Positions 1 through 64,000 of a DNA stretch of 64,000 nucleotides are shown here, one piece after another; position 1 is the stretch's first letter; each line of letters opens with the position of its first letter. The notes beneath the pieces were generated by a model. That model did no database searches. It worked only from the letters and a program-made list of their open reading frames with translations, and had not been told where the DNA came from. The DNA is from Yoonia sp. GPGPB17 (lineage in GTDB: Bacteria > Pseudomonadota > Alphaproteobacteria > Rhodobacterales > Rhodobacteraceae): the NCBI RefSeq assembly GCF_037892195.1, contig NZ_JATACI010000003.1, forward strand, positions 62,001-126,000. Direction: 5' to 3'. Both the position numbers and the translations under genes were made by a program.

Positions 1-406
1 ACCACGAAGCCCCTTTGGACAGCAGAGGCCGAACCGGCAGAAATAGGCGGTAGCCCAGCTCCAAAAGAGGTGTCACGCCGGGTATTCGGGCAATCCGTGC
101 CGCCCACCGCCAACCCGGCAGGGTTTGCCAGATGATAGCGAAGGCGCGCGCGCCCGACACCAGCGTCCCATCAGGCAGGCGCACGTGGAGTAGGCGCATC
201 GCGGCGTCCACGTTCAGGTCTGGGCCAAGCTGTGCATTCGCCTGGGAAGCATCAACAAAACAGATCTGATCTCCGCCGACTTGCGACTTGTAGTGACTTA
301 TCTCCGCCGTGCATAACGGGCACGCACCATCAAAGTAGACGGTCGCCTTGGCGGGTGTTTCACCGTTGGCTTGCATAATGATCGTGTTGGTCTTTGCCTG
401 TCGCAT
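1..406 (-). CDS. DCC-family thiol-disulfide oxidoreductase-like protein (DUF393), C-terminus cut by window edge
   Basis: The minus-strand reading frame is open from about 406 to the window start without a stop. Near the N-terminus it reads YFDGACPLC, the DxxCxxC signature of the DCC (DUF393) family, followed by the usual basic tail with a LPGWRWAAR segment and a hydrophobic end. The family is a predicted thiol oxidoreductase of unknown substrate. The ATG at 406 lies one base after the stop of the upstream regulator gene; a second in-frame ATG at 376 is also possible. Neither has a strong ribosome binding site, so the start is uncertain. The stop lies outside the window. Confidence 0.8.
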   Translation of the reverse strand, partial: MRQAKTNTIIMQANGETPAKATVYFDGACPLCTAEISHYKSQVGGDQICFVDASQANAQLGPDLNVDAAMRLLHVRLPDGTLVSGARAFAIIWQTLPGWRWAARIARIPGVTPLLELGYRLFLPVRPLLSKGASW

Positions 407-407
407 C

Positions 408-947
408 TCAGACGATCTCGTACCGTTTGAGCAGGCGCTGGAGTGTCCGCCGATGCATGTCCAAGGATCGAGCCGTTTGCGATACGTTTTCGTTCATTTC
501 ATGGAAGATATGCGTGATATGCTCTTTGCGGGCGTCTTCGGGCACGATTGGGTTGGTTGGAGCCGGGGCATGTTCGTTTCTCGGCCTGATGAGCGCATCT
601 ACGATTTCGTCGGCTGTTGCAGGCTTGGCAATGTAGTCGATGGCGCCGATACGCGCTGCCGCAACGGCAGTCGGAATATTCCCGTAGCCGGTGAGAATAA
701 TTGCGCGGATGTTTGGATCGCGTTCTTCAAGCATCTCTACAAGGGACAAGCCACTGCCGTCCTGCAAACGCAGATCGACGATCGCATAGCGCGGCAATTC
801 GGCATTGGCCTGATCCACTGCATCTGACAAACACCTCGCCACGCGTACGTCAAAACCGCGCCTTTCCATAGCACGCGCAAGTCTATCCCGCAGCACATCG
901 TCGTCTTCAACGATCAAAAGGGTGTTTTCGTTGGTTGCGTCTAACAT
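408..947 (-). CDS. RegA/PrrA/ActR-family response regulator
   Basis: A 179-residue protein with an N-terminal receiver domain (acidic cluster EDDD near residue 14, phospho-acceptor Asp about residue 58 in YAIVDLRLQDG, Lys in the KPATADE segment) and a short Fis-type helix-turn-helix at the C-terminus (HRRTLQRLLKR). This two-part, roughly 180-residue build is typical of the RegA/PrrA redox regulators of alphaproteobacteria, which work with the sensor kinase RegB. No regB/senC neighbour is visible here, so this looks like a stand-alone paralogue. It is followed directly by the DCC-family gene, probably in one transcript. Its targets cannot be told from the sequence. Confidence 0.9.
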   Translation of the reverse strand: MLDATNENTLLIVEDDDVLRDRLARAMERRGFDVRVARCLSDAVDQANAELPRYAIVDLRLQDGSGLSLVEMLEERDPNIRAIILTGYGNIPTAVAAARIGAIDYIAKPATADEIVDALIRPRNEHAPAPTNPIVPEDARKEHITHIFHEMNENVSQTARSLDMHRRTLQRLLKRYEIV

Positions 948-1050
948 TTGATTTCTCCTTGTGTCGGCTGGTCGCGACGATGCCTAAGCGCGAATGGCAT
1001 TTGGGCTGCGATAGGCCAAGGGGTTTGGGTGTGTCCGTCTGCGGCTGTGA

Positions 1051-1521
1051 TCAGCGCAGGTGGGCGCGTAGCACCCAGGCAAACTTTTCATGAGCATGTC
1101 CGCGCGCGATGCACAGATCTTCCGTGAGCGTGTCGCCGTGGTCGGCTGCCAACGCGCCGGACGTCTTAAGAGTTGCCGCCAGCGTCTCTTCAGCGCTCAA
1201 AAGCGCGGCAATCATGTCCACGGGCGTCGACGTTCCTTGAGGTTCCGCGATGCTTGAGCGCTCAAGCATGCGTGCGAGATTACCATCGGCATGCCCGTCA
1301 AGGGCCTTGATCCGTTCGGCCAGATCGTCCTGCCCGGCAAAGTGATCCTCGTAGACTTCCTGAAACTGCTGATGCAGCGAGGCAAAGTTCATGCCTGTCA
1401 CGTTCCAGTGGAAGTTTTGTGCCATCATTGTCGCAACGGTCGTCTCGGCGAGGGCCGTGTTCAAAACAGCGCATATCTCTGCCTGACCAGTAATTTCCAG
1501 TTTTTCAGCGGCGAAAGTCAT
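1051..1521 (-). CDS. dps: Dps-family ferritin-like DNA-protection protein
   Basis: A 156-residue protein of usual Dps length. It shows the ferroxidase-centre pattern NFHWNVTG ... LHQQFQEVYEDHFAGQDDLAERI, with the His, Asp and Glu residues that bind iron at the dimer interface of the dodecamer. Dps proteins oxidise and store Fe(II) using H2O2 and can coat DNA, protecting it in stress and stationary phase. A purine-rich ribosome binding site (GGGTC preceded by AAAAAAAGG on the minus strand) lies upstream. It stands alone between the regulator gene and a non-coding stretch. Confidence 0.92.
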   Translation of the reverse strand: MTFAAEKLEITGQAEICAVLNTALAETTVATMMAQNFHWNVTGMNFASLHQQFQEVYEDHFAGQDDLAERIKALDGHADGNLARMLERSSIAEPQGTSTPVDMIAALLSAEETLAATLKTSGALAADHGDTLTEDLCIARGHAHEKFAWVLRAHLR

Positions 1522-1998
1522 TTCTGACCCCTTTTTTTCTTCATTCTTTAATTTTTACGTCCAAACTCATGCACCGGATGGCAGTCGCGACGTTCCGTCG
1601 CGCTGCGCAGCGCCGGGTAAAACGTGTGATGTGGGGACTTTTGCGGTGGAGTCCACTGAGCCTTCAGAAACGCCACATGCACTTCTGTAGTCTCCCCAAC
1701 GATCTTTGCTCTACTTTCACGGAAATGTGCTGGCGAGGATTTAGTCGGCGGCGCTAATGAGATGGCCAGATGCAACCGCCAACTGTGCGATCAATTCCCT
1801 GTAAACAGCCTCATAACTGAGGATACGGCATCACTGCATAACGATCACTTCACGACTGTATTTCTCAATCGTAATTAAGTACCAGTGCGTATTAAGATGG
1901 AGTGCCGGGCAGATTACGATTTCGATCCAAATTGGAAATGTCTATCAGTTTTGGGCCTGCGCGCTCATACATTGGGATAGCACGCTGAGCTTGATCTG
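1522..1998. other. Non-coding stretch with one perfect hairpin
   Basis: No reading frame here has a convincing start or a recognisable protein. At 1586-1602 there is a perfect 7-bp stem with a 3-base loop (CGCGACG-TTC-CGTCGCG) but no T-run, so a terminator role is unproven. The AT-rich part at about 1850-1900 may carry the dps promoter or its own, but no clear -35/-10 pair was identified. Confidence 0.5.
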
Positions 1999-2190
1999 TT
2001 AATCGGCTCCAGAGGAACTTTGATTTTTTGACTGGTCGCAAAGCCCGCCTGTGCCCGGGCGTGCACCCCTTGCAATAGCAGCACCAGCGACAACCGTCGC
2101 GCCAATCAAAGCGCCGTTGATGAACGCTCCGAGGACGACCTGTTGTGCAAGACCAATCGTTTTCAGTTTGACGAGAGTAGAAAGTACCAT
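1999..2190 (-). CDS. Small hydrophobic protein of unknown function
   Basis: A 63-residue protein starting at the ATG at 2190, chosen because AAGGGAG lies about 8 bases upstream; a longer frame to 2241 lacks such a site. Residues about 8-45 are rich in Ala, Gly, Val and Ile and could form one or two membrane segments (LGAFINGALIGATVVAGAAI), followed by a polar Ser/Gln-rich tail. I do not recognise the family. Composition and the ribosome binding site favour a real gene. Confidence 0.5.
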   Translation of the reverse strand: MVLSTLVKLKTIGLAQQVVLGAFINGALIGATVVAGAAIARGARPGTGGLCDQSKNQSSSGAD

Positions 2191-2382
2191 TTGGTAAGCT
2201 CCCTTGTTTAGGTTTCCAGATACAGTTGAAATAGATGGCAAGCCGTCGAAGACCAGACATTCAGAGCTAGGTTTTCGATCAGGGCAACGCGAAGGTTTGT
2301 CGGGCCAGTAAATAACACCTCTGAGGTGCTGTGCATTTTCACTATGGCATGCGTTTCGTAGCCGGACCTCTGTTGCAACTCG

Positions 2383-2535
2383 TTAAAAGCCGAGCAACCA
2401 AGATATTAAGACGGCAGTCATACTGCCAATGACAACTGGTAACGTGAGCGAAATGCTAACCCATGCGATCGCCCTTTTGCGAAATCGGCTGTCCTTGTTT
2501 TCTGCCTTCGGCCCGTCCGTTTTGACCCGCTTCAT
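2383..2535 (-). CDS. Small single-span membrane protein, unknown
   Basis: A 50-residue frame. It has a basic, charged N-terminus (KRVKTDGPKAENK...) followed by one clear membrane segment to the C-terminus (ISLTLPVVIGSMTAVLISWL). Its ATG overlaps the TGA of the upstream membrane-protein fragment in an ATGA junction, suggesting translational coupling. No family recognised. Confidence 0.45.
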   Translation of the reverse strand: MKRVKTDGPKAENKDSRFRKRAIAWVSISLTLPVVIGSMTAVLISWLLGF

Positions 2536-2906
2536 TCGCGTCGCCTACGTGACCAATGGAGCGACGCGATCATCGCATTTGTGGTTATGGCGTGGGTTGA
2601 CCCGTGTACTTTTGGGGCAAATTTTGCCAACACGCCAATGCCCCGATCCGATAGCAGCAGATGATGCGCAAGCGGGAATTGGAGAACCAACGCTACGTTT
2701 GCGAGGATTGACCAAGGTGCGGGGAAATTGCCTAAACTCTGGGACATCTCATTGAAAATCGCCAGCACAGCTGCCGCAAATGTCACCTGACAAATGACGC
2801 CAGAAAGGACAGCCAATGAAATACGATTTGCCCCGGCAGGGGCGCGGACAATGCCAAAAGCAAATTTCAGAAGACGCAGCAACCGCCGTTTATCAAAGCA
2901 TTTCAT
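2532..2906 (-). CDS. Membrane protein resembling the N-terminal part of NnrU/isoprenylcysteine-methyltransferase-like proteins, probably truncated
   Basis: The protein has two likely membrane segments and the pattern FPLAHHLLLSDRGIGVLAKFAP, which recalls the start of the NnrU/mddA-like membrane methyltransferase families ('xPLxHSLL...RGxxLLxxxAP'). Those families go on for another 100 or more residues with the methyltransferase part, but here the frame ends in SRRRRE right after the second segment (MIASLHW). I therefore infer a truncated remnant. The frame is open back to 2960; the start at 2906 (MKCFDKRR) is a choice without strong support. It overlaps the next small gene by ATGA. Confidence 0.4.
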   Translation of the reverse strand: MKCFDKRRLLRLLKFAFGIVRAPAGANRISLAVLSGVICQVTFAAAVLAIFNEMSQSLGNFPAPWSILANVALVLQFPLAHHLLLSDRGIGVLAKFAPKVHGSTHAITTNAMIASLHWSRRRRE

Positions 2907-3018
2907 ATCTCGGGAGGTAGCGGCAAATCGTCCAAGGTCGAGGCCCAGCCCCTGCGGCAATTGGGCGTTTGCAACGCATGTCTGCGCGCTAATTTCTAGC
3001 GTCAGTGATGGAGCTACA

Positions 3019-3351
3019 ATGATTAATCGCGACCCGCGGACAGCCGATCTCGTTTCACGCTATGCCGTGATGACCAAAGAAACGATGCCCAATCTGGCGC
3101 GCACGACACACACGCACTGGCCCGTACGCAATGATCATTGCTTTCAGCGCATTGTGCTGGACACGATATGCGGTGGCGTTTGGTACGATCATTTGCAACG
3201 TCCGGCTTACAAAAACCTGACCCATGCGCAAGCAATTCTGGCGGCGGCGCTTTGCAATGATATCGTTGCAGGCAAGGCCGATCTGGCCGCCTTAAACACG
3301 CAGTCTCTTATCTGGCGCGGCAAACTGCGCCCTGTGCGCAATAGAGGATAA
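3019..3351 (+). CDS. Conserved hypothetical protein next to the Y-family polymerase
   Basis: A 110-residue protein starting at ATG 3019, with GGAGC a few bases upstream; a much longer upstream frame has no start signal. It contains the well-formed segments THTHWPVRNDHCFQRI and CGGVWYDHLQRPAYKNLT, with several His, Cys and Trp residues. I have the impression of a conserved family in Rhodobacterales but know of no function; database names of 'GNAT acetyltransferase' for such proteins would not be supported by any motif I can see. It is followed after one base by another small gene and faces the polymerase gene convergently. Confidence 0.65.
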   Translation: MINRDPRTADLVSRYAVMTKETMPNLARTTHTHWPVRNDHCFQRIVLDTICGGVWYDHLQRPAYKNLTHAQAILAAALCNDIVAGKADLAALNTQSLIWRGKLRPVRNRG

Positions 3352-3352
3352 C

Positions 3353-3535
3353 ATGCCCAAACGCACATCTTTGCAGACTGCCGCCAATGTCGAGGTTGCC
3401 GACGATATCGAAGAACTTGTGTCTGACAAACGCGCAGGCTGGCGCGCGACCGCCGCGACAGGACGCAGGCGGCAACGGCGTTATAAGAAACGACTGACCC
3501 AAGAATTACTGCGTCATCTGGATGATGAAGAATAG
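3353..3535 (+). CDS. Small basic hypothetical protein
   Basis: A 60-residue protein whose ATG follows the preceding stop by one base, so the two genes are almost certainly co-transcribed. It is highly charged, with a run of Arg/Lys (TGRRRQRRYKKR) and an acidic C-terminus (HLDDEE), as in many small nucleic-acid-binding or helical proteins. No family recognised. It ends 12 bases before the convergent polymerase gene. Confidence 0.6.
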   Translation: MPKRTSLQTAANVEVADDIEELVSDKRAGWRATAATGRRRQRRYKKRLTQELLRHLDDEE

Positions 3536-3547
3536 GCCGACGGCAGC

Positions 3548-4873
3548 TTAAAACGTGCAGAAATGCGTATCATTATCTTCGCCTATGGCCCCTTCGAAAT
3601 CTTCCGCCTCCGGGATGCGGCCAAACGCAATCTTACCGCCAACGTACCCGCCCGGCACCGCGTCATGCACCCCCAGTGACAAGGCTTTGCCACCAAACCG
3701 GGCGCGCATTTGGTCCATCATATCGCTGACTTTTTCCCACCGCGCACGATCATCCGCGTTGTCAGATAACATATCAAACATATCCCCAGTGAGATCAGCT
3801 TCGCTATCCAGCCCGTGCAGTATGACAGAGACCGCATGGGGGCTGAATTTGATATGCGCGCGCGCCTCAGCCAACCCTTGCGCCAACGTGCGGCCAAAGC
3901 TGCGGTCATCGCGCGATGGCGCAAACTGCCTTTCCCAATGCCACCGCTGCGCCTGAACGCTTTTCGCGCGTGTTGAACGCAAACGTTGACTACGAAGTGA
4001 CAGCGACAACTTTGACGCACGCAGGTTTGTACGCCGCAGCCTGCGGGCGGCCCCTGCGAGCAATTGGCGGGCGCAGTCTTCTACTTTTTCAGGACTGCGC
4101 CATTCACGTGGCAGCACTCGGCTATGGCCAAACATGCGTTTGCGGGTCGCGGAACGTGGGGCATGCATGCCATGTAGTTCCTGCAAAAACCGCTCCCCCT
4201 CGACATTGCCCCAGATTGCGCGCGCTTGTTTCGGCGCGAGGGCCCAAAGAGCGGAAAAGTCGGTGACCCCTACTGCAGCCAACCGTGTGCGCATGCCGTC
4301 GCCGACACCGGGCAGCTTTTCCAGCTTCAGATCGGCCAAGGCAGCAGGCAACATCGCCACGTCCAATACCAGCGTCCCATCAGGTTTCTGTCGCTCCGCT
4401 GCGATCTTCGCCAACAATTCAGTCGGGGCCATGCCAATTGAACAGGTCAGCACAGGGCTGAATTCTTGTAACAAAGCCGCCTTGATCTGCGCTGCCAGGG
4501 CCTGACGCTGCCGCCCTTCGCTGGGCAGTAATGCACAAACTACTTCGTCAATCGATCTGACGTGTTGAATGGGAACGACAGTTTCGATCACGGCAAGAAT
4601 GCGTTTATGCAGTCGGACATAGACATCGGGACGTGCCACCACAAAAATCATATTGGGCACTAACACCCTTGCTTCTCGTGCAGGCATATTGGTTTTCACG
4701 CCAAGTGCCTTTGCTTCACGACTGACCGCGATACAGCCGGTATGGGCGGAATCAAGTACGACGACCCCAATCGGTTTGTCCCGTAGCGCCGGATTAAAAT
4801 GCTGCTCGGCAGAAGCAAAGAAGCTGTCAAAATCAAGGTATAGCCGTTCGGGAAGGCTGGTGTTGTCAGACAT
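3548..4873 (-). CDS. Y-family DNA polymerase (DNA polymerase IV/DinB-like)
   Basis: A 441-residue translesion polymerase. The catalytic palm shows LYLDFDSFFASAEQ near the N-terminus and SIDEV (most Pol IV have SIDEA), giving the metal-binding Asp and Asp-Glu pair. The thumb helix-hairpin-helix (LEKLPGVGDGMRTRLAAVGV) and a little-finger domain with FGHSRVLP follow. Pol IV extends mismatched or damaged primer ends with low fidelity. The start at 4873 (MSDNTS) is chosen for the AGGAGG 8 bases upstream; the frame is open to 4924. The divergent C-terminus and the Val variant set it apart from the main DinB. No SOS box was seen upstream. Confidence 0.9.
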   Translation of the reverse strand: MSDNTSLPERLYLDFDSFFASAEQHFNPALRDKPIGVVVLDSAHTGCIAVSREAKALGVKTNMPAREARVLVPNMIFVVARPDVYVRLHKRILAVIETVVPIQHVRSIDEVVCALLPSEGRQRQALAAQIKAALLQEFSPVLTCSIGMAPTELLAKIAAERQKPDGTLVLDVAMLPAALADLKLEKLPGVGDGMRTRLAAVGVTDFSALWALAPKQARAIWGNVEGERFLQELHGMHAPRSATRKRMFGHSRVLPREWRSPEKVEDCARQLLAGAARRLRRTNLRASKLSLSLRSQRLRSTRAKSVQAQRWHWERQFAPSRDDRSFGRTLAQGLAEARAHIKFSPHAVSVILHGLDSEADLTGDMFDMLSDNADDRARWEKVSDMMDQMRARFGGKALSLGVHDAVPGGYVGGKIAFGRIPEAEDFEGAIGEDNDTHFCTF

Positions 4874-5022
4874 GTCCGGCCTCCTGTCAGGCGTTTTCTT
4901 ACCGTTCATCTGGTGATCTAACATGAGACGCGTAAATGCCCAGAAACTCCTGCGTTGCCCCAGGTCCGATTGCGGCTACTTACCGAAGCTGACATGCGCC
5001 GCCACCGAGGACTAAACCGGAT

Positions 5023-5415
5023 ATGACTCTGACCAGCAAAATTGAACTGCGCGACATGCTTTTGCCAACGAAGATCGGCACATATGGCCCTGATGATCCT
5101 GTACCAGATCATCATCTTCTTGATCTAATACTGTCCGTTGCCGCAACACAGGTCCTCATCCCGGGCGACGGCATGGCGCATGTTTTCGACTACGACCCGT
5201 TGATCGCGGAAATTCTGACGCTGGCCAATACCGGGCACCGCGAAACACAGGAATGGCTGATCAGCCAAATCGTGCATCTGCGCGCGCAGTACAGAGACAT
5301 CCGGGCCGCTGATGTCTATCTGCGGAAATTTCCGGTCCATCAGGACAGTGGCACACTTGGTGTCCGGCTCACCCTAAACAAGAACGATTTGGCAGAACTT
5401 CGCAACAGTCTGTGA
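5023..5415 (+). CDS. FolB-like dihydroneopterin aldolase domain protein
   Basis: A 130-residue protein with the tunnel-fold FolB pattern: an N-terminal strand (IELRDMLLPTKIGTY), an FDYDPLIAEI segment, the helix with GHRETQEWLISQIV, and a late Lys/Val strand. FolB proteins are about 120 residues and convert dihydroneopterin to 6-hydroxymethyl-dihydropterin in folate synthesis. Several residues differ from the classical form (for example the catalytic Glu/Lys surroundings), so this could be a paralogue with another pterin-like substrate. GAGG lies about 10 bases before the ATG. No folate neighbours are seen. Confidence 0.6.
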   Translation: MTLTSKIELRDMLLPTKIGTYGPDDPVPDHHLLDLILSVAATQVLIPGDGMAHVFDYDPLIAEILTLANTGHRETQEWLISQIVHLRAQYRDIRAADVYLRKFPVHQDSGTLGVRLTLNKNDLAELRNSL

Positions 5416-5518
5416 TGGCTTGCGAAAGATAACTATAATACCTCACGTCTTTTACGATTGGACCTTGGCCTTGCGACCCTCTGCGCGGATCATTGGAACG
5501 TCATTTTAATCCAGACAA

Positions 5519-6178
5519 TCAGCCCAACAACCTTGCCCAGTCAATGTCTGATCCCGAGGCAACGGTTGTATCCGCTGCTCTCAAATCGGTCTGCTGTGCA
5601 AAGGCCCCCGGCACGCCAACCACGCGCGCGCCCGTGGTCTTGGCAGCCGCAACCCCATCGACGTTATCTTCGATAACAATCGCATTTTGTGCCTCAATCC
5701 CAAGGGTTTCAAACGCATGAATGTAGGCATCCGGCTCAGGTTTTCCAGGCAAGCCAAGTCCACCATGTGTCATAATATCAAAATCTGGATGACCTTCTGC
5801 GACCAGCTTTTGGGCGATAATACGCACCGTCGCTTTCTCGGTCGTGGAGACAAATCCAGTCTTTATCCCGTGTTCCTGAGCCGCCTTGAGGCCAACGCCA
5901 ACGTACGAAAGGGGTTTGATATCGTCAGACTGTAATTTTTCAAGAAACCACGACGTTTTCGTCGCGTGGACAGCCGTCGCATCGACCTGCTCGTTGCGTT
6001 TATCCGCAAAGGTACTGATGCGTTTCGCACCACCTGATATTTTCAACATTTCTTGGTAAGTCGGCAGGTCCCAATGCCAGTCCAAGTGATGCTGCGCAAA
6101 GGCGGCATGGAATGCATCATACTGCAGCCGCGACGTTTCAACGATCGTGCCAATTGAGCCAAAAAAGAGTGCCTTCAC
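5519..6178 (-). CDS. HAD-superfamily (CbbY-like) protein lacking the usual nucleophile Asp
   Basis: About 219 residues from a GTG at 6178 (AAAGG upstream); the frame is open back to 6259. The fold is that of CbbY/PGMB-type HAD proteins: a cap domain (residues about 15-90), motif II-like VSTTEKA, the KPEPDAY motif and motif IV EDNVDG. Motif I, normally DxDGTLxDS, reads FFGSIGTIVETS, so neither catalytic Asp is present. The family normally removes phosphate from small metabolites; without the nucleophile this protein may be inactive or do other chemistry. Confidence 0.75.
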   Translation of the reverse strand: MKALFFGSIGTIVETSRLQYDAFHAAFAQHHLDWHWDLPTYQEMLKISGGAKRISTFADKRNEQVDATAVHATKTSWFLEKLQSDDIKPLSYVGVGLKAAQEHGIKTGFVSTTEKATVRIIAQKLVAEGHPDFDIMTHGGLGLPGKPEPDAYIHAFETLGIEAQNAIVIEDNVDGVAAAKTTGARVVGVPGAFAQQTDLRAADTTVASGSDIDWARLLG

Positions 6179-6425
6179 GAAGCTTGCGCCTTTCAAACTG
6201 GGAGAAATTCGTTTCGATTGTAGAAGTGGATCACAAGCAGTGAAATTCGACCCTCTCATCCAGAAATTTAAGCAAAGTCGCCAAATAGAAGGATGCGCAG
6301 AAAACAGTGATCCGTACGAACGGGCTGGTTAACCGATCAGTTACCTACCACTTGAGGCATGATTTCATTTGTGAACACCATATGCTGACTGATCAGATCT
6401 GCCGTTCGGGCGTGGAGAGGCGGCA

Positions 6426-7643
6426 TCATGGATCCATCTCTATCATTTGGTCCAGGATTCGCGGTATCTGTTTTTTGACTTTGAAAAACCCAGCAGTTGC
6501 ATATGGCCAAATTGTTTCGTCCCACGGGCGCCGAAGTTCACAGAGCGTGATGCGACGTGCCACAAGGTGCGGCTCAGCTAGATTCAGCCAGTCGCGCAAA
6601 GGCCCGTAGGTCACGAATGGCGTAACAATTTGCGTTGCCCCTGCTTTGGCCGCCCAGTCTGCCAAAATCGACGGTTCACCCGCTTTGAGATGCGTGATGT
6701 CTAAATGCGAACGCAACGCTGCATCGGCCAATGCACCTGTTTCAAAGGCATAAACGGCCTCTGACACAGGACGCGGTGACCGCAGATTACTACATGACAC
6801 TGTCGCCGCACCGCGCAGATCAAGGGCGGCAAACTCAAAATCCTCGATCAGGCAGTCTTCGTCCGTGATCAAAAGCACGGTTGGCACGTCGGGCAGTGCC
6901 TTGCGCACTTTGCGCAAGGGCAGCACCGTCGGGAGGCCATCTGGCTCTGATGCTTCCAATCCCTGCTCAACCTCCGCAAGGTCGCCATGTCCTGGGGTGA
7001 AACGACCATTGGTAAATGTCGTAATGTTCTGCGCACGTGCGGGGTAGGGCTTGCCACGGGTATGTAGCCCCGCTGCCCAACGCCACCCCAGCGTGTTTGA
7101 TGCAGCGTCCCCATCCAGCAAATGACGAAAGAAGAAATCAGCCCCAAGTCGCCAAGGCAGGCCAAGCGTAAAAATCCAGATCGACGCGAACCACATACGC
7201 GCATGATTGTGCAGATATCCTGTCTCAACCAATTCATGCGCCCACGCGTCGAAACAATCCAAACCCGTTTGACCGGTCTCTGCCAATGCTATGTCGCGCC
7301 GCAAACGGCGATCGCGTTCGAAGGACAAGAGATCTGTGTTTAACCCTTGGACATAGCTGTCCCAAACCTGCGGGCGTCGTTCCAGCCATCCTTTGTAGTA
7401 ACCACGCCAGATCACTTCTTCGATGAACTTTCCAGCACCTTCGGGCCCGTGTGCATCTAGTGCCGCCGTCACCACCTCTGCTTCCGTGATCAGCCTGCGA
7501 CGGATGTAGGGTGATAACATTGACACGGCTTTGTGCTTCTAGCCCGGACCGTAATCATAATTGCGGCCATTCTCGTATCGGTGACCCATTGCAGGAATAA
7601 ACGCCTGCATTGCGGCAAGGCCAGCAGCCCGTGAGGGTACCAT
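6426..7643 (-). pseudogene. Photolyase/cryptochrome-type FAD-binding protein gene with in-frame amber codon
   Basis: The continuous frame from ATG 7643 to 6426 would give 405 residues, but codon 35 is TAG (7539-7541). The segment before the stop (ENGRNYDYGPG) and the one after (KHKAVSMLSPYIRRRLIT) read as one continuous N-terminus, so the stop looks like a nonsense mutation. A shorter 366-residue product could start at GTG 7526 or ATG 7520. The body is the photolyase FAD domain: FIEEVIWRGYYKGWLERRP, HNHARMWFASIW, LLDGDAASNTLGWRWAAG and the NITTFTNGRF end, with an unusual C-terminal half of about 170 residues. The start is one base after the glutathione peroxidase stop, implying one operon. 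Confidence 0.75.
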
Positions 7644-7644
7644 T

Positions 7645-8172
7645 TCAGTCATTGATCAGCATGCCGTCGATCAGCCGTGTAATCGCAGGCGATTGCGGTG
7701 GTGTGTTGGACCCAAAGGTTGCGACGACCGCACCACTTTCATCAATGAGCACTTTGTTGAAGTTCCAACGGGGTGTGAAACCCGTTTCAGCTTTGAGCGA
7801 CGCGTAGAACGGATGCGCATCTACCCCCTTCACATGTGTGATCACCGTCATCGGCAAATCTATTCCGTACTGTAGTTCGCAAAAGTCTTTGACCTCTGCG
7901 TCGGTTGCGAGTTCTTGATTGAAGTCATCAGATGGCACAGCCAGAACGATAAGCCCTTGTGCGCGGTACGCATCGTAAAGGTCTTGAAGCCCGCGGTATT
8001 GTCGGGTGAAGGCGCATTGCGATGCTGTGTTCACAACAAGCACTGGCTGCCCAAGCCACTGGTCGATGGAAAGTGTGCCACCATCAATGGACTCAAATAA
8101 AGCGTTGGTTTCAAGCGCCGCTGTTTGAGTTCCTAAAAAAGTAAGTGCGCAGATAAAAAACCGCTTGATCAT
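7645..8172 (-). CDS. Secreted glutathione peroxidase-family protein (Cys type)
   Basis: 175 residues from ATG 8172, with AAGGGCGG upstream. Residues 1-20 form a signal peptide (MIKRFFICALTFLGTQTAA). The GPx motifs are present: NTASQCAFTRQY with the peroxidatic Cys, VLAVPSDDFNQE and WNFNK. It lacks selenocysteine, so it is likely a thioredoxin-dependent peroxidase acting outside the cytoplasm on hydroperoxides. The stop precedes the photolyase-like start by one base, so both are likely transcribed together, a combination fitting a light or oxidative stress response. Confidence 0.88.
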   Translation of the reverse strand: MIKRFFICALTFLGTQTAALETNALFESIDGGTLSIDQWLGQPVLVVNTASQCAFTRQYRGLQDLYDAYRAQGLIVLAVPSDDFNQELATDAEVKDFCELQYGIDLPMTVITHVKGVDAHPFYASLKAETGFTPRWNFNKVLIDESGAVVATFGSNTPPQSPAITRLIDGMLIND

Positions 8173-8766
8173 GAATGCCGCCCTTGTGCGATTGCTTTTT
8201 AGGTCACCAAATTTTCGAGTAACGCGTGATATCGGCGATGTCCTGCTTTGCCTTCTTCGCAGATGTTTGCTTCTGATGTCCAAGGCGCATGTGTTGCAAC
8301 TTTGATCCCTCTGTGCTTGTGGGAGCAGCCAAATCACCAAGTTGATTTAAACTGATCTGACAAATGCGCCTCTCGGTCTATGTGTATTCATTGTTTCCCT
8401 GTGATTACGTCTGAGGGCTTGGGTTGGATGCATTTAATGCGACGCTGGGCGGCGGGGTTTCAAAGCAGTGCGGCGTCGAAACTAGCCGAAACGATCATGC
8501 CGGACACAAGCGACGGATCTTTGCGCATGTCGCCAAAGAAGGCTTCCCAGATCTGAGCGTTGTTCCGTCGTGCAACGCCATGTGACTAAGAATTGAGGTT
8601 AAACGCCAAGGGTGCGGTGATTTGGTACATTGAGGAATGCATAGGTGCGCTACCTCACGGCGGGAAGAGATCAGAGTTTGGTGGGATGCGTGCTGGACTA
8701 CATCGGTATCACCAACACTGTTGAGCTTATCAATGTATTCGCAGGCAACCTGCATAAAGGAACTTC
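8173..8766. other. Non-coding stretch between divergent genes
   Basis: This gap separates the minus-strand peroxidase gene from the plus-strand sufS gene. Several frames are open but none has a start signal or protein-like composition. It should hold both promoters; no clear -10/-35 pair or operator was identified. Confidence 0.5.
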
Positions 8767-9990
8767 ATGACTTACGATATTGCGACCATTCGCGCCGATT
8801 TTCCGATCTTGTCTCGGCAGGTAAATGACAAGCCATTGGTCTACCTCGATAATGGCGCATCTGCGCAAAAGCCACAGGTGGTAATTGATGCCATGACCCG
8901 TGGCTATGCAGAGGATTATGCCAATGTGCATCGTGGCCTGCATTATCTGAGCAACCTGACTACGGAGAAATATGAGGCAGTACGCGGAACAGTTGCCCGG
9001 TTCCTGAATGCCGGATCGGATGACGAGGTTATCCTCAATTCTGGAACGACCGAAGGCATCAACATGATCGCCTATGGCTGGGCCATGCCGCGCATGCAGG
9101 CGGGAGATGAGATCATCCTGTCCATCATGGAGCATCACGCCAACATTGTTCCTTGGCATTTCCTGCGCGAACGTCAGGGTGTGGTGATCAAATGGGTGGA
9201 TGTAGATGCAAATGGCGATCTGGATCCGCAAAGTGTGATTGATGCGATTGGTCCTAGGACGAAACTCGTGGCTATTACGCATATGTCTAACGTGCTGGGT
9301 AGCATCGTGGACGTAAAGGCGATTACCGCAGGCGCTCACGCCAAAGGCTTACCAGTGCTGGTGGACGGATCGCAGGCAGCCGTTCATATGCCGGTCGATG
9401 TTCAAGACATCGGATGCGACTTTTATGCAGTGACTGGGCACAAACTGTATGGTCCGTCTGGGTCAGGCGCTATTTACGTCCGTCAGGACCGATTGGACGA
9501 GATGCGCCCATTCCTGGGCGGTGGTGACATGATCCGCGATGTTGGCCGGGACTTGGTCACCTATAACGATGGACCTATGAAATTTGAGGCAGGCACGCCA
9601 GGTATTGTTCAGACCATTGGCCTCGGCGTTGCAATCGACTACATGACTGGTCTTGGAATGGACAACATTGCTGCGCATGAAAGGAGCCTTCGCGATTACG
9701 CCCGTGCCCGTCTGGACGGGCTCAACTGGCTGAATGTTCAGGGCAATTCCACAACCAAAGGAGCAATTTTCTCATTCACGTTGGACGGTGCGGCGCATCC
9801 CCATGATATATCGACTGTGCTTGATAAAAAGGGGATCGCCGTGCGCGCAGGTGCGCATTGCGCGATGCCGCTGATGGAGCACATCGGATTAACATCGACT
9901 TGCAGGGCATCCTTTGGTCTGTACAACACAAAAAATGAGGTAGATGTGTTGATGGATGCTTTGGAGCTTTGCCACGACCTGTTTGGATAA
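8767..9990 (+). CDS. sufS: Cysteine desulfurase, SufS/CsdA type
   Basis: A 407-residue PLP enzyme of full SufS length. Visible motifs: LDNGASAQKP at the N-terminus, NSGTTEGIN, MEHHANIVPW, the DGSQAAVH aspartate region, the PLP-binding Lys in TGHKLYGPSG (about residue 226) and the active-site Cys loop STCRASFGLYN (about residue 378). SufS moves sulfur from cysteine to SufE/SufU for Fe-S cluster assembly. AAAGGA precedes the ATG by a few bases. No sufBCDE genes surround it, so it is either detached from the suf operon or a second copy. Confidence 0.92.
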   Translation: MTYDIATIRADFPILSRQVNDKPLVYLDNGASAQKPQVVIDAMTRGYAEDYANVHRGLHYLSNLTTEKYEAVRGTVARFLNAGSDDEVILNSGTTEGINMIAYGWAMPRMQAGDEIILSIMEHHANIVPWHFLRERQGVVIKWVDVDANGDLDPQSVIDAIGPRTKLVAITHMSNVLGSIVDVKAITAGAHAKGLPVLVDGSQAAVHMPVDVQDIGCDFYAVTGHKLYGPSGSGAIYVRQDRLDEMRPFLGGGDMIRDVGRDLVTYNDGPMKFEAGTPGIVQTIGLGVAIDYMTGLGMDNIAAHERSLRDYARARLDGLNWLNVQGNSTTKGAIFSFTLDGAAHPHDISTVLDKKGIAVRAGAHCAMPLMEHIGLTSTCRASFGLYNTKNEVDVLMDALELCHDLFG

Positions 9991-10237
9991 CTCGCTGGTT
10001 GAACGCGCATTCATACATCCTATTTTTAGTTTGCAGATGTTATTTGTAAGTTGATCCCGCGTCCGACAATGCAGTTTTTTCTGGAGCGCCGATAGAATAA
10101 TGGGCGACATGTTTAAGGCATCAAATGCGCAAAACCAACTGTCCGTCGTCATGGTTTTTGGAACCAAGAGCGGCCTCAACTAAGAGAGAGTTTGGCTCAT
10201 CTGGTTGGTTTGATTATGCGGCGTGTTTGCAGTGATG

Positions 10238-10360
10238 CTAGCGCCGCCCTTCGAGCGGCTTTCGTTTGATCCTTTCTCGTTGTTGGAGAATGGCTTTGTC
10301 CCGGCCAAGGTAGACGTCGGCGAATGGCCGGTTTCTTTGCTGTATGGCGGCGCAAATGTT
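10238..10360 (-). pseudogene. Remnant of an IS3-family transposase C-terminus
   Basis: The minus strand reads FADVYLGRDKAILQQRERIK followed by RK(P/T)LE-type residues, which matches the very end of IS3-group OrfB transposases ('TPADVYFGR...ILxxRxxIKRKTxExRR'). Just upstream the matching text (PHKLKHLRRHTAKKPA) sits in a different frame, so the fragment is frameshifted as well as truncated. The rest of 9991-10604 has no recognisable gene; the frame open to 10582 looks like unrelated filler. Confidence 0.55.
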
Positions 10361-10604
10361 TGAGCTTATGCGGCGAGTTTCATGCTGCAAGTGCGCGCAA
10401 CGAGAAATTGTCACTTCTGCCAAGGGCTCTTTTGGTACCTCCGCAGCGTGCAGTCTGAATGTCCGGAAAGACCAATCGAGAGCTGAACGGTAAGTATTGG
10501 GATCGTCGTTACCCGAGTGCGGGCCGTGCAGGCCCCAAAAATCACTACTCGTCATTATTCTGGATCGCTGCGGCGCGCTCATTGACCGATCGCAAGCTTT
10601 CGCA

Positions 10605-11132
10605 TCACCCTAACATCTTCATCTCACGATAAATCAACGGCACGGTTTGCGGGATCGCTTCCGCTGCTGCCTCCAGCGTCTGATCAATATCTTCTTGTGC
10701 GATGCCAAAGAGCGAATTGCCGCTGTCGTCAAACATGTGGACAAGGATCGGCATGAGAAGCTTTGCACCGGTCGTCGATTGCGCAAACTTGTCCCAGCGT
10801 ACTGTGTTGAGCTTGACGGCCTCCATGAAGCCTTCGCACCAGTCCATGGCGATGGCATGGCCCTCAGGTGCTTGCCAGAAGACAGGTTCCAGCAGTCCCG
10901 GTTCTGCGGACAAGGATGCGGTGATGTCATTCAGCCGTTTCCGGGTCAGTTGCATGATCCGCGGCGGAACACGCGCGCCCGCGCCAAAAGCCACATCTGC
11001 CCAATTCGCCACCGGCACGGGCGTGCAGGCAATGCCCGTCAGAAACCCGTCCAGATCGGATAGCATCAGGCAGTCCGGCGGACTGCCCTCTGATTGCAGA
11101 TACGCGTCGAGTTCCTGAAACAGATCCGGCAT
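10605..11132 (-). CDS. UPF0149 (YgfB/YecA-type) family protein
   Basis: A 175-residue protein from ATG 11132, chosen for GAGG just upstream; the frame is open to 11180. It shows the family's features: LSDLDGFLTGIACTP near the N-terminus, WCEGFMEAV in the middle and a late FDDSGNSLFG segment. The SEC-C zinc-binding tail found in some relatives is absent. The family is widespread and its function unknown. It stands alone, convergent with nothing obvious. Confidence 0.85.
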   Translation of the reverse strand: MPDLFQELDAYLQSEGSPPDCLMLSDLDGFLTGIACTPVPVANWADVAFGAGARVPPRIMQLTRKRLNDITASLSAEPGLLEPVFWQAPEGHAIAMDWCEGFMEAVKLNTVRWDKFAQSTTGAKLLMPILVHMFDDSGNSLFGIAQEDIDQTLEAAAEAIPQTVPLIYREMKMLG

Positions 11133-11297
11133 GGTGGGCCTCATATGCAGGGACAACATCCAACTATCAGCATAGACCATTTTGTAAACGGTCAGATGCG
11201 GCGGTCCTTTGTCGCCAAGAACCCTTGGTCAGGGTTTCCACAGGCCTCATAGATCAGACGATCCTCATCCTTTTTGTGACCCGCAAAAACTAGGCAT

Positions 11298-11642
11298 TCA
11301 GATCGCGAGATCATCCGGTGACTTGCCTGCTTCCATCGCGGCCATGAACCAAGCGGGTCGCCGCCCTTTGCCGGTCCATGTCTGGGTCTTGTCGTCCGGA
11401 TTGGCGTATTTGGGGCTACCGGGTTTCTTCGGCTTCTTCGCCATAATTTTCTTCGGCCTTTCCTTTGGGCGACTACCCGGCGCAATCTCTGCGAGCGAAA
11501 ACTCATGTGCCTTGGCCGCTTTCTCTGCCGCCGCTAAGGCTTCTTTCATTTCTGTCTTGGAGACGCGCGTGAGCGCTTTGTCGATATCTGCGCTGAGCTT
11601 CTCGAGCTGCTTGCGCGTCATGGATTTGAGGTCAGGTTTCAT
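11298..11642 (-). CDS. H-NS/HvrA-type histone-like nucleoid protein
   Basis: A 114-residue protein from ATG 11642 with AAGGGA upstream. Residues 1-50 form a helical oligomerisation part (SMTRKQLEKLSADIDKALTR), followed by a Lys/Pro-rich linker and the C-terminal DNA-binding motif PKYANPDDKTQTWTGKGRRP, the usual H-NS signature (YxxPxxxxxTWxGRGRxP). Such proteins bind AT-rich, often foreign DNA and repress it; HvrA also regulates photosynthesis genes in Rhodobacter. Its place just before the mobile region suggests a role as a local silencer, which is inference. Confidence 0.9.
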   Translation of the reverse strand: MKPDLKSMTRKQLEKLSADIDKALTRVSKTEMKEALAAAEKAAKAHEFSLAEIAPGSRPKERPKKIMAKKPKKPGSPKYANPDDKTQTWTGKGRRPAWFMAAMEAGKSPDDLAI

Positions 11643-11846
11643 ATTGGTGTCCCTTGTGATTGCTAGCCGCACTACATCACATGCGCAAATCAGAGTGAAC
11701 CACAAGAAGCGCGTACCGCGTGAACGCACTGCGGAGCACATCTGCCGCCTTTTTGGGACTGATGCATCAAGCGCCCAAGAGCCAGCTTCATAATCTGTAG
11801 GCTGAAAAAGTTGATAGATGACGGCGGTACCGGCTAATCATACTCT

Positions 11847-12035
11847 ATGTTCGGATGGATCATCGTCTTTTTCACGGGTGCCGCTTTCTTCTTTTTGCGG
11901 AAGTTCCCACGGTCCCAGCTGCATACGCGACTGGGGTTTGGGAGTGTATTCATTGCAGGTTATCTCGGCGGAACGGAGATGTGGCTCGCAATATTCATCA
12001 AGGTGATCACGGATATGACCAGCCTTCTTTCATAA
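11847..12035 (+). CDS. Possible small membrane protein
   Basis: A 62-residue frame with two likely membrane segments (WIIVFFTGAAFFFL and VFIAGYLGG...WLAIFIKVI) joined by a basic loop. The composition looks like a protein, but there is no good ribosome binding site before the ATG and no family is recognised. It precedes the plasmid-like genes on the same strand. Confidence 0.35.
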   Translation: MFGWIIVFFTGAAFFFLRKFPRSQLHTRLGFGSVFIAGYLGGTEMWLAIFIKVITDMTSLLS

Positions 12036-12098
12036 TAACAAAACCATGATATCATAATACGAAGATCATTTGTGCACAGTGCTTTGGGGAGCCAAGAT

Positions 12099-12332
12099 AT
12101 GCCAAAAGAACTTGTTGTCGTGCCAGGCGCAGTTGCCAAGAGAACCATCACAACGGATGACGGTAATGAATTTCCCATTTACGCGCCAATTGAACATCTT
12201 GGCCCGGTTGCAGTAACCCTGTGGCCGAAAGAATGGGTCAATGTTCGTACACATTCCAGCGGTGTTCATCTCTGCGCACAGGAAGAGGCTCCCGAAAGCG
12301 ACGGTGATTGGGAATCTGTCGTTTTTGGTTAG
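12099..12332 (+). CDS. Small hypothetical protein
   Basis: A 77-residue soluble protein from ATG 12099, chosen because GGGGAG lies 8 bases upstream; the frame is open to 12072. It begins MPKELVVVPGAVAKRTITTDDG and ends in an acidic stretch (QEEAPESDGDWE). The pattern of strands with turns suggests a small beta-rich fold. No family recognised. Confidence 0.5.
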   Translation: MPKELVVVPGAVAKRTITTDDGNEFPIYAPIEHLGPVAVTLWPKEWVNVRTHSSGVHLCAQEEAPESDGDWESVVFG

Positions 12333-12479
12333 GGCAGAATGCCGTCGCTGGTATGGTGTCTAGGGCTACGGTAGCACAGGAAAGGTGAAAGGCGGCTTCG
12401 CCGAGGGCGATCCCACAGGATCGGAAAAGAGATCCAGCACATGTGCGTGGGTCACAACCTCAAATCAAAGGAAGCCAAA

Positions 12480-13166
12480 ATGATCACCGGAACACTGAAA
12501 CCAATCGCAAAATCACCAAACTTCAAGCTGAGCATCGCAACATTGCTCTTCGACATCGCTGACCTGCGGGTCATCCCCAACGCATACAAGAATGCCGACA
12601 ACCACCCTGATTATCACATCGAGGCACGGACACCCCGCGGCAATGCCCTGCGTGTCGGTTCGATGTGGAAAGCCGTGGGCGTCAACTCGGGCAACGATTA
12701 CTACGCCATCACCGTCACGGACCGCAACGGCAAGACATGGCGTATGAACGCTGTGCGCAACGACACAACGCCCAAAGGCGAATTCACAGTCGTTCCATTG
12801 GCTGGCGGCGAAACGACACCAATCATGGTTGGTGGCAACCTCGAGCTGACCGACGATGGCGCATTGGCAGGCATTATCGAAAGCTACGATTTCTCCATGA
12901 ATGTCGTGCTGATCCCTGTCGAAGACAAGCAGGATGAAAAGCACCCCGACTTCCGCATGGAAGTGACATCTCCATCCGGTCATGTCATCCGCATCGGCTC
13001 GGCATGGAAGGCGGTATCCGACCGTGGCAACGATTATTTCTCGCTGTCCTTCTACGCACCCACAGGGTCACAGCACCGCGCAAACGCCGTTCAGGGCGAG
13101 GGCGCAGCAGCGGGGATGTTCAACATCATCAAATTGGCAGAGCAGCCAATGCAAGACGCGGCCTAA
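12480..13166 (+). CDS. Tandem DUF736 protein
   Basis: 228 residues from ATG 12480 with AAGGAAG upstream. It has two copies of the DUF736 domain, about residues 3-105 and 112-222: each has a start like GxLxxxxxSxxF/Y, the HPDY/HPDF-(H/R)(I/M)E segment, an IGSAWKAVS or VGSMWKAVG element and a NDYxxL/I strand. Most DUF736 proteins are about 100 residues with a single domain. They are abundant on alphaproteobacterial plasmids and of unknown function. It is the first of a row of small plus-strand plasmid genes, followed by a hairpin. Confidence 0.85.
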   Translation: MITGTLKPIAKSPNFKLSIATLLFDIADLRVIPNAYKNADNHPDYHIEARTPRGNALRVGSMWKAVGVNSGNDYYAITVTDRNGKTWRMNAVRNDTTPKGEFTVVPLAGGETTPIMVGGNLELTDDGALAGIIESYDFSMNVVLIPVEDKQDEKHPDFRMEVTSPSGHVIRIGSAWKAVSDRGNDYFSLSFYAPTGSQHRANAVQGEGAAAGMFNIIKLAEQPMQDAA

Positions 13167-13181
13167 GCGTCGCTTAACACC

Positions 13182-13211
13182 GGGGTCCAGTTCCCTCCCT
13201 GTTAGGACCCC
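13182..13211 (+). terminator. Hairpin after the DUF736 gene
   Basis: GGGGTCC at 13182-13188 pairs perfectly with GGACCCC at 13205-13211 over a 16-base loop, right after the DUF736 stop. No T-run follows, so it could be a Rho-dependent stop, an RNA-stability hairpin or a single-stranded-DNA structure. Confidence 0.45.
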
Positions 13212-13286
13212 GAACCGAGGGCGTCATGCGAGAGCATGGCGCCCTTTTCCATTGGCACATCCATCACGACACCAAAGGAGACCCCA

Positions 13287-13610
13287 ATGGGACATATCCC
13301 CGAACCACGCACATGTTTCAGTTTCATCAGTGATCCCAGCCACGGTTGGCTTTTGGTCACGCCCGGCGAATTGCGCGCTGTCGGTATCAGCGAAGAGGAC
13401 ATCACGCCCTATTCCTATCGTGACATCACGGGCGAAACGATCGCGCTGGAAGAAGATTGCGATGCCCACACATTTCTGCGTGCCTGGGAAGCGAAGATCG
13501 GAAAACCGGCCGAGATCGAAGACGCTGCTGAAGGCCTCAAGCATATCCGGAACTGGCCGCGTTTTGGAACGAAAGCGTGTGATGCAGTTGGGCAGGGGGC
13601 AGGCTCATGA
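13287..13610 (+). CDS. Hypothetical plasmid protein
   Basis: A 107-residue acidic protein from ATG 13287, preceded by AAGGAG. It contains SHGWLLVTPGELRAVGISEEDI and a DAHTFLRAWE helix. I do not recognise the family. Its stop overlaps the start of the DUF3768 gene (ATGA), so the two are coupled in translation. It lies among genes typical of conjugative leading regions. Confidence 0.65.
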   Translation: MGHIPEPRTCFSFISDPSHGWLLVTPGELRAVGISEEDITPYSYRDITGETIALEEDCDAHTFLRAWEAKIGKPAEIEDAAEGLKHIRNWPRFGTKACDAVGQGAGS

Positions 13611-13974
13611 CCGATGCCCCCAAATTGACCACGGTGAGATTGCCCGCCAGAACGATGAATTCCGCCGCAGCTATGGCCAATCACGCCGCATCCGTGGCCG
13701 CATTATGATGACGCCGGGCATCGCGGATTTTGATGCGATCACAATGCAGCGTATCCAGTCCGAGATCGTGCTGTTCGACAATTTCTCAGCAGACAATGAC
13801 CCATACGCCGAACATGATTTTGGTGCATTCACCATCAAAGTGGACGGCGAAGATACCATTATTTGGTTCAAGATTGATCTTTACGACCGGCAATATGCGG
13901 CGGGTTCCGAGAAGCCAGATGATCCAGCGCAAACGCGGCGGGTCATGACGATCCTGCTGCCCTCCGAATACTGA
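13607..13974 (+). pseudogene. DUF3768 family gene, frameshifted at a C-run
   Basis: The ATG at 13607 overlaps the upstream stop (ATGA) and gives MTDAP, but after the five C residues at 13617-13621 the DUF3768 text continues in another frame: RQNDEFRRSYG, then MMTPGIADFD, FDNFSADNDPYAEHDFGAF, FKIDLYDRQYAAGSE and VMTILLPSEY. One extra C would restore a 122-residue protein with the family's usual length and all its motifs. DUF3768 is a plasmid family of unknown function. The lesion may be real, a sequencing error in a homopolymer, or a site of ribosomal slippage. Confidence 0.75.
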
Positions 13975-14056
13975 TCAACGCCCTCACAAACAGCAACATG
14001 CGCGCGCCGCCTGCCGAAAACAGCGGGGCGCGTTTTCATTTCAAAGGAGACGACCA

Positions 14057-14512
14057 ATGCATGAAGAGATCACAGCGACGGTACAGTTGATTTACAGCTG
14101 CCCTGCGGAGAAATCACTCTCGGCGCAGTCCGATCTTATCCACGATGATGTCGCCCGGCTGTTGGATGCGGACAGTACGACGGATGTGGCACTACAAGGG
14201 CTGACCATCCAACACGTCCAATCGGAAGCGATGACATATGGGAATGTGGAGCCGAGGTCCGATACCCGATGGCAATGTGACCAGATGAACGAGCTTTTGG
14301 CGCGCGCATACCCAGACGCCGAATGCACCGCAGACGCACTCATGTTTGCCCTCTGCGACCTGCGCCACTTGGCAGATCAGGAAAATCTGGCGTTCGGACT
14401 TTGGGACAACAGCGCCTACCGCATCTACGCCGCAGAGAGGGACGACGCAGCCCACGAAAAGAGAAAGACGGCTTCAGATGGTTCAGAAACGGATCAAGGA
14501 GAAAGATTATGA
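14057..14512 (+). CDS. Hypothetical plasmid protein
   Basis: 151 residues with AAAGGAGACGACC before the ATG. The body (residues 5-130) is mixed alpha/beta with CDQMNELLARAYPDAECTADAL and FALCDLRHLADQE; the last 20 residues are polar and basic/acidic and overlap the ribosome binding site of the next gene, so they may be poorly conserved. No family recognised. The stop overlaps the next start by ATGA. Confidence 0.6.
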   Translation: MHEEITATVQLIYSCPAEKSLSAQSDLIHDDVARLLDADSTTDVALQGLTIQHVQSEAMTYGNVEPRSDTRWQCDQMNELLARAYPDAECTADALMFALCDLRHLADQENLAFGLWDNSAYRIYAAERDDAAHEKRKTASDGSETDQGERL

Positions 14513-14895
14513 GCATCTGGATTGTCATTACCGACGACAGCAACGGGATCAGAGCACGCCCATTCACCACGGAAGCAGGAGCCGATGCCGCCGCACTGGC
14601 ATGGTGTGCCGAAGATTGGAGCGGACCCGCGCCATGCCCAGACAGTTGGCGTGACGCCTATAAAGCGCTTGGGGATTTCGACGACGCCATCTGGATCGAA
14701 AAACACGCAATCGACGCCACAAACGCGCTTGCTGACCTGACAAAATCCGCAAAAGCCCAACTGGCCGACCTTTTGCACCAAGTCTACCAGATGCAAGGCA
14801 TCTTCAACGATGAAGATGGCAGCATTCAGCGCGCGGTTGATGCTGCTGAAGCCTGGCCTGCATTGCCCGAAGTAGAGGAGAGTGCCGATGCCTGA
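14509..14895 (+). CDS. Hypothetical plasmid protein
   Basis: 128 residues from ATG 14509, preceded by AAGGAG and coupled to the upstream gene by ATGA. The N-terminus (IWIVITDDSNGIRARPFTT) looks like a small sandwich fold; the rest is helical and acidic (AIDATNALADLTKSAKAQLA). No family recognised. It overlaps the next gene by eight bases. Confidence 0.6.
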   Translation: MSIWIVITDDSNGIRARPFTTEAGADAAALAWCAEDWSGPAPCPDSWRDAYKALGDFDDAIWIEKHAIDATNALADLTKSAKAQLADLLHQVYQMQGIFNDEDGSIQRAVDAAEAWPALPEVEESADA

Positions 14896-15532
14896 GGTCA
14901 TTGAAACCATCGTGTACACCTTTGACGAACTCTCACGCGCCGCCCGGGAAGCGGCCAGAGACTGGTATCGCCAGCTTGGCGCTCATCACGGATGGTGGCA
15001 GTCGGTCTATGAGGATTTCACAATGATCTGCAACTGTCTGGGCATCGCGCCTAAGACGCGCTCTGTGAATCTGCATGGCGGGGGAACGATGACCGAACCT
15101 TGCATTTGGTTTTCTGGTTTTTGCAATCTGGGCGATGGTGCATGTTTTGAAGGTACATGGCGTTACCGTCGCGGTGGTAATCTCGCAATCCGTGCCCATG
15201 CGCCGCAAGATGAAGCGCTTCATGAAATTGCCGATCGGCTGCAAGAGGTGCAACAGCGCAATTTCTATCAGCTTGTCGCCGATATCGGCCATGAAGGGCG
15301 GTATTGCCATGAATACGCAATGGTCATCACCGCAGAACGCGACAACACGCATTCTCAACCACCCACTGACGACGCAGAAGACGCGGTAACGTTCGCGATG
15401 CGCGACCTCGCCCGATGGCTCTACCAGCAGCTCCAAGCCGAATATGAGCACATCACGTCAGACACCGAGATCGCGGCCGCCATCATCGCCAATGAATACA
15501 CGTTCGCCGTGAGCGGCCGCCGCTTCGGCTGA
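14888..15532 (+). CDS. Plasmid/phage-type protein of unknown function
   Basis: About 214 residues from ATG 14888 with GAGGAG upstream. It reads ETIVYTFDELSRAAREAARD, then WYRQLG and a Trp-rich part (HGWWQSVYEDF), FSGFCNLGDGACFEG and HEYAMVITAE. Proteins with this start are common in phages and plasmids, sometimes labelled 'antitoxin of toxin-antitoxin stability system', but I see no DNA-binding motif and no toxin partner. It ends this run of coupled genes and is followed by a hairpin. Confidence 0.6.
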   Translation: MPEVIETIVYTFDELSRAAREAARDWYRQLGAHHGWWQSVYEDFTMICNCLGIAPKTRSVNLHGGGTMTEPCIWFSGFCNLGDGACFEGTWRYRRGGNLAIRAHAPQDEALHEIADRLQEVQQRNFYQLVADIGHEGRYCHEYAMVITAERDNTHSQPPTDDAEDAVTFAMRDLARWLYQQLQAEYEHITSDTEIAAAIIANEYTFAVSGRRFG

Positions 15533-15561
15533 CACCCATCACAATCAATCCCGACCGCCGC

Positions 15562-15587
15562 AGGCGTCGCGCATCAGCGTGACGCCT
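15562..15587 (+). terminator. Hairpin between gene clusters
   Basis: AGGCGTC (15562-15568) pairs perfectly with GACGCCT (15581-15587) across 12 bases and is followed by CTTTTG, fitting a weak intrinsic terminator just downstream of the preceding gene and before ardC. Confidence 0.5.
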
Positions 15588-16077
15588 CTTTTGTCTCACC
15601 ACATCGAAAGGAAAGATCATGAAGATCGACATCAAGGCTCATGTCACCGCCACAATCATCGCCCAGATCGAAGAGGGCACCCCGCCGTGGCGCAAGCCGT
15701 GGACAGGGGACACACCAGGGATTCCATTCCCGCGTCGGCACAACGGCGAGCAGTATCGCGGGATCAACATCCTGATGCTCTGGGCCACGGCCAGCATCCG
15801 AGGGTTTCAGTCATCCCGCTGGATGACCTTCCGCCAGGCGCTTGAACTGGGCGGCTGCGTCCGGAAAGGCGAGAAGGCGACACGCTCGGTTTACTACGGC
15901 ACATATGAGCGTGACGCCGAAAACGCAGAGACCGGAGAAACCGAAACCCGGCAAAGCCGTTTCGCGAAGGTCAACAACGTCTTCAATGCTGATGGGGTGG
16001 ATGCTCCCTCCCACAACGGCATCGCAATGTGCCAAACTGGACTTGATTGAAGCCAGTGAAATTGGAAAGGAGCACCC

Positions 16078-17106
16078 ATGAAGGACGTTAGCATTTTGGC
16101 CATTGATCTCGCAAAGCACAGTTTTCAGGTTTGCGGAACCACCGCAGACGGCGAGATTCTGTTCAATCGGAAATATTCCCGCGCCAAGTTCGAGCAGTTT
16201 CTGACATCTCATCCGGCCTGCTTGGTCGCAATGGAGGCCTGTGCGACGAGCCACCACTGGGGCCGAACGGCTCGTGAGGCGGGCCACGAAGTGAAATTGA
16301 TCCCGCCGGTCTACGTGAAGCCGTTTGTAAGGCGCGGAAAGAACGATGCAAACGACGCAGCGGCTATTGCCACGGCGGTCCGGCAGCCCGACATGCGCTT
16401 CGTGGCCGTGAAGAGCCAGGAACAACAGGCTCAGGCCATTCTCTTTCGCACGCACCAGTCGTTCACGCGTGCGCGGGCTCGGATGATGACCACGCTGCGC
16501 GGTCAACTCGCAGAGCACGGCGTCATCGTGCCAAAGGGCCATGCAGCGCTTCTCGCCTTCGAGGAAGAGCTTGAAAGAAGCCCCGAGCGTGTCCCGGATC
16601 TGGTGCTCGAGGCGGTCCGATTGTTCTATCATCAAATCCAGCAGCTCGGTCAGTCCATCAAGACGTTGGAGCGGCAGATGACCGAAATTGCCAAGAAGGA
16701 CGAAGTTGCCCGTCGCATCCAGACCATGCCCGGTGTCGGGCCGATCAATGCAGCTGCGTTCCTGGCCTTCACGCCACCGATGGAGTCCTTCAAACGCGGC
16801 CGCGACTTTGCTGCGTGGCTTGGGTTGGTCCCGAAGCAGCTCTCGACAGGCGGGAAGACCCGACTGGGTCGGGTGAACAAGATGGGACAGTCGGACATGA
16901 GGCGGCTTCTTGTGAACGGCGCGACCGTCTGTATGCGATGGGCCGCAGCCAAAGGTGTTGATCCTGAAAGCTGGCTTGGCCGCCTGATGGCGAGAAAACC
17001 GTGGAAGGTCGCGGCGATCGCGCTGGCCAACAAGATGGCTCGGGCACTTTGGGCCATGGTCACAAAGAAAGAGGAATACGCTGGCGGCTTGGTCACCTAT
17101 GCCTGA
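16078..17106 (+). CDS. IS1111-type transposase (IS110 family, DEDD)
   Basis: 342 residues. The N-terminal DEDD nuclease domain begins LAIDLAKHSFQV and has VAMEACATSHHW and GRKNDANDA-like text (RRGKNDANDAAAIA). The C-terminal Tnp_20 domain shows MPGVGPINAAAFLAF, FAAWLGLVPKQ and STGGKTRLGRVNKMG, with the conserved Ser near that segment. These enzymes recombine DNA through an RNA-guided complex. AAAGGAG precedes the ATG. The frame is intact, so the element may be active. Confidence 0.93.
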   Translation: MKDVSILAIDLAKHSFQVCGTTADGEILFNRKYSRAKFEQFLTSHPACLVAMEACATSHHWGRTAREAGHEVKLIPPVYVKPFVRRGKNDANDAAAIATAVRQPDMRFVAVKSQEQQAQAILFRTHQSFTRARARMMTTLRGQLAEHGVIVPKGHAALLAFEEELERSPERVPDLVLEAVRLFYHQIQQLGQSIKTLERQMTEIAKKDEVARRIQTMPGVGPINAAAFLAFTPPMESFKRGRDFAAWLGLVPKQLSTGGKTRLGRVNKMGQSDMRRLLVNGATVCMRWAAAKGVDPESWLGRLMARKPWKVAAIALANKMARALWAMVTKKEEYAGGLVTYA

Positions 17107-17375
17107 CAAAGCCACCTGGTCGAGTTTGCCGAGGGCGTAACGCCTGAGGTGAAAGCAAGTAGTTCTGAGAGGATTATGGGCTAACTGATCATACGTTCAG
17201 CTTCGGGAAAACCATACTCTGGTCCAGGATCTTCGAGTCCGGAACGCTGATTTTGGAACCGAAGCCTCGAACACCATAACGGCCCGTGGCGGAAGGTGTC
17301 ACATTGAGAGGCCTGACACACGAGCGATACCGATCACGATGTCAAAAATCCGAAACAGAGCAGACTTGCAAAACC
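17107..17375 (+). ncRNA. Candidate seekRNA/bridge RNA region of the IS1111-type element
   Basis: In IS1111 elements the guide RNA is encoded in the non-coding part downstream of the transposase gene, which is this stretch. It has no reading frame and contains several short complementary segments. CTGATCA at 17185-17191 equals the sequence spanning the rejoined target (GCTGAT/CAGATC), and GCTGAT recurs at about 17246, as expected if parts of the RNA match target flanks. Such short matches can be chance. The exact RNA limits cannot be read by eye. Confidence 0.4.
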
Positions 17376-17916
17376 GGGAGCATCCACACAAGATCAGATC
17401 GAGGGTCTGCCCGAGGATTACTACATCCGCCCGGAGCCACCCCGCGATCTGGGGACCCAGAGTGACCCGGCGCTTGATGCGTTCTTTGCCGCAACCGGTG
17501 CGGAGATCATCACCAGCGATGAGCCACGGGCCTACTTCCACCCGGTCAAGGATATTATCCACATGCCGCCTATTGCCACGTTCTTTGAAGCGTCCAGATA
17601 CTATGGGGTGCTCGGCCATGAGACCGTGCACTGGGATTTCGGGCCGAAGCGTCTCGATACGCAGAAGGTCAACTGCAACAAGCGTGCGTACGCCTTCAAC
17701 GAGTTGGTGGCCGAGATCGGCGCGTGCTTTCTTGGGGTGCAGTTGGGCGTACAGCCCGATTTTGATCAAAGTGCGGCCTACGTGAAAAGCTGGTTGCGCG
17801 CCCTGAAGGACGACAAGGATCTTATCTTCAAAGCCGCGGCTGAGGCGCAGAAAGCCGTCGATCACATCAACGCGGTTGTCAGCGGAGTCAGCAGCAAAAG
17901 AAGCGAAGCCGCCTAG

Positions 17917-18299
17917 CTCCCATCAATCACGATGCCCCAGAAGATCAAAGGCGTCTCCCGTCTTTGATGATCTGCAGCAAGGAGAATGGCGCTGAGGCAT
18001 AGATGGCCATGATGGCTTTGGAAAGACATTGCGCGCCAGCAACCCCAGCCCGATTGATGCAACGCCGGTTTTGCATCGATCAGGGTGACGTAGATATCCA
18101 ATCAGACAGATCGCATCCCTTTCGTTTTTTTGAAGATGCAAGATCCGGCCCCTGGACCAGATGCCGACACGCGGGTGCCTTCAAGCACAACTTTCCCCTG
18201 TGCGCTGCGCGCCCATTCCGCGCGAGACAAAGTTGCGCCTGACATCTGCCCACAAGCGGGGCCGTGGAAGATTTGCATCGAAAACGAAAGGAACACGAT
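17917..18299. other. Non-coding stretch
   Basis: No frame has both a start signal and protein-like composition. The segment at 18030-18130 looks like worn coding DNA but no family could be named. It ends in the ribosome binding site (AAAGGAAC) of the next gene. Confidence 0.45.
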
Positions 18300-18494
18300 A
18301 TGTCTAAAACATTCTACAACGTCACCACACCCGTCGAAGGCAGCGATGGCATCACACGCTTCAACCGGGTCGGGGTCGCTTTTCCAGCAAAGGAAGATTC
18401 CAAAGCCATCATGACCATCGAACTCTTCGCAACGCCAACCAGTGGCAAACTGGTCATCTTCCCACCTAAAGAACGCGATGGTGACCAGGAATAA
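18300..18494 (+). CDS. Small hypothetical plasmid protein
   Basis: 64 residues from ATG 18300 with AAAGGAACACG upstream. It reads YNVTTPVEGSDGITRFNRVG followed by a strand-rich part and a polar end (PPKERDGDQE), suggesting a small beta fold. I believe similar short proteins occur on other alphaproteobacterial plasmids but know no function. It is followed by a clear terminator hairpin. Confidence 0.65.
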   Translation: MSKTFYNVTTPVEGSDGITRFNRVGVAFPAKEDSKAIMTIELFATPTSGKLVIFPPKERDGDQE

Positions 18495-18509
18495 CCGTCG
18501 CTTTTCTAA

Positions 18510-18532
18510 GGGGAAGGCCAACCGCCTTCCCC
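18510..18532 (+). terminator. Intrinsic terminator-like hairpin
   Basis: GGGGAAGGC (18510-18518), loop CAACC, GCCTTCCCC (18524-18532), followed by ATTTTA. The perfect 9-bp GC-rich stem directly after the small gene is a good terminator candidate. Confidence 0.7.
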
Positions 18533-18689
18533 ATTTTACGACGACAATCACCGCAGCAAAGCATCAAAGCCGCGAAGTGCCTCTATGAGGCACCGGGAGC
18601 CGATCGGCCGCCCGAAGACCGCGTTGCGGTCTTAAAACCGGAGGTTTCGACAGGGGCAGGCGCCCATTTGCAGAGAAAAAGTTGCTTTT

Positions 18690-18704
18690 GTTCCCTATTT
18701 GTTC
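18690..18704 (+). promoter_or_regulatory. Alphaproteobacterial SOS (LexA) box
   Basis: GTTC at 18690-18693 and GTTC at 18701-18704 are separated by exactly seven bases, the GTTC-N7-GTTC direct repeat bound by LexA in alphaproteobacteria. It lies 12-27 bases before the possible starts of the next gene, so LexA would block its promoter. Confidence 0.7.
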
Positions 18705-18731
18705 TATTCTCTCCGCATGATGGAGAGTGAG

Positions 18732-19067
18732 ATGCAACATTCACATAGTCAAAGCTACGAACCGATGCAGTCAAATGACTATCACCAGCTGCCCGCGACC
18801 GAAAAGCAGCTGAAATATGCGAGGTTCCTGTCGCAGAAGACGGGCATTGTGCTGCCATGGGAAACACAGCAAGACCGCCGCAGCTTGTCCGATTGGATTG
18901 AAGCGCAAAAGTCCGTTCGCCCAAGCGTAGGCCAGTTTGACAACTATCCATCCTCAAAACAGGTCCAGTTTGCCGAGCGCATCGCCCGTTACAAGCGCAG
19001 CGAAGTGCCTCATGAGTGCTTTCGCGACAAAGGCCTCATGTCCAGGTGGATCGATTGCAATAAGTAA
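18732..19067 (+). CDS. SOS-box-controlled plasmid protein of unknown function
   Basis: 111 residues from ATG 18732, chosen for GGAGAG a few bases upstream; ATG 18717 and 18720 are alternatives. The protein has two related halves: LPATEKQLKYARFLSQKTG ... DRRSLSDWIEAQ and YPSSKQVQFAERIARYKR ... DKGLMSRWID, an internal repeat of a helical motif (xxKQxxYAxxxA...WI). I do not know its activity; the repeat suggests a small nucleic-acid-binding module. The LexA box directly upstream implies induction by DNA damage or by incoming single-stranded DNA. Confidence 0.65.
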   Translation: MQHSHSQSYEPMQSNDYHQLPATEKQLKYARFLSQKTGIVLPWETQQDRRSLSDWIEAQKSVRPSVGQFDNYPSSKQVQFAERIARYKRSEVPHECFRDKGLMSRWIDCNK

Positions 19068-19075
19068 GTTTGGCT

Positions 19076-19178
19076 GGGGCGATCAGCTAAAGCTGACTGG
19101 GCTCTAGTTCGGCGGAGCCTCACCCGAGCCACAAGAGGTGTCTCGGCCCACAAGGGGTAACGATCCCTTCGCCGGGCG
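19076..19178. repeat. Duplicated non-coding module, block 1, copy 1
   Basis: 103 bases nearly identical to 22791-22893 (shared words include CCGAGCCAC, AGAGGTGTCTCGGCCCACA and GGGTAACGATCCCTTCGCC). It contains complementary segments (GATCAGCT/AGCTGA) and no reading frame. Confidence 0.75.
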
Positions 19179-19221
19179 ACGACTGCAAACTAGCTAAGTC
19201 ATTGTATTTGTGGTACTGACA

Positions 19222-19329
19222 ATGATGGAATTGTTTATCTCTCTAACGCAAGCGGTCGCAGATGCGGTGGTATCCGTCATTGCAATGGGGGGAGCCATCT
19301 TCGGATTGGTTCAATTAAAAAAACCCTAG
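19222..19329 (+). CDS. Possible short hydrophobic peptide
   Basis: A 35-residue frame starting MMELFISLTQAVADAVVSVI, continuing with a Gly-rich hydrophobic part and ending in LVQLKKP. One membrane helix followed by a basic tail recalls the peptides of type I toxin systems. It lies in the segment that separates blocks 1 and 2 in copy 1 of the duplicated module and is absent from copy 2. No ribosome binding site is obvious, and no antisense RNA can be confirmed. Confidence 0.35.
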   Translation: MMELFISLTQAVADAVVSVIAMGGAIFGLVQLKKP

Positions 19330-19612
19330 TTTTACCACTTGGTAATATTATTTCAAATCGACCATGACCCAGTTATTCTAAGTGTTACTAGATAGGGCTA
19401 TTTTGAGTAATATTATGTCTCTGACAACGGCTCGGAAAGAAGCCTTACGGCCAGACCATCCTCGGCTTCGCGTGTCGGAAGTCTGAAGATCGCTTTCGCG
19501 ATCTCACACAGTCGTGTGGGTGTTGCGTTCGGTGTCCCGTCAGTCGATTGCGGCACGAGCAGTCTGACATACCGCCTGGCCGAGGACTACATTCCGTCAG
19601 CCATCATCTCTG

Positions 19613-19699
19613 CTACGCTACGATGAGGCCTTCCTCCATTCCGTCATCGGCGCAGCACGGCCCGTCAGCCTTTGCCTGCGCCGGTATCGCCTGCCTCAC
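19613..19699 (-). other. Short minus-strand frame with strong Shine-Dalgarno, copy 1
   Basis: A 28-codon frame starting at GTG 19699, preceded by GGAGGAGG at ideal distance. It begins (V)RQAIPAQAKA. The same frame, start position and Shine-Dalgarno occur in copy 2 (23108-23188). Conservation could reflect a real peptide or only the shared DNA. Confidence 0.3.
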
Positions 19700-19775
19700 G
19701 TAATCCTCCTCCTACTGAATGTGGAACAATAGCCTCCGGCATGGCACCCAAACCGGCCCGCCTCAAGGATCCTGC

Positions 19776-19861
19776 GTATTTTCGGCGGGGCAGGGGCGTG
19801 TGGACCGGCAAGCTCCTTTCCGCGCGCTCGCGCCGGTTGGAATGACGTTCTCCGAAAATAC
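19776..19861. other. Long-stem hairpin in copy 1 of the duplicated module
   Basis: GTATTTTCGG (19776-19785) is perfectly complementary to CCGAAAATAC (19852-19861), with a 66-base loop that can fold further. Copy 2 keeps the stem and the exact loop length. Confidence 0.6.
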
Positions 19862-19977
19862 TCCGGCCCAGCAGAGCTGGCGCCTGCGGCGTCCTTGACC
19901 CGAACCGCTTTGGACGAGGGTGGTCGGTATGTTCCGCATTCCGTGGAGCAGATGAGACATCCTAAGGAGAAAATGAG

Positions 19978-20865
19978 ATGCTTGACCAAACAACAACATA
20001 TGACGCGATTGAACTCTTTGGCCTGACCGAGAATGGCACAGACGATCTGATCATCCCCAATGATGACGAGCTCCGGGATCAAATCGTTCTGGAAACCTTC
20101 GAGACGTTGATCGGCGGGCTGCAGGGCACAGGGCTCGCGTCCGAGATTGAAGCCTTGGCACATGGTTTGGCCACATTGCTACAGCGCCGTGCAACGGCAC
20201 TGGCGGGGCAAGCAGACAAGCACAAGCGCCAAATCCAAGGGTTGATTGAAGCCCAGGACGGCTCCGAGGTTGCCGAGATGGAACTGGAAAAGACAACCAG
20301 CCGGTTTGAGACCCTTTGGGAAAAAGCGGAAGCCTTGAAGATCATGGCTGAAAAAGCCGCACAGTGCTACGAGGTCGAGACCGGGACGGCATACACGCCC
20401 GTGACGGGCAGCCGCACCACAAAGGATGCGCAGGCGACGGGTGCGGTTTTCGAAGCGAAAGAGCTTCTGAACCGACACGACCGCGAGCAAGCCGATCGCA
20501 ACACGGTCGAGGGACCAAAGATTGCGATCACCGGCGATGCAGAGGCCAAAGACTGCCGCGAAATCTACCGCATTTTGGATCAGACATTCGCCAAATACCC
20601 AGACATGGTTCTCTGTCACAAGGGTCACGGCAAAGGTGTGGAGCGCATTGCAGCCACATGGGCCCGCAACAACAAGGTCCGCCAGATCCTGTTCCGCCCG
20701 AACTGGCAGGGACATGGCAAAGCAGCCCCATTCAAAGCCAACGATGCGATCATCGCGGCAAGGCCAATCGGTGTCCTGATCTTCGGGGGCAATGGGGTCG
20801 CAATGAGCCTGGGTCAAAAAGCAGAAGCCAAGCGCATCAAGATCGGTCATTTCGAGGTCGCGTGA
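19978..20865 (+). CDS. DUF2493 (SLOG-fold) protein
   Basis: 295 residues from ATG 19978, with AAGGAG 8 bases upstream. The N-terminal half is helical with a coiled-coil-like stretch (residues about 50-130). The C-terminal half is the DUF2493/YspA SLOG domain: KIAITGDAEAKDCREIYRIL, PDMVLCHKGHGKGVERIAAT, ILFRPNWQGHGKAAPFKAND and IGVLIFGGNGV. SLOG domains bind nucleotides or nucleotide-derived ligands. The family is common on plasmids next to DUF736 and ArdC. Function unknown; the long structured 5' region suggests unusual control. Confidence 0.85.
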   Translation: MLDQTTTYDAIELFGLTENGTDDLIIPNDDELRDQIVLETFETLIGGLQGTGLASEIEALAHGLATLLQRRATALAGQADKHKRQIQGLIEAQDGSEVAEMELEKTTSRFETLWEKAEALKIMAEKAAQCYEVETGTAYTPVTGSRTTKDAQATGAVFEAKELLNRHDREQADRNTVEGPKIAITGDAEAKDCREIYRILDQTFAKYPDMVLCHKGHGKGVERIAATWARNNKVRQILFRPNWQGHGKAAPFKANDAIIAARPIGVLIFGGNGVAMSLGQKAEAKRIKIGHFEVA

Positions 20866-21450
20866 ACAGAATATCGGATGGTCCTGTAGAGGGGCCGTCC
20901 ATTTTTATGTGGCAAATCAACTGCAGTGTCAGTCGGCGATGTCATGGACGATGAATTCAGTGGAGAACCTTGCCAAGTGCAAGGATCGCGCATGTGAGCA
21001 AGACAGATCTGCCTCCGCTGACGCTCTCGCAATTCTGACGATGTTTGGTTGTCGCATCGCCGCCCTTTGGGCGACTGTGCTTGATTTCCGTCTATCGGGT
21101 GCCCGGCGATTTCCCTTAGCAGATTCAGTCTGGCTCCCAACCGCGCGGGGCGCGGTCCTCCTCTGCGTTCCGGCCCTGCGGGTGTCCGCCAGCTTGAATC
21201 AGCACGGGTCATCTTTCACCGGCCTCCCTCTGCGCCGGAAAAACGCGGGAAAGGGGGACAAGCGGCAAATGGCAGCGCAGAACAGGCCGTTTCCTTGGCC
21301 TGTTTGAAAGGGCCTTCCAAGCGGATGGCATCTGGCGTTGCATGACACGGCGCTAAGTAAGCGTCCACGTCCCACTCCTTGCGGGGGATGCGACAGCAAG
21401 AGCAAGTTAAGAGTAACGTTTCAACAACCGGCAGGCCCAAGGGGACTAAA
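20866..21450. other. Non-coding, hairpin-containing stretch
   Basis: No convincing gene. A perfect hairpin AACAGGCC-(8)-GGCCTGTT lies at 21281-21304, and GC-rich self-complementary words (for example CGCGCGGGGCGCGG near 21140) occur. Its style resembles the duplicated module but it is not a third copy. Confidence 0.5.
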
Positions 21451-21969
21451 ATGAGCAAAATTGCAAAAACGGCACGGCGCGTTTGGAAATCGGCGCAGCT
21501 CTACATCGGGTTTCATACCGATCAGAATGGCAACGTCCGGGAACATCCCAAGGTTTGGCCACCAAAAAACGGCAAAGCCAGCATCCATCCCGATGAGGGT
21601 AAGCAAGAGGTGTTCCTGCAACTGGCTGCTGATGACAAGACACATGGCCGCGACGTACAGATCAAACTACGCCCGGATCAGATCGTCGTCCGGCGGGACG
21701 AGGGCTTTGCGTGGGAAGGCATCATTGTCCGCGAGGATGAGATCGCCGTCCGCGTCAATGGTGTTCGCATCCGCATCAAGCACGACGGGTCGATCAGCCA
21801 CGAAGACGCAAGCGCAACAACCTACATCGAGGGTGACGGCGCAGTCCTGAAGAAAACTGAGTTTGTCGATGCACTGATGTCAGGCGATGGGGTGGAGTTG
21901 TCACGCCGGACGGACGACAGCATTGCGGCCATCACCGAAGATGGTGTGATCGCCAAAGCGCGCGATTGA
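21451..21969 (+). CDS. Hypothetical plasmid protein
   Basis: 172 residues from ATG 21451 with AAGGGG upstream. Residues 1-60 are basic (KIAKTARRVWKSAQLYIGFH); the middle is a run of short strands (IVVRRDEGFAWEGIIVREDE, IAVRVNGVRIRIKHDGS), like a beta-helix or tail-fibre-like repeat; the C-terminus is acidic. No family recognised. It precedes the toxin-antitoxin promoter. Confidence 0.6.
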   Translation: MSKIAKTARRVWKSAQLYIGFHTDQNGNVREHPKVWPPKNGKASIHPDEGKQEVFLQLAADDKTHGRDVQIKLRPDQIVVRRDEGFAWEGIIVREDEIAVRVNGVRIRIKHDGSISHEDASATTYIEGDGAVLKKTEFVDALMSGDGVELSRRTDDSIAAITEDGVIAKARD

Positions 21970-21980
21970 GGCGACGATCC

Positions 21981-22044
21981 TTGACATCCACACGTAAAAT
22001 ACGTAAAATACATAGATTACGTTGATTACGCAATGGAGGACGCC
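21981..22044 (+). promoter_or_regulatory. Promoter and operator of the toxin-antitoxin operon
   Basis: TTGACA (21981-21986), 17 bases, TAAAAT (22004-22009) form a near-consensus promoter. The -10 region lies within a tandem repeat CGTAAAATA/CGTAAAATA, and GATTACGT/GATTACGC follows before the start. Repeated words overlapping the promoter fit autoregulation by the antitoxin. Confidence 0.65.
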
Positions 22045-22305
22045 ATGCCAATCAAGATCGTAGACGAATTTCCCAAAACGGCCATGAACCGCAAGGCCAC
22101 CGATGTATGGATGGCAGCATCGCGCGGCCCAGTCAGCTTGTCTGATCACGGCACATCGCGGTTTGTCCTGATGCCGCGCGATATGTTCGATGATCTCACA
22201 TCGCGGGCCGATACCAGGATCGTGCGCGCTACGTCTGAAACACCAGACGACGAAGCGGACGCGTTGCTAAAGGTTCTGGACGAAGTGATCAGAAGCGATG
22301 ACTGA
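22045..22305 (+). CDS. Phd/YefM-type antitoxin (probable)
   Basis: 86 residues from ATG 22045 with GGAGG at 8 bases. The N-terminal part (EFPKTAMNRKATDVWMAASR, then GPVSLSDHGTSRFVLM) follows the Phd/YefM layout in which a small dimer binds the operator and the disordered acidic C-terminus (ETPDDEADALLKVLDEVI) covers the toxin. It overlaps the toxin gene by eight bases, as expected for a co-translated pair. Confidence 0.75.
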   Translation: MPIKIVDEFPKTAMNRKATDVWMAASRGPVSLSDHGTSRFVLMPRDMFDDLTSRADTRIVRATSETPDDEADALLKVLDEVIRSDD

Positions 22306-22714
22306 GCCAAAGATCGGAGATGTCTGGCGCTATCCCTATCTGTGGAGGCGCGAAGCGTTAGACGGCGAAGAGACCGGACGTAAACCGAGGCCAACGGCAC
22401 TCGCGGCTGTTGTGCCAGTCTCGCAGAAATCAACACGGCTCTACCTACTCCCCATCACCGGCACAGAACCGTTCGCCGATCAGAATGCACTGGAAATCCC
22501 GGCGACCGAAATCCGCCGGGCAGGGCTGAGTGAATACAAGCGGCTGTGGGTCATCATCGACGAGTACAACCGCGATGAACTGGAAACGAGTTTCTACTTT
22601 GAGTCACACGCCGGGATCGGATCATTCTCGAAGGCATTCGTGCAGGTCATGGCGGGACGTTTCGCAGAGGCCATCCGCGCCAGAAAGACCCAAGAGGTCA
22701 AGCGGACAGACTAG
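22298..22714 (+). CDS. PemK/MazF-like toxin (probable)
   Basis: 138 residues. The start IGDVWRYPYLWRREALDGEE, then GRKPRPTALAAVVPV and LYLLPITGTEP, fits the SH3-like barrel of PemK/MazF toxins (GDVWxxxx...G...RP...VV); MazF-type toxins cut RNA in cells that lose the antitoxin. The spacing of motifs is wider than in classical MazF, so it is a divergent member. Its place after a Phd-like antitoxin supports the call. Confidence 0.65.
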   Translation: MTEPKIGDVWRYPYLWRREALDGEETGRKPRPTALAAVVPVSQKSTRLYLLPITGTEPFADQNALEIPATEIRRAGLSEYKRLWVIIDEYNRDELETSFYFESHAGIGSFSKAFVQVMAGRFAEAIRARKTQEVKRTD

Positions 22715-22790
22715 CGTACAGCGCGACCAGAGTTGCTGGAATGTCAGTAGCTTTGATCGCGCTGCACTTGTTGACTCAATGCGTCAATCT

Positions 22791-22893
22791 GGGGCGATCA
22801 GCTGAAGCTGACCGGGCTCTCGTTCCGCTGCGCTCCACCCGAGCCACCAGAGGTGTCTCGGCCCACAAGGGGTAACGATCCCTTCGCCGGGCG
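22791..22893. repeat. Duplicated non-coding module, block 1, copy 2
   Basis: Partner of 19076-19178, same length (103 bases). Starts GGGGCGATCAGCT and ends CTTCGCCGGGCG. Confidence 0.75.
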
Positions 22894-23107
22894 CTTTGTG
22901 CGTCGGTTGCGATCCAAAACAAATGTTGCAAGGCCTGACGGCCAGCCTTTCTCGGCTTCGCGTGTCGAAAGTCTGAAGATCGCGCCCGCGATCTCACACA
23001 GTCGTGTGGATGTTGCGATGGGTGGCCCGCCAGTCGATTGCGGCACGAGCAGTCTGATCTGCCGCTTGGCCGAAGACTGCATTCCGTCAGCCATCATCTG
23101 AGCAAGC

Positions 23108-23188
23108 TCAGATGAGGCGTTCCTCCACTCCGTCGTCGGCGCTGCGCAGCAGACCAGCCTTTGCCTGCGCCGGTATCGCCTGCCTCAT
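23108..23188 (-). other. Short minus-strand frame with strong Shine-Dalgarno, copy 2
   Basis: A 26-codon frame from ATG 23188, preceded by GGAGGAGG at ideal distance, reading MRQAIPAQAKAGLLRSADDG. Counterpart of 19613-19699; no internal indels between the two frames. Confidence 0.3.
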
Positions 23189-23263
23189 GTAATCCTCCTC
23201 CTACGAAAAGCGGAAGCATAGCCTCCGGCATGGTACCCAAAGCGGCCCGCCTCAAGGATCCAC

Positions 23264-23351
23264 GGTATTTTCGGCAAGGGCAGGGAGCGTGGCCAGGATC
23301 GCGCCAATCGGTGAGCGCGCGCGTGTTGAAATGTTGTTCTCCGAAAATACC
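23264..23351. other. Long-stem hairpin in copy 2 of the duplicated module
   Basis: GGTATTTTCGG (23264-23274) pairs perfectly with CCGAAAATACC (23341-23351) over a 66-base loop. The loop sequence differs strongly from copy 1 while stem and loop length are kept. Confidence 0.6.
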
Positions 23352-23460
23352 GGGCCCAGCAGAGCTGGCGCCTGCGGCGTCCTTGACCCGAACCGCTTTG
23401 GACGAGGGTGGTCGGTATGTTCCGCATTCCGTGGAGCGGCTGAGACAAAGGACATGACAC

Positions 23461-23787
23461 ATGACAGAGACTATCACACTCAACGCGAGTACACCCGCAT
23501 ACTGGGGAGACGTGAAGCGCCGGACAACACTGCGCAACGCAGATGCCATCGTGAAACGCGATCTTGCAACACTGCGGCCAAGCCAGGTCTACGAACAGTG
23601 GGTGGCGGACAACCTGGACATCATCCGCGCGGCGGCAGTCACGGCCAAGGTCGCCGATTATCAGGCCTTCAAGGAAAAGTGGGCGCGGGAACTGTCCATG
23701 CCAGAAATCGCCGAGACGGGTGAACAAGACCTTGCGCGCTTCGCGGCAGATGCAGTGAAAGACGCTGCAGAGGCACTGTACGGATGA
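23461..23787 (+). CDS. Hypothetical plasmid protein
   Basis: 108 residues, AAAGGA upstream of ATG 23461. Mostly helical: AIVKRDLATLRPSQVYEQWV and FKEKWARELSMPE. No family recognised. It follows copy 2 of the duplicated non-coding module, as DUF2493 follows copy 1, and overlaps the next frame. Confidence 0.6.
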   Translation: MTETITLNASTPAYWGDVKRRTTLRNADAIVKRDLATLRPSQVYEQWVADNLDIIRAAAVTAKVADYQAFKEKWARELSMPEIAETGEQDLARFAADAVKDAAEALYG

Positions 23788-23804
23788 CCATGGGAGAGAC
23801 TGAT

Positions 23805-23966
23805 ATGACAGACGACACAAAGGCAGCACGTCGCGAATTCTGGTACACCCTGCAGGGCGACAACTTCCGCATCCTCAGGCTGCAAGAAAAACCGGCACGG
23901 TTCATCGACAAAGACGACGGTCACTCCGAGATCGATACGGCGGAATGGGACAGGCTCCCGTTCTGA
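23805..23966 (+). CDS. Small hypothetical protein
   Basis: 53 residues from ATG 23805, chosen for GGGAGAG at 7 bases; the frame is open to 23784. Reads REFWYTLQGDNFRILRLQ and ends TAEWDRLPF. No family recognised; probably co-transcribed with the preceding gene. Confidence 0.5.
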   Translation: MTDDTKAARREFWYTLQGDNFRILRLQEKPARFIDKDDGHSEIDTAEWDRLPF

Positions 23967-24768
23967 GAGGCAAAGAGGGCAGGGCGGTCCAATGGGATCG
24001 GTCTGCCTTCTCAAATGAACCGTTTGGCAGTGTTGATAGCGTGGGAGGCGCGCGCGTCTTGGCCCCTTCCTTATTTTCATAGTCGCTTCGCTTCCTTGAA
24101 AATATAGTCAGGCCCCCCTACGCCGGGCGCGCCCCCATTCGCGCAAGCGCGAACTGATTGCATCAGACTGCGTGTCCACCGCGCGTGTGATCTCCCACCC
24201 GCTGGCCGCCTTGTTGGGCGGCTTTGCGCAGGCGGGGCGTTGCGTGCTGTAAGACGTCGCCTTGTTGGGCGGCCGTGTGGCGTTTGCGGGCCGGTCATCC
24301 GTCTTCTCGCCAGCAGGATTCGCCTACGCGATCCTTAGGCTGCGATACGGCTGACCTGCGGTGGGATACAGGCGCATCGGTGAAAGAGCAGGGGATGTTG
24401 ATACGTTGGAGATCCTGGTCCGATGTGCCCAAAGCGTCGTGCAGCTCATCAGCCGTCAATCAGTCGCGCACTTCACTTAGCCGAAGCTGTCATGCCACCC
24501 AAGGGGGCTTTCGCGGCATAAGCTGCGCGCGCTTCGCGTGCTCGTTATTCCACGGTCCCCCTTGTGCGCCGCGCCATCTCCGTCACATGAGGATTGACGC
24601 GCGACCGATCCGACGGCTGACGAGCAAGCCAGACGAGGCGCACTGTGGCCGCTGTCCTGACAAAGAGGCCGCAAGCGGCCACGATCATTATTTGGCCCCC
24701 CGAGGGGGGCCGGTGCGCTCCCTCACCTCTGGCATCAAAGCAAGACCGAAAGTGAAGGCTGACAGGGA
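23967..24768. other. About 800 bp of hairpin-rich non-coding DNA
   Basis: No convincing gene. Two 16-bp direct repeats (CGCCTTGTTGGGCGGC at 24207-24222 and 24258-24273) each form a GCCGCC/GCCCAAC-type hairpin. GGCCGC-AA-GCGGCC lies at 24667-24680 and GGCCCCCC-GA-GGGGGGCC at 24694-24711. It separates the plus-strand small genes from the minus-strand DNA-processing genes, a usual place for an origin of transfer or terminators, but no nic-site motif was recognised. Confidence 0.5.
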
Positions 24769-24981
24769 TCAGGGGACGGGGAGGCCAACCAACCGCATGA
24801 CGAACAGCAGTAGCGCACCAGCAGGAACCGAGACGACGGTGACGATGACCCAGAACATGCAGCGTTCCGCGTCACCTTTGATCATGTGAAAGAGCACACC
24901 GGTGAAGCACCACGCGCACCAGACATCGATGGCATCCAGCAACAGGTGGGCAGCATTTTGCGGTGTGATGACGGCTAGCAC
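24769..24981 (-). CDS. Small membrane protein downstream of the RseP-type protease
   Basis: 70 residues starting at GTG 24981, which overlaps the stop of the protease gene, so translation is likely coupled. Two membrane segments: IDVWCAWCFTGVLFHMI and MFWVIVTVVSVPAGALLLFV. No family recognised. The coupling to the protease suggests a partner or substrate role, which is inference. Confidence 0.55.
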   Translation of the reverse strand: MLAVITPQNAAHLLLDAIDVWCAWCFTGVLFHMIKGDAERCMFWVIVTVVSVPAGALLLFVMRLVGLPVP

Positions 24982-26237
24982 GTCAGATCGTTCACAGTTG
25001 CGGTGAGCATCAGGAAGACGATCACGGTCACACCGCCGATGAACAGGACAGCTTGAATCTTCTTGCCAAGAGGTCGACCCGTCGCACCCTCATAGCCAAG
25101 CAGCATCAGATGACCACCATCGAGGATCGGGACCGGCAAGAGGTTCAAAACACCAAGACCGAGCGAGATGATAGCAAGGAACAGAAGGAAGGTTTCAGGA
25201 CCGAGCTGGATGGCTTGACCGGCAACCGAGGCGATCTGGATCGGGCCATCAAGATCGCAGCTATCGTTCTGGCCGGTCAGTGATCCGGCGAGACCCGTCA
25301 CCAGATTGGTCAGCAGGTCCCACGAGCGGGAGACACCAGACTGCACCGCTTCACCAATCCCGGGGCGTTCAGTGGCGAGGGTGAAGAGGGGAAGTCCACC
25401 GACACCGACAAGCCAGCTGCCATCGGATTGGCGCGGAGCGATCTGAGCCGTCATCTCTGATCCGTTCCGATCATAGATGAAGGTCATGGGATCTCCATCG
25501 GACGCCGCCACGATCCGTTGAAGATCTGACCAAGCGTGGACAGGTTCGCCATCAATAGTCTTGAGCAAGTCGCCGGGCTGCAGGCCAGCATCAGCAGCAG
25601 CTGACCCGTCCGCAACATTGCCGATCAAAGGCAGGTCAGGGCGCGGTGCGATTTCGGCCCGGAGAACACCATCACGTTCGATCTGATAGACCACCTCGGA
25701 ATTGGACGGCAGGCGGCTCAGGAGTGATCCCAGCGTGTCCTGCGATGTGATTTCCTCATTAGCGACGGCGACGAGTTGGTCACCAACGCGGAGGCCGGTC
25801 ACATCTGATGAATGCGTCACATTCGCGACCGTCCAAGGGTAGGCGGTGACACCGGACATAAACGGAAGAACCGACAACGCGACGACTGTGAATATGACGT
25901 TCGCCAAAGGCCCAGCAATGGCGATGAAAGCCTGCGCAGTTTTGGACGCGGCCTTGAGGGACCCGGCAATGACGGGACCGTCAGCCACCGACGAAAGGGA
26001 GGCTGCATTCTCATCACCAATGAAGCGGACATAGCCACCGGCCGGGATGCGAGAGACCTGCCAGATGATCCCGTGACGGTCTGTCCGCGACCAGATCGGC
26101 TTGCCAAATCCGACGCTGAAAATCTCAGGTTTGACCCCCACCATTCGGGCCGTAAAAAAGTGACCCAGCTCATGGATCACAACGACGATCAGAAAGGTCA
26201 GAATGATCCCGAAAAAGACTGCAAGAATATCGATCAA
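24975..26237 (-). CDS. rseP: RseP-type M50 site-2 membrane protease
   Basis: 420 residues from TTG 26237, which overlaps the previous stop and has GGAGGG upstream. The zinc-binding HELGH motif is at residues 22-26 in the first membrane helix; the third zinc ligand motif (LPVPILDGGHL) lies near residue 375; PDZ domains fill residues about 120-290. RseP cuts anti-sigma factors, and remnant signal peptides, within the membrane. The housekeeping rseP sits in the dxr-bamA region; here it is inside a conjugation module, so it is an accessory copy that might process pilin signal peptides or a plasmid regulator. Confidence 0.88.
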   Translation of the reverse strand: MIDILAVFFGIILTFLIVVVIHELGHFFTARMVGVKPEIFSVGFGKPIWSRTDRHGIIWQVSRIPAGGYVRFIGDENAASLSSVADGPVIAGSLKAASKTAQAFIAIAGPLANVIFTVVALSVLPFMSGVTAYPWTVANVTHSSDVTGLRVGDQLVAVANEEITSQDTLGSLLSRLPSNSEVVYQIERDGVLRAEIAPRPDLPLIGNVADGSAAADAGLQPGDLLKTIDGEPVHAWSDLQRIVAASDGDPMTFIYDRNGSEMTAQIAPRQSDGSWLVGVGGLPLFTLATERPGIGEAVQSGVSRSWDLLTNLVTGLAGSLTGQNDSCDLDGPIQIASVAGQAIQLGPETFLLFLAIISLGLGVLNLLPVPILDGGHLMLLGYEGATGRPLGKKIQAVLFIGGVTVIVFLMLTATVNDLTC

Positions 26238-26987
26238 TTCGACGCCCTCCGAACTGGGAAAATTGCGACCATCGCCGAGCTGTATTCAGCGCGTGTAATC
26301 GTCGCGCGGTTACCGGCATATCCGTGGTAGTGAGACCGGCCATTCGCCAGCGGTAGACCAGCCCAGACTTTTGCCAGCTGGTCCATGAACCGATCACGGG
26401 TGATGCGTCCGTTGATGAAGTCGGAGTAAGTAAGCCTCTTCGACCAGGTAGCGGCCCATCATGTCTTGTGTCCGGCGGTCATAGAGCGTGCCGCCAGAGA
26501 GACCCAATGCGCGGACCACCCGATTGAATGTCGCGGGAATGATCTGGTTGCGACCGATAGCATGGGGTTGTCCAGGCGTGGCACGGACCCATGCGACAAT
26601 CTCGGAGATGGTCATCTGACTGGGTCGCTTCGGCGGACGTATCGTCGCGCCATGATGCACACTGTCATATCCATGGACCGGACTTTCCGCTTGGCTGATC
26701 AGTGTCAGCAGTCGGTCCATCTGTGGACCTTGGCTTTGCTGGACAGCACGCACGAAAGGGACAACCCGGCGCGTTGCCTCATGCGCAGTGGAAGGCGAGG
26801 CCGCGGTCGCAGAAGCAGGCGAGAACCTGTCAGCTGATGACCAGCCAACACCGCTGGAAACAGGTGTCCAGCCTTCAGCCGAGAGAGGTGAGGCAAGGGC
26901 CGCAGTGATTACCACCAGCTGAGCGGCAGTCCCAAACCGTCGCGCGATTGTGTAAGCATCCGACCACCAGTTGCAAATGAATCGCAA
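26234..26987 (-). pseudogene. Lysozyme-like peptidoglycan hydrolase gene with a 4-base duplication
   Basis: The frame (open to 27251; a TTG at 26987 gives a sensible signal peptide ending SPLSA) encodes a muramidase-like domain: LLTLISQAESPVHGYDSVHHG, RPSQMTISEIVAWV, GQPHAIGRNQIIPATFNRVV and RRTQDMMGRYLVEEA. After EEA the tandem TTACTTAC near 26431 shifts the frame to an early stop at 26394. Removing four bases gives YSDFINGRITRDRFMDQLAK ... GLPLANGRSHYHGYAGNRAT and a stop at 26234 that overlaps the rseP start. Such enzymes open the cell wall for the transfer machine. Confidence 0.75.
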
Positions 26988-27156
26988 GAGCAGAAGAGGT
27001 TTCGGCCCTTTGGACCGATCAGAAAGACACACCTGACGCAGCTGAAGCTGCAGGGGCGTTTCGCTCAATAAAATAAGGGGTTTTTGAGCAGAAAACGGTG
27101 CATTTATGTGGTACAGTCTATTTTTATTGTATGTTATCAGTGATTTAGGGTTTTGC

Positions 27157-27216
27157 GTGCCATTCTGTGCCACGGTTGTGGCACGGTGTGGCAGGCCATA
27201 TGGCACGATATGGCAC
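27157..27216. repeat. Array of six 7-bp motifs with helical spacing
   Basis: GTGCCAT (27157), GTGCCAC (27167), GTGGCAC (27178), GTGGCAG (27188), ATGGCAC (27200), ATGGCAC (27210). The first two are in reverse orientation to the other four, and starts are 10, 11, 10, 12 and 10 bases apart, so all sites face one side of the helix. An AT-rich stretch (27100-27140) adjoins it. It fits a cooperative operator, an oriT accessory region or iterons. Confidence 0.6.
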
Positions 27217-27252
27217 CGATTTGGGGGATTCTGAAAGGTCTGCAAGGTCATT

Positions 27253-27810
27253 TTATCGCTCCGTTCCTGCGCGTTCGTGTTGGGGTTTGGTAAGGACCGT
27301 CTCTTGTTCTGCGATTGTCAGTCGCTCCTCTTCAGCGCGACCAATGGCGTTTTGGACCTGAACCTGGCGGGACTTGTTCTGGTCCTGCACGAGCGACGAA
27401 AGGGCGGACATCTGTTTGCCCAGATCTTTTTCAATTTCCTGTAGACGGGTATGGAGGCGATCGCGTTCGTCGCCATCGCTAAGGTGACTGCCGACCATGG
27501 TGCTGATATGGATGAGCAGCTTTTCGAACTCGCGGGTGCGGTGGTCGAGCATGTCAGTGAGGTGTGTGACGGACGTGGAAGTTGATCCAAGAGCGGCGGA
27601 GAACGCGCTATTGATCTCTACCAAACGTGAAACAGTATCCGCATTTGAGACCGCTTGAGCTTCAAGATGAGCGACGCGATCAGTTGTCTGTAGCAGGCGT
27701 GCGATCTCAAGATCGAGCGCCGCAGGGGTTTGTTCTGGCTGTCGGTCAAGTAGGTCAGTCGCAACGGGACCGAGCTTGATACGGTATCCAGATTTCGTGT
27801 CACTAGGCAT
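27253..27810 (-). CDS. Coiled-coil protein downstream of the relaxase
   Basis: 185 residues. The N-terminus (SGYRIKLGPVATDLLD) is followed by long helices with heptad-like spacing (VAHLEAQAVSNADTVSRLVE, then RLQEIEKDLGKQMSALSSLV), and a basic/polar end. It follows the relaxase C-terminal frame by about 12 bases in the same operon. It may be an accessory DNA-transfer protein that binds the relaxase or oriT, but no family is recognised. Confidence 0.6.
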   Translation of the reverse strand: MPSDTKSGYRIKLGPVATDLLDRQPEQTPAALDLEIARLLQTTDRVAHLEAQAVSNADTVSRLVEINSAFSAALGSTSTSVTHLTDMLDHRTREFEKLLIHISTMVGSHLSDGDERDRLHTRLQEIEKDLGKQMSALSSLVQDQNKSRQVQVQNAIGRAEEERLTIAEQETVLTKPQHERAGTER

Positions 27811-27821
27811 TGATGGGTCTC

Positions 27822-29042
27822 CTATCGAGAGCGTTCGTCACGCTGTTTTTGGTCTTGGTTCATGCTGGCGATCAGGCGATCAGCGAAGCTCATTTGAGCG
27901 TCCTTCGACTTGTCATCCTGGTCCTGATCTTTGGGCTCTTTTTCGGTGTGTTTCTCAGGCTGCTTTTTGTCGCGTTTTTCGACCTGAATATCGCGCTCGT
28001 TTTTGCCAGTTTCGTCTCGTTCTTTGTGGGGTGATTTAGCATCCGGTTTTGCTTCGTCGCGTTGGGCGGCTAGCGCCTCCAAAGCGTTCATGCGTTCGCC
28101 GGTTTGGTCAGCGATTGTGGCAGCAAGTTTGTCCACACGATCGGTCACCAAGTGGATCGTATCGCGCATCCGAGACAGCGAGACATAGAAGCTCTTCTGA
28201 GTGGTGAGTTGTTCAGCTGAAGACATCGCCAAGAGAACCCGATCCACGGTACTTCCCTGGAAGTCATGGGCCGTGGATGCGTAGGCCAACTGCATGCCTC
28301 GGGCGGCCAAGCTGTCCGTAGGAATAGGACGTTCATCACCGTCCTTCGTGACAATAGAGAACGAGTCTCTACTGACGGATTTGATGTGTCCTTCAGCTGA
28401 GTTGAAGATGCCATGTTCGCGGTCCGTGATCTTGAACTTGACCGCGTCACCAACATGGAAGTCCTGCTTGTCGGCCGAGAACACGGCGAGCTTTCGGGCA
28501 TCCGAACTGCCATGCGCAAGACTGAGTGAGACGATGTCATTGTCGGGGGATTGAAGGGCCAGTTTTTGATCATCGCGAGAGACACTGGTCACCGTATAAA
28601 GAACGTTTGCCATCATCGGAGATTGGGACGAGGCGACAGGCGAAACTACGATATCACCAACCTTGTAACTCCCGACCTCTCTAGCTTCAGCCTGGCTGAA
28701 ATTGCGGGGCAAAAGCGATGTGACTTTCACAGCGTCTTCGCCAATGAGGTTGGCACTGCGAAGCTGACCCTGGATCTGTTCATTTACATCCTTCCGCAGG
28801 GCGTTGGTGAGAACGATCAGGCCGGTGGCGGAGCGTTGTTCTGGCGTCATCGCCATGTAGGTATCAGCCATAGCAGTCGCGACTTGATCGCGAACGTCAG
28901 CCAGTTTACCGCCACCAACCTCTGTCAGTTGATTGACGCCAGCCATTGCCGTTTTGATGTCACCTGCGATGGCCGATAGGACGACAGAGCGGCCCTCATC
29001 AGTCCGTTGCCGTTGAATGTCAGTCATAGAAGCGGTTGGCAT
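27822..29042 (-). CDS. traI: TraI relaxase/helicase, C-terminal part (separate frame)
   Basis: 406 residues beginning MPTASMTDIQRQRTDEGRS, the text that normally follows GSAFRALQDA of TraI without a break. It carries the remaining helicase motifs, QLAYASTAHDFQGSTVDRVL and QKSFYVSLSRMRDTIHLVTD (motifs V and VI of RecD-like helicases), then a charged Lys/Glu/Asp-rich tail. It starts two bases after the upstream stop, in a different frame. If translated alone, via stop-start coupling, the helicase would be made as two chains; otherwise traI is broken. Confidence 0.8.
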   Translation of the reverse strand: MPTASMTDIQRQRTDEGRSVVLSAIAGDIKTAMAGVNQLTEVGGGKLADVRDQVATAMADTYMAMTPEQRSATGLIVLTNALRKDVNEQIQGQLRSANLIGEDAVKVTSLLPRNFSQAEAREVGSYKVGDIVVSPVASSQSPMMANVLYTVTSVSRDDQKLALQSPDNDIVSLSLAHGSSDARKLAVFSADKQDFHVGDAVKFKITDREHGIFNSAEGHIKSVSRDSFSIVTKDGDERPIPTDSLAARGMQLAYASTAHDFQGSTVDRVLLAMSSAEQLTTQKSFYVSLSRMRDTIHLVTDRVDKLAATIADQTGERMNALEALAAQRDEAKPDAKSPHKERDETGKNERDIQVEKRDKKQPEKHTEKEPKDQDQDDKSKDAQMSFADRLIASMNQDQKQRDERSR

Positions 29043-29044
29043 GC

Positions 29045-30754
29045 TTAAGCATCCTGAAGGGCGCGGAAGGCAGATCCGGCGCCAACGGCTTCCAGCTGCT
29101 TAACGTCACCGATGAGAACGACTTTGGCATAGCCTTGGGCAGACGCCATCTTGAGGACACGGTTCATTGAGTCTGACGACAGCATCGAGGCCTCATCAAC
29201 CGCGAGAATGGTTTTGGATTTGTCACCCAGGTTGGCGCCGTTTTCGTGCCGCACAAGTGCGCTCTCTACCGTGGACGCGACGGGTAAGGCATCGTTGAGC
29301 GCTGTGACGGCTTTATGCGATGGGGCCAAGCCTTCAATCTCGTATCCACGCGCCTGCGCCATCCGAAGAGCAGTTTCCAGCATGTAAGTTTTGCCTGCCC
29401 CGGCGTAGCCTTGAACCGCAGTCAGATACGACGTTGACGAAAGCACCATGCCGGCGGCCTCTTTCTGGCCATCAGTGAGTGTTGTGCGATCTAGTTTTCG
29501 TGAAATAACAGCGTCAGATCTGCGTCGCGTAGCCCGTTCCATAGTGTTACGAAGATCAACAACATCACGCCGCATCCCGGCTCGCATCAGATCCTTGTTT
29601 TCCGTTTCCAGACGTATGTTCTCGACATCTGTGTAGAAACGGCCCTCTTTTAGATCGACAGGGTAGAGGATGCGATCTTTGACATATTCCTTCAGTTCTG
29701 ATGCAGCAGCTCTTTGAGTCACGCCTGGCGCAAACTTCATAGCCGTCATCAGAAGATCCCGCTCCGAATAGACTGCCTCACGTTCAGAGTGATGAGCTAT
29801 CGCAAAGTCGACGGCATCGCCTGCGGATTTCTCCCTCACGGTAGATGAGGGTTGCTCATGATTCGACGCATCACGAAGTGCTTGTTGAAGATCAACGTTG
29901 AGAGATTTAACTTCGGCGGACCATGCCGCGCGAAGTTCAGAGCGTTGAACCGGTTTCTTTGCCGATCGGGTTGCCAGCGCCGCGAGGGAGCTGGCGACAG
30001 CGGTGGGCTCGTAACTTTTGTCCTTGAGAGCTTGTTCGATCTCTTCGCGACGTTTTGAGAAGGTGTCGACGAGCTCTTGAGGAACGCCTTTGATATCGAA
30101 AAGGCCTTTATCTAAGGCTTTGGTTTCGTAACCAAGATCTTGCAGGTTCTCCGCCAGAGAAGACCGATAGATCTGACCCAGGAGCATCTTTCCGTTGTAG
30201 AGGGCTTCATTTGACAGGGATCGAAACGTGCCGGTGCTGTCTTTAACCATGTTCGCTATGACAGCATGAGTATGTAGCTGCGGATCGAGAGCGCGAGATG
30301 TGTCATGCTGGAAGAGGCCAGCAATGATCTTGCCGCCTTTTTCTGTTTGGATCTGTCCGTTCACGTATTTTCGTGTTTGAACAAGATTTGCCTCAGCATA
30401 GTCCAAGGCAACTTTGACAGCATCGGTGTGCGCTTTCAGAATTCGCGTATCGCCACCTACAAGGGCTGCAATAGAAACGGCCTTGGGTGCTGAAAAAGTG
30501 AGGTCTATTCCGGGTCTGTGTTCGCGCTCGCCATCACGGAACCGGCCTAACATCCTACCATCTGGTGTTTGGCCATCCAGAATGGCGGTGAAGCGGTCAT
30601 CCGAGAAAGAGTCTGTCAGGCCAGCTTCTTCAGCAGCTTTGCCATAAAACTGTGATGATTTCTCGGCATCGTTGCTGCCTTCTAAATAGTAGCCTTCGGC
30701 TTTGTAGTATCCGCTGGACGCATGACCAGAGGATACGTTCGACATCGAAAGCAT
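29045..30754 (-). CDS. traI: TraI MobF relaxase/helicase, N-terminal part, ends early
   Basis: 569 residues. The relaxase domain (about 1-300) shows the MobF start SNVSSGHASSGYYKAEGYYL with the catalytic Tyr region, and the metal-binding HUH triad FQHDTSRALDPQLHTHAV near residue 155. The helicase begins near 430 with Walker A VQGYAGAGKTYML and Walker B TILAVDEASML, then VVLIGDVKQLEAVGAGSAF. The frame stops at 29045 (TAA) within GCTTAAGC; the rest continues in the next frame. TraI nicks oriT and unwinds DNA for transfer. It begins four bases after traD. Confidence 0.88.
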   Translation of the reverse strand: MLSMSNVSSGHASSGYYKAEGYYLEGSNDAEKSSQFYGKAAEEAGLTDSFSDDRFTAILDGQTPDGRMLGRFRDGEREHRPGIDLTFSAPKAVSIAALVGGDTRILKAHTDAVKVALDYAEANLVQTRKYVNGQIQTEKGGKIIAGLFQHDTSRALDPQLHTHAVIANMVKDSTGTFRSLSNEALYNGKMLLGQIYRSSLAENLQDLGYETKALDKGLFDIKGVPQELVDTFSKRREEIEQALKDKSYEPTAVASSLAALATRSAKKPVQRSELRAAWSAEVKSLNVDLQQALRDASNHEQPSSTVREKSAGDAVDFAIAHHSEREAVYSERDLLMTAMKFAPGVTQRAAASELKEYVKDRILYPVDLKEGRFYTDVENIRLETENKDLMRAGMRRDVVDLRNTMERATRRRSDAVISRKLDRTTLTDGQKEAAGMVLSSTSYLTAVQGYAGAGKTYMLETALRMAQARGYEIEGLAPSHKAVTALNDALPVASTVESALVRHENGANLGDKSKTILAVDEASMLSSDSMNRVLKMASAQGYAKVVLIGDVKQLEAVGAGSAFRALQDA

Positions 30755-30757
30755 CGA

Positions 30758-33078
30758 TCAAGCCCCCGATGGTGCGTCAGGTGACCAGCCACTCGGCAAT
30801 GGCAATTTGGGTTGGGGCGTTTCCGCTGGGGGTGAGGCTTTGGGATCGACGGGGCCTGGTTCTGGTTCCGGGATAGGGTCTGCATCGGAAGAAGGTTCAG
30901 TGTGATTGAATAGGTTGATTTCAACAGGTGGCTGGTCGAATTCAGGGCCGTCGTAACGCGGCGGAATTGGTCCTTCCGTTCTTATAACGTCTTCGTAGAC
31001 GCCATTGTCTGTCCCTGAAATATCATCTTCATCGCTCTTGGGACAAATGGGTGCGTTCCTCGCCAGCCCATCACCCAAAGCGACGACGGGATGGATGTTT
31101 TCAGGGTGGGTTCCAGCATTTAAGCAGCTCTTGAAATGATCAAAGTAGACTTTGTATGCGGCGCACGGCTCGGTCGCATCCGAGGGAAATTCGCTGGCGT
31201 CGCAGTGAAAGCGCCAACCACACCATTGATGAAAAGCCCGAACAATCTCGACAGTCTTTGCCGGATCTTCTTTCGGAGACTTGGCCTTTGGTTCAACATA
31301 TTCCGCAAAACCAGACGCGCTACCCATGTAAGGCAAGAACCGCGGCTGTGTTTCATCCACAAAGACTTGTTTCATATCTACAACCGCAGTTGGAGAGTCG
31401 TAGGCGAATTTGACTGCGGCACGGTGTTGAGGAAGGCTTTGTATCTCCGCAGGTGTGATGATTGCGCGTTCGACACGTTGCTGGGTGAAGCCGACGCCAT
31501 CACGTGCTTCGTGCGCACCGACGCTGATGTTTGTGTTCGACTCCCACTTGTCCTGGTTGCCTAGCATTTCTGAGCAGAGCTTTGCCGTGCGAAAGTCCGG
31601 GGTGTTGAAGACGATCCGGTTGTTAACGGTACCGGAAATGGTTTGAGCAGCTTCGCGGCCGTAGATATCTTCAAGCTGACTATAGACCTGATAACCGAGG
31701 ACGAAAGCGCCACCAAACTGACGGATTTCAGCAAGTGAGCTGATCAGGAAGGGAAGACGGTTGAGGGTAGGGACCTCATCCATGAAGAAGTAACAGCGTG
31801 GCTCGCTTGCAGGCCCCATCCCCATCAAAGCGTTGGCAGAGATTTCGAGCATCGTGGAAATGATGTTGCGCGTTGCAGCCGCATGCTCAGCATCACCAGT
31901 TAGGAAAAGGAAAGACGGCTCATCTGATTTCATCCACTCTCGGATCGAAAAGGCCTCAGCATCGTCCCTGAGATATTCAAGAAAACGCAGTTCAGAAATC
32001 AGGTTTGCGCGAATACTTTGGGCCGTCTTGACAATGTCTTCGTTGAAAAAGTGGGAGCCAGGCGTTCCGGCAATGAGTTTCGCCAGAACCTCTGAGTCGA
32101 GATGCAGCAAGTGCTGGATAAGTGATTTTACGGTACGACGCTTTGTTTTGTACAATTCCCGCGCAGCGTAATCGAAGACGATGCGCGCCGCCTGTGACCA
32201 AAAGGGTCGCTTGCAGCGCCGCGATGTTCTGGGATCATGACTTCGCCAAGTTGGGTAAAAGACGCCGCATCGAGAACATCATCGAATGGGTTCCAGGATG
32301 ATGAGCGATCATCAAACGGGTTGATGAGATAGTCTGTGCTTTCATCGTAGAAGCGAGAAACGAAGCCACCCATCCGATCATAGATAATGGCCTTCCCACC
32401 ATTCTCTCGGATGATGGAAAGCATCTCAATCATGGCATTGGTTTTACCGACACCGACGGTACCATTCAGCATCGTCTGGGCTTCGACGGCGTCTGGGGGA
32501 AATGGAATGCCAGCAATCGTCAAGGGTTTGGCTGTTTTCCGTCCCTTGTGCTTTTTCTTGTATTTGCGCCATTTGAGAGCACTCCAGCCTTTGAGCTGAG
32601 AAGCAGAGACTAGGCGAGCGCCGCGAACGAATTCATCCTCCTGGATGCGGTTTCCTGTCTTTATAAAGATAAGCAAGGAAAGCAGCCCCAAGAGCACGGC
32701 AGGAATGCCTGCGAGCCTGGCCGAGCTATGGAAAGTATAAAAGAACCCGTCACGGATGCGTCGATATTCAGTGTTACGATAAATCTGCACGGCTGGAACG
32801 GTGATGGTGTCTCCTGTGAGGTCTTTGAAGGTGTAGAGCTGGTCGAAGCCGTTTTGTCCGACGACACCGCGTTCTGCCATTTCATAGTAGAAAGCGATGC
32901 GCATCTCGCTGGGGTTGTATGTGCGGGCAACCAAGTAAACGAAGCTACAGACGTAGATCAACGCGCCGACGACAGTCGCAAACCGGAGAACCTGCCATCC
33001 CATCCGCCACCAATGCTGTGCCGTTTGACCGCCACGGATGAGTGTTGAAGCTGAGCTTACTGTCTTGGCCATCATCAA
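30758..33078 (-). pseudogene. traD: TraD type IV coupling protein, frameshifted
   Basis: The N-terminal part (from 33078) has two membrane helices and Walker A LNGTVGVGKTNAM near residue 208. After IPEHRGAASDPF the frame changes at a run of four T (32200-32203 on the plus strand as AAAA): with one more base it reads FWSQAARIVFDYAARELYKT and continues through Walker B CYFFMDEVPTLNRLP to a Pro/Glu-rich tail, 773 residues in all. As written, the first frame stops at 32128. TraD is the hexameric ATPase that brings the relaxase-DNA complex to the secretion channel. Confidence 0.85.
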
Positions 33079-33119
33079 ATCCCCAAAAAATTGATGTATT
33101 TGTGGCTAGACTAGTCCAT

Positions 33120-33146
33120 AAAAGTGTTAGAGAAAAGTTTTTACAC
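33120..33146. promoter_or_regulatory. Two-part motif shared with the traA promoter region
   Basis: AAAAGTG (33120-33126), 11 bases, TTTTTACAC (33138-33146), then TATTA. The same two words at the same spacing lie at 58714-58740. Here it sits between the divergent traD operon and the dsbA-like gene and may control either or both. Only 85 bases separate the two genes. Confidence 0.5.
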
Positions 33147-33163
33147 TATTAAGGGATGAAAAA

Positions 33164-33850
33164 ATGCGTGCTTTGGTTTTTGCAAGTGTATTGCTGGCCG
33201 GATCGCCACTTGCGGCGGAAGATGACTTTGATCAGCGGGTCATCGAGGCAATACTGAATAACCCAGAGGTAGTATTGCTCGCGATCCAAAGGTTGGAGGC
33301 TGAGCGAGAATTGGCAGCAACGGAAGTTGAAAGGCGTCAGATCGCGGAGGTAGCCGAGCAGCTGTTTGGGGACGACCCAGAGATCCGGCTTGTGGAGTTC
33401 TTTGACTACCGCTGTGGGTATTGTGCGCAAAGCGCGTCACAGATGCAGACCCTACCTCACGAAATGACAGACAGCGTTCGATTGATTGAATTTCCTATTT
33501 TGGGCGAGGCGTCAAATGATATCGCTAAGGTATCGATCGCCGTTCGGAACGTGGCTGGCGAAGAAGCATATCTACGCTTCCATTATGCGGTTTTTGACGC
33601 GGCAGGCCGGGTAGGTGACACAGCAAGCGCAGTTAGACTAGCAGCGAGCCTTGGATACGACGCCGAGGCCATTGCCGTTGAGGCGGAGTCCAACGATGTG
33701 GCTGCTGAGATCCTTCGAAACCAACGGCTTGCAGCAACCCTAGGGATCAGAGGCACACCAACGTTCGTTGGGCGGGATCAGATCTATGATGGCATGCTGA
33801 ATCCCGAAGAGCTTGTGGAAATTCTCGACACAGAAAAGGACGAATCCTGA
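33164..33850 (+). CDS. Periplasmic DsbA-family thiol oxidoreductase
   Basis: 228 residues with a signal peptide (MRALVFASVLLAGSPLAA). After a helical N-terminal stretch (residues 22-70) that may mediate dimerisation, the thioredoxin fold has the redox motif YRCGYCAQS (CGYC) and the cis-Pro loop IRGTPTFV. Such proteins oxidise or isomerise disulfides in the periplasm. The Cys-rich T4SS proteins TraN, TraU, TraH and TrbC encoded nearby are plausible clients. The stop overlaps the next start. Confidence 0.85.
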   Translation: MRALVFASVLLAGSPLAAEDDFDQRVIEAILNNPEVVLLAIQRLEAERELAATEVERRQIAEVAEQLFGDDPEIRLVEFFDYRCGYCAQSASQMQTLPHEMTDSVRLIEFPILGEASNDIAKVSIAVRNVAGEEAYLRFHYAVFDAAGRVGDTASAVRLAASLGYDAEAIAVEAESNDVAAEILRNQRLAATLGIRGTPTFVGRDQIYDGMLNPEELVEILDTEKDES

Positions 33851-34290
33851 TGAGACTTACAATTCTACTGATTTCCGCCGCGACATTGGCAGGTTGCATG
33901 AACACCCAACAGCCGACTGTCCAGTCATTGCCGACAGTCGGCCAACGAACAAGCGATGCATCTACACTTGCCCTCAGCTGCAACGAGCTGGCGACGAGGA
34001 GCAACAATATCACCGTCAGAGTAAGGGAGCTTGAGGCAGAACAGCAGCGTGCAGCACGCGCCAATGCGCTAACCGATGCCGTTGTTGGTGTTGGGCTTAC
34101 AGCCGTTCTTGGAGCAGGCGCGCAGGGCGGCCTCAACGGTATACGAGCGGCGTCTGCCACCGCACAGGGAGTAGATGCAGTGCGTAGGGCAGAGCAGGGA
34201 CAAGGGTCCATCGCAAATGTGACGGACTCCCTGGCGCTACTACAGCGCTCCGCGGAGTTGCAACGCGCATACGTCGAAAAGGGCTGCTAA
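33850..34290 (+). CDS. Predicted lipoprotein
   Basis: 146 residues. MRLTILLISAATLAGC gives a clear lipobox (LAGC), so the mature protein is anchored through Cys16. The rest is helical with ELEAEQQRAARANALTDA and a Gly/Ala-rich segment (GVGLTAVLGAGAQGGLNG) that could insert in a membrane. ATG overlaps the stop of the dsbA-like gene. No family recognised; plasmid lipoproteins of this size include entry-exclusion proteins, which is only a possibility. Confidence 0.7.
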   Translation: MRLTILLISAATLAGCMNTQQPTVQSLPTVGQRTSDASTLALSCNELATRSNNITVRVRELEAEQQRAARANALTDAVVGVGLTAVLGAGAQGGLNGIRAASATAQGVDAVRRAEQGQGSIANVTDSLALLQRSAELQRAYVEKGC

Positions 34291-34292
34291 CG

Positions 34293-34466
34293 GTGTTGGG
34301 TCCATTTGAAGTGCCATCAGTGGAGCAGGTACTTGCGTCGGATCATGTATCCGACTGGCTGAAGAGATCTGTGGCGCAGTTGGTGGAGCAGGACCCGGCA
34401 ACGGCCAAGCAGGAAGCGTTCTGGCTTTATATGATCATGAACCAAAGAGCGAAAGCGACGCTCTGA
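34293..34466 (+). CDS. Small soluble protein, GTG start
   Basis: 57 residues from GTG 34293, with AAGGG 9 bases upstream and only two bases after the lipoprotein stop. It reads LGPFEVPSVEQVLASDHVSD and WLKRSVAQLVEQDPATAKQE, a helical, protein-like composition. It is below the usual length cut-off of gene finders. No family recognised. Confidence 0.5.
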   Translation: MLGPFEVPSVEQVLASDHVSDWLKRSVAQLVEQDPATAKQEAFWLYMIMNQRAKATL

Positions 34467-34482
34467 CGTCCACCTCAACAAC

Positions 34483-34848
34483 ATGGGATCTAAAAAGATG
34501 GGGCCAAAGAAGGTACGCAAAAGACTGCCGGATAGGAGATTGACAGAAACTCGCAAGGTTGAGACAGACGTCGGCCAAACGGTGTACCTGTCAGTGGGAT
34601 ACGATCCGGACCAACCGGATGAACCAAGAGAGGTCTTCTATTCGTCAGGGTTCAAGTCCGGATCGATGCTTGAGTTTCAGGTGCAGGATTTTTGCGTGCT
34701 GTTTTCGCTTCTGCTGCAGTACGGGATGAAACCAAACGAGGTGGCGAAATCGCTGGCACGCAAGGAAAACCCTGACGGAACGCTGTCATTCGCGAGCATA
34801 TCCGGGCTGATCGTGAATGAACTCTCGAAACCGCCAAAATGGGCTTGA
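34483..34848 (+). CDS. TSCPD-like domain protein
   Basis: 121 residues. After a basic N-terminus (MGSKKMGPKKVRKRLPDRR) the sequence EVFYSSGFKSGSMLEFQVQD and VLFSLLLQYGMKPNEVAKSL resembles the TSCPD domain found at the end of B12-dependent ribonucleotide reductases and in stand-alone small proteins. The family function is unknown. The conserved Cys is present in QDFCVLF. ATG 34498 is an alternative start. Confidence 0.55.
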   Translation: MGSKKMGPKKVRKRLPDRRLTETRKVETDVGQTVYLSVGYDPDQPDEPREVFYSSGFKSGSMLEFQVQDFCVLFSLLLQYGMKPNEVAKSLARKENPDGTLSFASISGLIVNELSKPPKWA

Positions 34849-34852
34849 TACT

Positions 34853-35287
34853 ATGAGAAAGCGAAGGCGGCATCGAAAAAACTACATCCCTTGGTTTAGG
34901 ACGAGAGGGTGGGGGACAGTCTATTTGCTTCAGTCCCGATCAGAACCCGCTTTATTCAAGGTGGGGTTCACTCAACGAAAGACAGACACCCGTCGAAACG
35001 AACTAAAGGGCCTGGTTGATGGAGGTCTACGCATCGTGTTCACTGTATCGATGCCGCATGCATATGTGACGGAGCAAAGGACGCTGAAAGGACTAGCAGG
35101 TCGATGGTTCGGACGTCGCGACCGTCGAGGAACAGAATGGTTCATCTTGCGTCGGAGAGAAACCATAGAGGACATTGCGGCCAGGATCCTGCGAACTGCG
35201 AATGAGGTGCAATTCGAAGCACGTTTGAAGCTTTCTTGGGGCGGTAGTAGCAAGATCCGAACATTTGCGACAAAGCAGCTTTCATGA
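34853..35287 (+). CDS. T5orf172/MUG113-type GIY-YIG-like protein
   Basis: 144 residues from ATG 34853, five bases after the preceding stop. The core TVYLLQSRSEPALFKVGFTQ ... RRNELKGL ... TVSMPHAYVTEQRTLKGLAG ... GTEWFIL follows the T5orf172 domain, a branch of the GIY-YIG nucleases (YxLxxxxxxxxxKIGxTxxxxxRxxxL ... E ... FxxxxEWF). A conserved Arg, Glu and the two strand motifs are present. It may cut DNA. The last four bases overlap the next gene. Confidence 0.7.
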   Translation: MRKRRRHRKNYIPWFRTRGWGTVYLLQSRSEPALFKVGFTQRKTDTRRNELKGLVDGGLRIVFTVSMPHAYVTEQRTLKGLAGRWFGRRDRRGTEWFILRRRETIEDIAARILRTANEVQFEARLKLSWGGSSKIRTFATKQLS

Positions 35288-35490
35288 CCACCTTTAAGGT
35301 CATCTTCGAGGACGGACGAGAAGAAGTCTTTTCTGACGAACATAGATCAGGCGTTCTCTACGGGATCACGCGGCTGGAACAGACACCAATCATATCGCTC
35401 CTCGGGATCAAAATGATATCGGCATCAAGTGGCGAAGTTCTCTGGCCAGCATCTGAGATCCTAAAACAACGTGCGATTCCTGACAGCTAG
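35284..35490 (+). CDS. Small hypothetical protein
   Basis: 68 residues, ATGA-coupled to the GIY-YIG-like gene. The text FKVIFEDGREEVFSDEHRSG suggests a small beta-sheet protein. No family recognised. It ends convergently, overlapping the stop of the minus-strand zinc-ribbon gene by four bases. Confidence 0.55.
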   Translation: MTTFKVIFEDGREEVFSDEHRSGVLYGITRLEQTPIISLLGIKMISASSGEVLWPASEILKQRAIPDS

Positions 35491-35750
35491 GCTGAACGTG
35501 GAAACTCAGGTCCAACTGCACGATCAATCCGCCAGGACATGTCGTGACGATTGCCGCATCGTTTGCAAACGAAATCGCTCGCGAAGCTCTCGATCGGCCG
35601 ATGTTCATGATAGCGCTCCAAAAGAATGTGTGGCGCAACGTAGTACGACTTGTGACAGGCAGGGCAGGTGACGACCAGAACGTCACGCGCCGTAAGCTGT
35701 TTCAGGCGGATCGCAAACTTGAAGCCGAGGGTGACAGGTTCGTATGGCAT
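35487..35750 (-). CDS. Zinc-ribbon protein
   Basis: 87 residues from ATG 35750 (a GTG at 35765 is possible). Four Cys in two pairs, TCPACHKSYY and VCKRCGNRHD, form a zinc ribbon. Its general layout resembles the gene at 60340 (CNLC ... CSKC). It is the only minus-strand gene in this island and may be a small regulator; its partner is unknown. Confidence 0.55.
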   Translation of the reverse strand: MPYEPVTLGFKFAIRLKQLTARDVLVVTCPACHKSYYVAPHILLERYHEHRPIESFASDFVCKRCGNRHDMSWRIDRAVGPEFPRSA

Positions 35751-35987
35751 ACTGCCACGTTGCACACGTTCTATGTTTGTTCCAGTATTTTTTGACTTGG
35801 TCGTATGTTGAAAGTGAGTGGATGCTACTAGATGTCAGTCAGATAACTTTGACCTTTACTTCATCAACTGGCACAAATCGTCCGAATAGAATTCCATAAT
35901 TTTTTGTTTCATTATCCGGCCATATTCTTTGTCTAACAGTTTGAATGACTCTGAAGCACGCTGATCAAACTGTATTTGAGGTTTTCA

Positions 35988-37070
35988 TTGGAAGTAATTG
36001 CATCAATCGCCGCTCTCGTGACGATCGTCTCTTTTGTGGCCGTGATTTACCCGTTCAAGCCGTATCCCTCTCGGAAGATGGCGTTAGCAGTTCTCGTAGG
36101 CTCGTTCGTTGTCGTTGGAATATCTGCGCCCAGCCCAGAAAACCAAGAAGCGGCACCCGATGTGGTGGTCAATGAACAGGAAGATGATGCGGATGTCGTG
36201 GTTGAACTTGAGGAAGAGCCAGACGCAGTGGTTGTCACAACGTCATCTCGGGTAGATGACATGCCAACGGAACCCCGAGTACCTACAGAAAGTGAGGTTC
36301 AAGACATATTGGCGTTGTTTGACGCTGGCACTCTGAGCTCATGGCGGCAGACCAAGACGGCGATTGCGCAGCTAGAATCTGAAAATGTAGTCACCGACAC
36401 AATCAAAGATGCATTGGAAAGCCGAATGTTGGATCAGGTCCGGCCATTGCCGGTATCTGACATTGAGGGAAATCTAACCAGATATCGCAATCTGGCTGAT
36501 CTACGTCCAGACAACGAGAGCTATGCTGAAAAGATCGAGTTCTACGAAACAAAACGGCAGGAAGCGGCCGATCGCGCCAGACGCGAACGGGAAGAAGCGC
36601 AAATAGCAGCGATTACGCGGCTGAATGTGAATGAGGACCGCGTTGACCGCATTACATGGTATCAGCACCCGAACAAACCCAGATACACCAACAGCCGGTC
36701 TACAGCATATCTCTATATAGGACGTCGAGGTCTGGGCGACGAAGTAAATTCGGGAAGGCCGTGGCTTCGGATGAGGGTCCAGTATGCGGCATCCAGTTGG
36801 CTGTTCGTCAACGAGGTAACAGCATATCATGACGGCGTATCAGAGCCGTTGGTTGCTGGGGTGTTCGAAAGAGACAACAACTCAACGATTTGGGAGTGGA
36901 TGGACGTTGCTCCGGACGACTACCAACTGGAAGTGCTCCGTTCTTTGGCGAATGCTGATGAAGCTTCACTGCGATTCCGCGGTCAGCAATATCATCGTGA
37001 TGTGAATTTATCGGCTTCAGATAAGCGGGCAATACGCGAAGTTTTGCTGGCGTTCGAAGCGATGCGTTGA
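35988..37070 (+). CDS. Membrane-anchored protein with coiled-coil and C-terminal domain
   Basis: About 360 residues from TTG 35988, chosen for GAGG six bases upstream; TTG 35976 is also open. Two membrane segments at the start (IASIAALVTIVSFVAVIYPF and MALAVLVGSFVVVGISA) are followed by an acidic linker (DDADVVVELEEEPDAVVV), a helical Arg/Glu-rich part (RQEAADRARREREEAQIAA) and a strand-rich C-terminal domain starting RVDRITWYQHPNKPRYTNSR. The C-terminal domain with INxxYxxY-like spacing recalls sensory or stress domains, but I do not recognise it. Confidence 0.6.
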   Translation: MEVIASIAALVTIVSFVAVIYPFKPYPSRKMALAVLVGSFVVVGISAPSPENQEAAPDVVVNEQEDDADVVVELEEEPDAVVVTTSSRVDDMPTEPRVPTESEVQDILALFDAGTLSSWRQTKTAIAQLESENVVTDTIKDALESRMLDQVRPLPVSDIEGNLTRYRNLADLRPDNESYAEKIEFYETKRQEAADRARREREEAQIAAITRLNVNEDRVDRITWYQHPNKPRYTNSRSTAYLYIGRRGLGDEVNSGRPWLRMRVQYAASSWLFVNEVTAYHDGVSEPLVAGVFERDNNSTIWEWMDVAPDDYQLEVLRSLANADEASLRFRGQQYHRDVNLSASDKRAIREVLLAFEAMR

Positions 37071-37182
37071 AGATCGCCATAGCGAATGATTGGTGAAGAC
37101 AAATCTTAATCAGGGCTGCGAGTATTGATGTAATGGTCATACAGACTGGTTGTAAGTGTAAGCAAATGAAGGACAAACATCG

Positions 37183-37386
37183 ATGCCATGGGCCCACGGA
37201 ACATACTTTACAAAAAACGATGAGAAACAAGCCTATGACTTCCTGAAGTCGCAAGGTTTGACTGATGACCAGATCGAAGGGGTCAATCACTGGCACAGAT
37301 CCCATATCGGTGGACAACTGGCGTTGTGGGTTGGTGTTGCGATGATTGTCGGAGGGCTAATTGGCTTCATGGTCGGTACGATATGA
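37183..37386 (+). CDS. Small membrane protein
   Basis: 67 residues with AAAGGAC upstream. A soluble N-terminal part (TKNDEKQAYDFLKSQGLTDD, then QIEGVNHW) precedes one membrane helix (LALWVGVAMIVGGLIGFMVG). The stop overlaps the next ATG. No family recognised. Confidence 0.6.
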   Translation: MPWAHGTYFTKNDEKQAYDFLKSQGLTDDQIEGVNHWHRSHIGGQLALWVGVAMIVGGLIGFMVGTI

Positions 37387-37780
37387 GTGGGGCCGCTCGG
37401 CGTAGGTTGACTGCGAGAAGGATGCAGTTCGATGATCGTAAGCCCATATTGCAAACAACGTTGTGGATGCTGACATTCATCTGTTGGACTCCACTGGCTT
37501 TCGCTCAAGAGGCGATACTATCGAATAGCGGCGCAACTGACGAAGAAAGGTTGATTGCGCTTACATTGACAAGGGCTTGCAGCGGAGCGAGAGGCGAAAT
37601 TGACTTCACGGATGTTGTCCGGGCTGACGTTAATGATGATGGCCTAGAGGACATCGTGATCGATCACATAAAGATCCGTTGCTTCGGCGATACCGGCCGG
37701 AAAAGCATGTTTTGCGGGGTGGGGGTAACTGCGAAGTAACCATCCACACACGGCAAGAATTTGGCTGGCGCGTTCGATGA
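37383..37780 (+). pseudogene. Secreted protein gene, frameshifted at a G-run
   Basis: ATG 37383 overlaps the preceding stop. A signal-peptide-like segment (LQTTLWMLTFICWTPLAFA) leads to TRACSGARGEIDFTDVV and a Ca-binding-like DVNDDGLEDIVID. As written the frame ends at 37739 (GVGVTAK), but one more G in the run near 37718 gives FCGGGGNCEVTIHTRQEFGW and a stop at 37778-37780 that overlaps the next ATG exactly, as at the other junctions here. The restored protein has 132 residues and four Cys. No family recognised. Confidence 0.6.
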
Positions 37781-38202
37781 GCCGATACAAAGACGTGAGG
37801 ATCGCGAGAACGATAGTCATAGCAACTGCGTTACTTGGATCATTGAATGTTGGTGGAGCATTCGCTGGCTCAACAAGCTATATTTGCAGCATTGAAGGAT
37901 CTCATGTGCCTGATCATTTGGGTGATGCCGTTGCGGAGATGCGTTTTATGGACGCGCAGCGTACAGCCATGACGATTGACCGAGAAACGGGGCGGGTCAT
38001 TCACTCTAGCTTGGGAAATACCAGCTTCAATCATATCATGATTTTGAACTCTGGGTCATCAGATTGGAGCTTCAAAGTAATCGCCGATAGTGGTCAAGGT
38101 GGCAACATCAGATACTACGAGGTAGCGGAATACGTCGAAGGTCCGGACAAACCGCTCCTTGTGGTGGCTGATGGGGGATCATACTGGGGAATGTGTCAGT
38201 GA
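37777..38202 (+). CDS. Secreted protein of unknown function
   Basis: 141 residues. Signal peptide IARTIVIATALLGSLNVGGA (cleavage about FAG-ST). The mature part has two Cys (YICSIEG and the last residues GMCQ) that may form a disulfide joining the ends, and strand-rich text in between. Coupled to the upstream gene by ATGA once its frame is restored. No family recognised. Confidence 0.6.
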   Translation: MSRYKDVRIARTIVIATALLGSLNVGGAFAGSTSYICSIEGSHVPDHLGDAVAEMRFMDAQRTAMTIDRETGRVIHSSLGNTSFNHIMILNSGSSDWSFKVIADSGQGGNIRYYEVAEYVEGPDKPLLVVADGGSYWGMCQ

Positions 38203-38233
38203 ATTTGACGACTTCTGAACGAGGGGCGGATTA

Positions 38234-38464
38234 ATGGTTATCATACTCCGGATCGTTGGATGTTGTGGGCTAGTGATCGCTGGGTCCAATGCAGCAATCA
38301 AAATCTTCGCTGATGACGCAACTGCACTCCGATACGCAGGCCCTGGCCGAGATCTAGACCTTAATATTTCGATCGCTGTATTTTCTCTTATATTCCTAGC
38401 TCTAGCAGCAATCTTGTCAGAGGTTCGTCGGATCAATAGTTCGCAAAATGGTGCTGACAGATGA
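38234..38464 (+). CDS. Small two-span membrane protein
   Basis: 76 residues: ILRIVGCCGLVIAGSNAAIK and ISIAVFSLIFLALAAILSEV are membrane segments, separated by a short acidic loop. The stop overlaps the next ATG. No family recognised. Confidence 0.55.
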   Translation: MVIILRIVGCCGLVIAGSNAAIKIFADDATALRYAGPGRDLDLNISIAVFSLIFLALAAILSEVRRINSSQNGADR

Positions 38465-38718
38465 TGACGTTAACGCAGTGGGGTTTGTTAATTGAAGCCA
38501 TAGGTGTGATTGTCCTTTGGGTTGAATTTGCGACTCGACCAAATCTCAATAGTTTTGCGGATCTTCCGCCACTGCCTGAGCCAGACGCGAGACCATCGCT
38601 GTGGGACCGGTGGTTGGCATGGAGGCGGACCTTCAGCCGGAGAACCGCGAACTTGCTTGCGAATCTTGGGCCAGCTCTCTTGCTAGCGGGGTTTGCAATG
38701 CAGTTCATTGATCAATGA
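38461..38718 (+). CDS. Small membrane protein
   Basis: 85 residues with membrane segments at both ends (WGLLIEAIGVIVLWVEFA and LANLGPALLLAGFAMQFI) and a Pro-rich, then Arg/Trp-rich middle (LPPLPEPDARPSLWDRWLAW). ATGA-coupled to the previous small membrane gene, so the two may form one complex. No family recognised. Confidence 0.55.
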   Translation: MMTLTQWGLLIEAIGVIVLWVEFATRPNLNSFADLPPLPEPDARPSLWDRWLAWRRTFSRRTANLLANLGPALLLAGFAMQFIDQ

Positions 38719-39026
38719 AGTTTTTCAACAAACGTGCCGACTGCGGCTAAGGACACGCGTTTGCGGGTTGTGAACGCAACATTCCTCTAGTGACCGAGAA
38801 TGCAGAGTTTGTTGGCAGCGCGTTGACTACCAACTGGACAGTCGGTGTCGGGTCTGGGTCAAAAATATGTGACGTTTAGGCCAGTATGGCGAGACGCCGC
38901 GCCATGAATGAAGGTGTAAATTTCGTCGCATCGAGTCAAAGGTTTGAGACATCCTACAGATGCAACTTGTGAAGACCGTCACATCCCCCAATGGTGGGAT
39001 TCCGACTATCAGTGAAGGAGAGAAAG
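38719..39026. other. Non-coding stretch
   Basis: No reading frame of note. It probably holds the promoter of the gene group at 39027-40275; no clear box was identified. Confidence 0.45.
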
Positions 39027-39236
39027 ATGATAGATCAAAAATATAAGATCAAAAACTTGGATGAAGCTAGCCTAGCAATTATGGCCCAAGGCTTTGTATT
39101 GGCTCAGATTGCGCAGACAGGCGAGGTCGATATTGAGGCTGTCAGGCAGTCGGTGTTAGCCGCTTGCGAAAACGACATAAATGAAGTTGCTGTGGCTATG
39201 GGTCATGCACAACGGGCCGCTGGTTTGACAACGTAA
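39027..39236 (+). CDS. Small hypothetical protein
   Basis: 69 residues from ATG 39027 with GAAGGAGAG upstream. Helical and acidic: LAIMAQGFVLAQIAQTGEVD and VLAACENDINEVAVAMGHAQ. No family recognised. First of four close genes. Confidence 0.55.
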   Translation: MIDQKYKIKNLDEASLAIMAQGFVLAQIAQTGEVDIEAVRQSVLAACENDINEVAVAMGHAQRAAGLTT

Positions 39237-39256
39237 GCTAGGAACAAGGTACAACA

Positions 39257-39535
39257 ATGGATCAAAAAAAGATGAGCGACTTCGCGCGCGCAGTTTGCGA
39301 AGCCAGAGATGCTTATGAAGCATGGGTGGCGACCGGAAAGGAAATTGGGGAGATCAGCGAAGGTGATCCGGATTACGTTAGGGTTAGGCGCGCTGGAGAA
39401 GTGTTGGGTGACCTTGGGGGGATTACAGCAATGACAGCTGCACTGACGGGGTTCTACGAGGGCGAGGCTGAGTACCTGGAAGCGGGTCGAATGTTGAACT
39501 GGCTTTGGGATGGGCTACACGGTTGGTATGGATGA
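39257..39535 (+). CDS. Small hypothetical protein
   Basis: 92 residues. Helical: MSDFARAVCEARDAYEAWVA, then GEISEGDPDYVRVRRAGEVL and a Trp-rich end (MLNWLWDGLHGWYG). Follows the previous gene by 20 bases. No family recognised. Confidence 0.55.
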   Translation: MDQKKMSDFARAVCEARDAYEAWVATGKEIGEISEGDPDYVRVRRAGEVLGDLGGITAMTAALTGFYEGEAEYLEAGRMLNWLWDGLHGWYG

Positions 39536-39559
39536 TTTCTCAAAGAAAGGTGTAGATCA

Positions 39560-39838
39560 ATGAGGCTGTTCGATAGCGATTACTTCATGATTCTTTGGAA
39601 AAAACCAATTCGTGCATTCGAAATAGCACAAGGCATCAAGGTTAGAGCCCAACTCGCGGAAATGACCAACACCCTGTTAATAGTAGGGGCAGCTCTCATT
39701 GTAAGCTCTCAGCTGCTTCTTGGTGTCATCTTGGCTGTAGCAATTTTACTATCATTGGTGGGTGCTTTTCTAATTCTAGCCGCTGGGTGGCTGCAGCTGA
39801 CGTTTAAGAGACGTGTTGGCAATAGTGATGATGTATGA
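39560..39838 (+). CDS. Small membrane protein
   Basis: 92 residues with AAAGG upstream. Two membrane segments: LLIVGAALIVSSQLLLGVIL and AILLSLVGAFLILAAGWL, after an amphipathic N-terminus. The stop overlaps the start of the nuclease gene. No family recognised. Confidence 0.6.
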   Translation: MRLFDSDYFMILWKKPIRAFEIAQGIKVRAQLAEMTNTLLIVGAALIVSSQLLLGVILAVAILLSLVGAFLILAAGWLQLTFKRRVGNSDDV

Positions 39839-40275
39839 AGCAACAGCCAGCGGATAATGAACCTCGATCCAAACATTGGCATGTGCTGGCAAGGATGTTT
39901 TGCATCTCAACGGTTTTCTGGGCAACCGGAGCGATGTCGGAAGTGAGAGTCCGTGATGCAGACACAATCGTTGTGAATGGAACGCCGGTCAGACTGAATG
40001 GGATAGACGCACCTGAGTTGGCTACTCGGGCGGGGCAGGATTCCCGCCGATGGATGGTAAATTTCCTGCGAGATAAGGTGGTAGTGTGTGATCTCAACGG
40101 GGAGAAAACTCATGACCGTTGGGTAGGGATTTGCTTTGCCGACGGTGAAGACGTTGGGGCGGCCGTCATTGCCGCGGGATATGCGCTCGACTGCGAAAGA
40201 TACTCAGGCGGTCGATATGCGCATCTCGAAACGCCGGCGGCCAAGTCGAGACTGACAAGGGCAAGATACTGCTAG
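39835..40275 (+). CDS. Exported staphylococcal-nuclease-like (SNase) protein
   Basis: 146 residues with a basic N-terminus and a hydrophobic segment (ARMFCISTVFWATGAMS) that can serve as signal or anchor. The SNase fold follows: VRDADTIVVNGTPVRLNGID, APELATRAGQDSRRWMVNFL, VVVCDLNGEKTHDRWVGICF and a C-terminal RYSGGRYAHLE. The catalytic Arg/Glu positions of micrococcal nuclease are approximately matched (RLNGIDAPE). It likely degrades DNA in the periplasm; coupled to the preceding membrane gene by ATGA. Confidence 0.8.
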   Translation: MKQQPADNEPRSKHWHVLARMFCISTVFWATGAMSEVRVRDADTIVVNGTPVRLNGIDAPELATRAGQDSRRWMVNFLRDKVVVCDLNGEKTHDRWVGICFADGEDVGAAVIAAGYALDCERYSGGRYAHLETPAAKSRLTRARYC

Positions 40276-40398
40276 GTTGCCGACGACAACACCAAGGGCA
40301 CTTGCGAAGAAATCGTCAAGGCAGGCAAAAAGGACACTTCGCATTGAACGGTTCGTCCTGAAGTAGAAAGGAGGTCGAATGTCTGATATGATGAACAC

Positions 40399-40728
40399 AT
40401 GTTGCATTCTGTGATCCATAATACTCGCCGTCGCGGCATCTTGGGAGCTTTGTTGGGCGCCCTGGCTCCATATGCCTTTTGGGCGTATGAGAACGGAGTT
40501 GCATTGGGCGGCGACAGCAACCTGATCGTTTTCGTATGCATGGTGAGTGCATTCTTTGCCGTCTTAGGATACGGCATCTTTCATGGTGGTTTTGGCCGCA
40601 CCAAGACGTTTCCTAGCCGAGGGTCTGCTGGCATAGATCTTGATGAACTTGACCGGTCTAATCAGAGTGGTGCTTACGAGTGGATGCGGGAAAGCCACAA
40701 CAGAAACTATCACGAAATGAATAGATGA
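40399..40728 (+). CDS. Membrane protein of unknown function
   Basis: 109 residues. Two membrane segments (GILGALLGALAPYAFWAYEN and LIVFVCMVSAFFAVLGYGIF) then a soluble tail (GIDLDELDRSNQSGAYEWMR). The best ribosome binding site (AAAGGAGG) belongs to an overlapping 11-codon frame at 40379-40414 that ends inside this gene, so translation may be coupled to it. The stop lies in a palindrome shared with the convergent gene. Confidence 0.55.
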   Translation: MLHSVIHNTRRRGILGALLGALAPYAFWAYENGVALGGDSNLIVFVCMVSAFFAVLGYGIFHGGFGRTKTFPSRGSAGIDLDELDRSNQSGAYEWMRESHNRNYHEMNR

Positions 40729-40746
40729 GCGCTCAGCGCTCATCTA
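40722..40746. terminator. 25-bp perfect palindrome at a convergent gene junction
   Basis: TAGATGAGCGCT (40722-40733), C, AGCGCTCATCTA (40735-40746). It contains the stop codons of both converging genes and is a likely two-way terminator or a block to read-through of the tra operon into the island. Confidence 0.6.
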
Positions 40747-41308
40747 CGGTGCGACCAGAGAAGACATGGTTGCCAATATCGACTGTCCCGCCGCTTTCAG
40801 CCTCGGTGGCTTTCTGCCAAGTCGGCTCCAGATTGCTTTGATGACCGTTATTCACATAATCCTGCATTCCGGCCGGGCTATAGTAGTGTGTTGCGCCACC
40901 TGTAGGATCGATAGCATTGCCTGAGAAAACGTCATCAACAACGTCACCGATTTGGCGGTAAAGCTCTGAATCGGTCCGAAGGTCCCGTCCAATGTTGTTG
41001 CCGGTCCCGTCCGTGTTCCACGCGGAAAACTGGTTGGGAGCAAAGACAACGGCGGACGCATCATTGGGATGACGATCGTCGTTCACTCGATTGCGAATGA
41101 CTGAAGCAACTGCGACCTGGCCTTGACGGGTTTCTGAACCTGCTTCAGCTGCAATGGTGCGAATGACCAAGTCACGATCACCAGCATCGAGGCTGATAGA
41201 GTTAGGTGCATTTGCGGCGGACGGCCGCCACTCAACTCTATTGCCGTCTTGGACTAACTCGCCCCCAGGAGCTCTGTCAATCAGTTCGCTTCGGCACCAT
41301 TGGCCCAA
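40733..41308 (-). CDS. SleB/CwlJ-type cell wall hydrolase
   Basis: 191 residues as drawn from TTG 41308; the start is uncertain because no good ribosome binding site is seen. The Hydrolase_2 domain is clear: LVIRTIAAEAGSETRQGQVA, VASVIRNRVNDDRHP, VVFAPNQFSAWN and a C-terminal GATHYYSPAGM. The Glu in AAEAG is the likely catalytic residue. It is the last gene of the tra operon and probably opens peptidoglycan for the transfer apparatus. It begins about 28 bases after the traG stop. Confidence 0.75.
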   Translation of the reverse strand: MGQWCRSELIDRAPGGELVQDGNRVEWRPSAANAPNSISLDAGDRDLVIRTIAAEAGSETRQGQVAVASVIRNRVNDDRHPNDASAVVFAPNQFSAWNTDGTGNNIGRDLRTDSELYRQIGDVVDDVFSGNAIDPTGGATHYYSPAGMQDYVNNGHQSNLEPTWQKATEAESGGTVDIGNHVFSGRTVDER

Positions 41309-41336
41309 GAGTTGGTGTTAGCTTGCGCGTTGCGGT

Positions 41337-43988
41337 TTAAGCAATGTTGGACGCTCGACCTTCGATTCCGACGGCACCGGTCCCAACGTCATCAATTTTA
41401 CCTGACTGATAGAGAATTTCGGTTTCTGCAGCCACTGATCGTTCTGCAAGTGGAGCATGTTCCGGCATCATGTGATTATATGGGAAACCAGGCACGGGAA
41501 GATCGCCATGACCCGGATCTGCTGGTGTACCAACGGATCCACTTAAATCACCTTGAATTTGTGGCTTCACCATCTCGTCAATGTAGCGCGCGGAGAATTC
41601 GCCCCGGAGCTGAGCCAAACGGGGATTGTCAGTGCGACCGTTCATCAACTCAGCGACTTGACCAGCATTCATGCCTTTGTCGTCGATCATCCAGCTCGCA
41701 AAAGCACCGGAGACATCAAGACGACTGTCGTAAAAGTCGCTTTGCGCACGATCGGCAGCCTCACTGTAGCTGTTGGCGGTTCGAAAGTAATTGTCTGCAG
41801 TGCGGCCTTGACGTTCAATATCGTCAACTGTGTCCCTGAAACCGTTGTCGCCGGTCGTGTTCAAATTACCACTCTCGGTGTGACTGGCGGATTCAGAAGC
41901 GCGAGAAAGATTACTTATGGCGTTATCGATGCCTTGACGGCGGCTCGCTTCGGTAATTGATGAATAGTTCTCAGCTGACACACCTTGTCTTTCGAGGCTG
42001 GCACGCACACCGGCTGACAACCCGCCCCATCCAATACCTGCGCTTGCATACGTACCAACCTGGATAGCTGTTTGACGGGATATGGCGTGAGTTTCGGCGA
42101 AGCGATCTAGGACTTCCATAGATTCGGTCAAAGACGCCCTTTCTTCCGAACTCGTGTTGACGCCAGTACCGGTTGACCAGGCCTCACCAGTCGTGATGGA
42201 TTGCATGAACGAGCTGGTGTTCGAAGAAAGTTCCGACACGGATCGCTCAAAAGTCTGGCGCAAGTTGCTTCCTGTCTCGCGCAAACCGGTTGCAGTATCA
42301 CGTAGAGATGAAACGACGCTCTGACCGATGGACAGATTTGCGGCCGTGTTCACCCGAGAACTACCGCCATCAATGCCAACAGATCCATTCGCGTTCGTGG
42401 TAATCAGAGAACCATCCTGCCCATAATAACTTGAGCGTCCCGTATCTGTGAATGGAGAGGTGACATTACGATTGGCTGAAGTGTTGTCATAGGAGACGTT
42501 GTTCCGCGCGTAGTTATCCATGCTCACATTGCGGAAATTACGGTTGCCAACGCTTGCATTGCCATAAGAGAGATTACCTGTCGCCATTTCGCGACCGGTC
42601 TCAGACGCGGCGCTCTGCGATACTGCCAACATCGACGTAGCAAGACCAACCATCTTCTGGGTGCCAAAGAAGATTGCAGCAGCAACGAATGGAACAGACA
42701 TCATCAAATAGCCAGCCATCACGGCGACATCTTGACCGATAGAATAGACCCCAAAGTGATTGGCCCAGTTCATGACGCTGTCGGTGTAAGCACCACTGGT
42801 CGAGGCGGAGGTAATGGTCTGAAAACGCTCCACGGAGGCGTTCATCATCAAAGAATGAAGAATTGCCGAAAGGGGCTCCCAGGAGGCCAGCCACACAAAA
42901 CCACCAAAGTAACCCCGGACAACGGTGAGAGCGAATGGCGTCATCATAAGAGCCAGGGCGATTGGAAACGCGCCATAGTAAAGGTTCTCGAAGACGATCT
43001 TGAGGTAGGGAACCCAACTCAGAGCATTGGAACCAATCGCCTGATAACTCGACCTAGTTTGAACTTCGGCGCGCGCTGACTGAAGGTGTTGCAGAGCGGC
43101 TGCGTTGCCGGTTGCGGATATGCCACGATTTGCTGCGTCATCAAAGGCTGCAATCAGCATTGATTGCTTGATGTGGTCTTCAGCAGCGGTAGACGCATAG
43201 CCAGCAAAAGTCGCAAAATCGGATATCGTCGCCCGCAAGTCATTGATGGCAAGAGTGGGATCACCACCTTGGAAGGTCGACGCCGCTTGTGCCCCCAATA
43301 CGACGTCCACCTCAGCATTGATTTGACCGACAATATCGGGCCACCCGTCTGCACAGGTCCGCGTAGTCTGTGTAACGACATCATAGTAAGCAAGTGACGC
43401 CGGCATGTTGGCCGTGATGGTGGCTTCTAGGTTTCCAGAACGGGTCACAAGTTCGGGTGAGATGTAGCGAAGATCGACGGCATCGATAACACATTGATCA
43501 AAGAAGTTTGTTAGGTTTTCGTGCACGCTTGATGTAACGGCACGCCAGCGTGCGGATTTCGTCATCAAAGTTGCGCCAAATAGCATTCCGTGACGCTGAT
43601 AGGCGAGGTTGGTAGGAGGCGAGAAAAGCGTTTCCATCTGCGTGGTCAGAACATCCGACACGCGCGATGTGAACGAGCCAACATAGGCAACGGAGGTAGG
43701 TACATTGTCTACCGTCGCAAACCATAATGGACCCTTTGTCTTGTCGAAAATGATGACGTCCGATTTGTCAGCGACACTCAAACCGCCAACAAGGCCTATC
43801 ACGACGTATGCCTTGACCGCTTGTTTGAAATCACCGCCAAAGACGAGCTGGAAAACCAGAACAATTAGCCCTACCAGTAAGGCCAAGTTTACCATCGCCA
43901 GAGCATTTCCGGTATTGAAGAACGCAGCAACGGCGTTGAGCGTGGTGGTTAGATACTCGCCACCACCCGTTGAGTAAATTTCCAGCAT
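41337..43988 (-). CDS. traG: TraG, F-type mating-pair stabilisation protein
   Basis: 883 residues. Several membrane segments in the first 470 residues (AMVNLALLVGLIVLVFQLVF; TVVRGYFGGFVWLASWEPLS; YLMMSVPFVAAAIFFGTQKM) are followed by a long soluble Ser/Asn-rich part, the layout of F TraG, whose N-terminal part assembles pili and whose C-terminal part stabilises mating pairs and takes part in entry exclusion. The opening MLEIYSTGGGEYLTTTLNAV is typical. It directly follows traH. Confidence 0.92.
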   Translation of the reverse strand: MLEIYSTGGGEYLTTTLNAVAAFFNTGNALAMVNLALLVGLIVLVFQLVFGGDFKQAVKAYVVIGLVGGLSVADKSDVIIFDKTKGPLWFATVDNVPTSVAYVGSFTSRVSDVLTTQMETLFSPPTNLAYQRHGMLFGATLMTKSARWRAVTSSVHENLTNFFDQCVIDAVDLRYISPELVTRSGNLEATITANMPASLAYYDVVTQTTRTCADGWPDIVGQINAEVDVVLGAQAASTFQGGDPTLAINDLRATISDFATFAGYASTAAEDHIKQSMLIAAFDDAANRGISATGNAAALQHLQSARAEVQTRSSYQAIGSNALSWVPYLKIVFENLYYGAFPIALALMMTPFALTVVRGYFGGFVWLASWEPLSAILHSLMMNASVERFQTITSASTSGAYTDSVMNWANHFGVYSIGQDVAVMAGYLMMSVPFVAAAIFFGTQKMVGLATSMLAVSQSAASETGREMATGNLSYGNASVGNRNFRNVSMDNYARNNVSYDNTSANRNVTSPFTDTGRSSYYGQDGSLITTNANGSVGIDGGSSRVNTAANLSIGQSVVSSLRDTATGLRETGSNLRQTFERSVSELSSNTSSFMQSITTGEAWSTGTGVNTSSEERASLTESMEVLDRFAETHAISRQTAIQVGTYASAGIGWGGLSAGVRASLERQGVSAENYSSITEASRRQGIDNAISNLSRASESASHTESGNLNTTGDNGFRDTVDDIERQGRTADNYFRTANSYSEAADRAQSDFYDSRLDVSGAFASWMIDDKGMNAGQVAELMNGRTDNPRLAQLRGEFSARYIDEMVKPQIQGDLSGSVGTPADPGHGDLPVPGFPYNHMMPEHAPLAERSVAAETEILYQSGKIDDVGTGAVGIEGRASNIA

Positions 43989-43989
43989 A

Positions 43990-45378
43990 TCAGAACTCCA
44001 CTACTTGTGTGGCCAGCCATCCCGCGCGCTCTCCAGAGAGCGTAGACTGTACGCTCATCAGTCTGGTCAGGGTAGCGACGGCATCATTGAAGCGCTCAGC
44101 AGCTTCACGACGCATGGCGGAGAAGTTCGAATAGCTGTCGGTAACCTGCTCACGATACTCGCCAAGCTGTGGGCCCAACCCTTCCGTGTTGCCTGCGAGT
44201 TTCAGCATCTCTTCAAGGGCCTCGCGAGTGTAAAGCATCGCAAAGTCTAACGCGACCAGTTCGGCCATCAGAGCGATCTCATCACCGACAAACTCGTACT
44301 TGTAAGAACGGGCAGTCTTCAAGATTTCATAGACCGGCACTGACGTCATACCAATCAAACCCTCTGATCCAGTTGGCAAATCAGTGTCGGTCGCGAGCGC
44401 ATTGTTGATGCCTTCAAGGATCTCGGTCACCCGGGCATACAGTGCCTGGTCAGCGGCAAGGGACAAAGTTGCAAATGTTGGGTTCAGGCAGCGATCAGCG
44501 GGATCAGAATCACAGCGCAACACCTCGACGTCACCACCCTCAACCATTGTCCGGATCATCTGCGATGAAAATGCGCGAGGGGGGTAGTTGGTGTGAGAGC
44601 GCGGCGTGTCATCGTCTGTGCCACCAATGACGATGATCGTACCAGTGATTGTCATGAAGAATTCGGCCAGCTCATCATCAGAGGCAAGGAACGTGTTGTT
44701 GCGCGAGGCTTTCCAGGCATAGTTCACATTGACCGGCAGCTGCGCCTGCATTTCGGGATCACCGGCAGCGAGAGTGCTAGTATGATCACCGCCCGTACCA
44801 CACCCATGACGGGCCCGGGCACGGTCAGCCACCAATCCGCTTTGGGTCGCGATTGACTGACAAATATGCTGGGAAGCGGCGTCAGTTTGCGGCCAGACAG
44901 AAGCGACGAGCGCTTGACCCGCTTCGCAGGAATTGATGTTCATTGAATTTACCTGCTGCTGCAGGTCACGCAGCTTGCCTACCACTTCCTGAACTGCAGG
45001 AGAGAGGCTTTCCAAAGCCAACTCAAAGGCAAAGCCAGAGGCATTCGCCATGATCGCTTCCATCATTGCGATCAACTCATCAGCAGACAGGAAAGAGAAA
45101 GCACCGCCGAAGATATCGATGCCACCGCAACCAGATCGCACACTAGGAAGCTGAATGGAGGCAAGCTGGCTGTTGCGGGGTTGCGTCCGCACATAAAGGG
45201 AGCCCAATGAGACGTAGCCAGCGCGTTGACCATCATAGGCGGATGGCCTGGTCACATTGACGCCGCCAGATGAGCGCGACCAGAAATCAGCGAGGTCACT
45301 TTCAACTTGCGAAAAAGCTGCACCTGGTGCCAGCAACGAGACAGAAACTGCCAAGGCCGAGAGCGGAAACTTAATCAT
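43990..45378 (-). CDS. traH: TraH, F-type pilus assembly protein
   Basis: 462 residues with a signal peptide (LSALAVSVSLLAPGAAFS). Characteristic are GGVNVTRPSAYDGQRAGYVS, the SGCGGIDIFGGAFSFL motif and Cys-rich middle segments (NSCEAGQALVAS). TraH is a periplasmic/outer-membrane-associated protein needed for pilus extension and retraction. GGAGAACTC precedes the ATG. It overlaps the restored end of traF. Confidence 0.93.
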   Translation of the reverse strand: MIKFPLSALAVSVSLLAPGAAFSQVESDLADFWSRSSGGVNVTRPSAYDGQRAGYVSLGSLYVRTQPRNSQLASIQLPSVRSGCGGIDIFGGAFSFLSADELIAMMEAIMANASGFAFELALESLSPAVQEVVGKLRDLQQQVNSMNINSCEAGQALVASVWPQTDAASQHICQSIATQSGLVADRARARHGCGTGGDHTSTLAAGDPEMQAQLPVNVNYAWKASRNNTFLASDDELAEFFMTITGTIIVIGGTDDDTPRSHTNYPPRAFSSQMIRTMVEGGDVEVLRCDSDPADRCLNPTFATLSLAADQALYARVTEILEGINNALATDTDLPTGSEGLIGMTSVPVYEILKTARSYKYEFVGDEIALMAELVALDFAMLYTREALEEMLKLAGNTEGLGPQLGEYREQVTDSYSNFSAMRREAAERFNDAVATLTRLMSVQSTLSGERAGWLATQVVEF

Positions 45379-46198
45379 AGAGTTCTCCTTCTGGAATGCT
45401 GGTAATGATGCGAATGCGATCCAAGACTATGTCTTGGGTCATCAGGCCTGACGCCAATGAGATCGACCTGTCCAGAACGTGGTTCTACCAACGCTAGGAA
45501 TGGAGACGGAACGTCTGCGAAACCAAGGTTTTGAACTTCGCCTTGATCGACTTTACTGTCTGGAAACGTCGGCAAGACGATGCCATCCCGCGTCACAGCC
45601 AAAACTGAGACTCCATACTGTTGAACGAGGGCTTGAAGGACTTCGCCTTGCGTGGCGCAAACGAGGCAAGACGGTGAACCGTCATATACGAACATGAGCG
45701 CGCGTTCCGTCGTGGCTGTCTGAAACGCGGCGTCACGATCAACATCGAGCCTATCTTGATAGAGATTGCTGCCAATCTGAGACAGCGGCCGATCGACGTT
45801 TGCATCGAGGCTCGGGTTCGCGAATAAGCTGCGCTGCCACACTTCAGTGAACAAGCCTGCCTGCCGGACCATGGCCGCCTGCGCTTCCATGTAGGCGACA
45901 ACGTTGTCCGAAGTCGGTTCGAGTATTGCGCGATGCTTCAGCTCATCGAGTTGGACGCGATACTCTTCAATTTGCTCTGTGTAGGTTTTCGGAGGAGCGG
46001 CGGCGGGGCAGGGGGAAGTTCCGCAGCCGCCTCCGGCTCCTCTTCAACCACTGCGTTGGGGTCGCAGTAGAAGTTCCAGCCCTGGGTTCGCTGATCATCG
46101 CAGGCGAAACCACGACCCGAAGTCGGTTCTGTCAGATCGGCAAACGCGGGAGCAGAAACGGCCAGCGTGGCGAGGAAAGCGAAGCCAAACAGGTTCAT
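45371..46198 (-). pseudogene. traF: TraF, F-type pilus assembly protein, with two compensating frameshifts
   Basis: Signal peptide MNLFGFAFLATLAVSAPAFA, then DDQRTQGWNFYCDPN. After PPAPPP the text changes frame near 46005: the true continuation is KTYTEQIEEYRVQLDELKHR, then MEAQAAMVRQAGLFTEVWQR and the thioredoxin-like core LMFVYDGSPSCLVCATQGEV. Near 45440 the frame changes back, giving GLMTQDIVLDRIRIITSIPE and a TAA at 45371-45373 that overlaps traH. The start and end are in the same frame, so one base is lost and one gained. Restored length 275 residues. TraF helps disulfide formation and pilus assembly. Confidence 0.8.
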
Positions 46199-46593
46199 AG
46201 GACCGAGCTTTGCTGAAGAGCGGAAGACAGCCGGGTCACGAAATGGCGCATAGTCCTGACACCGCCGAATTGGTGCGTGATGCGTTGATGTTTGCTGTTG
46301 AAGATCAAGACCTGCGGAACAGACTGAAAATGGGACGTTAGCGGATGACGCAGGCCATCTTCAAAGGTTGTGAATGGCAATACTGGTTGCCGATCCATTG
46401 ACGCCACGAGCACATCGATACCTGCTTGCTCCTGAAGCTGTTTCAAGACCGGAGCGATGGCCGCACAGTATGGACACGTGCTTTGAGCAACAAAGATCAC
46501 ACCCAACCTGGAAGGTGATGCATTGGCCGCCTGAGCTGACAGCAGAAGTGCTGCAGGCAATGCAGCAACAAACTTACGCCTATTCATAGACAT
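46195..46593 (-). CDS. Periplasmic thioredoxin-fold protein of the T4SS operon (TrbB/DsbC-like)
   Basis: 132 residues from ATG 46593 with GGAGG at 7 bases. Signal peptide (FVAALPAALLLSAQAANA, after MSMNRRK); redox motif STCPYCAAI (CPYC); cis-Pro VPQVLIF. In F the operon gene trbB has a similar job as disulfide isomerase for Cys-rich Tra proteins. Its neighbours traN and traF overlap it by a few bases. Confidence 0.8.
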   Translation of the reverse strand: MSMNRRKFVAALPAALLLSAQAANASPSRLGVIFVAQSTCPYCAAIAPVLKQLQEQAGIDVLVASMDRQPVLPFTTFEDGLRHPLTSHFQSVPQVLIFNSKHQRITHQFGGVRTMRHFVTRLSSALQQSSVL

Positions 46594-48268
46594 CTCGGAC
46601 CTCCGGCTGTGAAAGAAGAATGTTGTCCTGGATCAACCCCGAAAGATCGGAGGGTGCGATTGATCCAACACCCTCGAAGGCATCACCGAATGCAGACGAG
46701 AAATCGATAAGGCTCCAATCGATGGCTTCCATCTCGTCCTGTGTCATCGCGCGGCAACTGAACGAGCCATACAACTGACGAAGACCTTGCTCTGAGATAA
46801 TGCGGGCGATGCGGCTGTTATAAGTGCAGTAACGACGTGAACGCTGAGCACAGACAAATAGGAGGCGTCGAGAGCAATAAGTACTCATGTAAACGGCAGC
46901 ACCAGCCTGTTTAGCACCGTACAAAGCAACTTCCCCTGAGTTACATTCAGCGATGGTACCAAGTGCCCATCCAGAATCGGCACAACAGTTGATCGTTCCC
47001 AAAATACCAACACGGCAGCGGCGGCGCGTCGCGCTAAAATACTGAACGTCAAAATCCCCGTCGACGTTGCCAAGTAGACGATCGATGATGGACATATCGT
47101 GCTCAAACTCACTCGCCATCGTGTTCAGAGCTTCGATGCCGACGAGTGCGACACCAATATCATCGTTAGTATCGTGCGGGATCGATTGCGTTACACCGCC
47201 TACAGTCACATTGACGGCTTCGCATGTCGCATCGAACGCCTGACTATCAGGGGAACCGCATTGGTATGTCTGCTCAAAGGCGCCACAGATGCCATCTTCG
47301 TCCATCGAGTAGCAAACGGAGTTGGTCAGGCTGCAGCCGGCATCGCTTTCTAGTGCTCCGCAATCACTGGTGTACTCTGTCGAAGCGCAGGTCCACTCCG
47401 TCTGTTCTTCAGTGCAATCCATCGGGACAAGCTCATCATTCACAACTTCGACCGAAGGCCCGGCAGTACAGGTTGTCACGGGCGCTCCACACAACATTGA
47501 TGAAAATCCATCTTCACAGGTTTCAGACCATGTGATGATCGGGTCATTGATGATGATGGCACCAACAGGGTTGCCAACAACTGTCATCGGCTCATCGCTT
47601 GAGCAGACAAACTCTGAAACGCGCCTGAAACACTCACCAAAAATGAACAAAGACTCACATTCATCTGAAGTCATTGTGCAATAAGAGGCTGCAGTGAGAT
47701 CATCGTGACAGCTGCTATCATCCCCAAAGATGCCACCCAGTGTCTCGCAGCGGTGCGCCTGCGTCTTAATGACCGTGATTTCCGCCGTTGAGGTGCAAAC
47801 CGATGTCGTCTGTGTGCGGGAACGATTGCAAACCCGCTGCAAGAGCGGGGCATCTTCAAAGTTCTCCACGCTGCAGGTCCCACCGGATGTCGAGAAGGTC
47901 GAAGGATCAATCAGTGCTTCAGGATTAGACACAGCGCCATCAGCAACACCCAGTAGGCTTTGATCAGCGGCTGACACACTCCAATCACTGACGTTGTTCG
48001 TAAATGTTGAATACGCGTTGCCTTCCGCCGTATCCGAGCCGGACATAATTAGCCCACCATCTTCGAGATCCCCGGTCCCCATGTCCGACAGGGGTAGATC
48101 GGTTTCAACAGGGACAGCGAGCACATCTTCAGCCGTTGACCTGTCGTAATCCGTGAAACGTTGAGCGTTCCCCAACGCATCTTGAGCAAGGCCTTGGTAG
48201 TCAACATCAGACTGAGCCCAAGAAAACGAAGGCAATATGAGCAATGCTAGAACAATTCCTCTTATCAT
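46580..48268 (-). CDS. traN: TraN, Cys-rich outer-membrane mating-pair protein
   Basis: 562 residues with a signal peptide (MIRGIVLALLILPSFSWA). More than thirty Cys residues, many in closely spaced groups (CNRSRTQTTSVCTSTAE, CCADSGWALGTIAEC, YCTYNSRIARII), and a conserved end (YGSFSCRAMTQDEMEAIDW) identify TraN. TraN is an outer-membrane adhesin that binds the recipient cell. Its disulfides explain the two thioredoxin-fold genes beside it. Confidence 0.92.
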   Translation of the reverse strand: MIRGIVLALLILPSFSWAQSDVDYQGLAQDALGNAQRFTDYDRSTAEDVLAVPVETDLPLSDMGTGDLEDGGLIMSGSDTAEGNAYSTFTNNVSDWSVSAADQSLLGVADGAVSNPEALIDPSTFSTSGGTCSVENFEDAPLLQRVCNRSRTQTTSVCTSTAEITVIKTQAHRCETLGGIFGDDSSCHDDLTAASYCTMTSDECESLFIFGECFRRVSEFVCSSDEPMTVVGNPVGAIIINDPIITWSETCEDGFSSMLCGAPVTTCTAGPSVEVVNDELVPMDCTEEQTEWTCASTEYTSDCGALESDAGCSLTNSVCYSMDEDGICGAFEQTYQCGSPDSQAFDATCEAVNVTVGGVTQSIPHDTNDDIGVALVGIEALNTMASEFEHDMSIIDRLLGNVDGDFDVQYFSATRRRCRVGILGTINCCADSGWALGTIAECNSGEVALYGAKQAGAAVYMSTYCSRRLLFVCAQRSRRYCTYNSRIARIISEQGLRQLYGSFSCRAMTQDEMEAIDWSLIDFSSAFGDAFEGVGSIAPSDLSGLIQDNILLSQPEVRDVYE

Positions 48269-48966
48269 TGCTCAGACTCCAAAATCACTTGAACAGGAAC
48301 TGCATTTGCAGTTTCGCCCTTGGCAATCACTTCCAAGAGAAATCGAAGGGGCACATTGCCAGCGGCACGATCATGCTCCGGAACTACATCGGCATCGCAA
48401 CCTTGGGTCTCACAGACATCGAGATTGACCATCGTTGAAACGAGCGTAGGGACTGCTGAAACCTCAAAACGTGTAAAGAGCGTCGGATCAATTATGAACC
48501 CTTGAGAGATATCAGAGCCTTCGTATACAGAGCGAACACGCTCCTCAGTTGCCAACACCGAGTTGTCGACAAAGCCATTGAACACGACGGGTATGCCTAG
48601 ATCAGCTGCATCAGTCAGAACAGCTTTCAATGACGGTTCGGGCATCGAAAACGAAGCAAAGACAAACACGCCGCCAGGATAACGACGATCTTCACCGACA
48701 CCCTCTGGTAGGTCCCCAGGACCAATGTTCAGCATCTCGCGTACGCGACCATTTTCGAGGCTGTCGAGGGCGCGCGCGGTGATATCATCGGGAAGGTCAA
48801 ATTCCTGTTGAAGAAGGCGCAGACGCGACTGGAGATCTTCTCCAATCGCATCCGCCTCTTCCATACGATCATCAATCAAGGCTCCGTGAGTGGCAGTACT
48901 TGGCAGTTGATCGGCGGAAAGAGAAGAAGCTGAAAAGCCAATGAGAAGGGTTAAAGTGCGCAGCAA
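48265..48966 (-). CDS. trbC: TrbC, F-type pilin assembly protein
   Basis: 233 residues from TTG 48966, chosen for GGAGG seven bases upstream; TTG 48981 is also open. Signal peptide LLRTLTLLIGFSASSLSA. The TrbC_Ftype core has GGVFVFASFSMPEPSLKAVL, GIPVVFNGFVDNS, FIIDPTLFTRFEVSAVPTLV, a thioredoxin-like fold without CxxC. It is needed for pilus assembly together with TraW. It overlaps traU by 16 bases. Confidence 0.88.
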   Translation of the reverse strand: MLRTLTLLIGFSASSLSADQLPSTATHGALIDDRMEEADAIGEDLQSRLRLLQQEFDLPDDITARALDSLENGRVREMLNIGPGDLPEGVGEDRRYPGGVFVFASFSMPEPSLKAVLTDAADLGIPVVFNGFVDNSVLATEERVRSVYEGSDISQGFIIDPTLFTRFEVSAVPTLVSTMVNLDVCETQGCDADVVPEHDRAAGNVPLRFLLEVIAKGETANAVPVQVILESEQ

Positions 48967-49961
48967 TTTCTCTTCCTCCAAAATAGATATCCAAAAGACT
49001 CACCCACGTAGGGGGTCTCTTTGAATCGGTCGTAAAACTGGGTGGTTGCCCCAATGGGCGCACATGCGTAGCGGCCGGACGTGGATGGGAAGGGTCGCGT
49101 AATCTGCCGCCGATATTGGCTCTTAGGGATAATGGGTGCGAGCTGCGGTGTGCAGAGCGAGGTGTTTGATGCCGTGCGCTGTGCCAGCAACATCCGATGC
49201 ATGCGCGCAAGAAGCTTTGCCGAAACGACCGATGTTGCTTGGACACCACCAGTATGATTGTTGGCGTCACCGGTCACGGGATAGAGCGGACCAGAGCAGC
49301 CATCGCACCAAAACAACTCATCAAGTGGAAGGTTGCCAGATGAAGCAACGGCGCAATCGGCAGCACAGGCACCTTGAGCAATCGGATTGGCAAACAGCAG
49401 GGCTTCTGGGTTCAAAAGTGTCGAGAGCTCCGCATCCATCCAGAGGGGATCAAGCTCGCTCATCCACGCAAGATCAAATGCTGTCGTCTCCAGGCAAAGG
49501 GCATCGATCGTTGTTCCCAACATCGAAATCAGCGGGTAGTAATAATAATGCGCGTGCCACTTGGACCCGTTGTCACCACCATTGCTCGCGTTGACGCTGG
49601 TCCTGCCGCGTGAAAACAAACCGAAATCGACGTCGAAGCCAAGGTTTGAAAAGCACCCAGTTTCGTTGGATACATCAACCAAACGTGCAGGTTCCCAAAT
49701 GCCGATCGACAGGCCAATGCGAGGGATCGGAAAAGCCGGGCAGACGCAAAGCGGAAAATTTGGGTTGTTTGTGTCAGGACGTGATGCACCAAGGTTCATA
49801 GAAAGAGCACCAACGGAAATCGGGAAAATGCAATCCCAGCAGACTTCCGTGATTGGATTGAGGAAGCGCGCATTGCATTTGGCTTGGGCCACATTGGCGG
49901 ACATGAAAATCGCCACAATGGCGGAGAAGATGAGTGGTGCGAGGCGTTTCACTTGTGCCAC
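48951..49961 (-). CDS. traU: TraU, F-type DNA transfer protein
   Basis: 336 residues from GTG 49961 (GTG 49952 also possible). Signal peptide ends NVAQA. Conserved Cys-rich motifs: NPITEVCWDCIFPISVG, PLCVCPAF, GLSIGIWEPARLVDV, WHAHYYYYPLI and a C-terminal CAPIG/FYDRFKETPY. TraU is periplasmic and needed mainly for DNA transfer rather than pilus formation. Confidence 0.93.
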   Translation of the reverse strand: MAQVKRLAPLIFSAIVAIFMSANVAQAKCNARFLNPITEVCWDCIFPISVGALSMNLGASRPDTNNPNFPLCVCPAFPIPRIGLSIGIWEPARLVDVSNETGCFSNLGFDVDFGLFSRGRTSVNASNGGDNGSKWHAHYYYYPLISMLGTTIDALCLETTAFDLAWMSELDPLWMDAELSTLLNPEALLFANPIAQGACAADCAVASSGNLPLDELFWCDGCSGPLYPVTGDANNHTGGVQATSVVSAKLLARMHRMLLAQRTASNTSLCTPQLAPIIPKSQYRRQITRPFPSTSGRYACAPIGATTQFYDRFKETPYVGESFGYLFWRKRNCCAL

Positions 49962-50347
49962 CCCGCTTTTTTGTCACCAGCATCCCGAATATTGTGTTGG
50001 CGATTGTAGGCTTCTTCACGCCAATCTTCGGGCCAATAGCTAGTGAATTCCTCAATTTGAGTATCGTCGAGATTAAGTGTCGAGGTTGAAACAAGCTCAG
50101 CGGATAGCAGTCCTTCGGGATCGGCAAGCTGGCCTGCAGCATCTGCATAGTCAGGCTGCCCGTCATCGGTCAGAAAGTCTTCGCCGAGGGTTCTTAGTTC
50201 AGACCCATCGTCTTCAATCGAAAATGACTGGGTATCGGCGCAAACAAGCCTCGCGATGGAAACAAGCCGCTTCGCCTGATCGCTTGTTAACATGTATGTC
50301 TTGGTCACTTCGACAAAGACGAAGTCATCATTCGTAAGTTTGCTCAT
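49949..50347 (-). CDS. Hypothetical protein between traW and traU
   Basis: 132 residues, acidic, without signal peptide: VFVEVTKTYMLTSDQAKRLV and IEEFTSYWPEDWREEAYNRQ. It overlaps traU and traW by a few bases, so it is an integral member of the operon. I do not recognise it; it is not one of the standard F tra products. Its cytoplasmic, acidic nature contrasts with its exported neighbours. Confidence 0.65.
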   Translation of the reverse strand: MSKLTNDDFVFVEVTKTYMLTSDQAKRLVSIARLVCADTQSFSIEDDGSELRTLGEDFLTDDGQPDYADAAGQLADPEGLLSAELVSTSTLNLDDTQIEEFTSYWPEDWREEAYNRQHNIRDAGDKKAGWHK

Positions 50348-50976
50348 CGATCAGACCCTCCTGTGACTGGGATTTCTTCAACCATCATCAAAGGATCAGC
50401 ACGGCTGACCACGGAAGGGACCACAGTCAGGCCAAAGCGCGCGGAGATCACCCCTCCCTGGTCGAAGTAGAAGAGCTTTTGGTGGGTTTCTGTCAGCTCC
50501 AGTGGCGCACCATTGACGAGGATGATTTTCACGGGTTCCTGATCGGCCAGATTGACAGCAAAGGCGACCTGATCGGAATCGTCACCATCTATAAACACCA
50601 GCCGCTGATTGAAGCGGCTATGCTCAAGCGGGTTCACACGAGTACCGGCGCGGGCAAACACAACCCCGCGATGGTCTGCAAGATCGCGATCCAGAATGAT
50701 GGAAAGATCGACATTATAGCTTCTGTAAACCTCTGCAGGGCGCATACCGGCGACGGGGATCGGCCTGTTGACCCTGGAACGCGCTTTTTCCTGCATATCT
50801 TCCTGCATTTGCGCGAGTTCGCCATTCGATTCCATCTCGGAAAGGCGACCCAGAATGGTATCAAGAACGGAAGGCTCTTCGACCGGGAACAATGCGCCGA
50901 AAACGCCATAGTCAACCGCATGAGCAGGACCGGAAAGAAACAGAACTGAAGCGAAGACACGCAAGAAGGATTTCAC
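50344..50976 (-). CDS. traW: TraW, F-type pilus assembly protein
   Basis: 210 residues from GTG 50976 with GGAGG upstream. Signal peptide FLRVFASVLFLSGPAHA. Typical TraW text: DYGVFGALFPVEEPSVLDTI, NRPIPVAGMRPAEVYRSYNV and a C-terminal YFDQGGVISARFGLTVVPSV. TraW is periplasmic and works with TrbC. Coupled to neighbours on both sides by short overlaps. Confidence 0.9.
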   Translation of the reverse strand: MKSFLRVFASVLFLSGPAHAVDYGVFGALFPVEEPSVLDTILGRLSEMESNGELAQMQEDMQEKARSRVNRPIPVAGMRPAEVYRSYNVDLSIILDRDLADHRGVVFARAGTRVNPLEHSRFNQRLVFIDGDDSDQVAFAVNLADQEPVKIILVNGAPLELTETHQKLFYFDQGGVISARFGLTVVPSVVSRADPLMMVEEIPVTGGSDR

Positions 50977-51515
50977 AGCCCTGCCTCCCGGAAATCGGCC
51001 ATCACAGGAAGAGGCCAGCCGCGCCCGATCAACTGATCTTTGGAAATAAGACCAATCACACTGTAGCGACTGTCGAGACTATCTGGTGAAGTGCCAAAAA
51101 CAGCGTAGTGGCCATCTGGTATGACGCCGGGCGCAATCCTGGCAGCAACCGGCTGACCGTCCTTAATCCAAAGCGGGTAACAATGATCGTTGACGCACGG
51201 ACTACCATCGGCATCTATCGTGATTTCATCGCCTGGCAGCCCGCCAATCCGCTTCACAAACTGAAACTCACCAAATCGATCCTGAAGGATTTCCGGCATC
51301 TCAGCAGCAATAACAGTGCCATGGCGAAGCAGAATTGGATGTTCAAACACAACAAAAGCAGGTTCTTCCAGCGACTGTGACGCATTCATGATGAGATTGA
51401 ACTGATCCACCACAAAGATGCAGCCAACGCCAAAAATGATGGTCCCGTATCCAAATGCGCGGCGTGCGCGGGAAGGCTTACGTTTGGTTGATTTGGTCTC
51501 AGAACTGTCAGTCAT
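50973..51515 (-). CDS. S26-family signal peptidase of the conjugation operon
   Basis: 180 residues with one N-terminal membrane segment (FGYGTIIFGVGCIFVVDQF). The S26 motifs are seen: a Ser-containing segment NASQSLEEPAFVVF, RHGTVIAAE, the Lys box FVKRIGGLPGDEITID and FGTSPDSLDSRYSVIG. Related TraF/TrhF peptidases process conjugative pilin. The nucleophile region differs from the usual (N)xTxSLP, so the exact Ser should be checked. It probably matures the TraA pilin encoded at the head of the operon. Confidence 0.85.
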   Translation of the reverse strand: MTDSSETKSTKRKPSRARRAFGYGTIIFGVGCIFVVDQFNLIMNASQSLEEPAFVVFEHPILLRHGTVIAAEMPEILQDRFGEFQFVKRIGGLPGDEITIDADGSPCVNDHCYPLWIKDGQPVAARIAPGVIPDGHYAVFGTSPDSLDSRYSVIGLISKDQLIGRGWPLPVMADFREAGL

Positions 51516-51898
51516 TGTAGAAGCCCCGTTTGTTGAAGAAGGTCAGGGGTGATGTCGCGCACACCGCCAAGAACGGCAGCTGAATTGACGATCATCAAGC
51601 CACGCTCGCTTGCGTATGCTTGGACAATGGGATCCAAGTTGGCGTTCAATACTCTGACACGCGCCTGCAGCTCTTCATCAGATACATCGCGGCCCTGCGC
51701 ATCAACGAAACCACGGATGAGATCAGCTGCATCAATAGAAACGATTTCAGGGCGCCCCAGATTGCCGGTACGATCCAACACCGTCAGGGTGATTGCGACG
51801 TTCACAAGAGCGAAACAGGCGGCCCCGCCCAAAAAGCCGATAAGGTTGGTTATGTTAAATAAGTCAGTCGTACTGACCTTATTTTTGTGGTCAGGCAT
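51512..51898 (-). CDS. TrbI-like inner-membrane protein
   Basis: 128 residues from ATG 51898; longer upstream text overlaps another gene and is ignored. One N-terminal membrane segment (NLIGFLGGAACFALVNVAIT) then a periplasmic domain with VDAQGRDVSDEELQARVRVL and an end LLQQTGLL. Size and layout match F TrbI, which affects pilus retraction. The position before the peptidase and traW supports this. Confidence 0.65.
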   Translation of the reverse strand: MPDHKNKVSTTDLFNITNLIGFLGGAACFALVNVAITLTVLDRTGNLGRPEIVSIDAADLIRGFVDAQGRDVSDEELQARVRVLNANLDPIVQAYASERGLMIVNSAAVLGGVRDITPDLLQQTGLLQ

Positions 51899-52154
51899 CG
51901 GATTTCTCTTCTTCAGAACTCTCGTTATCAACCGGCGGACTAAGAGCAGAGGCACCGGCAACCAGACCAAATGTAAGAGGTACCAACATCATAAAACCTG
52001 ACACCAAAATGTGCTCCTGCATGTAGCCACCGCGCCACGCATCGGGGACCTCAGCCAAAGTCAAGACAAGAAGAATTATGAAAAAGACGAGCGAGCCTAA
52101 AAGATACACAAAGCTCACAGCGGACGGCTCAGTCGATTTTGATTGATCGGTCAT
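51891..52154 (-). CDS. Small two-span membrane protein in the tra operon
   Basis: 87 residues with two membrane segments (VSFVYLLGSLVFFIILLVLT and ILVSGFMMLVPLTFGLVAGA) and an acidic tail. It overlaps genes on both sides. No standard F counterpart recognised. Confidence 0.6.
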   Translation of the reverse strand: MTDQSKSTEPSAVSFVYLLGSLVFFIILLVLTLAEVPDAWRGGYMQEHILVSGFMMLVPLTFGLVAGASALSPPVDNESSEEEKSDA

Positions 52155-52345
52155 TCGATATGCTCCTTAGACGATGAAAAATTCTTATTAGAATGCGCTT
52201 TGGAGCGCCCTGCATCATGGACAAAACCAAACCGACGAAACTCTTTAGAGAGCTTCCGCCAAACCCAGCACAGGCCGTCGAATGTGAACATTGCAATGGT
52301 CGCAACACCGACCATAGCCAGCCAAATAGTGAGTCCATCAAGCAT
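52151..52345 (-). CDS. Small membrane protein in the tra operon
   Basis: 64 residues: one membrane segment (LTIWLAMVGVATIAMFTFDG) followed by a basic tail (WRKLSKEFRRFGFVHDAGRS). It overlaps traC by one base and the next gene by four. No family recognised. Confidence 0.6.
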   Translation of the reverse strand: MLDGLTIWLAMVGVATIAMFTFDGLCWVWRKLSKEFRRFGFVHDAGRSKAHSNKNFSSSKEHIE

Positions 52346-54825
52346 CAGATGACCTCCCCGCTCTCAACAAGCTGTTCGAGGGCGTCACCCATGTTCATGC
52401 CACGCACATTGACCAGGTCATTAAGTTTCTGGACCATGTGTCCTGTGGTCGAGAAAATCGCCAAGGAGTACTTATCGAGGAGAAGTCGACCAAAGAGCCA
52501 GCCTTCCGGGCCGCGAATGCCGCACTCGGAAAACTGGCCTTTGACGGAGGTGAGTGATTTCAAACTATGCGCAATGCCTTCAGGGGCATTCAGCCGCCCG
52601 TCAGCCACAAGCTGATCGATGACCTCTGGTTTCTGCGACAGAAAGATGGTCCAGTCACTGTTTTGAAGACAAACGAGTGCAGCCGGATTTTCATAGTAAT
52701 CCAGCATCGATTGCGTGCCAGTAATCAATGCTCCGGTGTATTTGCGGGCGCGCCGAACCACGCCTTCGAGAAATTTCGCCGTCTCAGCACCAAGCATGTC
52801 CCAAGCTTCATCGATCAGGATGGCGACACGGGTCGAACGATCCGTTTTGAACATGAGTTCTGTGCCGAGGAACATGATGATCTGCAGAACAACGGCTTCG
52901 AGATCCTTCTGAGACTTCAGCTCAGACATCTCGAAAACAGTGAAGGCGCTATCGATCGACACGTTTGAAGGCCCGTCAAACATTTCACCGTATGTCCCGC
53001 CGACCGCGTAACGGCTCAGCTTGGTGATAACGTCAATCAAGCGAGGTTCTTTCTCGACGTTGGATTTTAGGATGCCTAGAACTTCGGTGACGTTGCCATC
53101 GTTGCCGAGCTTGTCCCACACTTCAGCACAGGCCAATTCGATAAACTCTTCCTCAATCCCGGAAACGCGACCTTCGCGCTGCTCACCCAGGTTGGCCATC
53201 GTTGCGATCACGCGAGTGATCAATTCCAGCGCTTCGCCCCGATACTCGATTGAATCCATGTGTTCAGCACTGAGCATTGCGAATGGATTGAGACGAAACT
53301 GACTGCCAGATCCGATACTCAGCCAATCGCCACCAATAATTTCACAAGTAGTCTTGAACGACTGTCCATCATCGATGACCAAAACACGGCCACCACCAGA
53401 GTAGATTGAAGTGACCAGTTCCTGCATGAATACTGACTTACCGGCACCCGACTTACCAACAACCGAAACGTTGTAGTTGCCGGAAGAGCGATAGTTGTCC
53501 CAGTCACACAATTGGCCTTGGCGACCGCACAACAGCAAACCTGTGTACTCTCGCGCACCAACAAATTCACCGTGGATCGGAGCCAATGCGGTGACTGCAG
53601 CACCCTTCCTCTTTTTCACACGAGAGGCTTTCCGCATGTCTTCGATACGTGGGCCACTGGCCTGAAACGGAAGACCTGCGAGAAACACTGGGAGCTGAAG
53701 AAAGTTGTCTTTTTCCAACGTAACGCCGACCATCGAGTAGATTTTGCGCATCTCGGACAAGGCCGCAGTACTGTCATCAACGTCACCGCGCGCGTAGGCT
53801 GAAACGGTCGTTAGTGTCTCAAAGATACGTTCGCCACGTTCGAGCTGACTTTGAAGGCCTTCAAACTCAGCATCTTGCTCCGGCAAATCCGACATCCACT
53901 TCCCGAAGTTAGTCGTTTTTGCGTGTTCAAGTTTCGCACGTTTTTTGACCACCTCAGACATACTCTGACGGTTTGGTTTTGAACGGGCCGTTAGACATGT
54001 CAAAACCGGCCCATGAGGGTTATCATCTGGCCTGTCGGGCGAGCCATTAAACAATGATCCCAGCGCTGCAGCCCACTCGTGCGGGACCATGCGGACCGTC
54101 GCAGAAGAGACGGACAACTCTGGAGAATTGAGGAAAGACATGCCGTCGCTCGCGACGGCCAAGCCAGCACCCGGCAGTTGATAGTTCAGTGGGACATCAT
54201 CGTCATAAACAAGTGGTTCTGCAGACACAGACCCCCGAGTGTGCAGCATCTCTGAAAGGAGCTCCAAAAAAACACTAGGCTGCACGTTCACGCAGAGCTG
54301 GTCGCCACCCATCGCAAGGATGAGGTTGCGGCGGAATTCCTTCAGACCTTTCAGCTGGCTTTGCGACGGATCCCCATCGACCCACCCAGAAATCAAAATG
54401 CGACGCGAATGTGGAACGCACTTCATATGGCCATTCGTTCCAAAGCGAAGGCTGTTGAAGTGACCAATCCGCCGTTCGACCATCTTGCGCATTAGTGGGG
54501 TTTGAATGTGGCGCTGGCTGGACCATCTGGTAAGATTCGGCATGAGATTTGGTGATGCCCAGGAAATGAATTGAACTGTTCCATCGGGTGGGCAGTAGCT
54601 GGAAATGGCTGTTTGAAGTGTCCGAAACACGTCGGCACCAATGACCGGTGGCGTCTCAAGAAGAAAGCCGACAGTCCCATCGTTGTGGAACAAATTGTCC
54701 TCTGGATCGTACACACGGTAGGACAGGAGATCAGAAAAAACATGGTCAACAAAAGACTGCCGATCTTCCATGGTGAATGGGGCATCATCGAACAGTGACG
54801 ACATAAAGTTGGCAAACCCTCCCAT
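52345..54825 (-). CDS. traC: TraC, T4SS ATPase (VirB4-type)
   Basis: 826 residues, the usual TraC length. Walker A VVGKSGAGKSVFMQEL near residue 455, Walker B VAILIDEAWDML near residue 670, and the C-terminal SQKPEVIDQLVADGRL region are typical of VirB4/TraC, which powers pilus assembly from the cytoplasmic face. The N-terminal part (YRVYDPEDNLFHNDGTVGFL) matches the family's TraC_F domain. The ATG overlaps the traV stop. Confidence 0.95.
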   Translation of the reverse strand: MGGFANFMSSLFDDAPFTMEDRQSFVDHVFSDLLSYRVYDPEDNLFHNDGTVGFLLETPPVIGADVFRTLQTAISSYCPPDGTVQFISWASPNLMPNLTRWSSQRHIQTPLMRKMVERRIGHFNSLRFGTNGHMKCVPHSRRILISGWVDGDPSQSQLKGLKEFRRNLILAMGGDQLCVNVQPSVFLELLSEMLHTRGSVSAEPLVYDDDVPLNYQLPGAGLAVASDGMSFLNSPELSVSSATVRMVPHEWAAALGSLFNGSPDRPDDNPHGPVLTCLTARSKPNRQSMSEVVKKRAKLEHAKTTNFGKWMSDLPEQDAEFEGLQSQLERGERIFETLTTVSAYARGDVDDSTAALSEMRKIYSMVGVTLEKDNFLQLPVFLAGLPFQASGPRIEDMRKASRVKKRKGAAVTALAPIHGEFVGAREYTGLLLCGRQGQLCDWDNYRSSGNYNVSVVGKSGAGKSVFMQELVTSIYSGGGRVLVIDDGQSFKTTCEIIGGDWLSIGSGSQFRLNPFAMLSAEHMDSIEYRGEALELITRVIATMANLGEQREGRVSGIEEEFIELACAEVWDKLGNDGNVTEVLGILKSNVEKEPRLIDVITKLSRYAVGGTYGEMFDGPSNVSIDSAFTVFEMSELKSQKDLEAVVLQIIMFLGTELMFKTDRSTRVAILIDEAWDMLGAETAKFLEGVVRRARKYTGALITGTQSMLDYYENPAALVCLQNSDWTIFLSQKPEVIDQLVADGRLNAPEGIAHSLKSLTSVKGQFSECGIRGPEGWLFGRLLLDKYSLAIFSTTGHMVQKLNDLVNVRGMNMGDALEQLVESGEVI

Positions 54826-55224
54826 TATCTTGCTCCCCAGCGCGCTTCACGGACAACAAAATGGGCGTATGTACCTTCATGAAGGATTTCGGCTTCGTCG
54901 AGATATGGAGGCAACCATAAACGGCCCGTCTTTTCCGGGATTCTATACTGCGCCGACTGATAAGCAGCCCCGCCCGCGGGAACACCAGATACAGCAGACC
55001 CAGGCTTGCCACCGGTCAGGATCGGTTGCGTCAACTGGTCGTTTTGACTGTCTTGCTGGTTTTCAGAAACGGTTGCGCCGCCGATGACGCCAGATCCATC
55101 AATCTCGGCCATCGTTCTACAAGGCTGTCCCGTCTGTGCACCACACAGGAAATTCTTTTCAGTGCTGCTTTCACCACAGTCTAGCCAAAGCAACGGCGAC
55201 GACAAAAATGAGTTGGCGGTTCAT
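54825..55224 (-). pseudogene. traV: TraV outer-membrane lipoprotein, frameshifted in the signal peptide
   Basis: ATG 55224 (GGAGAAC upstream) gives MNRQLIFVVAVALA and then the frame breaks at AGAC (55179-55182), where three bases are expected; the mature protein continues as CGESSTEKNFLCGAQTGQPC. Dropping one A gives ALASC, a good lipobox, and 132 residues. The Cys pair and the end RLWLPPYLDEAEILHEGTYA are typical of TraV, which forms the outer-membrane core complex with TraB and TraK. As written no signal peptide joins the mature part. Confidence 0.85.
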
Positions 55225-55328
55225 TTTGAGTTCTCCAAATATGAGGGGAGCATGGGGCCACAAAACGGTTCATGCTCCGCGCATGCGCTAACAAACGCGC
55301 ACAAGATCAAGAGGCGGAACCTACTCAA
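55221..55328 (-). CDS. Tiny predicted lipoprotein between traB and traV
   Basis: 35 residues from TTG 55328 (AAGGCG upstream), overlapping the traB stop at one end and the traV ATG (ATGA) at the other. It reads MSRFRLLILCAFVSACAEHE then a short tail with one more Cys. The lipobox FVSAC predicts a lipoprotein with only about 20 mature residues. Double overlap with essential genes makes it very likely real. In F, small genes of unknown role (traP, trbD, trbG) occupy the traB-traV interval. Confidence 0.65.
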   Translation of the reverse strand: MSRFRLLILCAFVSACAEHEPFCGPMLPSYLENSK

Positions 55329-56631
55329 GGTTCACGCCTTCCATGAAGACGAGTTCGACTTGTGTGCCACCGTAGAGCGACACGACGGGCTGATACTGTT
55401 CTGCGCGTTCGATGTAGTACTCACTGAGGCGATTAGCGGCGCCGCTAACACCACCGGCAGCGGAAGACGCACCCGCACTATTGAGCACATCTTCGAATGA
55501 CGTCGCTTCAGCACCAGAAGCAGCATCACCGACACTCTTGATCCCGTCTGCCAAACCACCAAGCGCGCCTGCAATTGCTGCATTGTTGATCAATCGGCCT
55601 TCGCGCGACACAACCAAACCACGCGCACCAGCCTTGCCAGCGCCGCTCATGTAGCCAGCAACATCCCGTTCGAACACCCGACCGCCCGACTGAACACAAG
55701 ACAGCTTCAAAAGCCGGACATAGACACGCTCGGAACTAAGATCACCTCGCGCCGACCCGGTGACAGTGCAACCAGTCAAATCAATCGTGTGGCCCTGAGT
55801 GGAACGTGTCCCAGCTGTGATCGCAGGAGACGTAATCCGGAAAACGACTGGCACAGGTTCAGCCTGACTTGTCACCGATGTCGAAGCATCAACACCAGAC
55901 AAAACGATGGCCGGAGCATACGAACCTGCAGGCAAGTAATTCGACAGATGCGGAGGTACATCCTCCTCTTCTGCAGCACCACCCGAAGACGTCAGTGTGA
56001 ATTGACGTGAAAACGGGATAGGTTCGAAACCAGGTGTGGTCCCTGACGCCGCTGCGCCAGTCCCAGCCTGTCCTTGTATGGGAAATGTGCCACCAGAGTT
56101 ATTGTTTGGTGACGTCTGCGGCCCAAGCGGACCATTTGCAGGGGGACGCACAGCAGCTGGCGACAGAAAATCTGCCACCATATCACTGCCTGGGAGGTTG
56201 AACCCCGTACTTTGAGTAGTGCCTGACGCGGGATTGTGTGCGCCCCCCTGCCCTGCCTCAAGCCGTTGCTGCAGAGCATTGATTGTCTCCTCATATCGCG
56301 AGAGTATTGCGTCGTATTCACTGGCCGTTTGAGCCTTCTCAGCTTCATGATTTTCGACCATTGTTTGGACCGAAGTCTCCAGGTTGACGTACTTGTCGCG
56401 AAGGTCATCAAGTTCTGTGGCCGCATCCTTAATCCAAGACATTTCGGGTGCAGCAGCACGGGTACGATCGGCGATCATTGTCGTTGTCACACCACTTTCT
56501 GACTGCCCAATCGGAAGACCTGGTGTACTGCTATTGAGTGTCTGACTGACGACAAACATCGCACCGAGGCCAACGGCACCACACATGCTAGCGATGATCA
56601 GTTGCTTATTTCTGCGAGACGTATTGCTCAT
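55321..56631 (-). CDS. traB: TraB, T4SS inner-membrane scaffold (VirB10-type)
   Basis: 436 residues from ATG 56631, overlapping the traK stop (ATGA). One N-terminal membrane segment (IIASMCGAVGLGAMFVVSQT), a coiled coil (VNLETSVQTMVENHEAEKAQ), a Pro/Gly/Asn-rich linker through the periplasm, and a C-terminal beta-domain (LPAGSYAPAIVLSGVDAST, then VYVRLLKLSCV). TraB spans from inner to outer membrane and joins the TraK/TraV ring. Confidence 0.94.
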   Translation of the reverse strand: MSNTSRRNKQLIIASMCGAVGLGAMFVVSQTLNSSTPGLPIGQSESGVTTTMIADRTRAAAPEMSWIKDAATELDDLRDKYVNLETSVQTMVENHEAEKAQTASEYDAILSRYEETINALQQRLEAGQGGAHNPASGTTQSTGFNLPGSDMVADFLSPAAVRPPANGPLGPQTSPNNNSGGTFPIQGQAGTGAAASGTTPGFEPIPFSRQFTLTSSGGAAEEEDVPPHLSNYLPAGSYAPAIVLSGVDASTSVTSQAEPVPVVFRITSPAITAGTRSTQGHTIDLTGCTVTGSARGDLSSERVYVRLLKLSCVQSGGRVFERDVAGYMSGAGKAGARGLVVSREGRLINNAAIAGALGGLADGIKSVGDAASGAEATSFEDVLNSAGASSAAGGVSGAANRLSEYYIERAEQYQPVVSLYGGTQVELVFMEGVNLE

Positions 56632-57341
56632 CTTGTGTCCTCCACAACAATCACCCAAACCTTCCCACCTGAAATTACGCGGTCCACGTAGACAGCGAGG
56701 GTACGGCTAGATCGATAAAACTGACGTTCGGCGGGGATCTGACCACTCCGGGCGCTAACGACAGAAATGCGAGCAATCAGGCCTCCAGCCGAATAGGAAG
56801 CAAAGCTGCCAACGCGCTGTCCAGAGGCAGGACGATTGCCAATCCGAGCGGCATATGCTTGACGAGTGAAACTGACCAAATTTGAGGTACGGGAAGAACC
56901 ACTGCCACCTGAGTTAACCGCAAAACCTGATGCATTCGGGGAGGAATTAGCTTGTTGAGACGGGGCAGACGATGACGATACACCGCGCAGGGTCACCAGA
57001 ACGGTGTGGTTTTCCAGATCGGTTTTTGGGTTCATGGTGAAGCCAATCGTATGGCCGGTCTCTGTCACAATGTACCCACTCTCCGAAGTGGGCTGACCAC
57101 CTGCGAACCGCAAAAACACATCGCCAGTGCCTTCATCGTTCACCATCTCAAAGTTGCTCGAACTCTGAAGGATCTTCGAGATACGGTTATCGACAACAGA
57201 AATGCGCGTTGGACCCGTCACAGATACATCGAATGAGATGTTTTGATCTGGTCGCGTTGTTAAACGAACCGTGTCTGCAACCACCGACGATGCGAACAAA
57301 CAAACACAGATCAGAAACGAAATTGGAGAGAAACGGTTCAT
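56628..57341 (-). CDS. traK: TraK, T4SS outer-membrane core protein (VirB9-type)
   Basis: 237 residues with a signal peptide (FLICVCLFASSVVA). Domains: an N-terminal TraK/VirB9 domain (RISVVDNRISKILQSSSNF, GDVFLRFAGGQPTSESGYIV), a Ser/Asn-rich linker, and a C-terminal domain ending in RTLAVYVDRVISGGKVWVIV. TraK secretin-like rings bind TraV and TraB. Overlaps both neighbours. Confidence 0.93.
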   Translation of the reverse strand: MNRFSPISFLICVCLFASSVVADTVRLTTRPDQNISFDVSVTGPTRISVVDNRISKILQSSSNFEMVNDEGTGDVFLRFAGGQPTSESGYIVTETGHTIGFTMNPKTDLENHTVLVTLRGVSSSSAPSQQANSSPNASGFAVNSGGSGSSRTSNLVSFTRQAYAARIGNRPASGQRVGSFASYSAGGLIARISVVSARSGQIPAERQFYRSSRTLAVYVDRVISGGKVWVIVVEDTR

Positions 57342-57892
57342 GACGACGGCTCCTCAACAGTCATTGAGGCCAAGCGTACCGAAGACGCTTCTTCAACGAA
57401 GATCAGGGTGATAACCCGTTCTTCCCGAGTAACGCGCTGGGTTTCGATAAAGGTGGAAAGGTTACCAGTGACCACAATACGCAAACCATCGAGGTCATGA
57501 TCAAGTCGCTGCGGAAAGAAGGTTGTTGAGATGCGGCGTTCACGAATGTCTTCGGCGACGGCATCAAATGCATCCAACAAACGTGGACGGTCACGCACAC
57601 TCGAAAGCCGCTCGACAACACGCCGACCATAAGCCGCAGTCTCAGGTGAGACATTGTAGAAAGCGTAAACAGCATCCAGAGCTAGAGATTCAACATACCG
57701 CGAATCCACAGCGCCAGCTGCAACCATTCCGTCGCTGATGCGCGAAGGAACAAGAACAGTTGTGCGCTGGATTTGGGTGTAAGAACCCACCAGCATGACG
57801 ATAACCACAAGTTCGGCGAGCGATATAATGATGAAAAGGTTGCGCATACCACGCGAAGAACGCAACTGACGTGCTTGTTGATTAGGGCTCAT
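57338..57892 (-). CDS. traE: TraE, T4SS inner-membrane core protein (VirB8-type)
   Basis: 184 residues from ATG 57892 with GGAGGGG upstream. One membrane segment (LFIIISLAELVVIVMLVGSY) and a periplasmic VirB8-like domain with YNVSPETAAYGRRVVERLSS and a C-terminal TREERVITLIFVEEA. It is two bases downstream of traL. Confidence 0.93.
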   Translation of the reverse strand: MSPNQQARQLRSSRGMRNLFIIISLAELVVIVMLVGSYTQIQRTTVLVPSRISDGMVAAGAVDSRYVESLALDAVYAFYNVSPETAAYGRRVVERLSSVRDRPRLLDAFDAVAEDIRERRISTTFFPQRLDHDLDGLRIVVTGNLSTFIETQRVTREERVITLIFVEEASSVRLASMTVEEPSS

Positions 57893-57894
57893 GA

Positions 57895-58191
57895 CTATCC
57901 CCTCCAATGGACCACATCCGATCGCGGGAACGACCGATATGGCGAGATTTCAGGAGGCAAAAACCAATATGCGGCGGCCTTCAGCCGCTCGATCCCACCT
58001 TCCCCTTTCAGACGCCGCCAAAGGCCAAAAAGAATCAGGCCAATCACAATACCAGCGATAAGGTTGCGACCTAAGAACCCGACAAAGCATGGGCCAAGAA
58101 ACATCGCAGCATCGTCAGCAGTGAAGAAAAACAGGCGCCCGGGTACTTCGAGCTTTTGTTCAATCAGAACAATGTTAGAATTATCAGACAT
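57895..58191 (-). CDS. traL: TraL, pilus assembly membrane protein
   Basis: 98 residues: RLFFFTADDAAMFLGPCFVG, then GRNLIAGIVIGLILFGLW and KAAAYWFLPP, the layout of TraL/VirB3-type proteins, which lie in the inner membrane and help pilus assembly. Near the C-terminus YRSFPRSDVVHWRG follows. Second gene of the operon after traA. Confidence 0.9.
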   Translation of the reverse strand: MSDNSNIVLIEQKLEVPGRLFFFTADDAAMFLGPCFVGFLGRNLIAGIVIGLILFGLWRRLKGEGGIERLKAAAYWFLPPEISPYRSFPRSDVVHWRG

Positions 58192-58257
58192 CTTGATCCC
58201 CCATGATCAAAGTTGATGTGGGCCCCGCCGCCAACTGCGGAGCCCACGGACCCAGCT

Positions 58258-58638
58258 TTAGACTGGGCCGACACCGTCAAGGGGGACGGATGGAACCTCG
58301 GCAGCGGCTGTCAACATATCGACAGTCGCTGTCACACCACCGATGCCGTTGATGATTTCAACGCCATAGCCGATCAGGAACGCGATCATCACGCTTGAGA
58401 TGACCCACTTCCAGTTCGATGTGACGGCATAGACGCCGATACCAATGATCAGCGAAACCAGCAGCATCAAAGCACCGAAGTTGCCGCCGAGCATTGTGTT
58501 GAGGTCGCCAAGCATCGTTGTGAACGATGCATCGATGCCTGTACCGGCACCGGCAGCTGATGCAAACGAAGGAGCCAAAACGGCCGCCGTCACAACAGCC
58601 AGACGGCCATAGTTGGATAGGATAAGTTTTTTGAACAT
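58258..58638 (-). CDS. traA: TraA, F-type pilin precursor
   Basis: 126 residues from ATG 58638 with GAGGAAG upstream. A long leader (MFKKLILSNYGRLAVVTAAV ... ASA) is followed by two hydrophobic segments (FGALMLLVSLIIGIGVYAV and KWVISSVMIAFLIGYGVEII) joined by a short TSNWKW loop, the hairpin of F-type pilins. The C-terminal 30 residues after GIGG extend beyond usual pilin length and may be trimmed. It is the first gene of the operon; the leader is probably cut by the S26 peptidase encoded downstream. Confidence 0.88.
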   Translation of the reverse strand: MFKKLILSNYGRLAVVTAAVLAPSFASAAGAGTGIDASFTTMLGDLNTMLGGNFGALMLLVSLIIGIGVYAVTSNWKWVISSVMIAFLIGYGVEIINGIGGVTATVDMLTAAAEVPSVPLDGVGPV

Positions 58639-58713
58639 AGTTTCTTCCTCTGTTGGGGAGAGCAACGCGCCCTCGCCCCAGGGTAGAAACATCGATAGTC
58701 AAGATGCAAGAGA

Positions 58714-58740
58714 AAAAGTGACAAAGATTATTTTTTACAC
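58714..58740. promoter_or_regulatory. Two-part motif upstream of traA, shared with the traD/dsbA-like intergenic region
   Basis: AAAAGTG (58714-58720), 11 bases, TTTTTACAC (58732-58740), then CATTA; identical words and spacing to 33120-33146. It lies 76-102 bases before the traA start, in the gap to the divergent gene at 58845. Likely a regulator site or a shared promoter architecture. Confidence 0.5.
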
Positions 58741-58844
58741 CATTACGTTTTGTACTCATCCGGAAAATAGGTAAAAAATGTGATGACTCCGTTGCTCAGA
58801 TAGGCAACATTGGAAGCCAACAAAAACAGGCGATCCGGGCAAGT

Positions 58845-59570
58845 ATGAAGGCTGAAGCATTGAAGAGCGCAGAACTAGACCAAATACTATCAGTGAATGC
58901 TGTGTTTTGGGATCAAGCTGCCGACCTAGTAGCCGCCGGATATCAGGTCAATGCGTACCTGCGTGAAGGCGCCAAGGGCTATAACGTCACTTTTTCGAAG
59001 AACAACGAAGCAAAGACGCTCGTCGCGATCGATAAGAAATCTACGTCAGCAGTCCCAGCTGAGGTTGAGGGAATTTCACTATTTCAAATAATGGCAACGC
59101 ATAGCGATGTGGACAGCTTTGTGCTTCCCCTGATCCCATTCGGCGAAGAGCCCAAAGAGGCGAAGAAATGCGTAATCAGGATGCAGAGGCCAAACCCAAA
59201 GATCCTCTGGACACTCGAAATCGAAGGCAAATCGTTAAAAGGTGACAGGAACAAACCTTTAAGAATAGGCGCATTCGGAGGAGTGATTGACACAGCTCGT
59301 TTTGCGACAGCAACAACAGCAGAACTCATAATCAGCCCGGCGACGAGACAATACTTCCAGGCGAGGCTTCGAAGGAGCCAATGGGTCAGCGAAGAACTTG
59401 CAAAAAAAGACCTAAATCTAAGGACATGGTGTCTTGAGAAGGGCCATAAGTACCACGCCTTCTATCATGTCCTTCAAAGAGGTGATGACATCCCAGATGT
59501 GAAAAACCAACTAGCGCGGATAGCCAAACGCAAAGTACTAGAAATGTGGCCCAAGATAGATTGGGGATAG
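58845..59570 (+). CDS. Unknown protein divergent from the tra operon
   Basis: 241 residues, soluble. A helical start (ALKSAELDQILSVNAVFWDQ) and strand-rich middle (YNVTFSKNNEAKTLVAIDKK; RIGAFGGVIDTARF) lead to a C-terminal part AELIISPATRQYFQARLRRS, then LNLRTWCLEKGHKYHAFYHV, which could be a helix-turn-helix-like end (LRTWCLEKG recalls Cox/Rep-type 'FSxWLKxKG' helices). A regulator of the tra operon would fit its position, but this is inference. Confidence 0.55.
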   Translation: MKAEALKSAELDQILSVNAVFWDQAADLVAAGYQVNAYLREGAKGYNVTFSKNNEAKTLVAIDKKSTSAVPAEVEGISLFQIMATHSDVDSFVLPLIPFGEEPKEAKKCVIRMQRPNPKILWTLEIEGKSLKGDRNKPLRIGAFGGVIDTARFATATTAELIISPATRQYFQARLRRSQWVSEELAKKDLNLRTWCLEKGHKYHAFYHVLQRGDDIPDVKNQLARIAKRKVLEMWPKIDWG

Positions 59571-59598
59571 CCTGGAAAAGCATGTAAAGTGATCCATC

Positions 59599-60285
59599 AT
59601 GTGCAACCTCTATTCAGCGACATCAAGTGTCGAAGCCATGCGAGAACTGTTCCAGGTCAAACCTGACATGGATCGCTTGGGTAACGCTGAACCAAAAACA
59701 GCCATATGGCCGAAATACCCAGGACCCGTCGTCCGCATCGCGGAAGATGGTGAACGCGAACTTGTGGAGATGAATTGGGGATTTCTGACCAAAAACGTAA
59801 GCAAAAAGACCGGCAAGGAACTAAAGCCGCAGGCTTGGAACAATGCGCGCGATGACAAAGTGAGGACCAACGGGCTTTGGAAGAGCAGTTTCTTAAAGCG
59901 TCGATGCTTGATCCCGGCCAGCAGTTTCCGGGAAGCAAAAGGCAAACGTCCGGCGAATGACTTCTGGTTTGCAGTCAAAGGTGACGAACCACGACCGCCG
60001 TTTGCAATGGCTGGACTGTGGCAACCAACGCCACCTGCCTTGGCGACGTCGCTTGATGCGCCCACCGGCCTGTCTCACACTGTGGTGACGACAACGGCCA
60101 ATGAAATCGTGCGGCCAGTGCATCCACAGCGGATGGTGGTCATTCTTGATCCGTCTGACTATGAAACCTGGCTTACTGGATCAAAAGAAGAAGCATCCGC
60201 GCTACTGCGGCCTTACCCCTCAAACAAAATGGAAGTCGTCATGGAGGGGGTCGGCATTCTGACGGACGATGTGGTTAACAGCTAA
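59599..60285 (+). CDS. SRAP-domain protein (YedK/HMCES family)
   Basis: 228 residues beginning MCNLYS; the catalytic Cys2 becomes N-terminal after Met removal. The other active-site elements are present: WGFLTKN, NNARDDKVRTNGLWKSSFLK, RCLIPASSFREAKG and HPQRMVVILDP. SRAP proteins form a thiazolidine crosslink to abasic sites in single-stranded DNA and shield them. On a conjugative element, which enters as a single strand, this could protect incoming DNA. Note the SOS box a little downstream belongs to the next gene. Confidence 0.92.
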   Translation: MCNLYSATSSVEAMRELFQVKPDMDRLGNAEPKTAIWPKYPGPVVRIAEDGERELVEMNWGFLTKNVSKKTGKELKPQAWNNARDDKVRTNGLWKSSFLKRRCLIPASSFREAKGKRPANDFWFAVKGDEPRPPFAMAGLWQPTPPALATSLDAPTGLSHTVVTTTANEIVRPVHPQRMVVILDPSDYETWLTGSKEEASALLRPYPSNKMEVVMEGVGILTDDVVNS

Positions 60286-60304
60286 TGTGATTACACAGAT
60301 TTTT

Positions 60305-60319
60305 GTTCACTTTGTGTTC
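60305..60319 (+). promoter_or_regulatory. Alphaproteobacterial SOS (LexA) box
   Basis: GTTC (60305-60308), seven bases, GTTC (60316-60319), preceded by TTTT as at 18690-18704. It lies 20-35 bases before the ATG at 60340. Confidence 0.7.
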
Positions 60320-60339
60320 TCTTTCTCTATATCTCGATT

Positions 60340-60795
60340 ATGCCCTCTTCGAGACCCCCAATTCGTGCTCACCCTGCAAAGCCGTTCCGGACGATCGCGG
60401 ACGCAGCAAAAGCAGGTCAAATTGTTGAAATAAGATGCAATCTATGCCAACGGGGCATGAATTTCATGGCGTCTGATTTGGTTCAGGTCATAGATCCAGC
60501 GCACCCAATGCATATCCCGCCATTTGCGTGCTCGAAGTGCCAAACAATGGAATATGTTCACATCAACAGCCGAACACCCAGTTTGGGGTCGATTCCGGTA
60601 GGGGGCAGGATCGTATCTCTCATGAGCGTTTTTGATTATCCCGGCACGATGAGACTACCCCGCTGGTGCGGGATGGTCAAAGTTTGTAGCTTGTGCAGGC
60701 GCTGGAGACGGTTGCCGCAATCGAGTGTTGTCATGCTCTCATCCGCGGATTGGATACCGCCTTACCAAATACGACGTGGGATTGCCTCTCTCTAA
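60340..60795 (+). CDS. Zinc-ribbon protein running into an IS element
   Basis: A 151-residue frame from ATG 60340. Residues about 15-85 look genuine: AKPFRTIADAAKAGQIVEIR, then CNLCQRGMNF and ACSKCQTMEY (two CxxC pairs, a zinc ribbon). From about residue 100 on, the text (LPRWCGMVKVCSLCRRWRRL...) lies in what appears to be IS110-element sequence, so the native C-terminus has probably been replaced. It has an SOS box and resembles the zinc-ribbon gene at 35487. Confidence 0.5.
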   Translation: MPSSRPPIRAHPAKPFRTIADAAKAGQIVEIRCNLCQRGMNFMASDLVQVIDPAHPMHIPPFACSKCQTMEYVHINSRTPSLGSIPVGGRIVSLMSVFDYPGTMRLPRWCGMVKVCSLCRRWRRLPQSSVVMLSSADWIPPYQIRRGIASL

Positions 60796-60885
60796 GAGCG
60801 GGTATGTGCCCCAACGCACTCCGAGGATTTCCCCATCAATGGCCGCCATCTCCAGCGTACTGCACAGGCAGTCTGTTTGCGATGG

Positions 60886-61995
60886 TCAGGCTTTGAGCGG
60901 CGTTTGCCGTGCAATGTCCCAGACAAACCCAGCCAGTTCTCGAGCAATGGCAGCCAGAACTCGGGGTTGCGGTTTGCCCGTCCGGTTCAAAGTTCGATAC
61001 CGCTTGCAGAGCCGGGTCTGGGCTTTCCAGCCGATATCTTTGATATGCTGCGGGAGATGAGCTGAACGCTTCAGATAGGGATGTCCCTCTTTGGGTGGGT
61101 GGCGGTACGACCATCCCGCCTCGACCAACATTGTGCGTGCCAAAGCGTTGCCCGTCTTCGTTAATCGCCCGCGCCGCGTTGTGCTTCCGCTGGAGTGCTC
61201 GCTTGGCACCAATCCCAGCCAGGCCATCAACTGGCGAGGATTCTCAAACCGGGTAATGTCCCCGATCTCAGCAACCACAGTGGCTGCGATGGTGGTGTTC
61301 ACGCCACGCAAAGCACGCAGGGCATCAACGACTGGCGCAAAATGCCAATCCGGAACCGCTTCTTCAATGGCCATGTTCAATGTCTCCACGCGACACTCGG
61401 CCTGTGCAACCGTGCGTTTGTACTCTTCGAAGGCCAATTGTTGATGCGGAAACCGGAACTTGCGCATCTCAGCAAGCCATCGCCGGTGGCGCTGTGTCCA
61501 ATATTTTCCGTTCTCGTAACGAAGACCGTGGCGCAGCAGAAAGCTCAACAGTTGTTGTTTGGCGGTCTTCACTGCATCCATCGCTTGCTTACGAGCGCGG
61601 ATCAGATCGCGCATCGCCTCTTGCTCTTCGTCCGGTGTCCAGATGGGCGTGAGTTCACCAGCCCGCCAAAGCCGCGCCAGCATCTCGGCATCACGCCGGT
61701 CTGTCTTCACACGATCACCGACCTTGCGCGGGATCATTGATGGCGCGACGACCGCGCACTCGAACCCAAGCTTAGTGAGGTGCCGGTGAATGCCATAACC
61801 GCAAGGACCGGCTTCATAGCAAAATGAAGGCGTGTACCCAGTCTTGGTGAGCGTCTTCGTCAGCCGCAAAACGGCGTCCGCCGTGTTGACAATGGTACCG
61901 TGAAACCTGATCTCAGCTCCGCGACCATCCTCAGCAACCGCGACAGCAATCGTATCTTTGTGGACGTCCAGGCCCACATAAAGCGTTTTGTTCAT
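60886..61995 (-). CDS. IS110-family transposase (DEDD)
   Basis: 369 residues from ATG 61995 with AAGGAGAT upstream. DEDD domain: YVGLDVHKDTIAVAVAEDG, CYEAGPCGYGIHRHL, PRKVGDRVKTDRRDAEMLAR. Tnp_20 domain: LRGVNTTIAATVVAEIGDIT, RQLMAWLGLVPSEHSSGSTT and GRLTKTGNALARTMLVEAGW, with the Ser nucleophile probably in SEHSSG. It is of the IS110/IS621-like subgroup rather than IS1111, so any guide RNA would lie upstream of the gene. Confidence 0.93.
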   Translation of the reverse strand: MNKTLYVGLDVHKDTIAVAVAEDGRGAEIRFHGTIVNTADAVLRLTKTLTKTGYTPSFCYEAGPCGYGIHRHLTKLGFECAVVAPSMIPRKVGDRVKTDRRDAEMLARLWRAGELTPIWTPDEEQEAMRDLIRARKQAMDAVKTAKQQLLSFLLRHGLRYENGKYWTQRHRRWLAEMRKFRFPHQQLAFEEYKRTVAQAECRVETLNMAIEEAVPDWHFAPVVDALRALRGVNTTIAATVVAEIGDITRFENPRQLMAWLGLVPSEHSSGSTTRRGRLTKTGNALARTMLVEAGWSYRHPPKEGHPYLKRSAHLPQHIKDIGWKAQTRLCKRYRTLNRTGKPQPRVLAAIARELAGFVWDIARQTPLKA

Positions 61996-62330
61996 TCGTA
62001 TCTCCTTCGTCGAACAATCCTATGTTCGCCGAGAAAATCGCGGGTATCACGCCCGCTGCAAAACGCTCATCTGGTCTAAGCAGCCATTGGCGGTGCACGC
62101 GGCGAAATCTGACTGTGAGCCCAAAAAGCAAAATGCTGCATGCTGCGCGAAGAGCAGCGTTGCACGTAATCCGGACGTTATCGCGCGTCAGGAAGGCGGA
62201 AAGCCAACCATTGCCGCATGACCACGATGCCACGGCGGCGCCGATCGAAGCGGGCTTTTGGTTCAAACACATTCGATTTTTCAACAGTGCGGTGCGTAGG
62301 GACACTCCGTCTTCATGCTTCAATTCCAGA
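61996..62330 (-). ncRNA. Candidate bridge RNA region upstream of the IS110 transposase
   Basis: In IS110-subgroup elements the bridge RNA is encoded in the 5' non-coding end before the transposase gene. This stretch has no convincing gene and has complementary words (for example GCAGCATGC/GCTGCATGC-like text near 62140). The RNA limits and guide loops cannot be set by eye. Confidence 0.3.
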
Positions 62331-62367
62331 GTATGTCTGCTAGTGAAAGACCTTTCAAATTCGCTTT

Positions 62368-63270
62368 CTAGTGTTGAGTTTCGTTGAGTCTCCGATCTGC
62401 CATCACCGCCGCCGAAGTCCGGTTGTCGACGCCCATTTTCTGAAAAACCTGCTCAAGGTGCTTGTTCACGGTGCGCGCGCTCAAGGACAGGATTGTACTG
62501 ATGTCTCGATTGGTTTTACCAAGCGTCAGCCAGTAAAGCACTTCGCTTTCGCGTTGGGTCAGGTTGAAAGCTTTCTGCAGGGTTTCTTCGTTGCTCACGC
62601 CCTGCTTTGAGACGACCTTCAACAGGATTTCCTGCGCAATTGAAACGCCGATGTAAAGAAATTCCACCTTGTCGCTGGTAAATGGCTCGCAGGCCGAGAC
62701 AGGCTGTCCGACGCAGGACAGAAGCCAAGCTTGGAACGCCGGATCTTCAAGATCTAGCGATCCATCTTTCAAGACGGCCATCCCCAACTCTGACCCCCAT
62801 GCGAAATCACCTTTGCCGTCAAAGGCCAATACTGCGCGGTCAAAGGCGTCGATCGCTTGGCGCGCGCTTTTCAGAAGTTTCGAGTTCACCACATGGGTGG
62901 TCAGACGCGCCAGCATTTCGTCGATTTCGACGGGCTTTGTGATGTAATCTACCCCGCCTGCTTTAAGCCCTTTGACAACATTTTCCTGCTCTTTAAGGCC
63001 GGTCATAAAGATGATTGGGGCCAGCGTTGGGTTGGGACCCGACTTGAGAAGGCGGCACGTCTCGAACCCGTCAAGTTCGGGCATGACCGCGTCCATCAGA
63101 ATAACATCCGGTTGCACGCGATTGGTCAGGTTAATCGCCGCACGGCCGTCGCGCGCCACCAGAACCGTCATGCCCTGCGCCTCAAGCGCTGAAGCCACCA
63201 TACCTAGGGATTCGGGGTTGTCGTCCACCACCAGCGCGATGCTTTTATCGTCGTGCTCAAACAGTTTCAT
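62368..63270 (-). CDS. Response regulator with LuxR-type output domain
   Basis: 300 residues from ATG 63270 with GGAGG six bases upstream. Receiver domain (about 10-125): VVDDNPESLG, phospho-acceptor Asp in VILMDAVMPELDG, Thr in IFMTGLKEQ, Lys in DYITKPVEID. A middle linker is followed by a LuxR/GerE helix-turn-helix (LTQRESEVLYWLTLGKTNRD, then SARTVNKHLEQVFQKMGVDN). It overlaps the hybrid kinase gene, its probable partner. Target genes unknown. Confidence 0.92.
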   Translation of the reverse strand: MKLFEHDDKSIALVVDDNPESLGMVASALEAQGMTVLVARDGRAAINLTNRVQPDVILMDAVMPELDGFETCRLLKSGPNPTLAPIIFMTGLKEQENVVKGLKAGGVDYITKPVEIDEMLARLTTHVVNSKLLKSARQAIDAFDRAVLAFDGKGDFAWGSELGMAVLKDGSLDLEDPAFQAWLLSCVGQPVSACEPFTSDKVEFLYIGVSIAQEILLKVVSKQGVSNEETLQKAFNLTQRESEVLYWLTLGKTNRDISTILSLSARTVNKHLEQVFQKMGVDNRTSAAVMADRRLNETQH

Positions 63271-64000
63271 GACCAACCTCCAGAAGGCTGATCAGGCCTT
63301 CCATGTCATACCGCGCAAGCCGTTCGGATAATTTGCGGCGCAGAACCGGATCACCCGCCCCCTCGGTTTCAAGCTCCTGCAAGAGGGAGCGGAAACCGCT
63401 CGCATGCCCAATCTTGGCAGCCTCGATCAGACGTTCCCTTTCTTCCGGGACCAGCGCGCGGGCCGCAGTGTCAGTGTCCTCCTGCTGCGGGACGAGTTTG
63501 ACGCGCAGAAGTTCGGCGATCTGCACCAGAAGGTCATCAAGGTTAAACGGCTTAGCAAAGAAGGCGTCGTGGATGCCCAACTCGTTGCGGTGTAGCCCTT
63601 CTTCGTGGGCATGGCCTGAAATCATGATGATTGGCGTTGTCGGATAGTCGCCATCGCGCAGCGTACGGGCAAAATGCCAACCGTCCCGTTCGGGCATGTC
63701 GATGTCCAGCAGAATGATGTCCGGGCGCGCATCAACCAGGATCGCTTCCGCCATGTCGACAGAATGGGCAACGATCACGATCAGGCCGCTTTTGCTCAGG
63801 AATTTCTCGGCAAGGGCAAGGTGATTGAGATCATCATCGACAACCAGCACGGTCTTGCGCGGCCCTTCATAGCCCAGAACAGGCAATGGCACGCCTTGGG
63901 CGTCAAGACTTTGCGGATCAAAGGCGCTGGGTGTGACAGAGGGCAACATCAGCCGGATGGAAAATGTGCTGCCGACACCGGGGGTGCTTTCGACTTCGAT
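63257..64000 (-). CDS. Hybrid sensor histidine kinase, C-terminal part (cut by window end)
   Basis: The frame is open to the window end. It begins with the end of the kinase ATPase domain (IEVESTPGVGSTFSIRLML, the G2-box region) followed by a receiver domain: VLVVDDDLNHLALAEKFL, phospho-acceptor Asp in IILLDIDMPERDG, FAKPFNLDDLL, and a helical C-terminal tail. The ATG at 63949 is therefore internal, not the start. It overlaps the response regulator gene by 14 bases, so the two form a phosphorelay pair. Confidence 0.88.
   Translation of the reverse strand: MEVESTPGVGSTFSIRLMLPSVTPSAFDPQSLDAQGVPLPVLGYEGPRKTVLVVDDDLNHLALAEKFLSKSGLIVIVAHSVDMAEAILVDARPDIILLDIDMPERDGWHFARTLRDGDYPTTPIIMISGHAHEEGLHRNELGIHDAFFAKPFNLDDLLVQIAELLRVKLVPQQEDTDTAARALVPEERERLIEAAKIGHASGFRSLLQELETEGAGDPVLRRKLSERLARYDMEGLISLLEVGHETV

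Follow-up and report, generated by a model that had tools for sequence, protein, structure and literature searches.

The window analyzed here, 64,000 nucleotides in length, comprises positions 62001-126000 of C3, a 154,067-base contig and one of the five that make up the 4.21-Mb genome. Its transfer genes were of the F type as detected by Pfam, and their order was colinear with that of the four closest plasmid relatives used (G047, G035, G017, and G012) over the aligned blocks. The region resembles known F-type conjugation systems (TraG/TraH/TraN/TraU) and differs from them in its traG, which carries a fused Hydrolase_2 domain, an arrangement (TraG_N plus Hydrolase_2) also seen in the protein of the one relative scanned. 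No drug resistance genes were recognized among the proteins scanned, a subset of the open reading frames (ORFs). A PLSDB search with the window returned four records with short or distant matches, a search with positions 36800-38300 returned none, and tblastx of the 35.8- to 39.9-kb segment gave no matches to the comparison loci. The interrupted genes are listed in Table 1.

Table 1. Interrupted genes of the transfer region and the lesions found in them
Feature	Position in window	Strand	Lesion
DUF3768 gene	13600..13974	+	Frame broken in first codons at C-run; homopolymer class; one relative
ardC interrupted by IS110	15619..17870	+	Transposase at 16078-17106
Gene of unlabelled family	26394..27251	-	Break at 26428; GCCGGC in 2/3 relatives
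traI (relaxase/helicase), two pieces	27822..30754	-	Break at 29043-29047; string GCTTAAGC
traD (coupling protein), two pieces	30758..33078	-	Homopolymer break near 32199-32203; no GCCGGC
Small conserved gene	37383..37739	+	C terminus lost at G-run near gene end; homopolymer class
traG with C-terminal Hydrolase_2	40733..43988	-	Breaks at 41290 and 41338; GCCGGC in 2/4 relatives at each
traF, two breaks	45375..46140	-	45449 (GCCGGC in 2/4 relatives) and 45997 (GCCGGC in 1/4)
traV, one break	54825..55224	-	55180; GCCGGC in 1/4 relatives, CCGG in 4/4

Frame breaks were located by MAFFT alignment of the window with the homologous stretches of G012, G017, and G035 (positions 24979-35791) and additionally of G047 (39948-59571). 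Twelve blocks were out of frame relative to every relative, of which eight lay in genes and four were dropped. The blocks at 40275-40287 and 40337 were intergenic and poorly aligned, and those at 49933-50023 and 50036-50339 made up 395 bases of additional DNA (49933-50339) that was missing from all four relatives. The broken transfer genes were present as unbroken copies in the relatives, whose intact proteins aligned across two or three window frames at traI, traD, traG, and traF and ended or began at the break in traV and in the gene broken at 26428. A single 1083-aa traG ORF in all four relatives corresponded to 883-aa and 191-aa pieces in the window. Eight frame junctions were found in 34,985 covered bases of the window versus none in 20,957 bases of three control stretches from the relatives' plasmids. 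Given this comparison, the window breaks exceed chance. The frame breaks in conjugation genes reported by the first-pass annotation are present in the sequence and, by the comparison with related plasmids that it had proposed as a check, are specific to the window. Six of the eight coding breaks lay in genes that it had listed, and its lesions in DUF3768, the gene at 37383, and ardC were also recovered, while the two breaks in traG had been missed.

The lesions in traD, DUF3768, and the gene at 37383 fell at homopolymers. The only relative ORF found for DUF3768 aligned in one frame, from residue 4 onward. For the gene at 37383, 14 homologues were found, and the C terminus common to the seven that were aligned was missing from the window copy; the break at a G-run was borne out, at a site near 37710-37726 and not at 37383 itself. 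The name "lysozyme-like" previously given to the gene at 26394..27251 was not upheld, as no Pfam match was obtained for the window ORF or for the intact ORF of a relative.

The remaining coding breaks had a different association. GCCGGC occurred in one or more relatives within about 11 alignment columns of six of the eight, compared with 537 of 29,660 positions (1.8%) for the same criterion as background (p about 1e-9, neighboring positions not being independent). The motif was present at these six in 2/3, 2/4, 2/4, 2/4, 1/4, and 1/4 relatives, so that zero to two of the three or four relatives carried it at any one coding break. At the seventh break, in traI, all three relatives read CCGG and none GCCGGC, and the window reads GCTTAAGC; the eighth is the homopolymer break in traD. 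The window contained 4 copies of GCCGGC versus 27.1 in shuffled sequence, and the relatives also fell below Markov expectation, less strongly (113 versus 180.6). Wider tallies gave weak signals. Among gap clusters with good flanks, noncoding DNA included, a relative carried GCCGGC at 6 of 60 in the window and 3 of 76 in the chromosome, and the small list of 11 conserved sites comprised four with indels, five with substitutions, and two unchanged. When sites were tabulated by codon class, GCCGGC was broken at 6 of 45 in the window and 4 of 45 in the chromosome, fractions that overlap those of G+C-rich control motifs (up to 0.25), and was kept at 3 of 45 (low) and 2 of 45 (not unlike some controls), respectively.

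The damage was not concentrated on the plasmid. The chromosome yielded 10 junctions in 39,726 bases, a rate similar to that of the window, for a total of 18 in 74,711 bases of this genome. The controls were not clean, with 8 junctions in 124,690 covered bases of 11 stretches, 4 of them in L063. When G011 proteins were compared with 220 kb of the chromosome, 28 junction rows (26 after merging) were detected in 98,106 coding bases, versus 8 rows in 93,799 bases of the reverse control; these 8 rows represented six places, three of which read as breaks of the present genome viewed in the opposite direction. When the strings were confined to those of the window lesions, 2 of the 26 junctions in the chromosome had one nearby (76 of 5000 random positions; p 0.06), and GCTTAGC, a variant first noticed at a chromosomal site (L050:14006), lay near 5 (42 of 5000; p 2e-6), giving 7 of 26 combined (p 2e-6). 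Thus, a recognized product string is missing from the majority of junction rows, and the remaining 19 were homopolymers, shadow ORFs, or rows without explanation. Nine interrupted chromosomal proteins were scanned. Product strings accompanied the breaks in ClpA, a BchP-like reductase, ArfB, D-amino acid dehydrogenase, and a DVUA0089-family protein, and were absent from those in UbiE, nicotinate phosphoribosyltransferase (at an A-run), FlgD, and FlgE. The 23S rRNA gene (L051:3021-5849) was also broken, at L051:4312, where six of six relatives carry GCCGGC; the rRNA stretch has further gaps apart from the motif. A single 16S gene was detected in this genome.

GCCGGC was depleted in every replicon sampled (C1, C2, C3, C4, and C5), with observed versus expected counts of 7 versus 53.2 in C3, 7 versus 98.7 in the chromosome sample, 1 versus 6.9 in C1, 0 versus 7.3 in C4, and 0 versus 5.1 in C5. 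The whole genome held 166 copies, the lowest count among 56 genomes of the genus, where about 900 would be expected (about 903 from the mean congener ratio). The ratio of GCCGGC to CGGCCG was 0.136, compared with 0.371-1.294 (mean, 0.737) in the 55 congeners. Conversely, GCTTAAGC occurred 166 times, the highest count among the 56 genomes (next highest, 58) and six times the congener mean of 27.3 in raw counts irrespective of genome size; 21 copies lay in 440 kb of the chromosome, where GCCGGC stood at 0.07 of expectation.

NaeI cuts GCCGGC. The chromosome encodes a 294-aa protein that matched the NaeI family (PF09126; E 1.1e-39; profile positions 17-230 of 288) and the structures PDB 1ev7/1iaw (E 2.2e-19). 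A 318-aa C5-methyltransferase gene lies directly before it on the same strand. This pair resembles the Type IIE NaeI restriction-modification system in its homologous endonuclease and adjoining methyltransferase and differs in that the match is partial, the activity being putative. From the gene pairing and the vanished motif, we infer that the pair is specific for GCCGGC and methylates it. One review, in the portion of its text available, prints the NaeI site as GCC|CCG (PMC4081073), which was taken for a misprint. A second C5-methyltransferase is encoded on C4 and could contribute to the signature. A search for the endonuclease alone detected NaeI in 1 of 56 genomes of the genus, the present one (0 of 55 congeners), and in 24 of 394 genomes of the family. 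Fourteen of the 23 other hosts, of unspecified sequencing platform and mostly richer in G+C than the present genome, were sampled, with 40 kb taken from each except G246 (120 kb). These showed a milder loss of GCCGGC (254 versus 647.6 expected; 0.39; range, 0.19-0.63) and a single GCTTAAGC in 640 kb; G246, with 54.3% G+C, had none in its 120 kb. Thus, possession of NaeI is not enough to produce the signature, and natural avoidance of GCCGGC in NaeI hosts was rejected as its sole cause, although avoidance may account for part of the shortage.

The lesions are very probably not mutations, and are best explained as miscalls of native-DNA reads, probably nanopore reads, at methylated GCCGGC, together with homopolymer errors. 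In this model, the chromosomal NaeI-type system, judged by its gene pairing and the motif, would methylate GCCGGC on all replicons, and native DNA would have been sequenced in a way that responds to modification, nanopore being the likeliest platform. At the modified motif, the base-caller would then produce incorrect strings, frequently lengthened, with GCTTAAGC as one recurrent product, and nothing accurate would have corrected them, leaving genes of plasmid and chromosome alike with spurious stops and frame shifts at intervals of a few kilobases. The breaks in traD, DUF3768, and the gene at 37383 would be homopolymer miscounts, and the TTAC duplication and the AGAC site would belong to the modified-motif class. 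The concentration of the coding breaks at one motif, the presence of the enzyme in this genome, its absence from the congeners, and the involvement of all replicons in the C1-C5 samples agree with the model; the occurrence of the motif in at most two relatives per break, the many chromosomal junctions without a product string, and the unspecific codon-class table count against it. The first-pass annotation had counted the TTAC and AGAC sites against sequencing error. Because relatives read GCCGGC there, the motif of the genome's own NaeI-type system, and similar damage occurs in the chromosome and 23S rRNA, they now argue most strongly in favor of error. If the lesions are assembly errors, the transfer genes are probably intact in the cell, and the plasmid may well be so too.

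Systematic consensus errors tied to native modification have precedents, arising where nanopore base-callers meet modified motifs absent from their training. In the accessible text of a K. pneumoniae benchmark, Dcm motifs held about 70% of the errors of then current ONT callers (PMC6591954), and the available part of a Listeria study describes some ONT genomes as degraded by modifications, the errors being mainly mismatches and not indels, with 5mC counts no different (PMC10687267). The present case differs in its motif, GCCGGC, in its frequent insertions as opposed to mainly mismatches in Listeria, and in that the culprit is deduced from the assembly. No publication tied to the genome record was found in the literature, which is no proof that none exists.

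Generic long-read noise, in which homopolymer and random indel errors arise without a role for DNA modification, is an improbable alternative. It would account for the breaks in traD, DUF3768, the gene at 37383, and several chromosomal genes, all homopolymer miscounts, and is consistent with the finding that G045, probably an ONT-only genome, supplied four of the eight control junctions. However, it does not account for the concentration on one motif, the disappearance of GCCGGC, or the excess of GCTTAAGC. G045 and G032, which by contig number and size match ONT-plus-Flye genomes of PMC11482539, had ordinary counts of both strings (GCCGGC, 805 and 2315; GCTTAAGC, 18 and 25, respectively). Thus, long reads alone do not make the signature. 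The earlier suggestion that homopolymers hint at error holds for the three homopolymer lesions, but homopolymer error as the sole cause is contradicted by the GCCGGC focus and the GCTTAAGC excess.

Real decay of the plasmid transfer genes is very unlikely. In its favor, breaks affect the genes for relaxase and coupling protein as well as traF, traG, and traV, and a real insertion lies in ardC; yet breaks are about as frequent in the chromosome, and decay gives no reason to pick one motif. Furthermore, third codon positions accounted for most base differences in the broken genes, just as in their intact neighbors (24, 8, and 168 by codon position for the traG piece versus G047), and no relaxed selection was found in the broken transfer genes by this measure. 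Thus, the frames were under selection until very recently, or still are. The first-pass annotation had left decay and sequencing error undecided; the decay reading is not supported, nor is the loss of self-transfer that it had expected, were the lesions real, from the hits to relaxase and coupling protein.

Just as slim is the chance that an incompletely methylating NaeI-type system cut and misrepaired most GCCGGC sites, leaving recurrent scars in genes whose breakage is tolerated or bypassed: the lesions do lie at the motif of the genome's own enzyme, but none of the seven motif-class lesions has the end-joining form of both half-sites plus one to three added bases, the GCTTAAGC excess is missing from the 14 other NaeI hosts, and 23S rRNA and clpA would have to be damaged.

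With miscalls at modified GCCGGC as the preferred reading, this public genome seems to hold many false pseudogenes, hundreds by extrapolation from the chromosomal junction scan. Together with a plasmid that only looks disabled, these would misdirect studies of gene loss and plasmid mobility. The pattern of the errors is also a pointer to the DNA-marking system responsible. The case suggests that a finished assembly by itself is enough to reveal a modified motif and the enzyme concerned, through a palindrome that has vanished, a product string that recurs, and a gene that matches. The same signature could serve to screen public assemblies.

Among the window lesions, only the IS110 element looks real. 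The insertion in ardC noted in the first-pass annotation was confirmed by its transposase and by the uninterrupted ardC of G012 and G017, and we judge it a true insertion, an event separate from the other lesions.

Among the 56 genus genomes counted, the second-lowest ratio of GCCGGC to CGGCCG (242/652) was found in G010, in which the search of genus genomes for NaeI detected none and GCTTAAGC, a suspected miscall product at methylated GCCGGC, occurred 46 times. GCCGGC counts were normal in the relative G045, which is probably an ONT-only genome; its stretch L063 contained 4 frame junctions within 13,261 covered bases.

In the relatives, traG, the gene split by two frame breaks in the window, is a single 1083-aa ORF, and scanning of one relative's protein revealed TraG_N joined to a Hydrolase_2 cell-wall hydrolase domain. 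The 395 additional bases adjoining traU were missing from all four relatives, and a Pfam scan of the ORF within them yielded no match.

Features of the window
Feature	Position	Remark
RseP-like site-2 protease (TIGR00054)	24975-26237	plasmid-borne, adjoins transfer genes
traG	40733-43988	
Additional bases	49933-50339	
ORF	49949-50347	within extra DNA beside traU
IS110-family transposase	60886-61995	second of its family, apart from that in ardC
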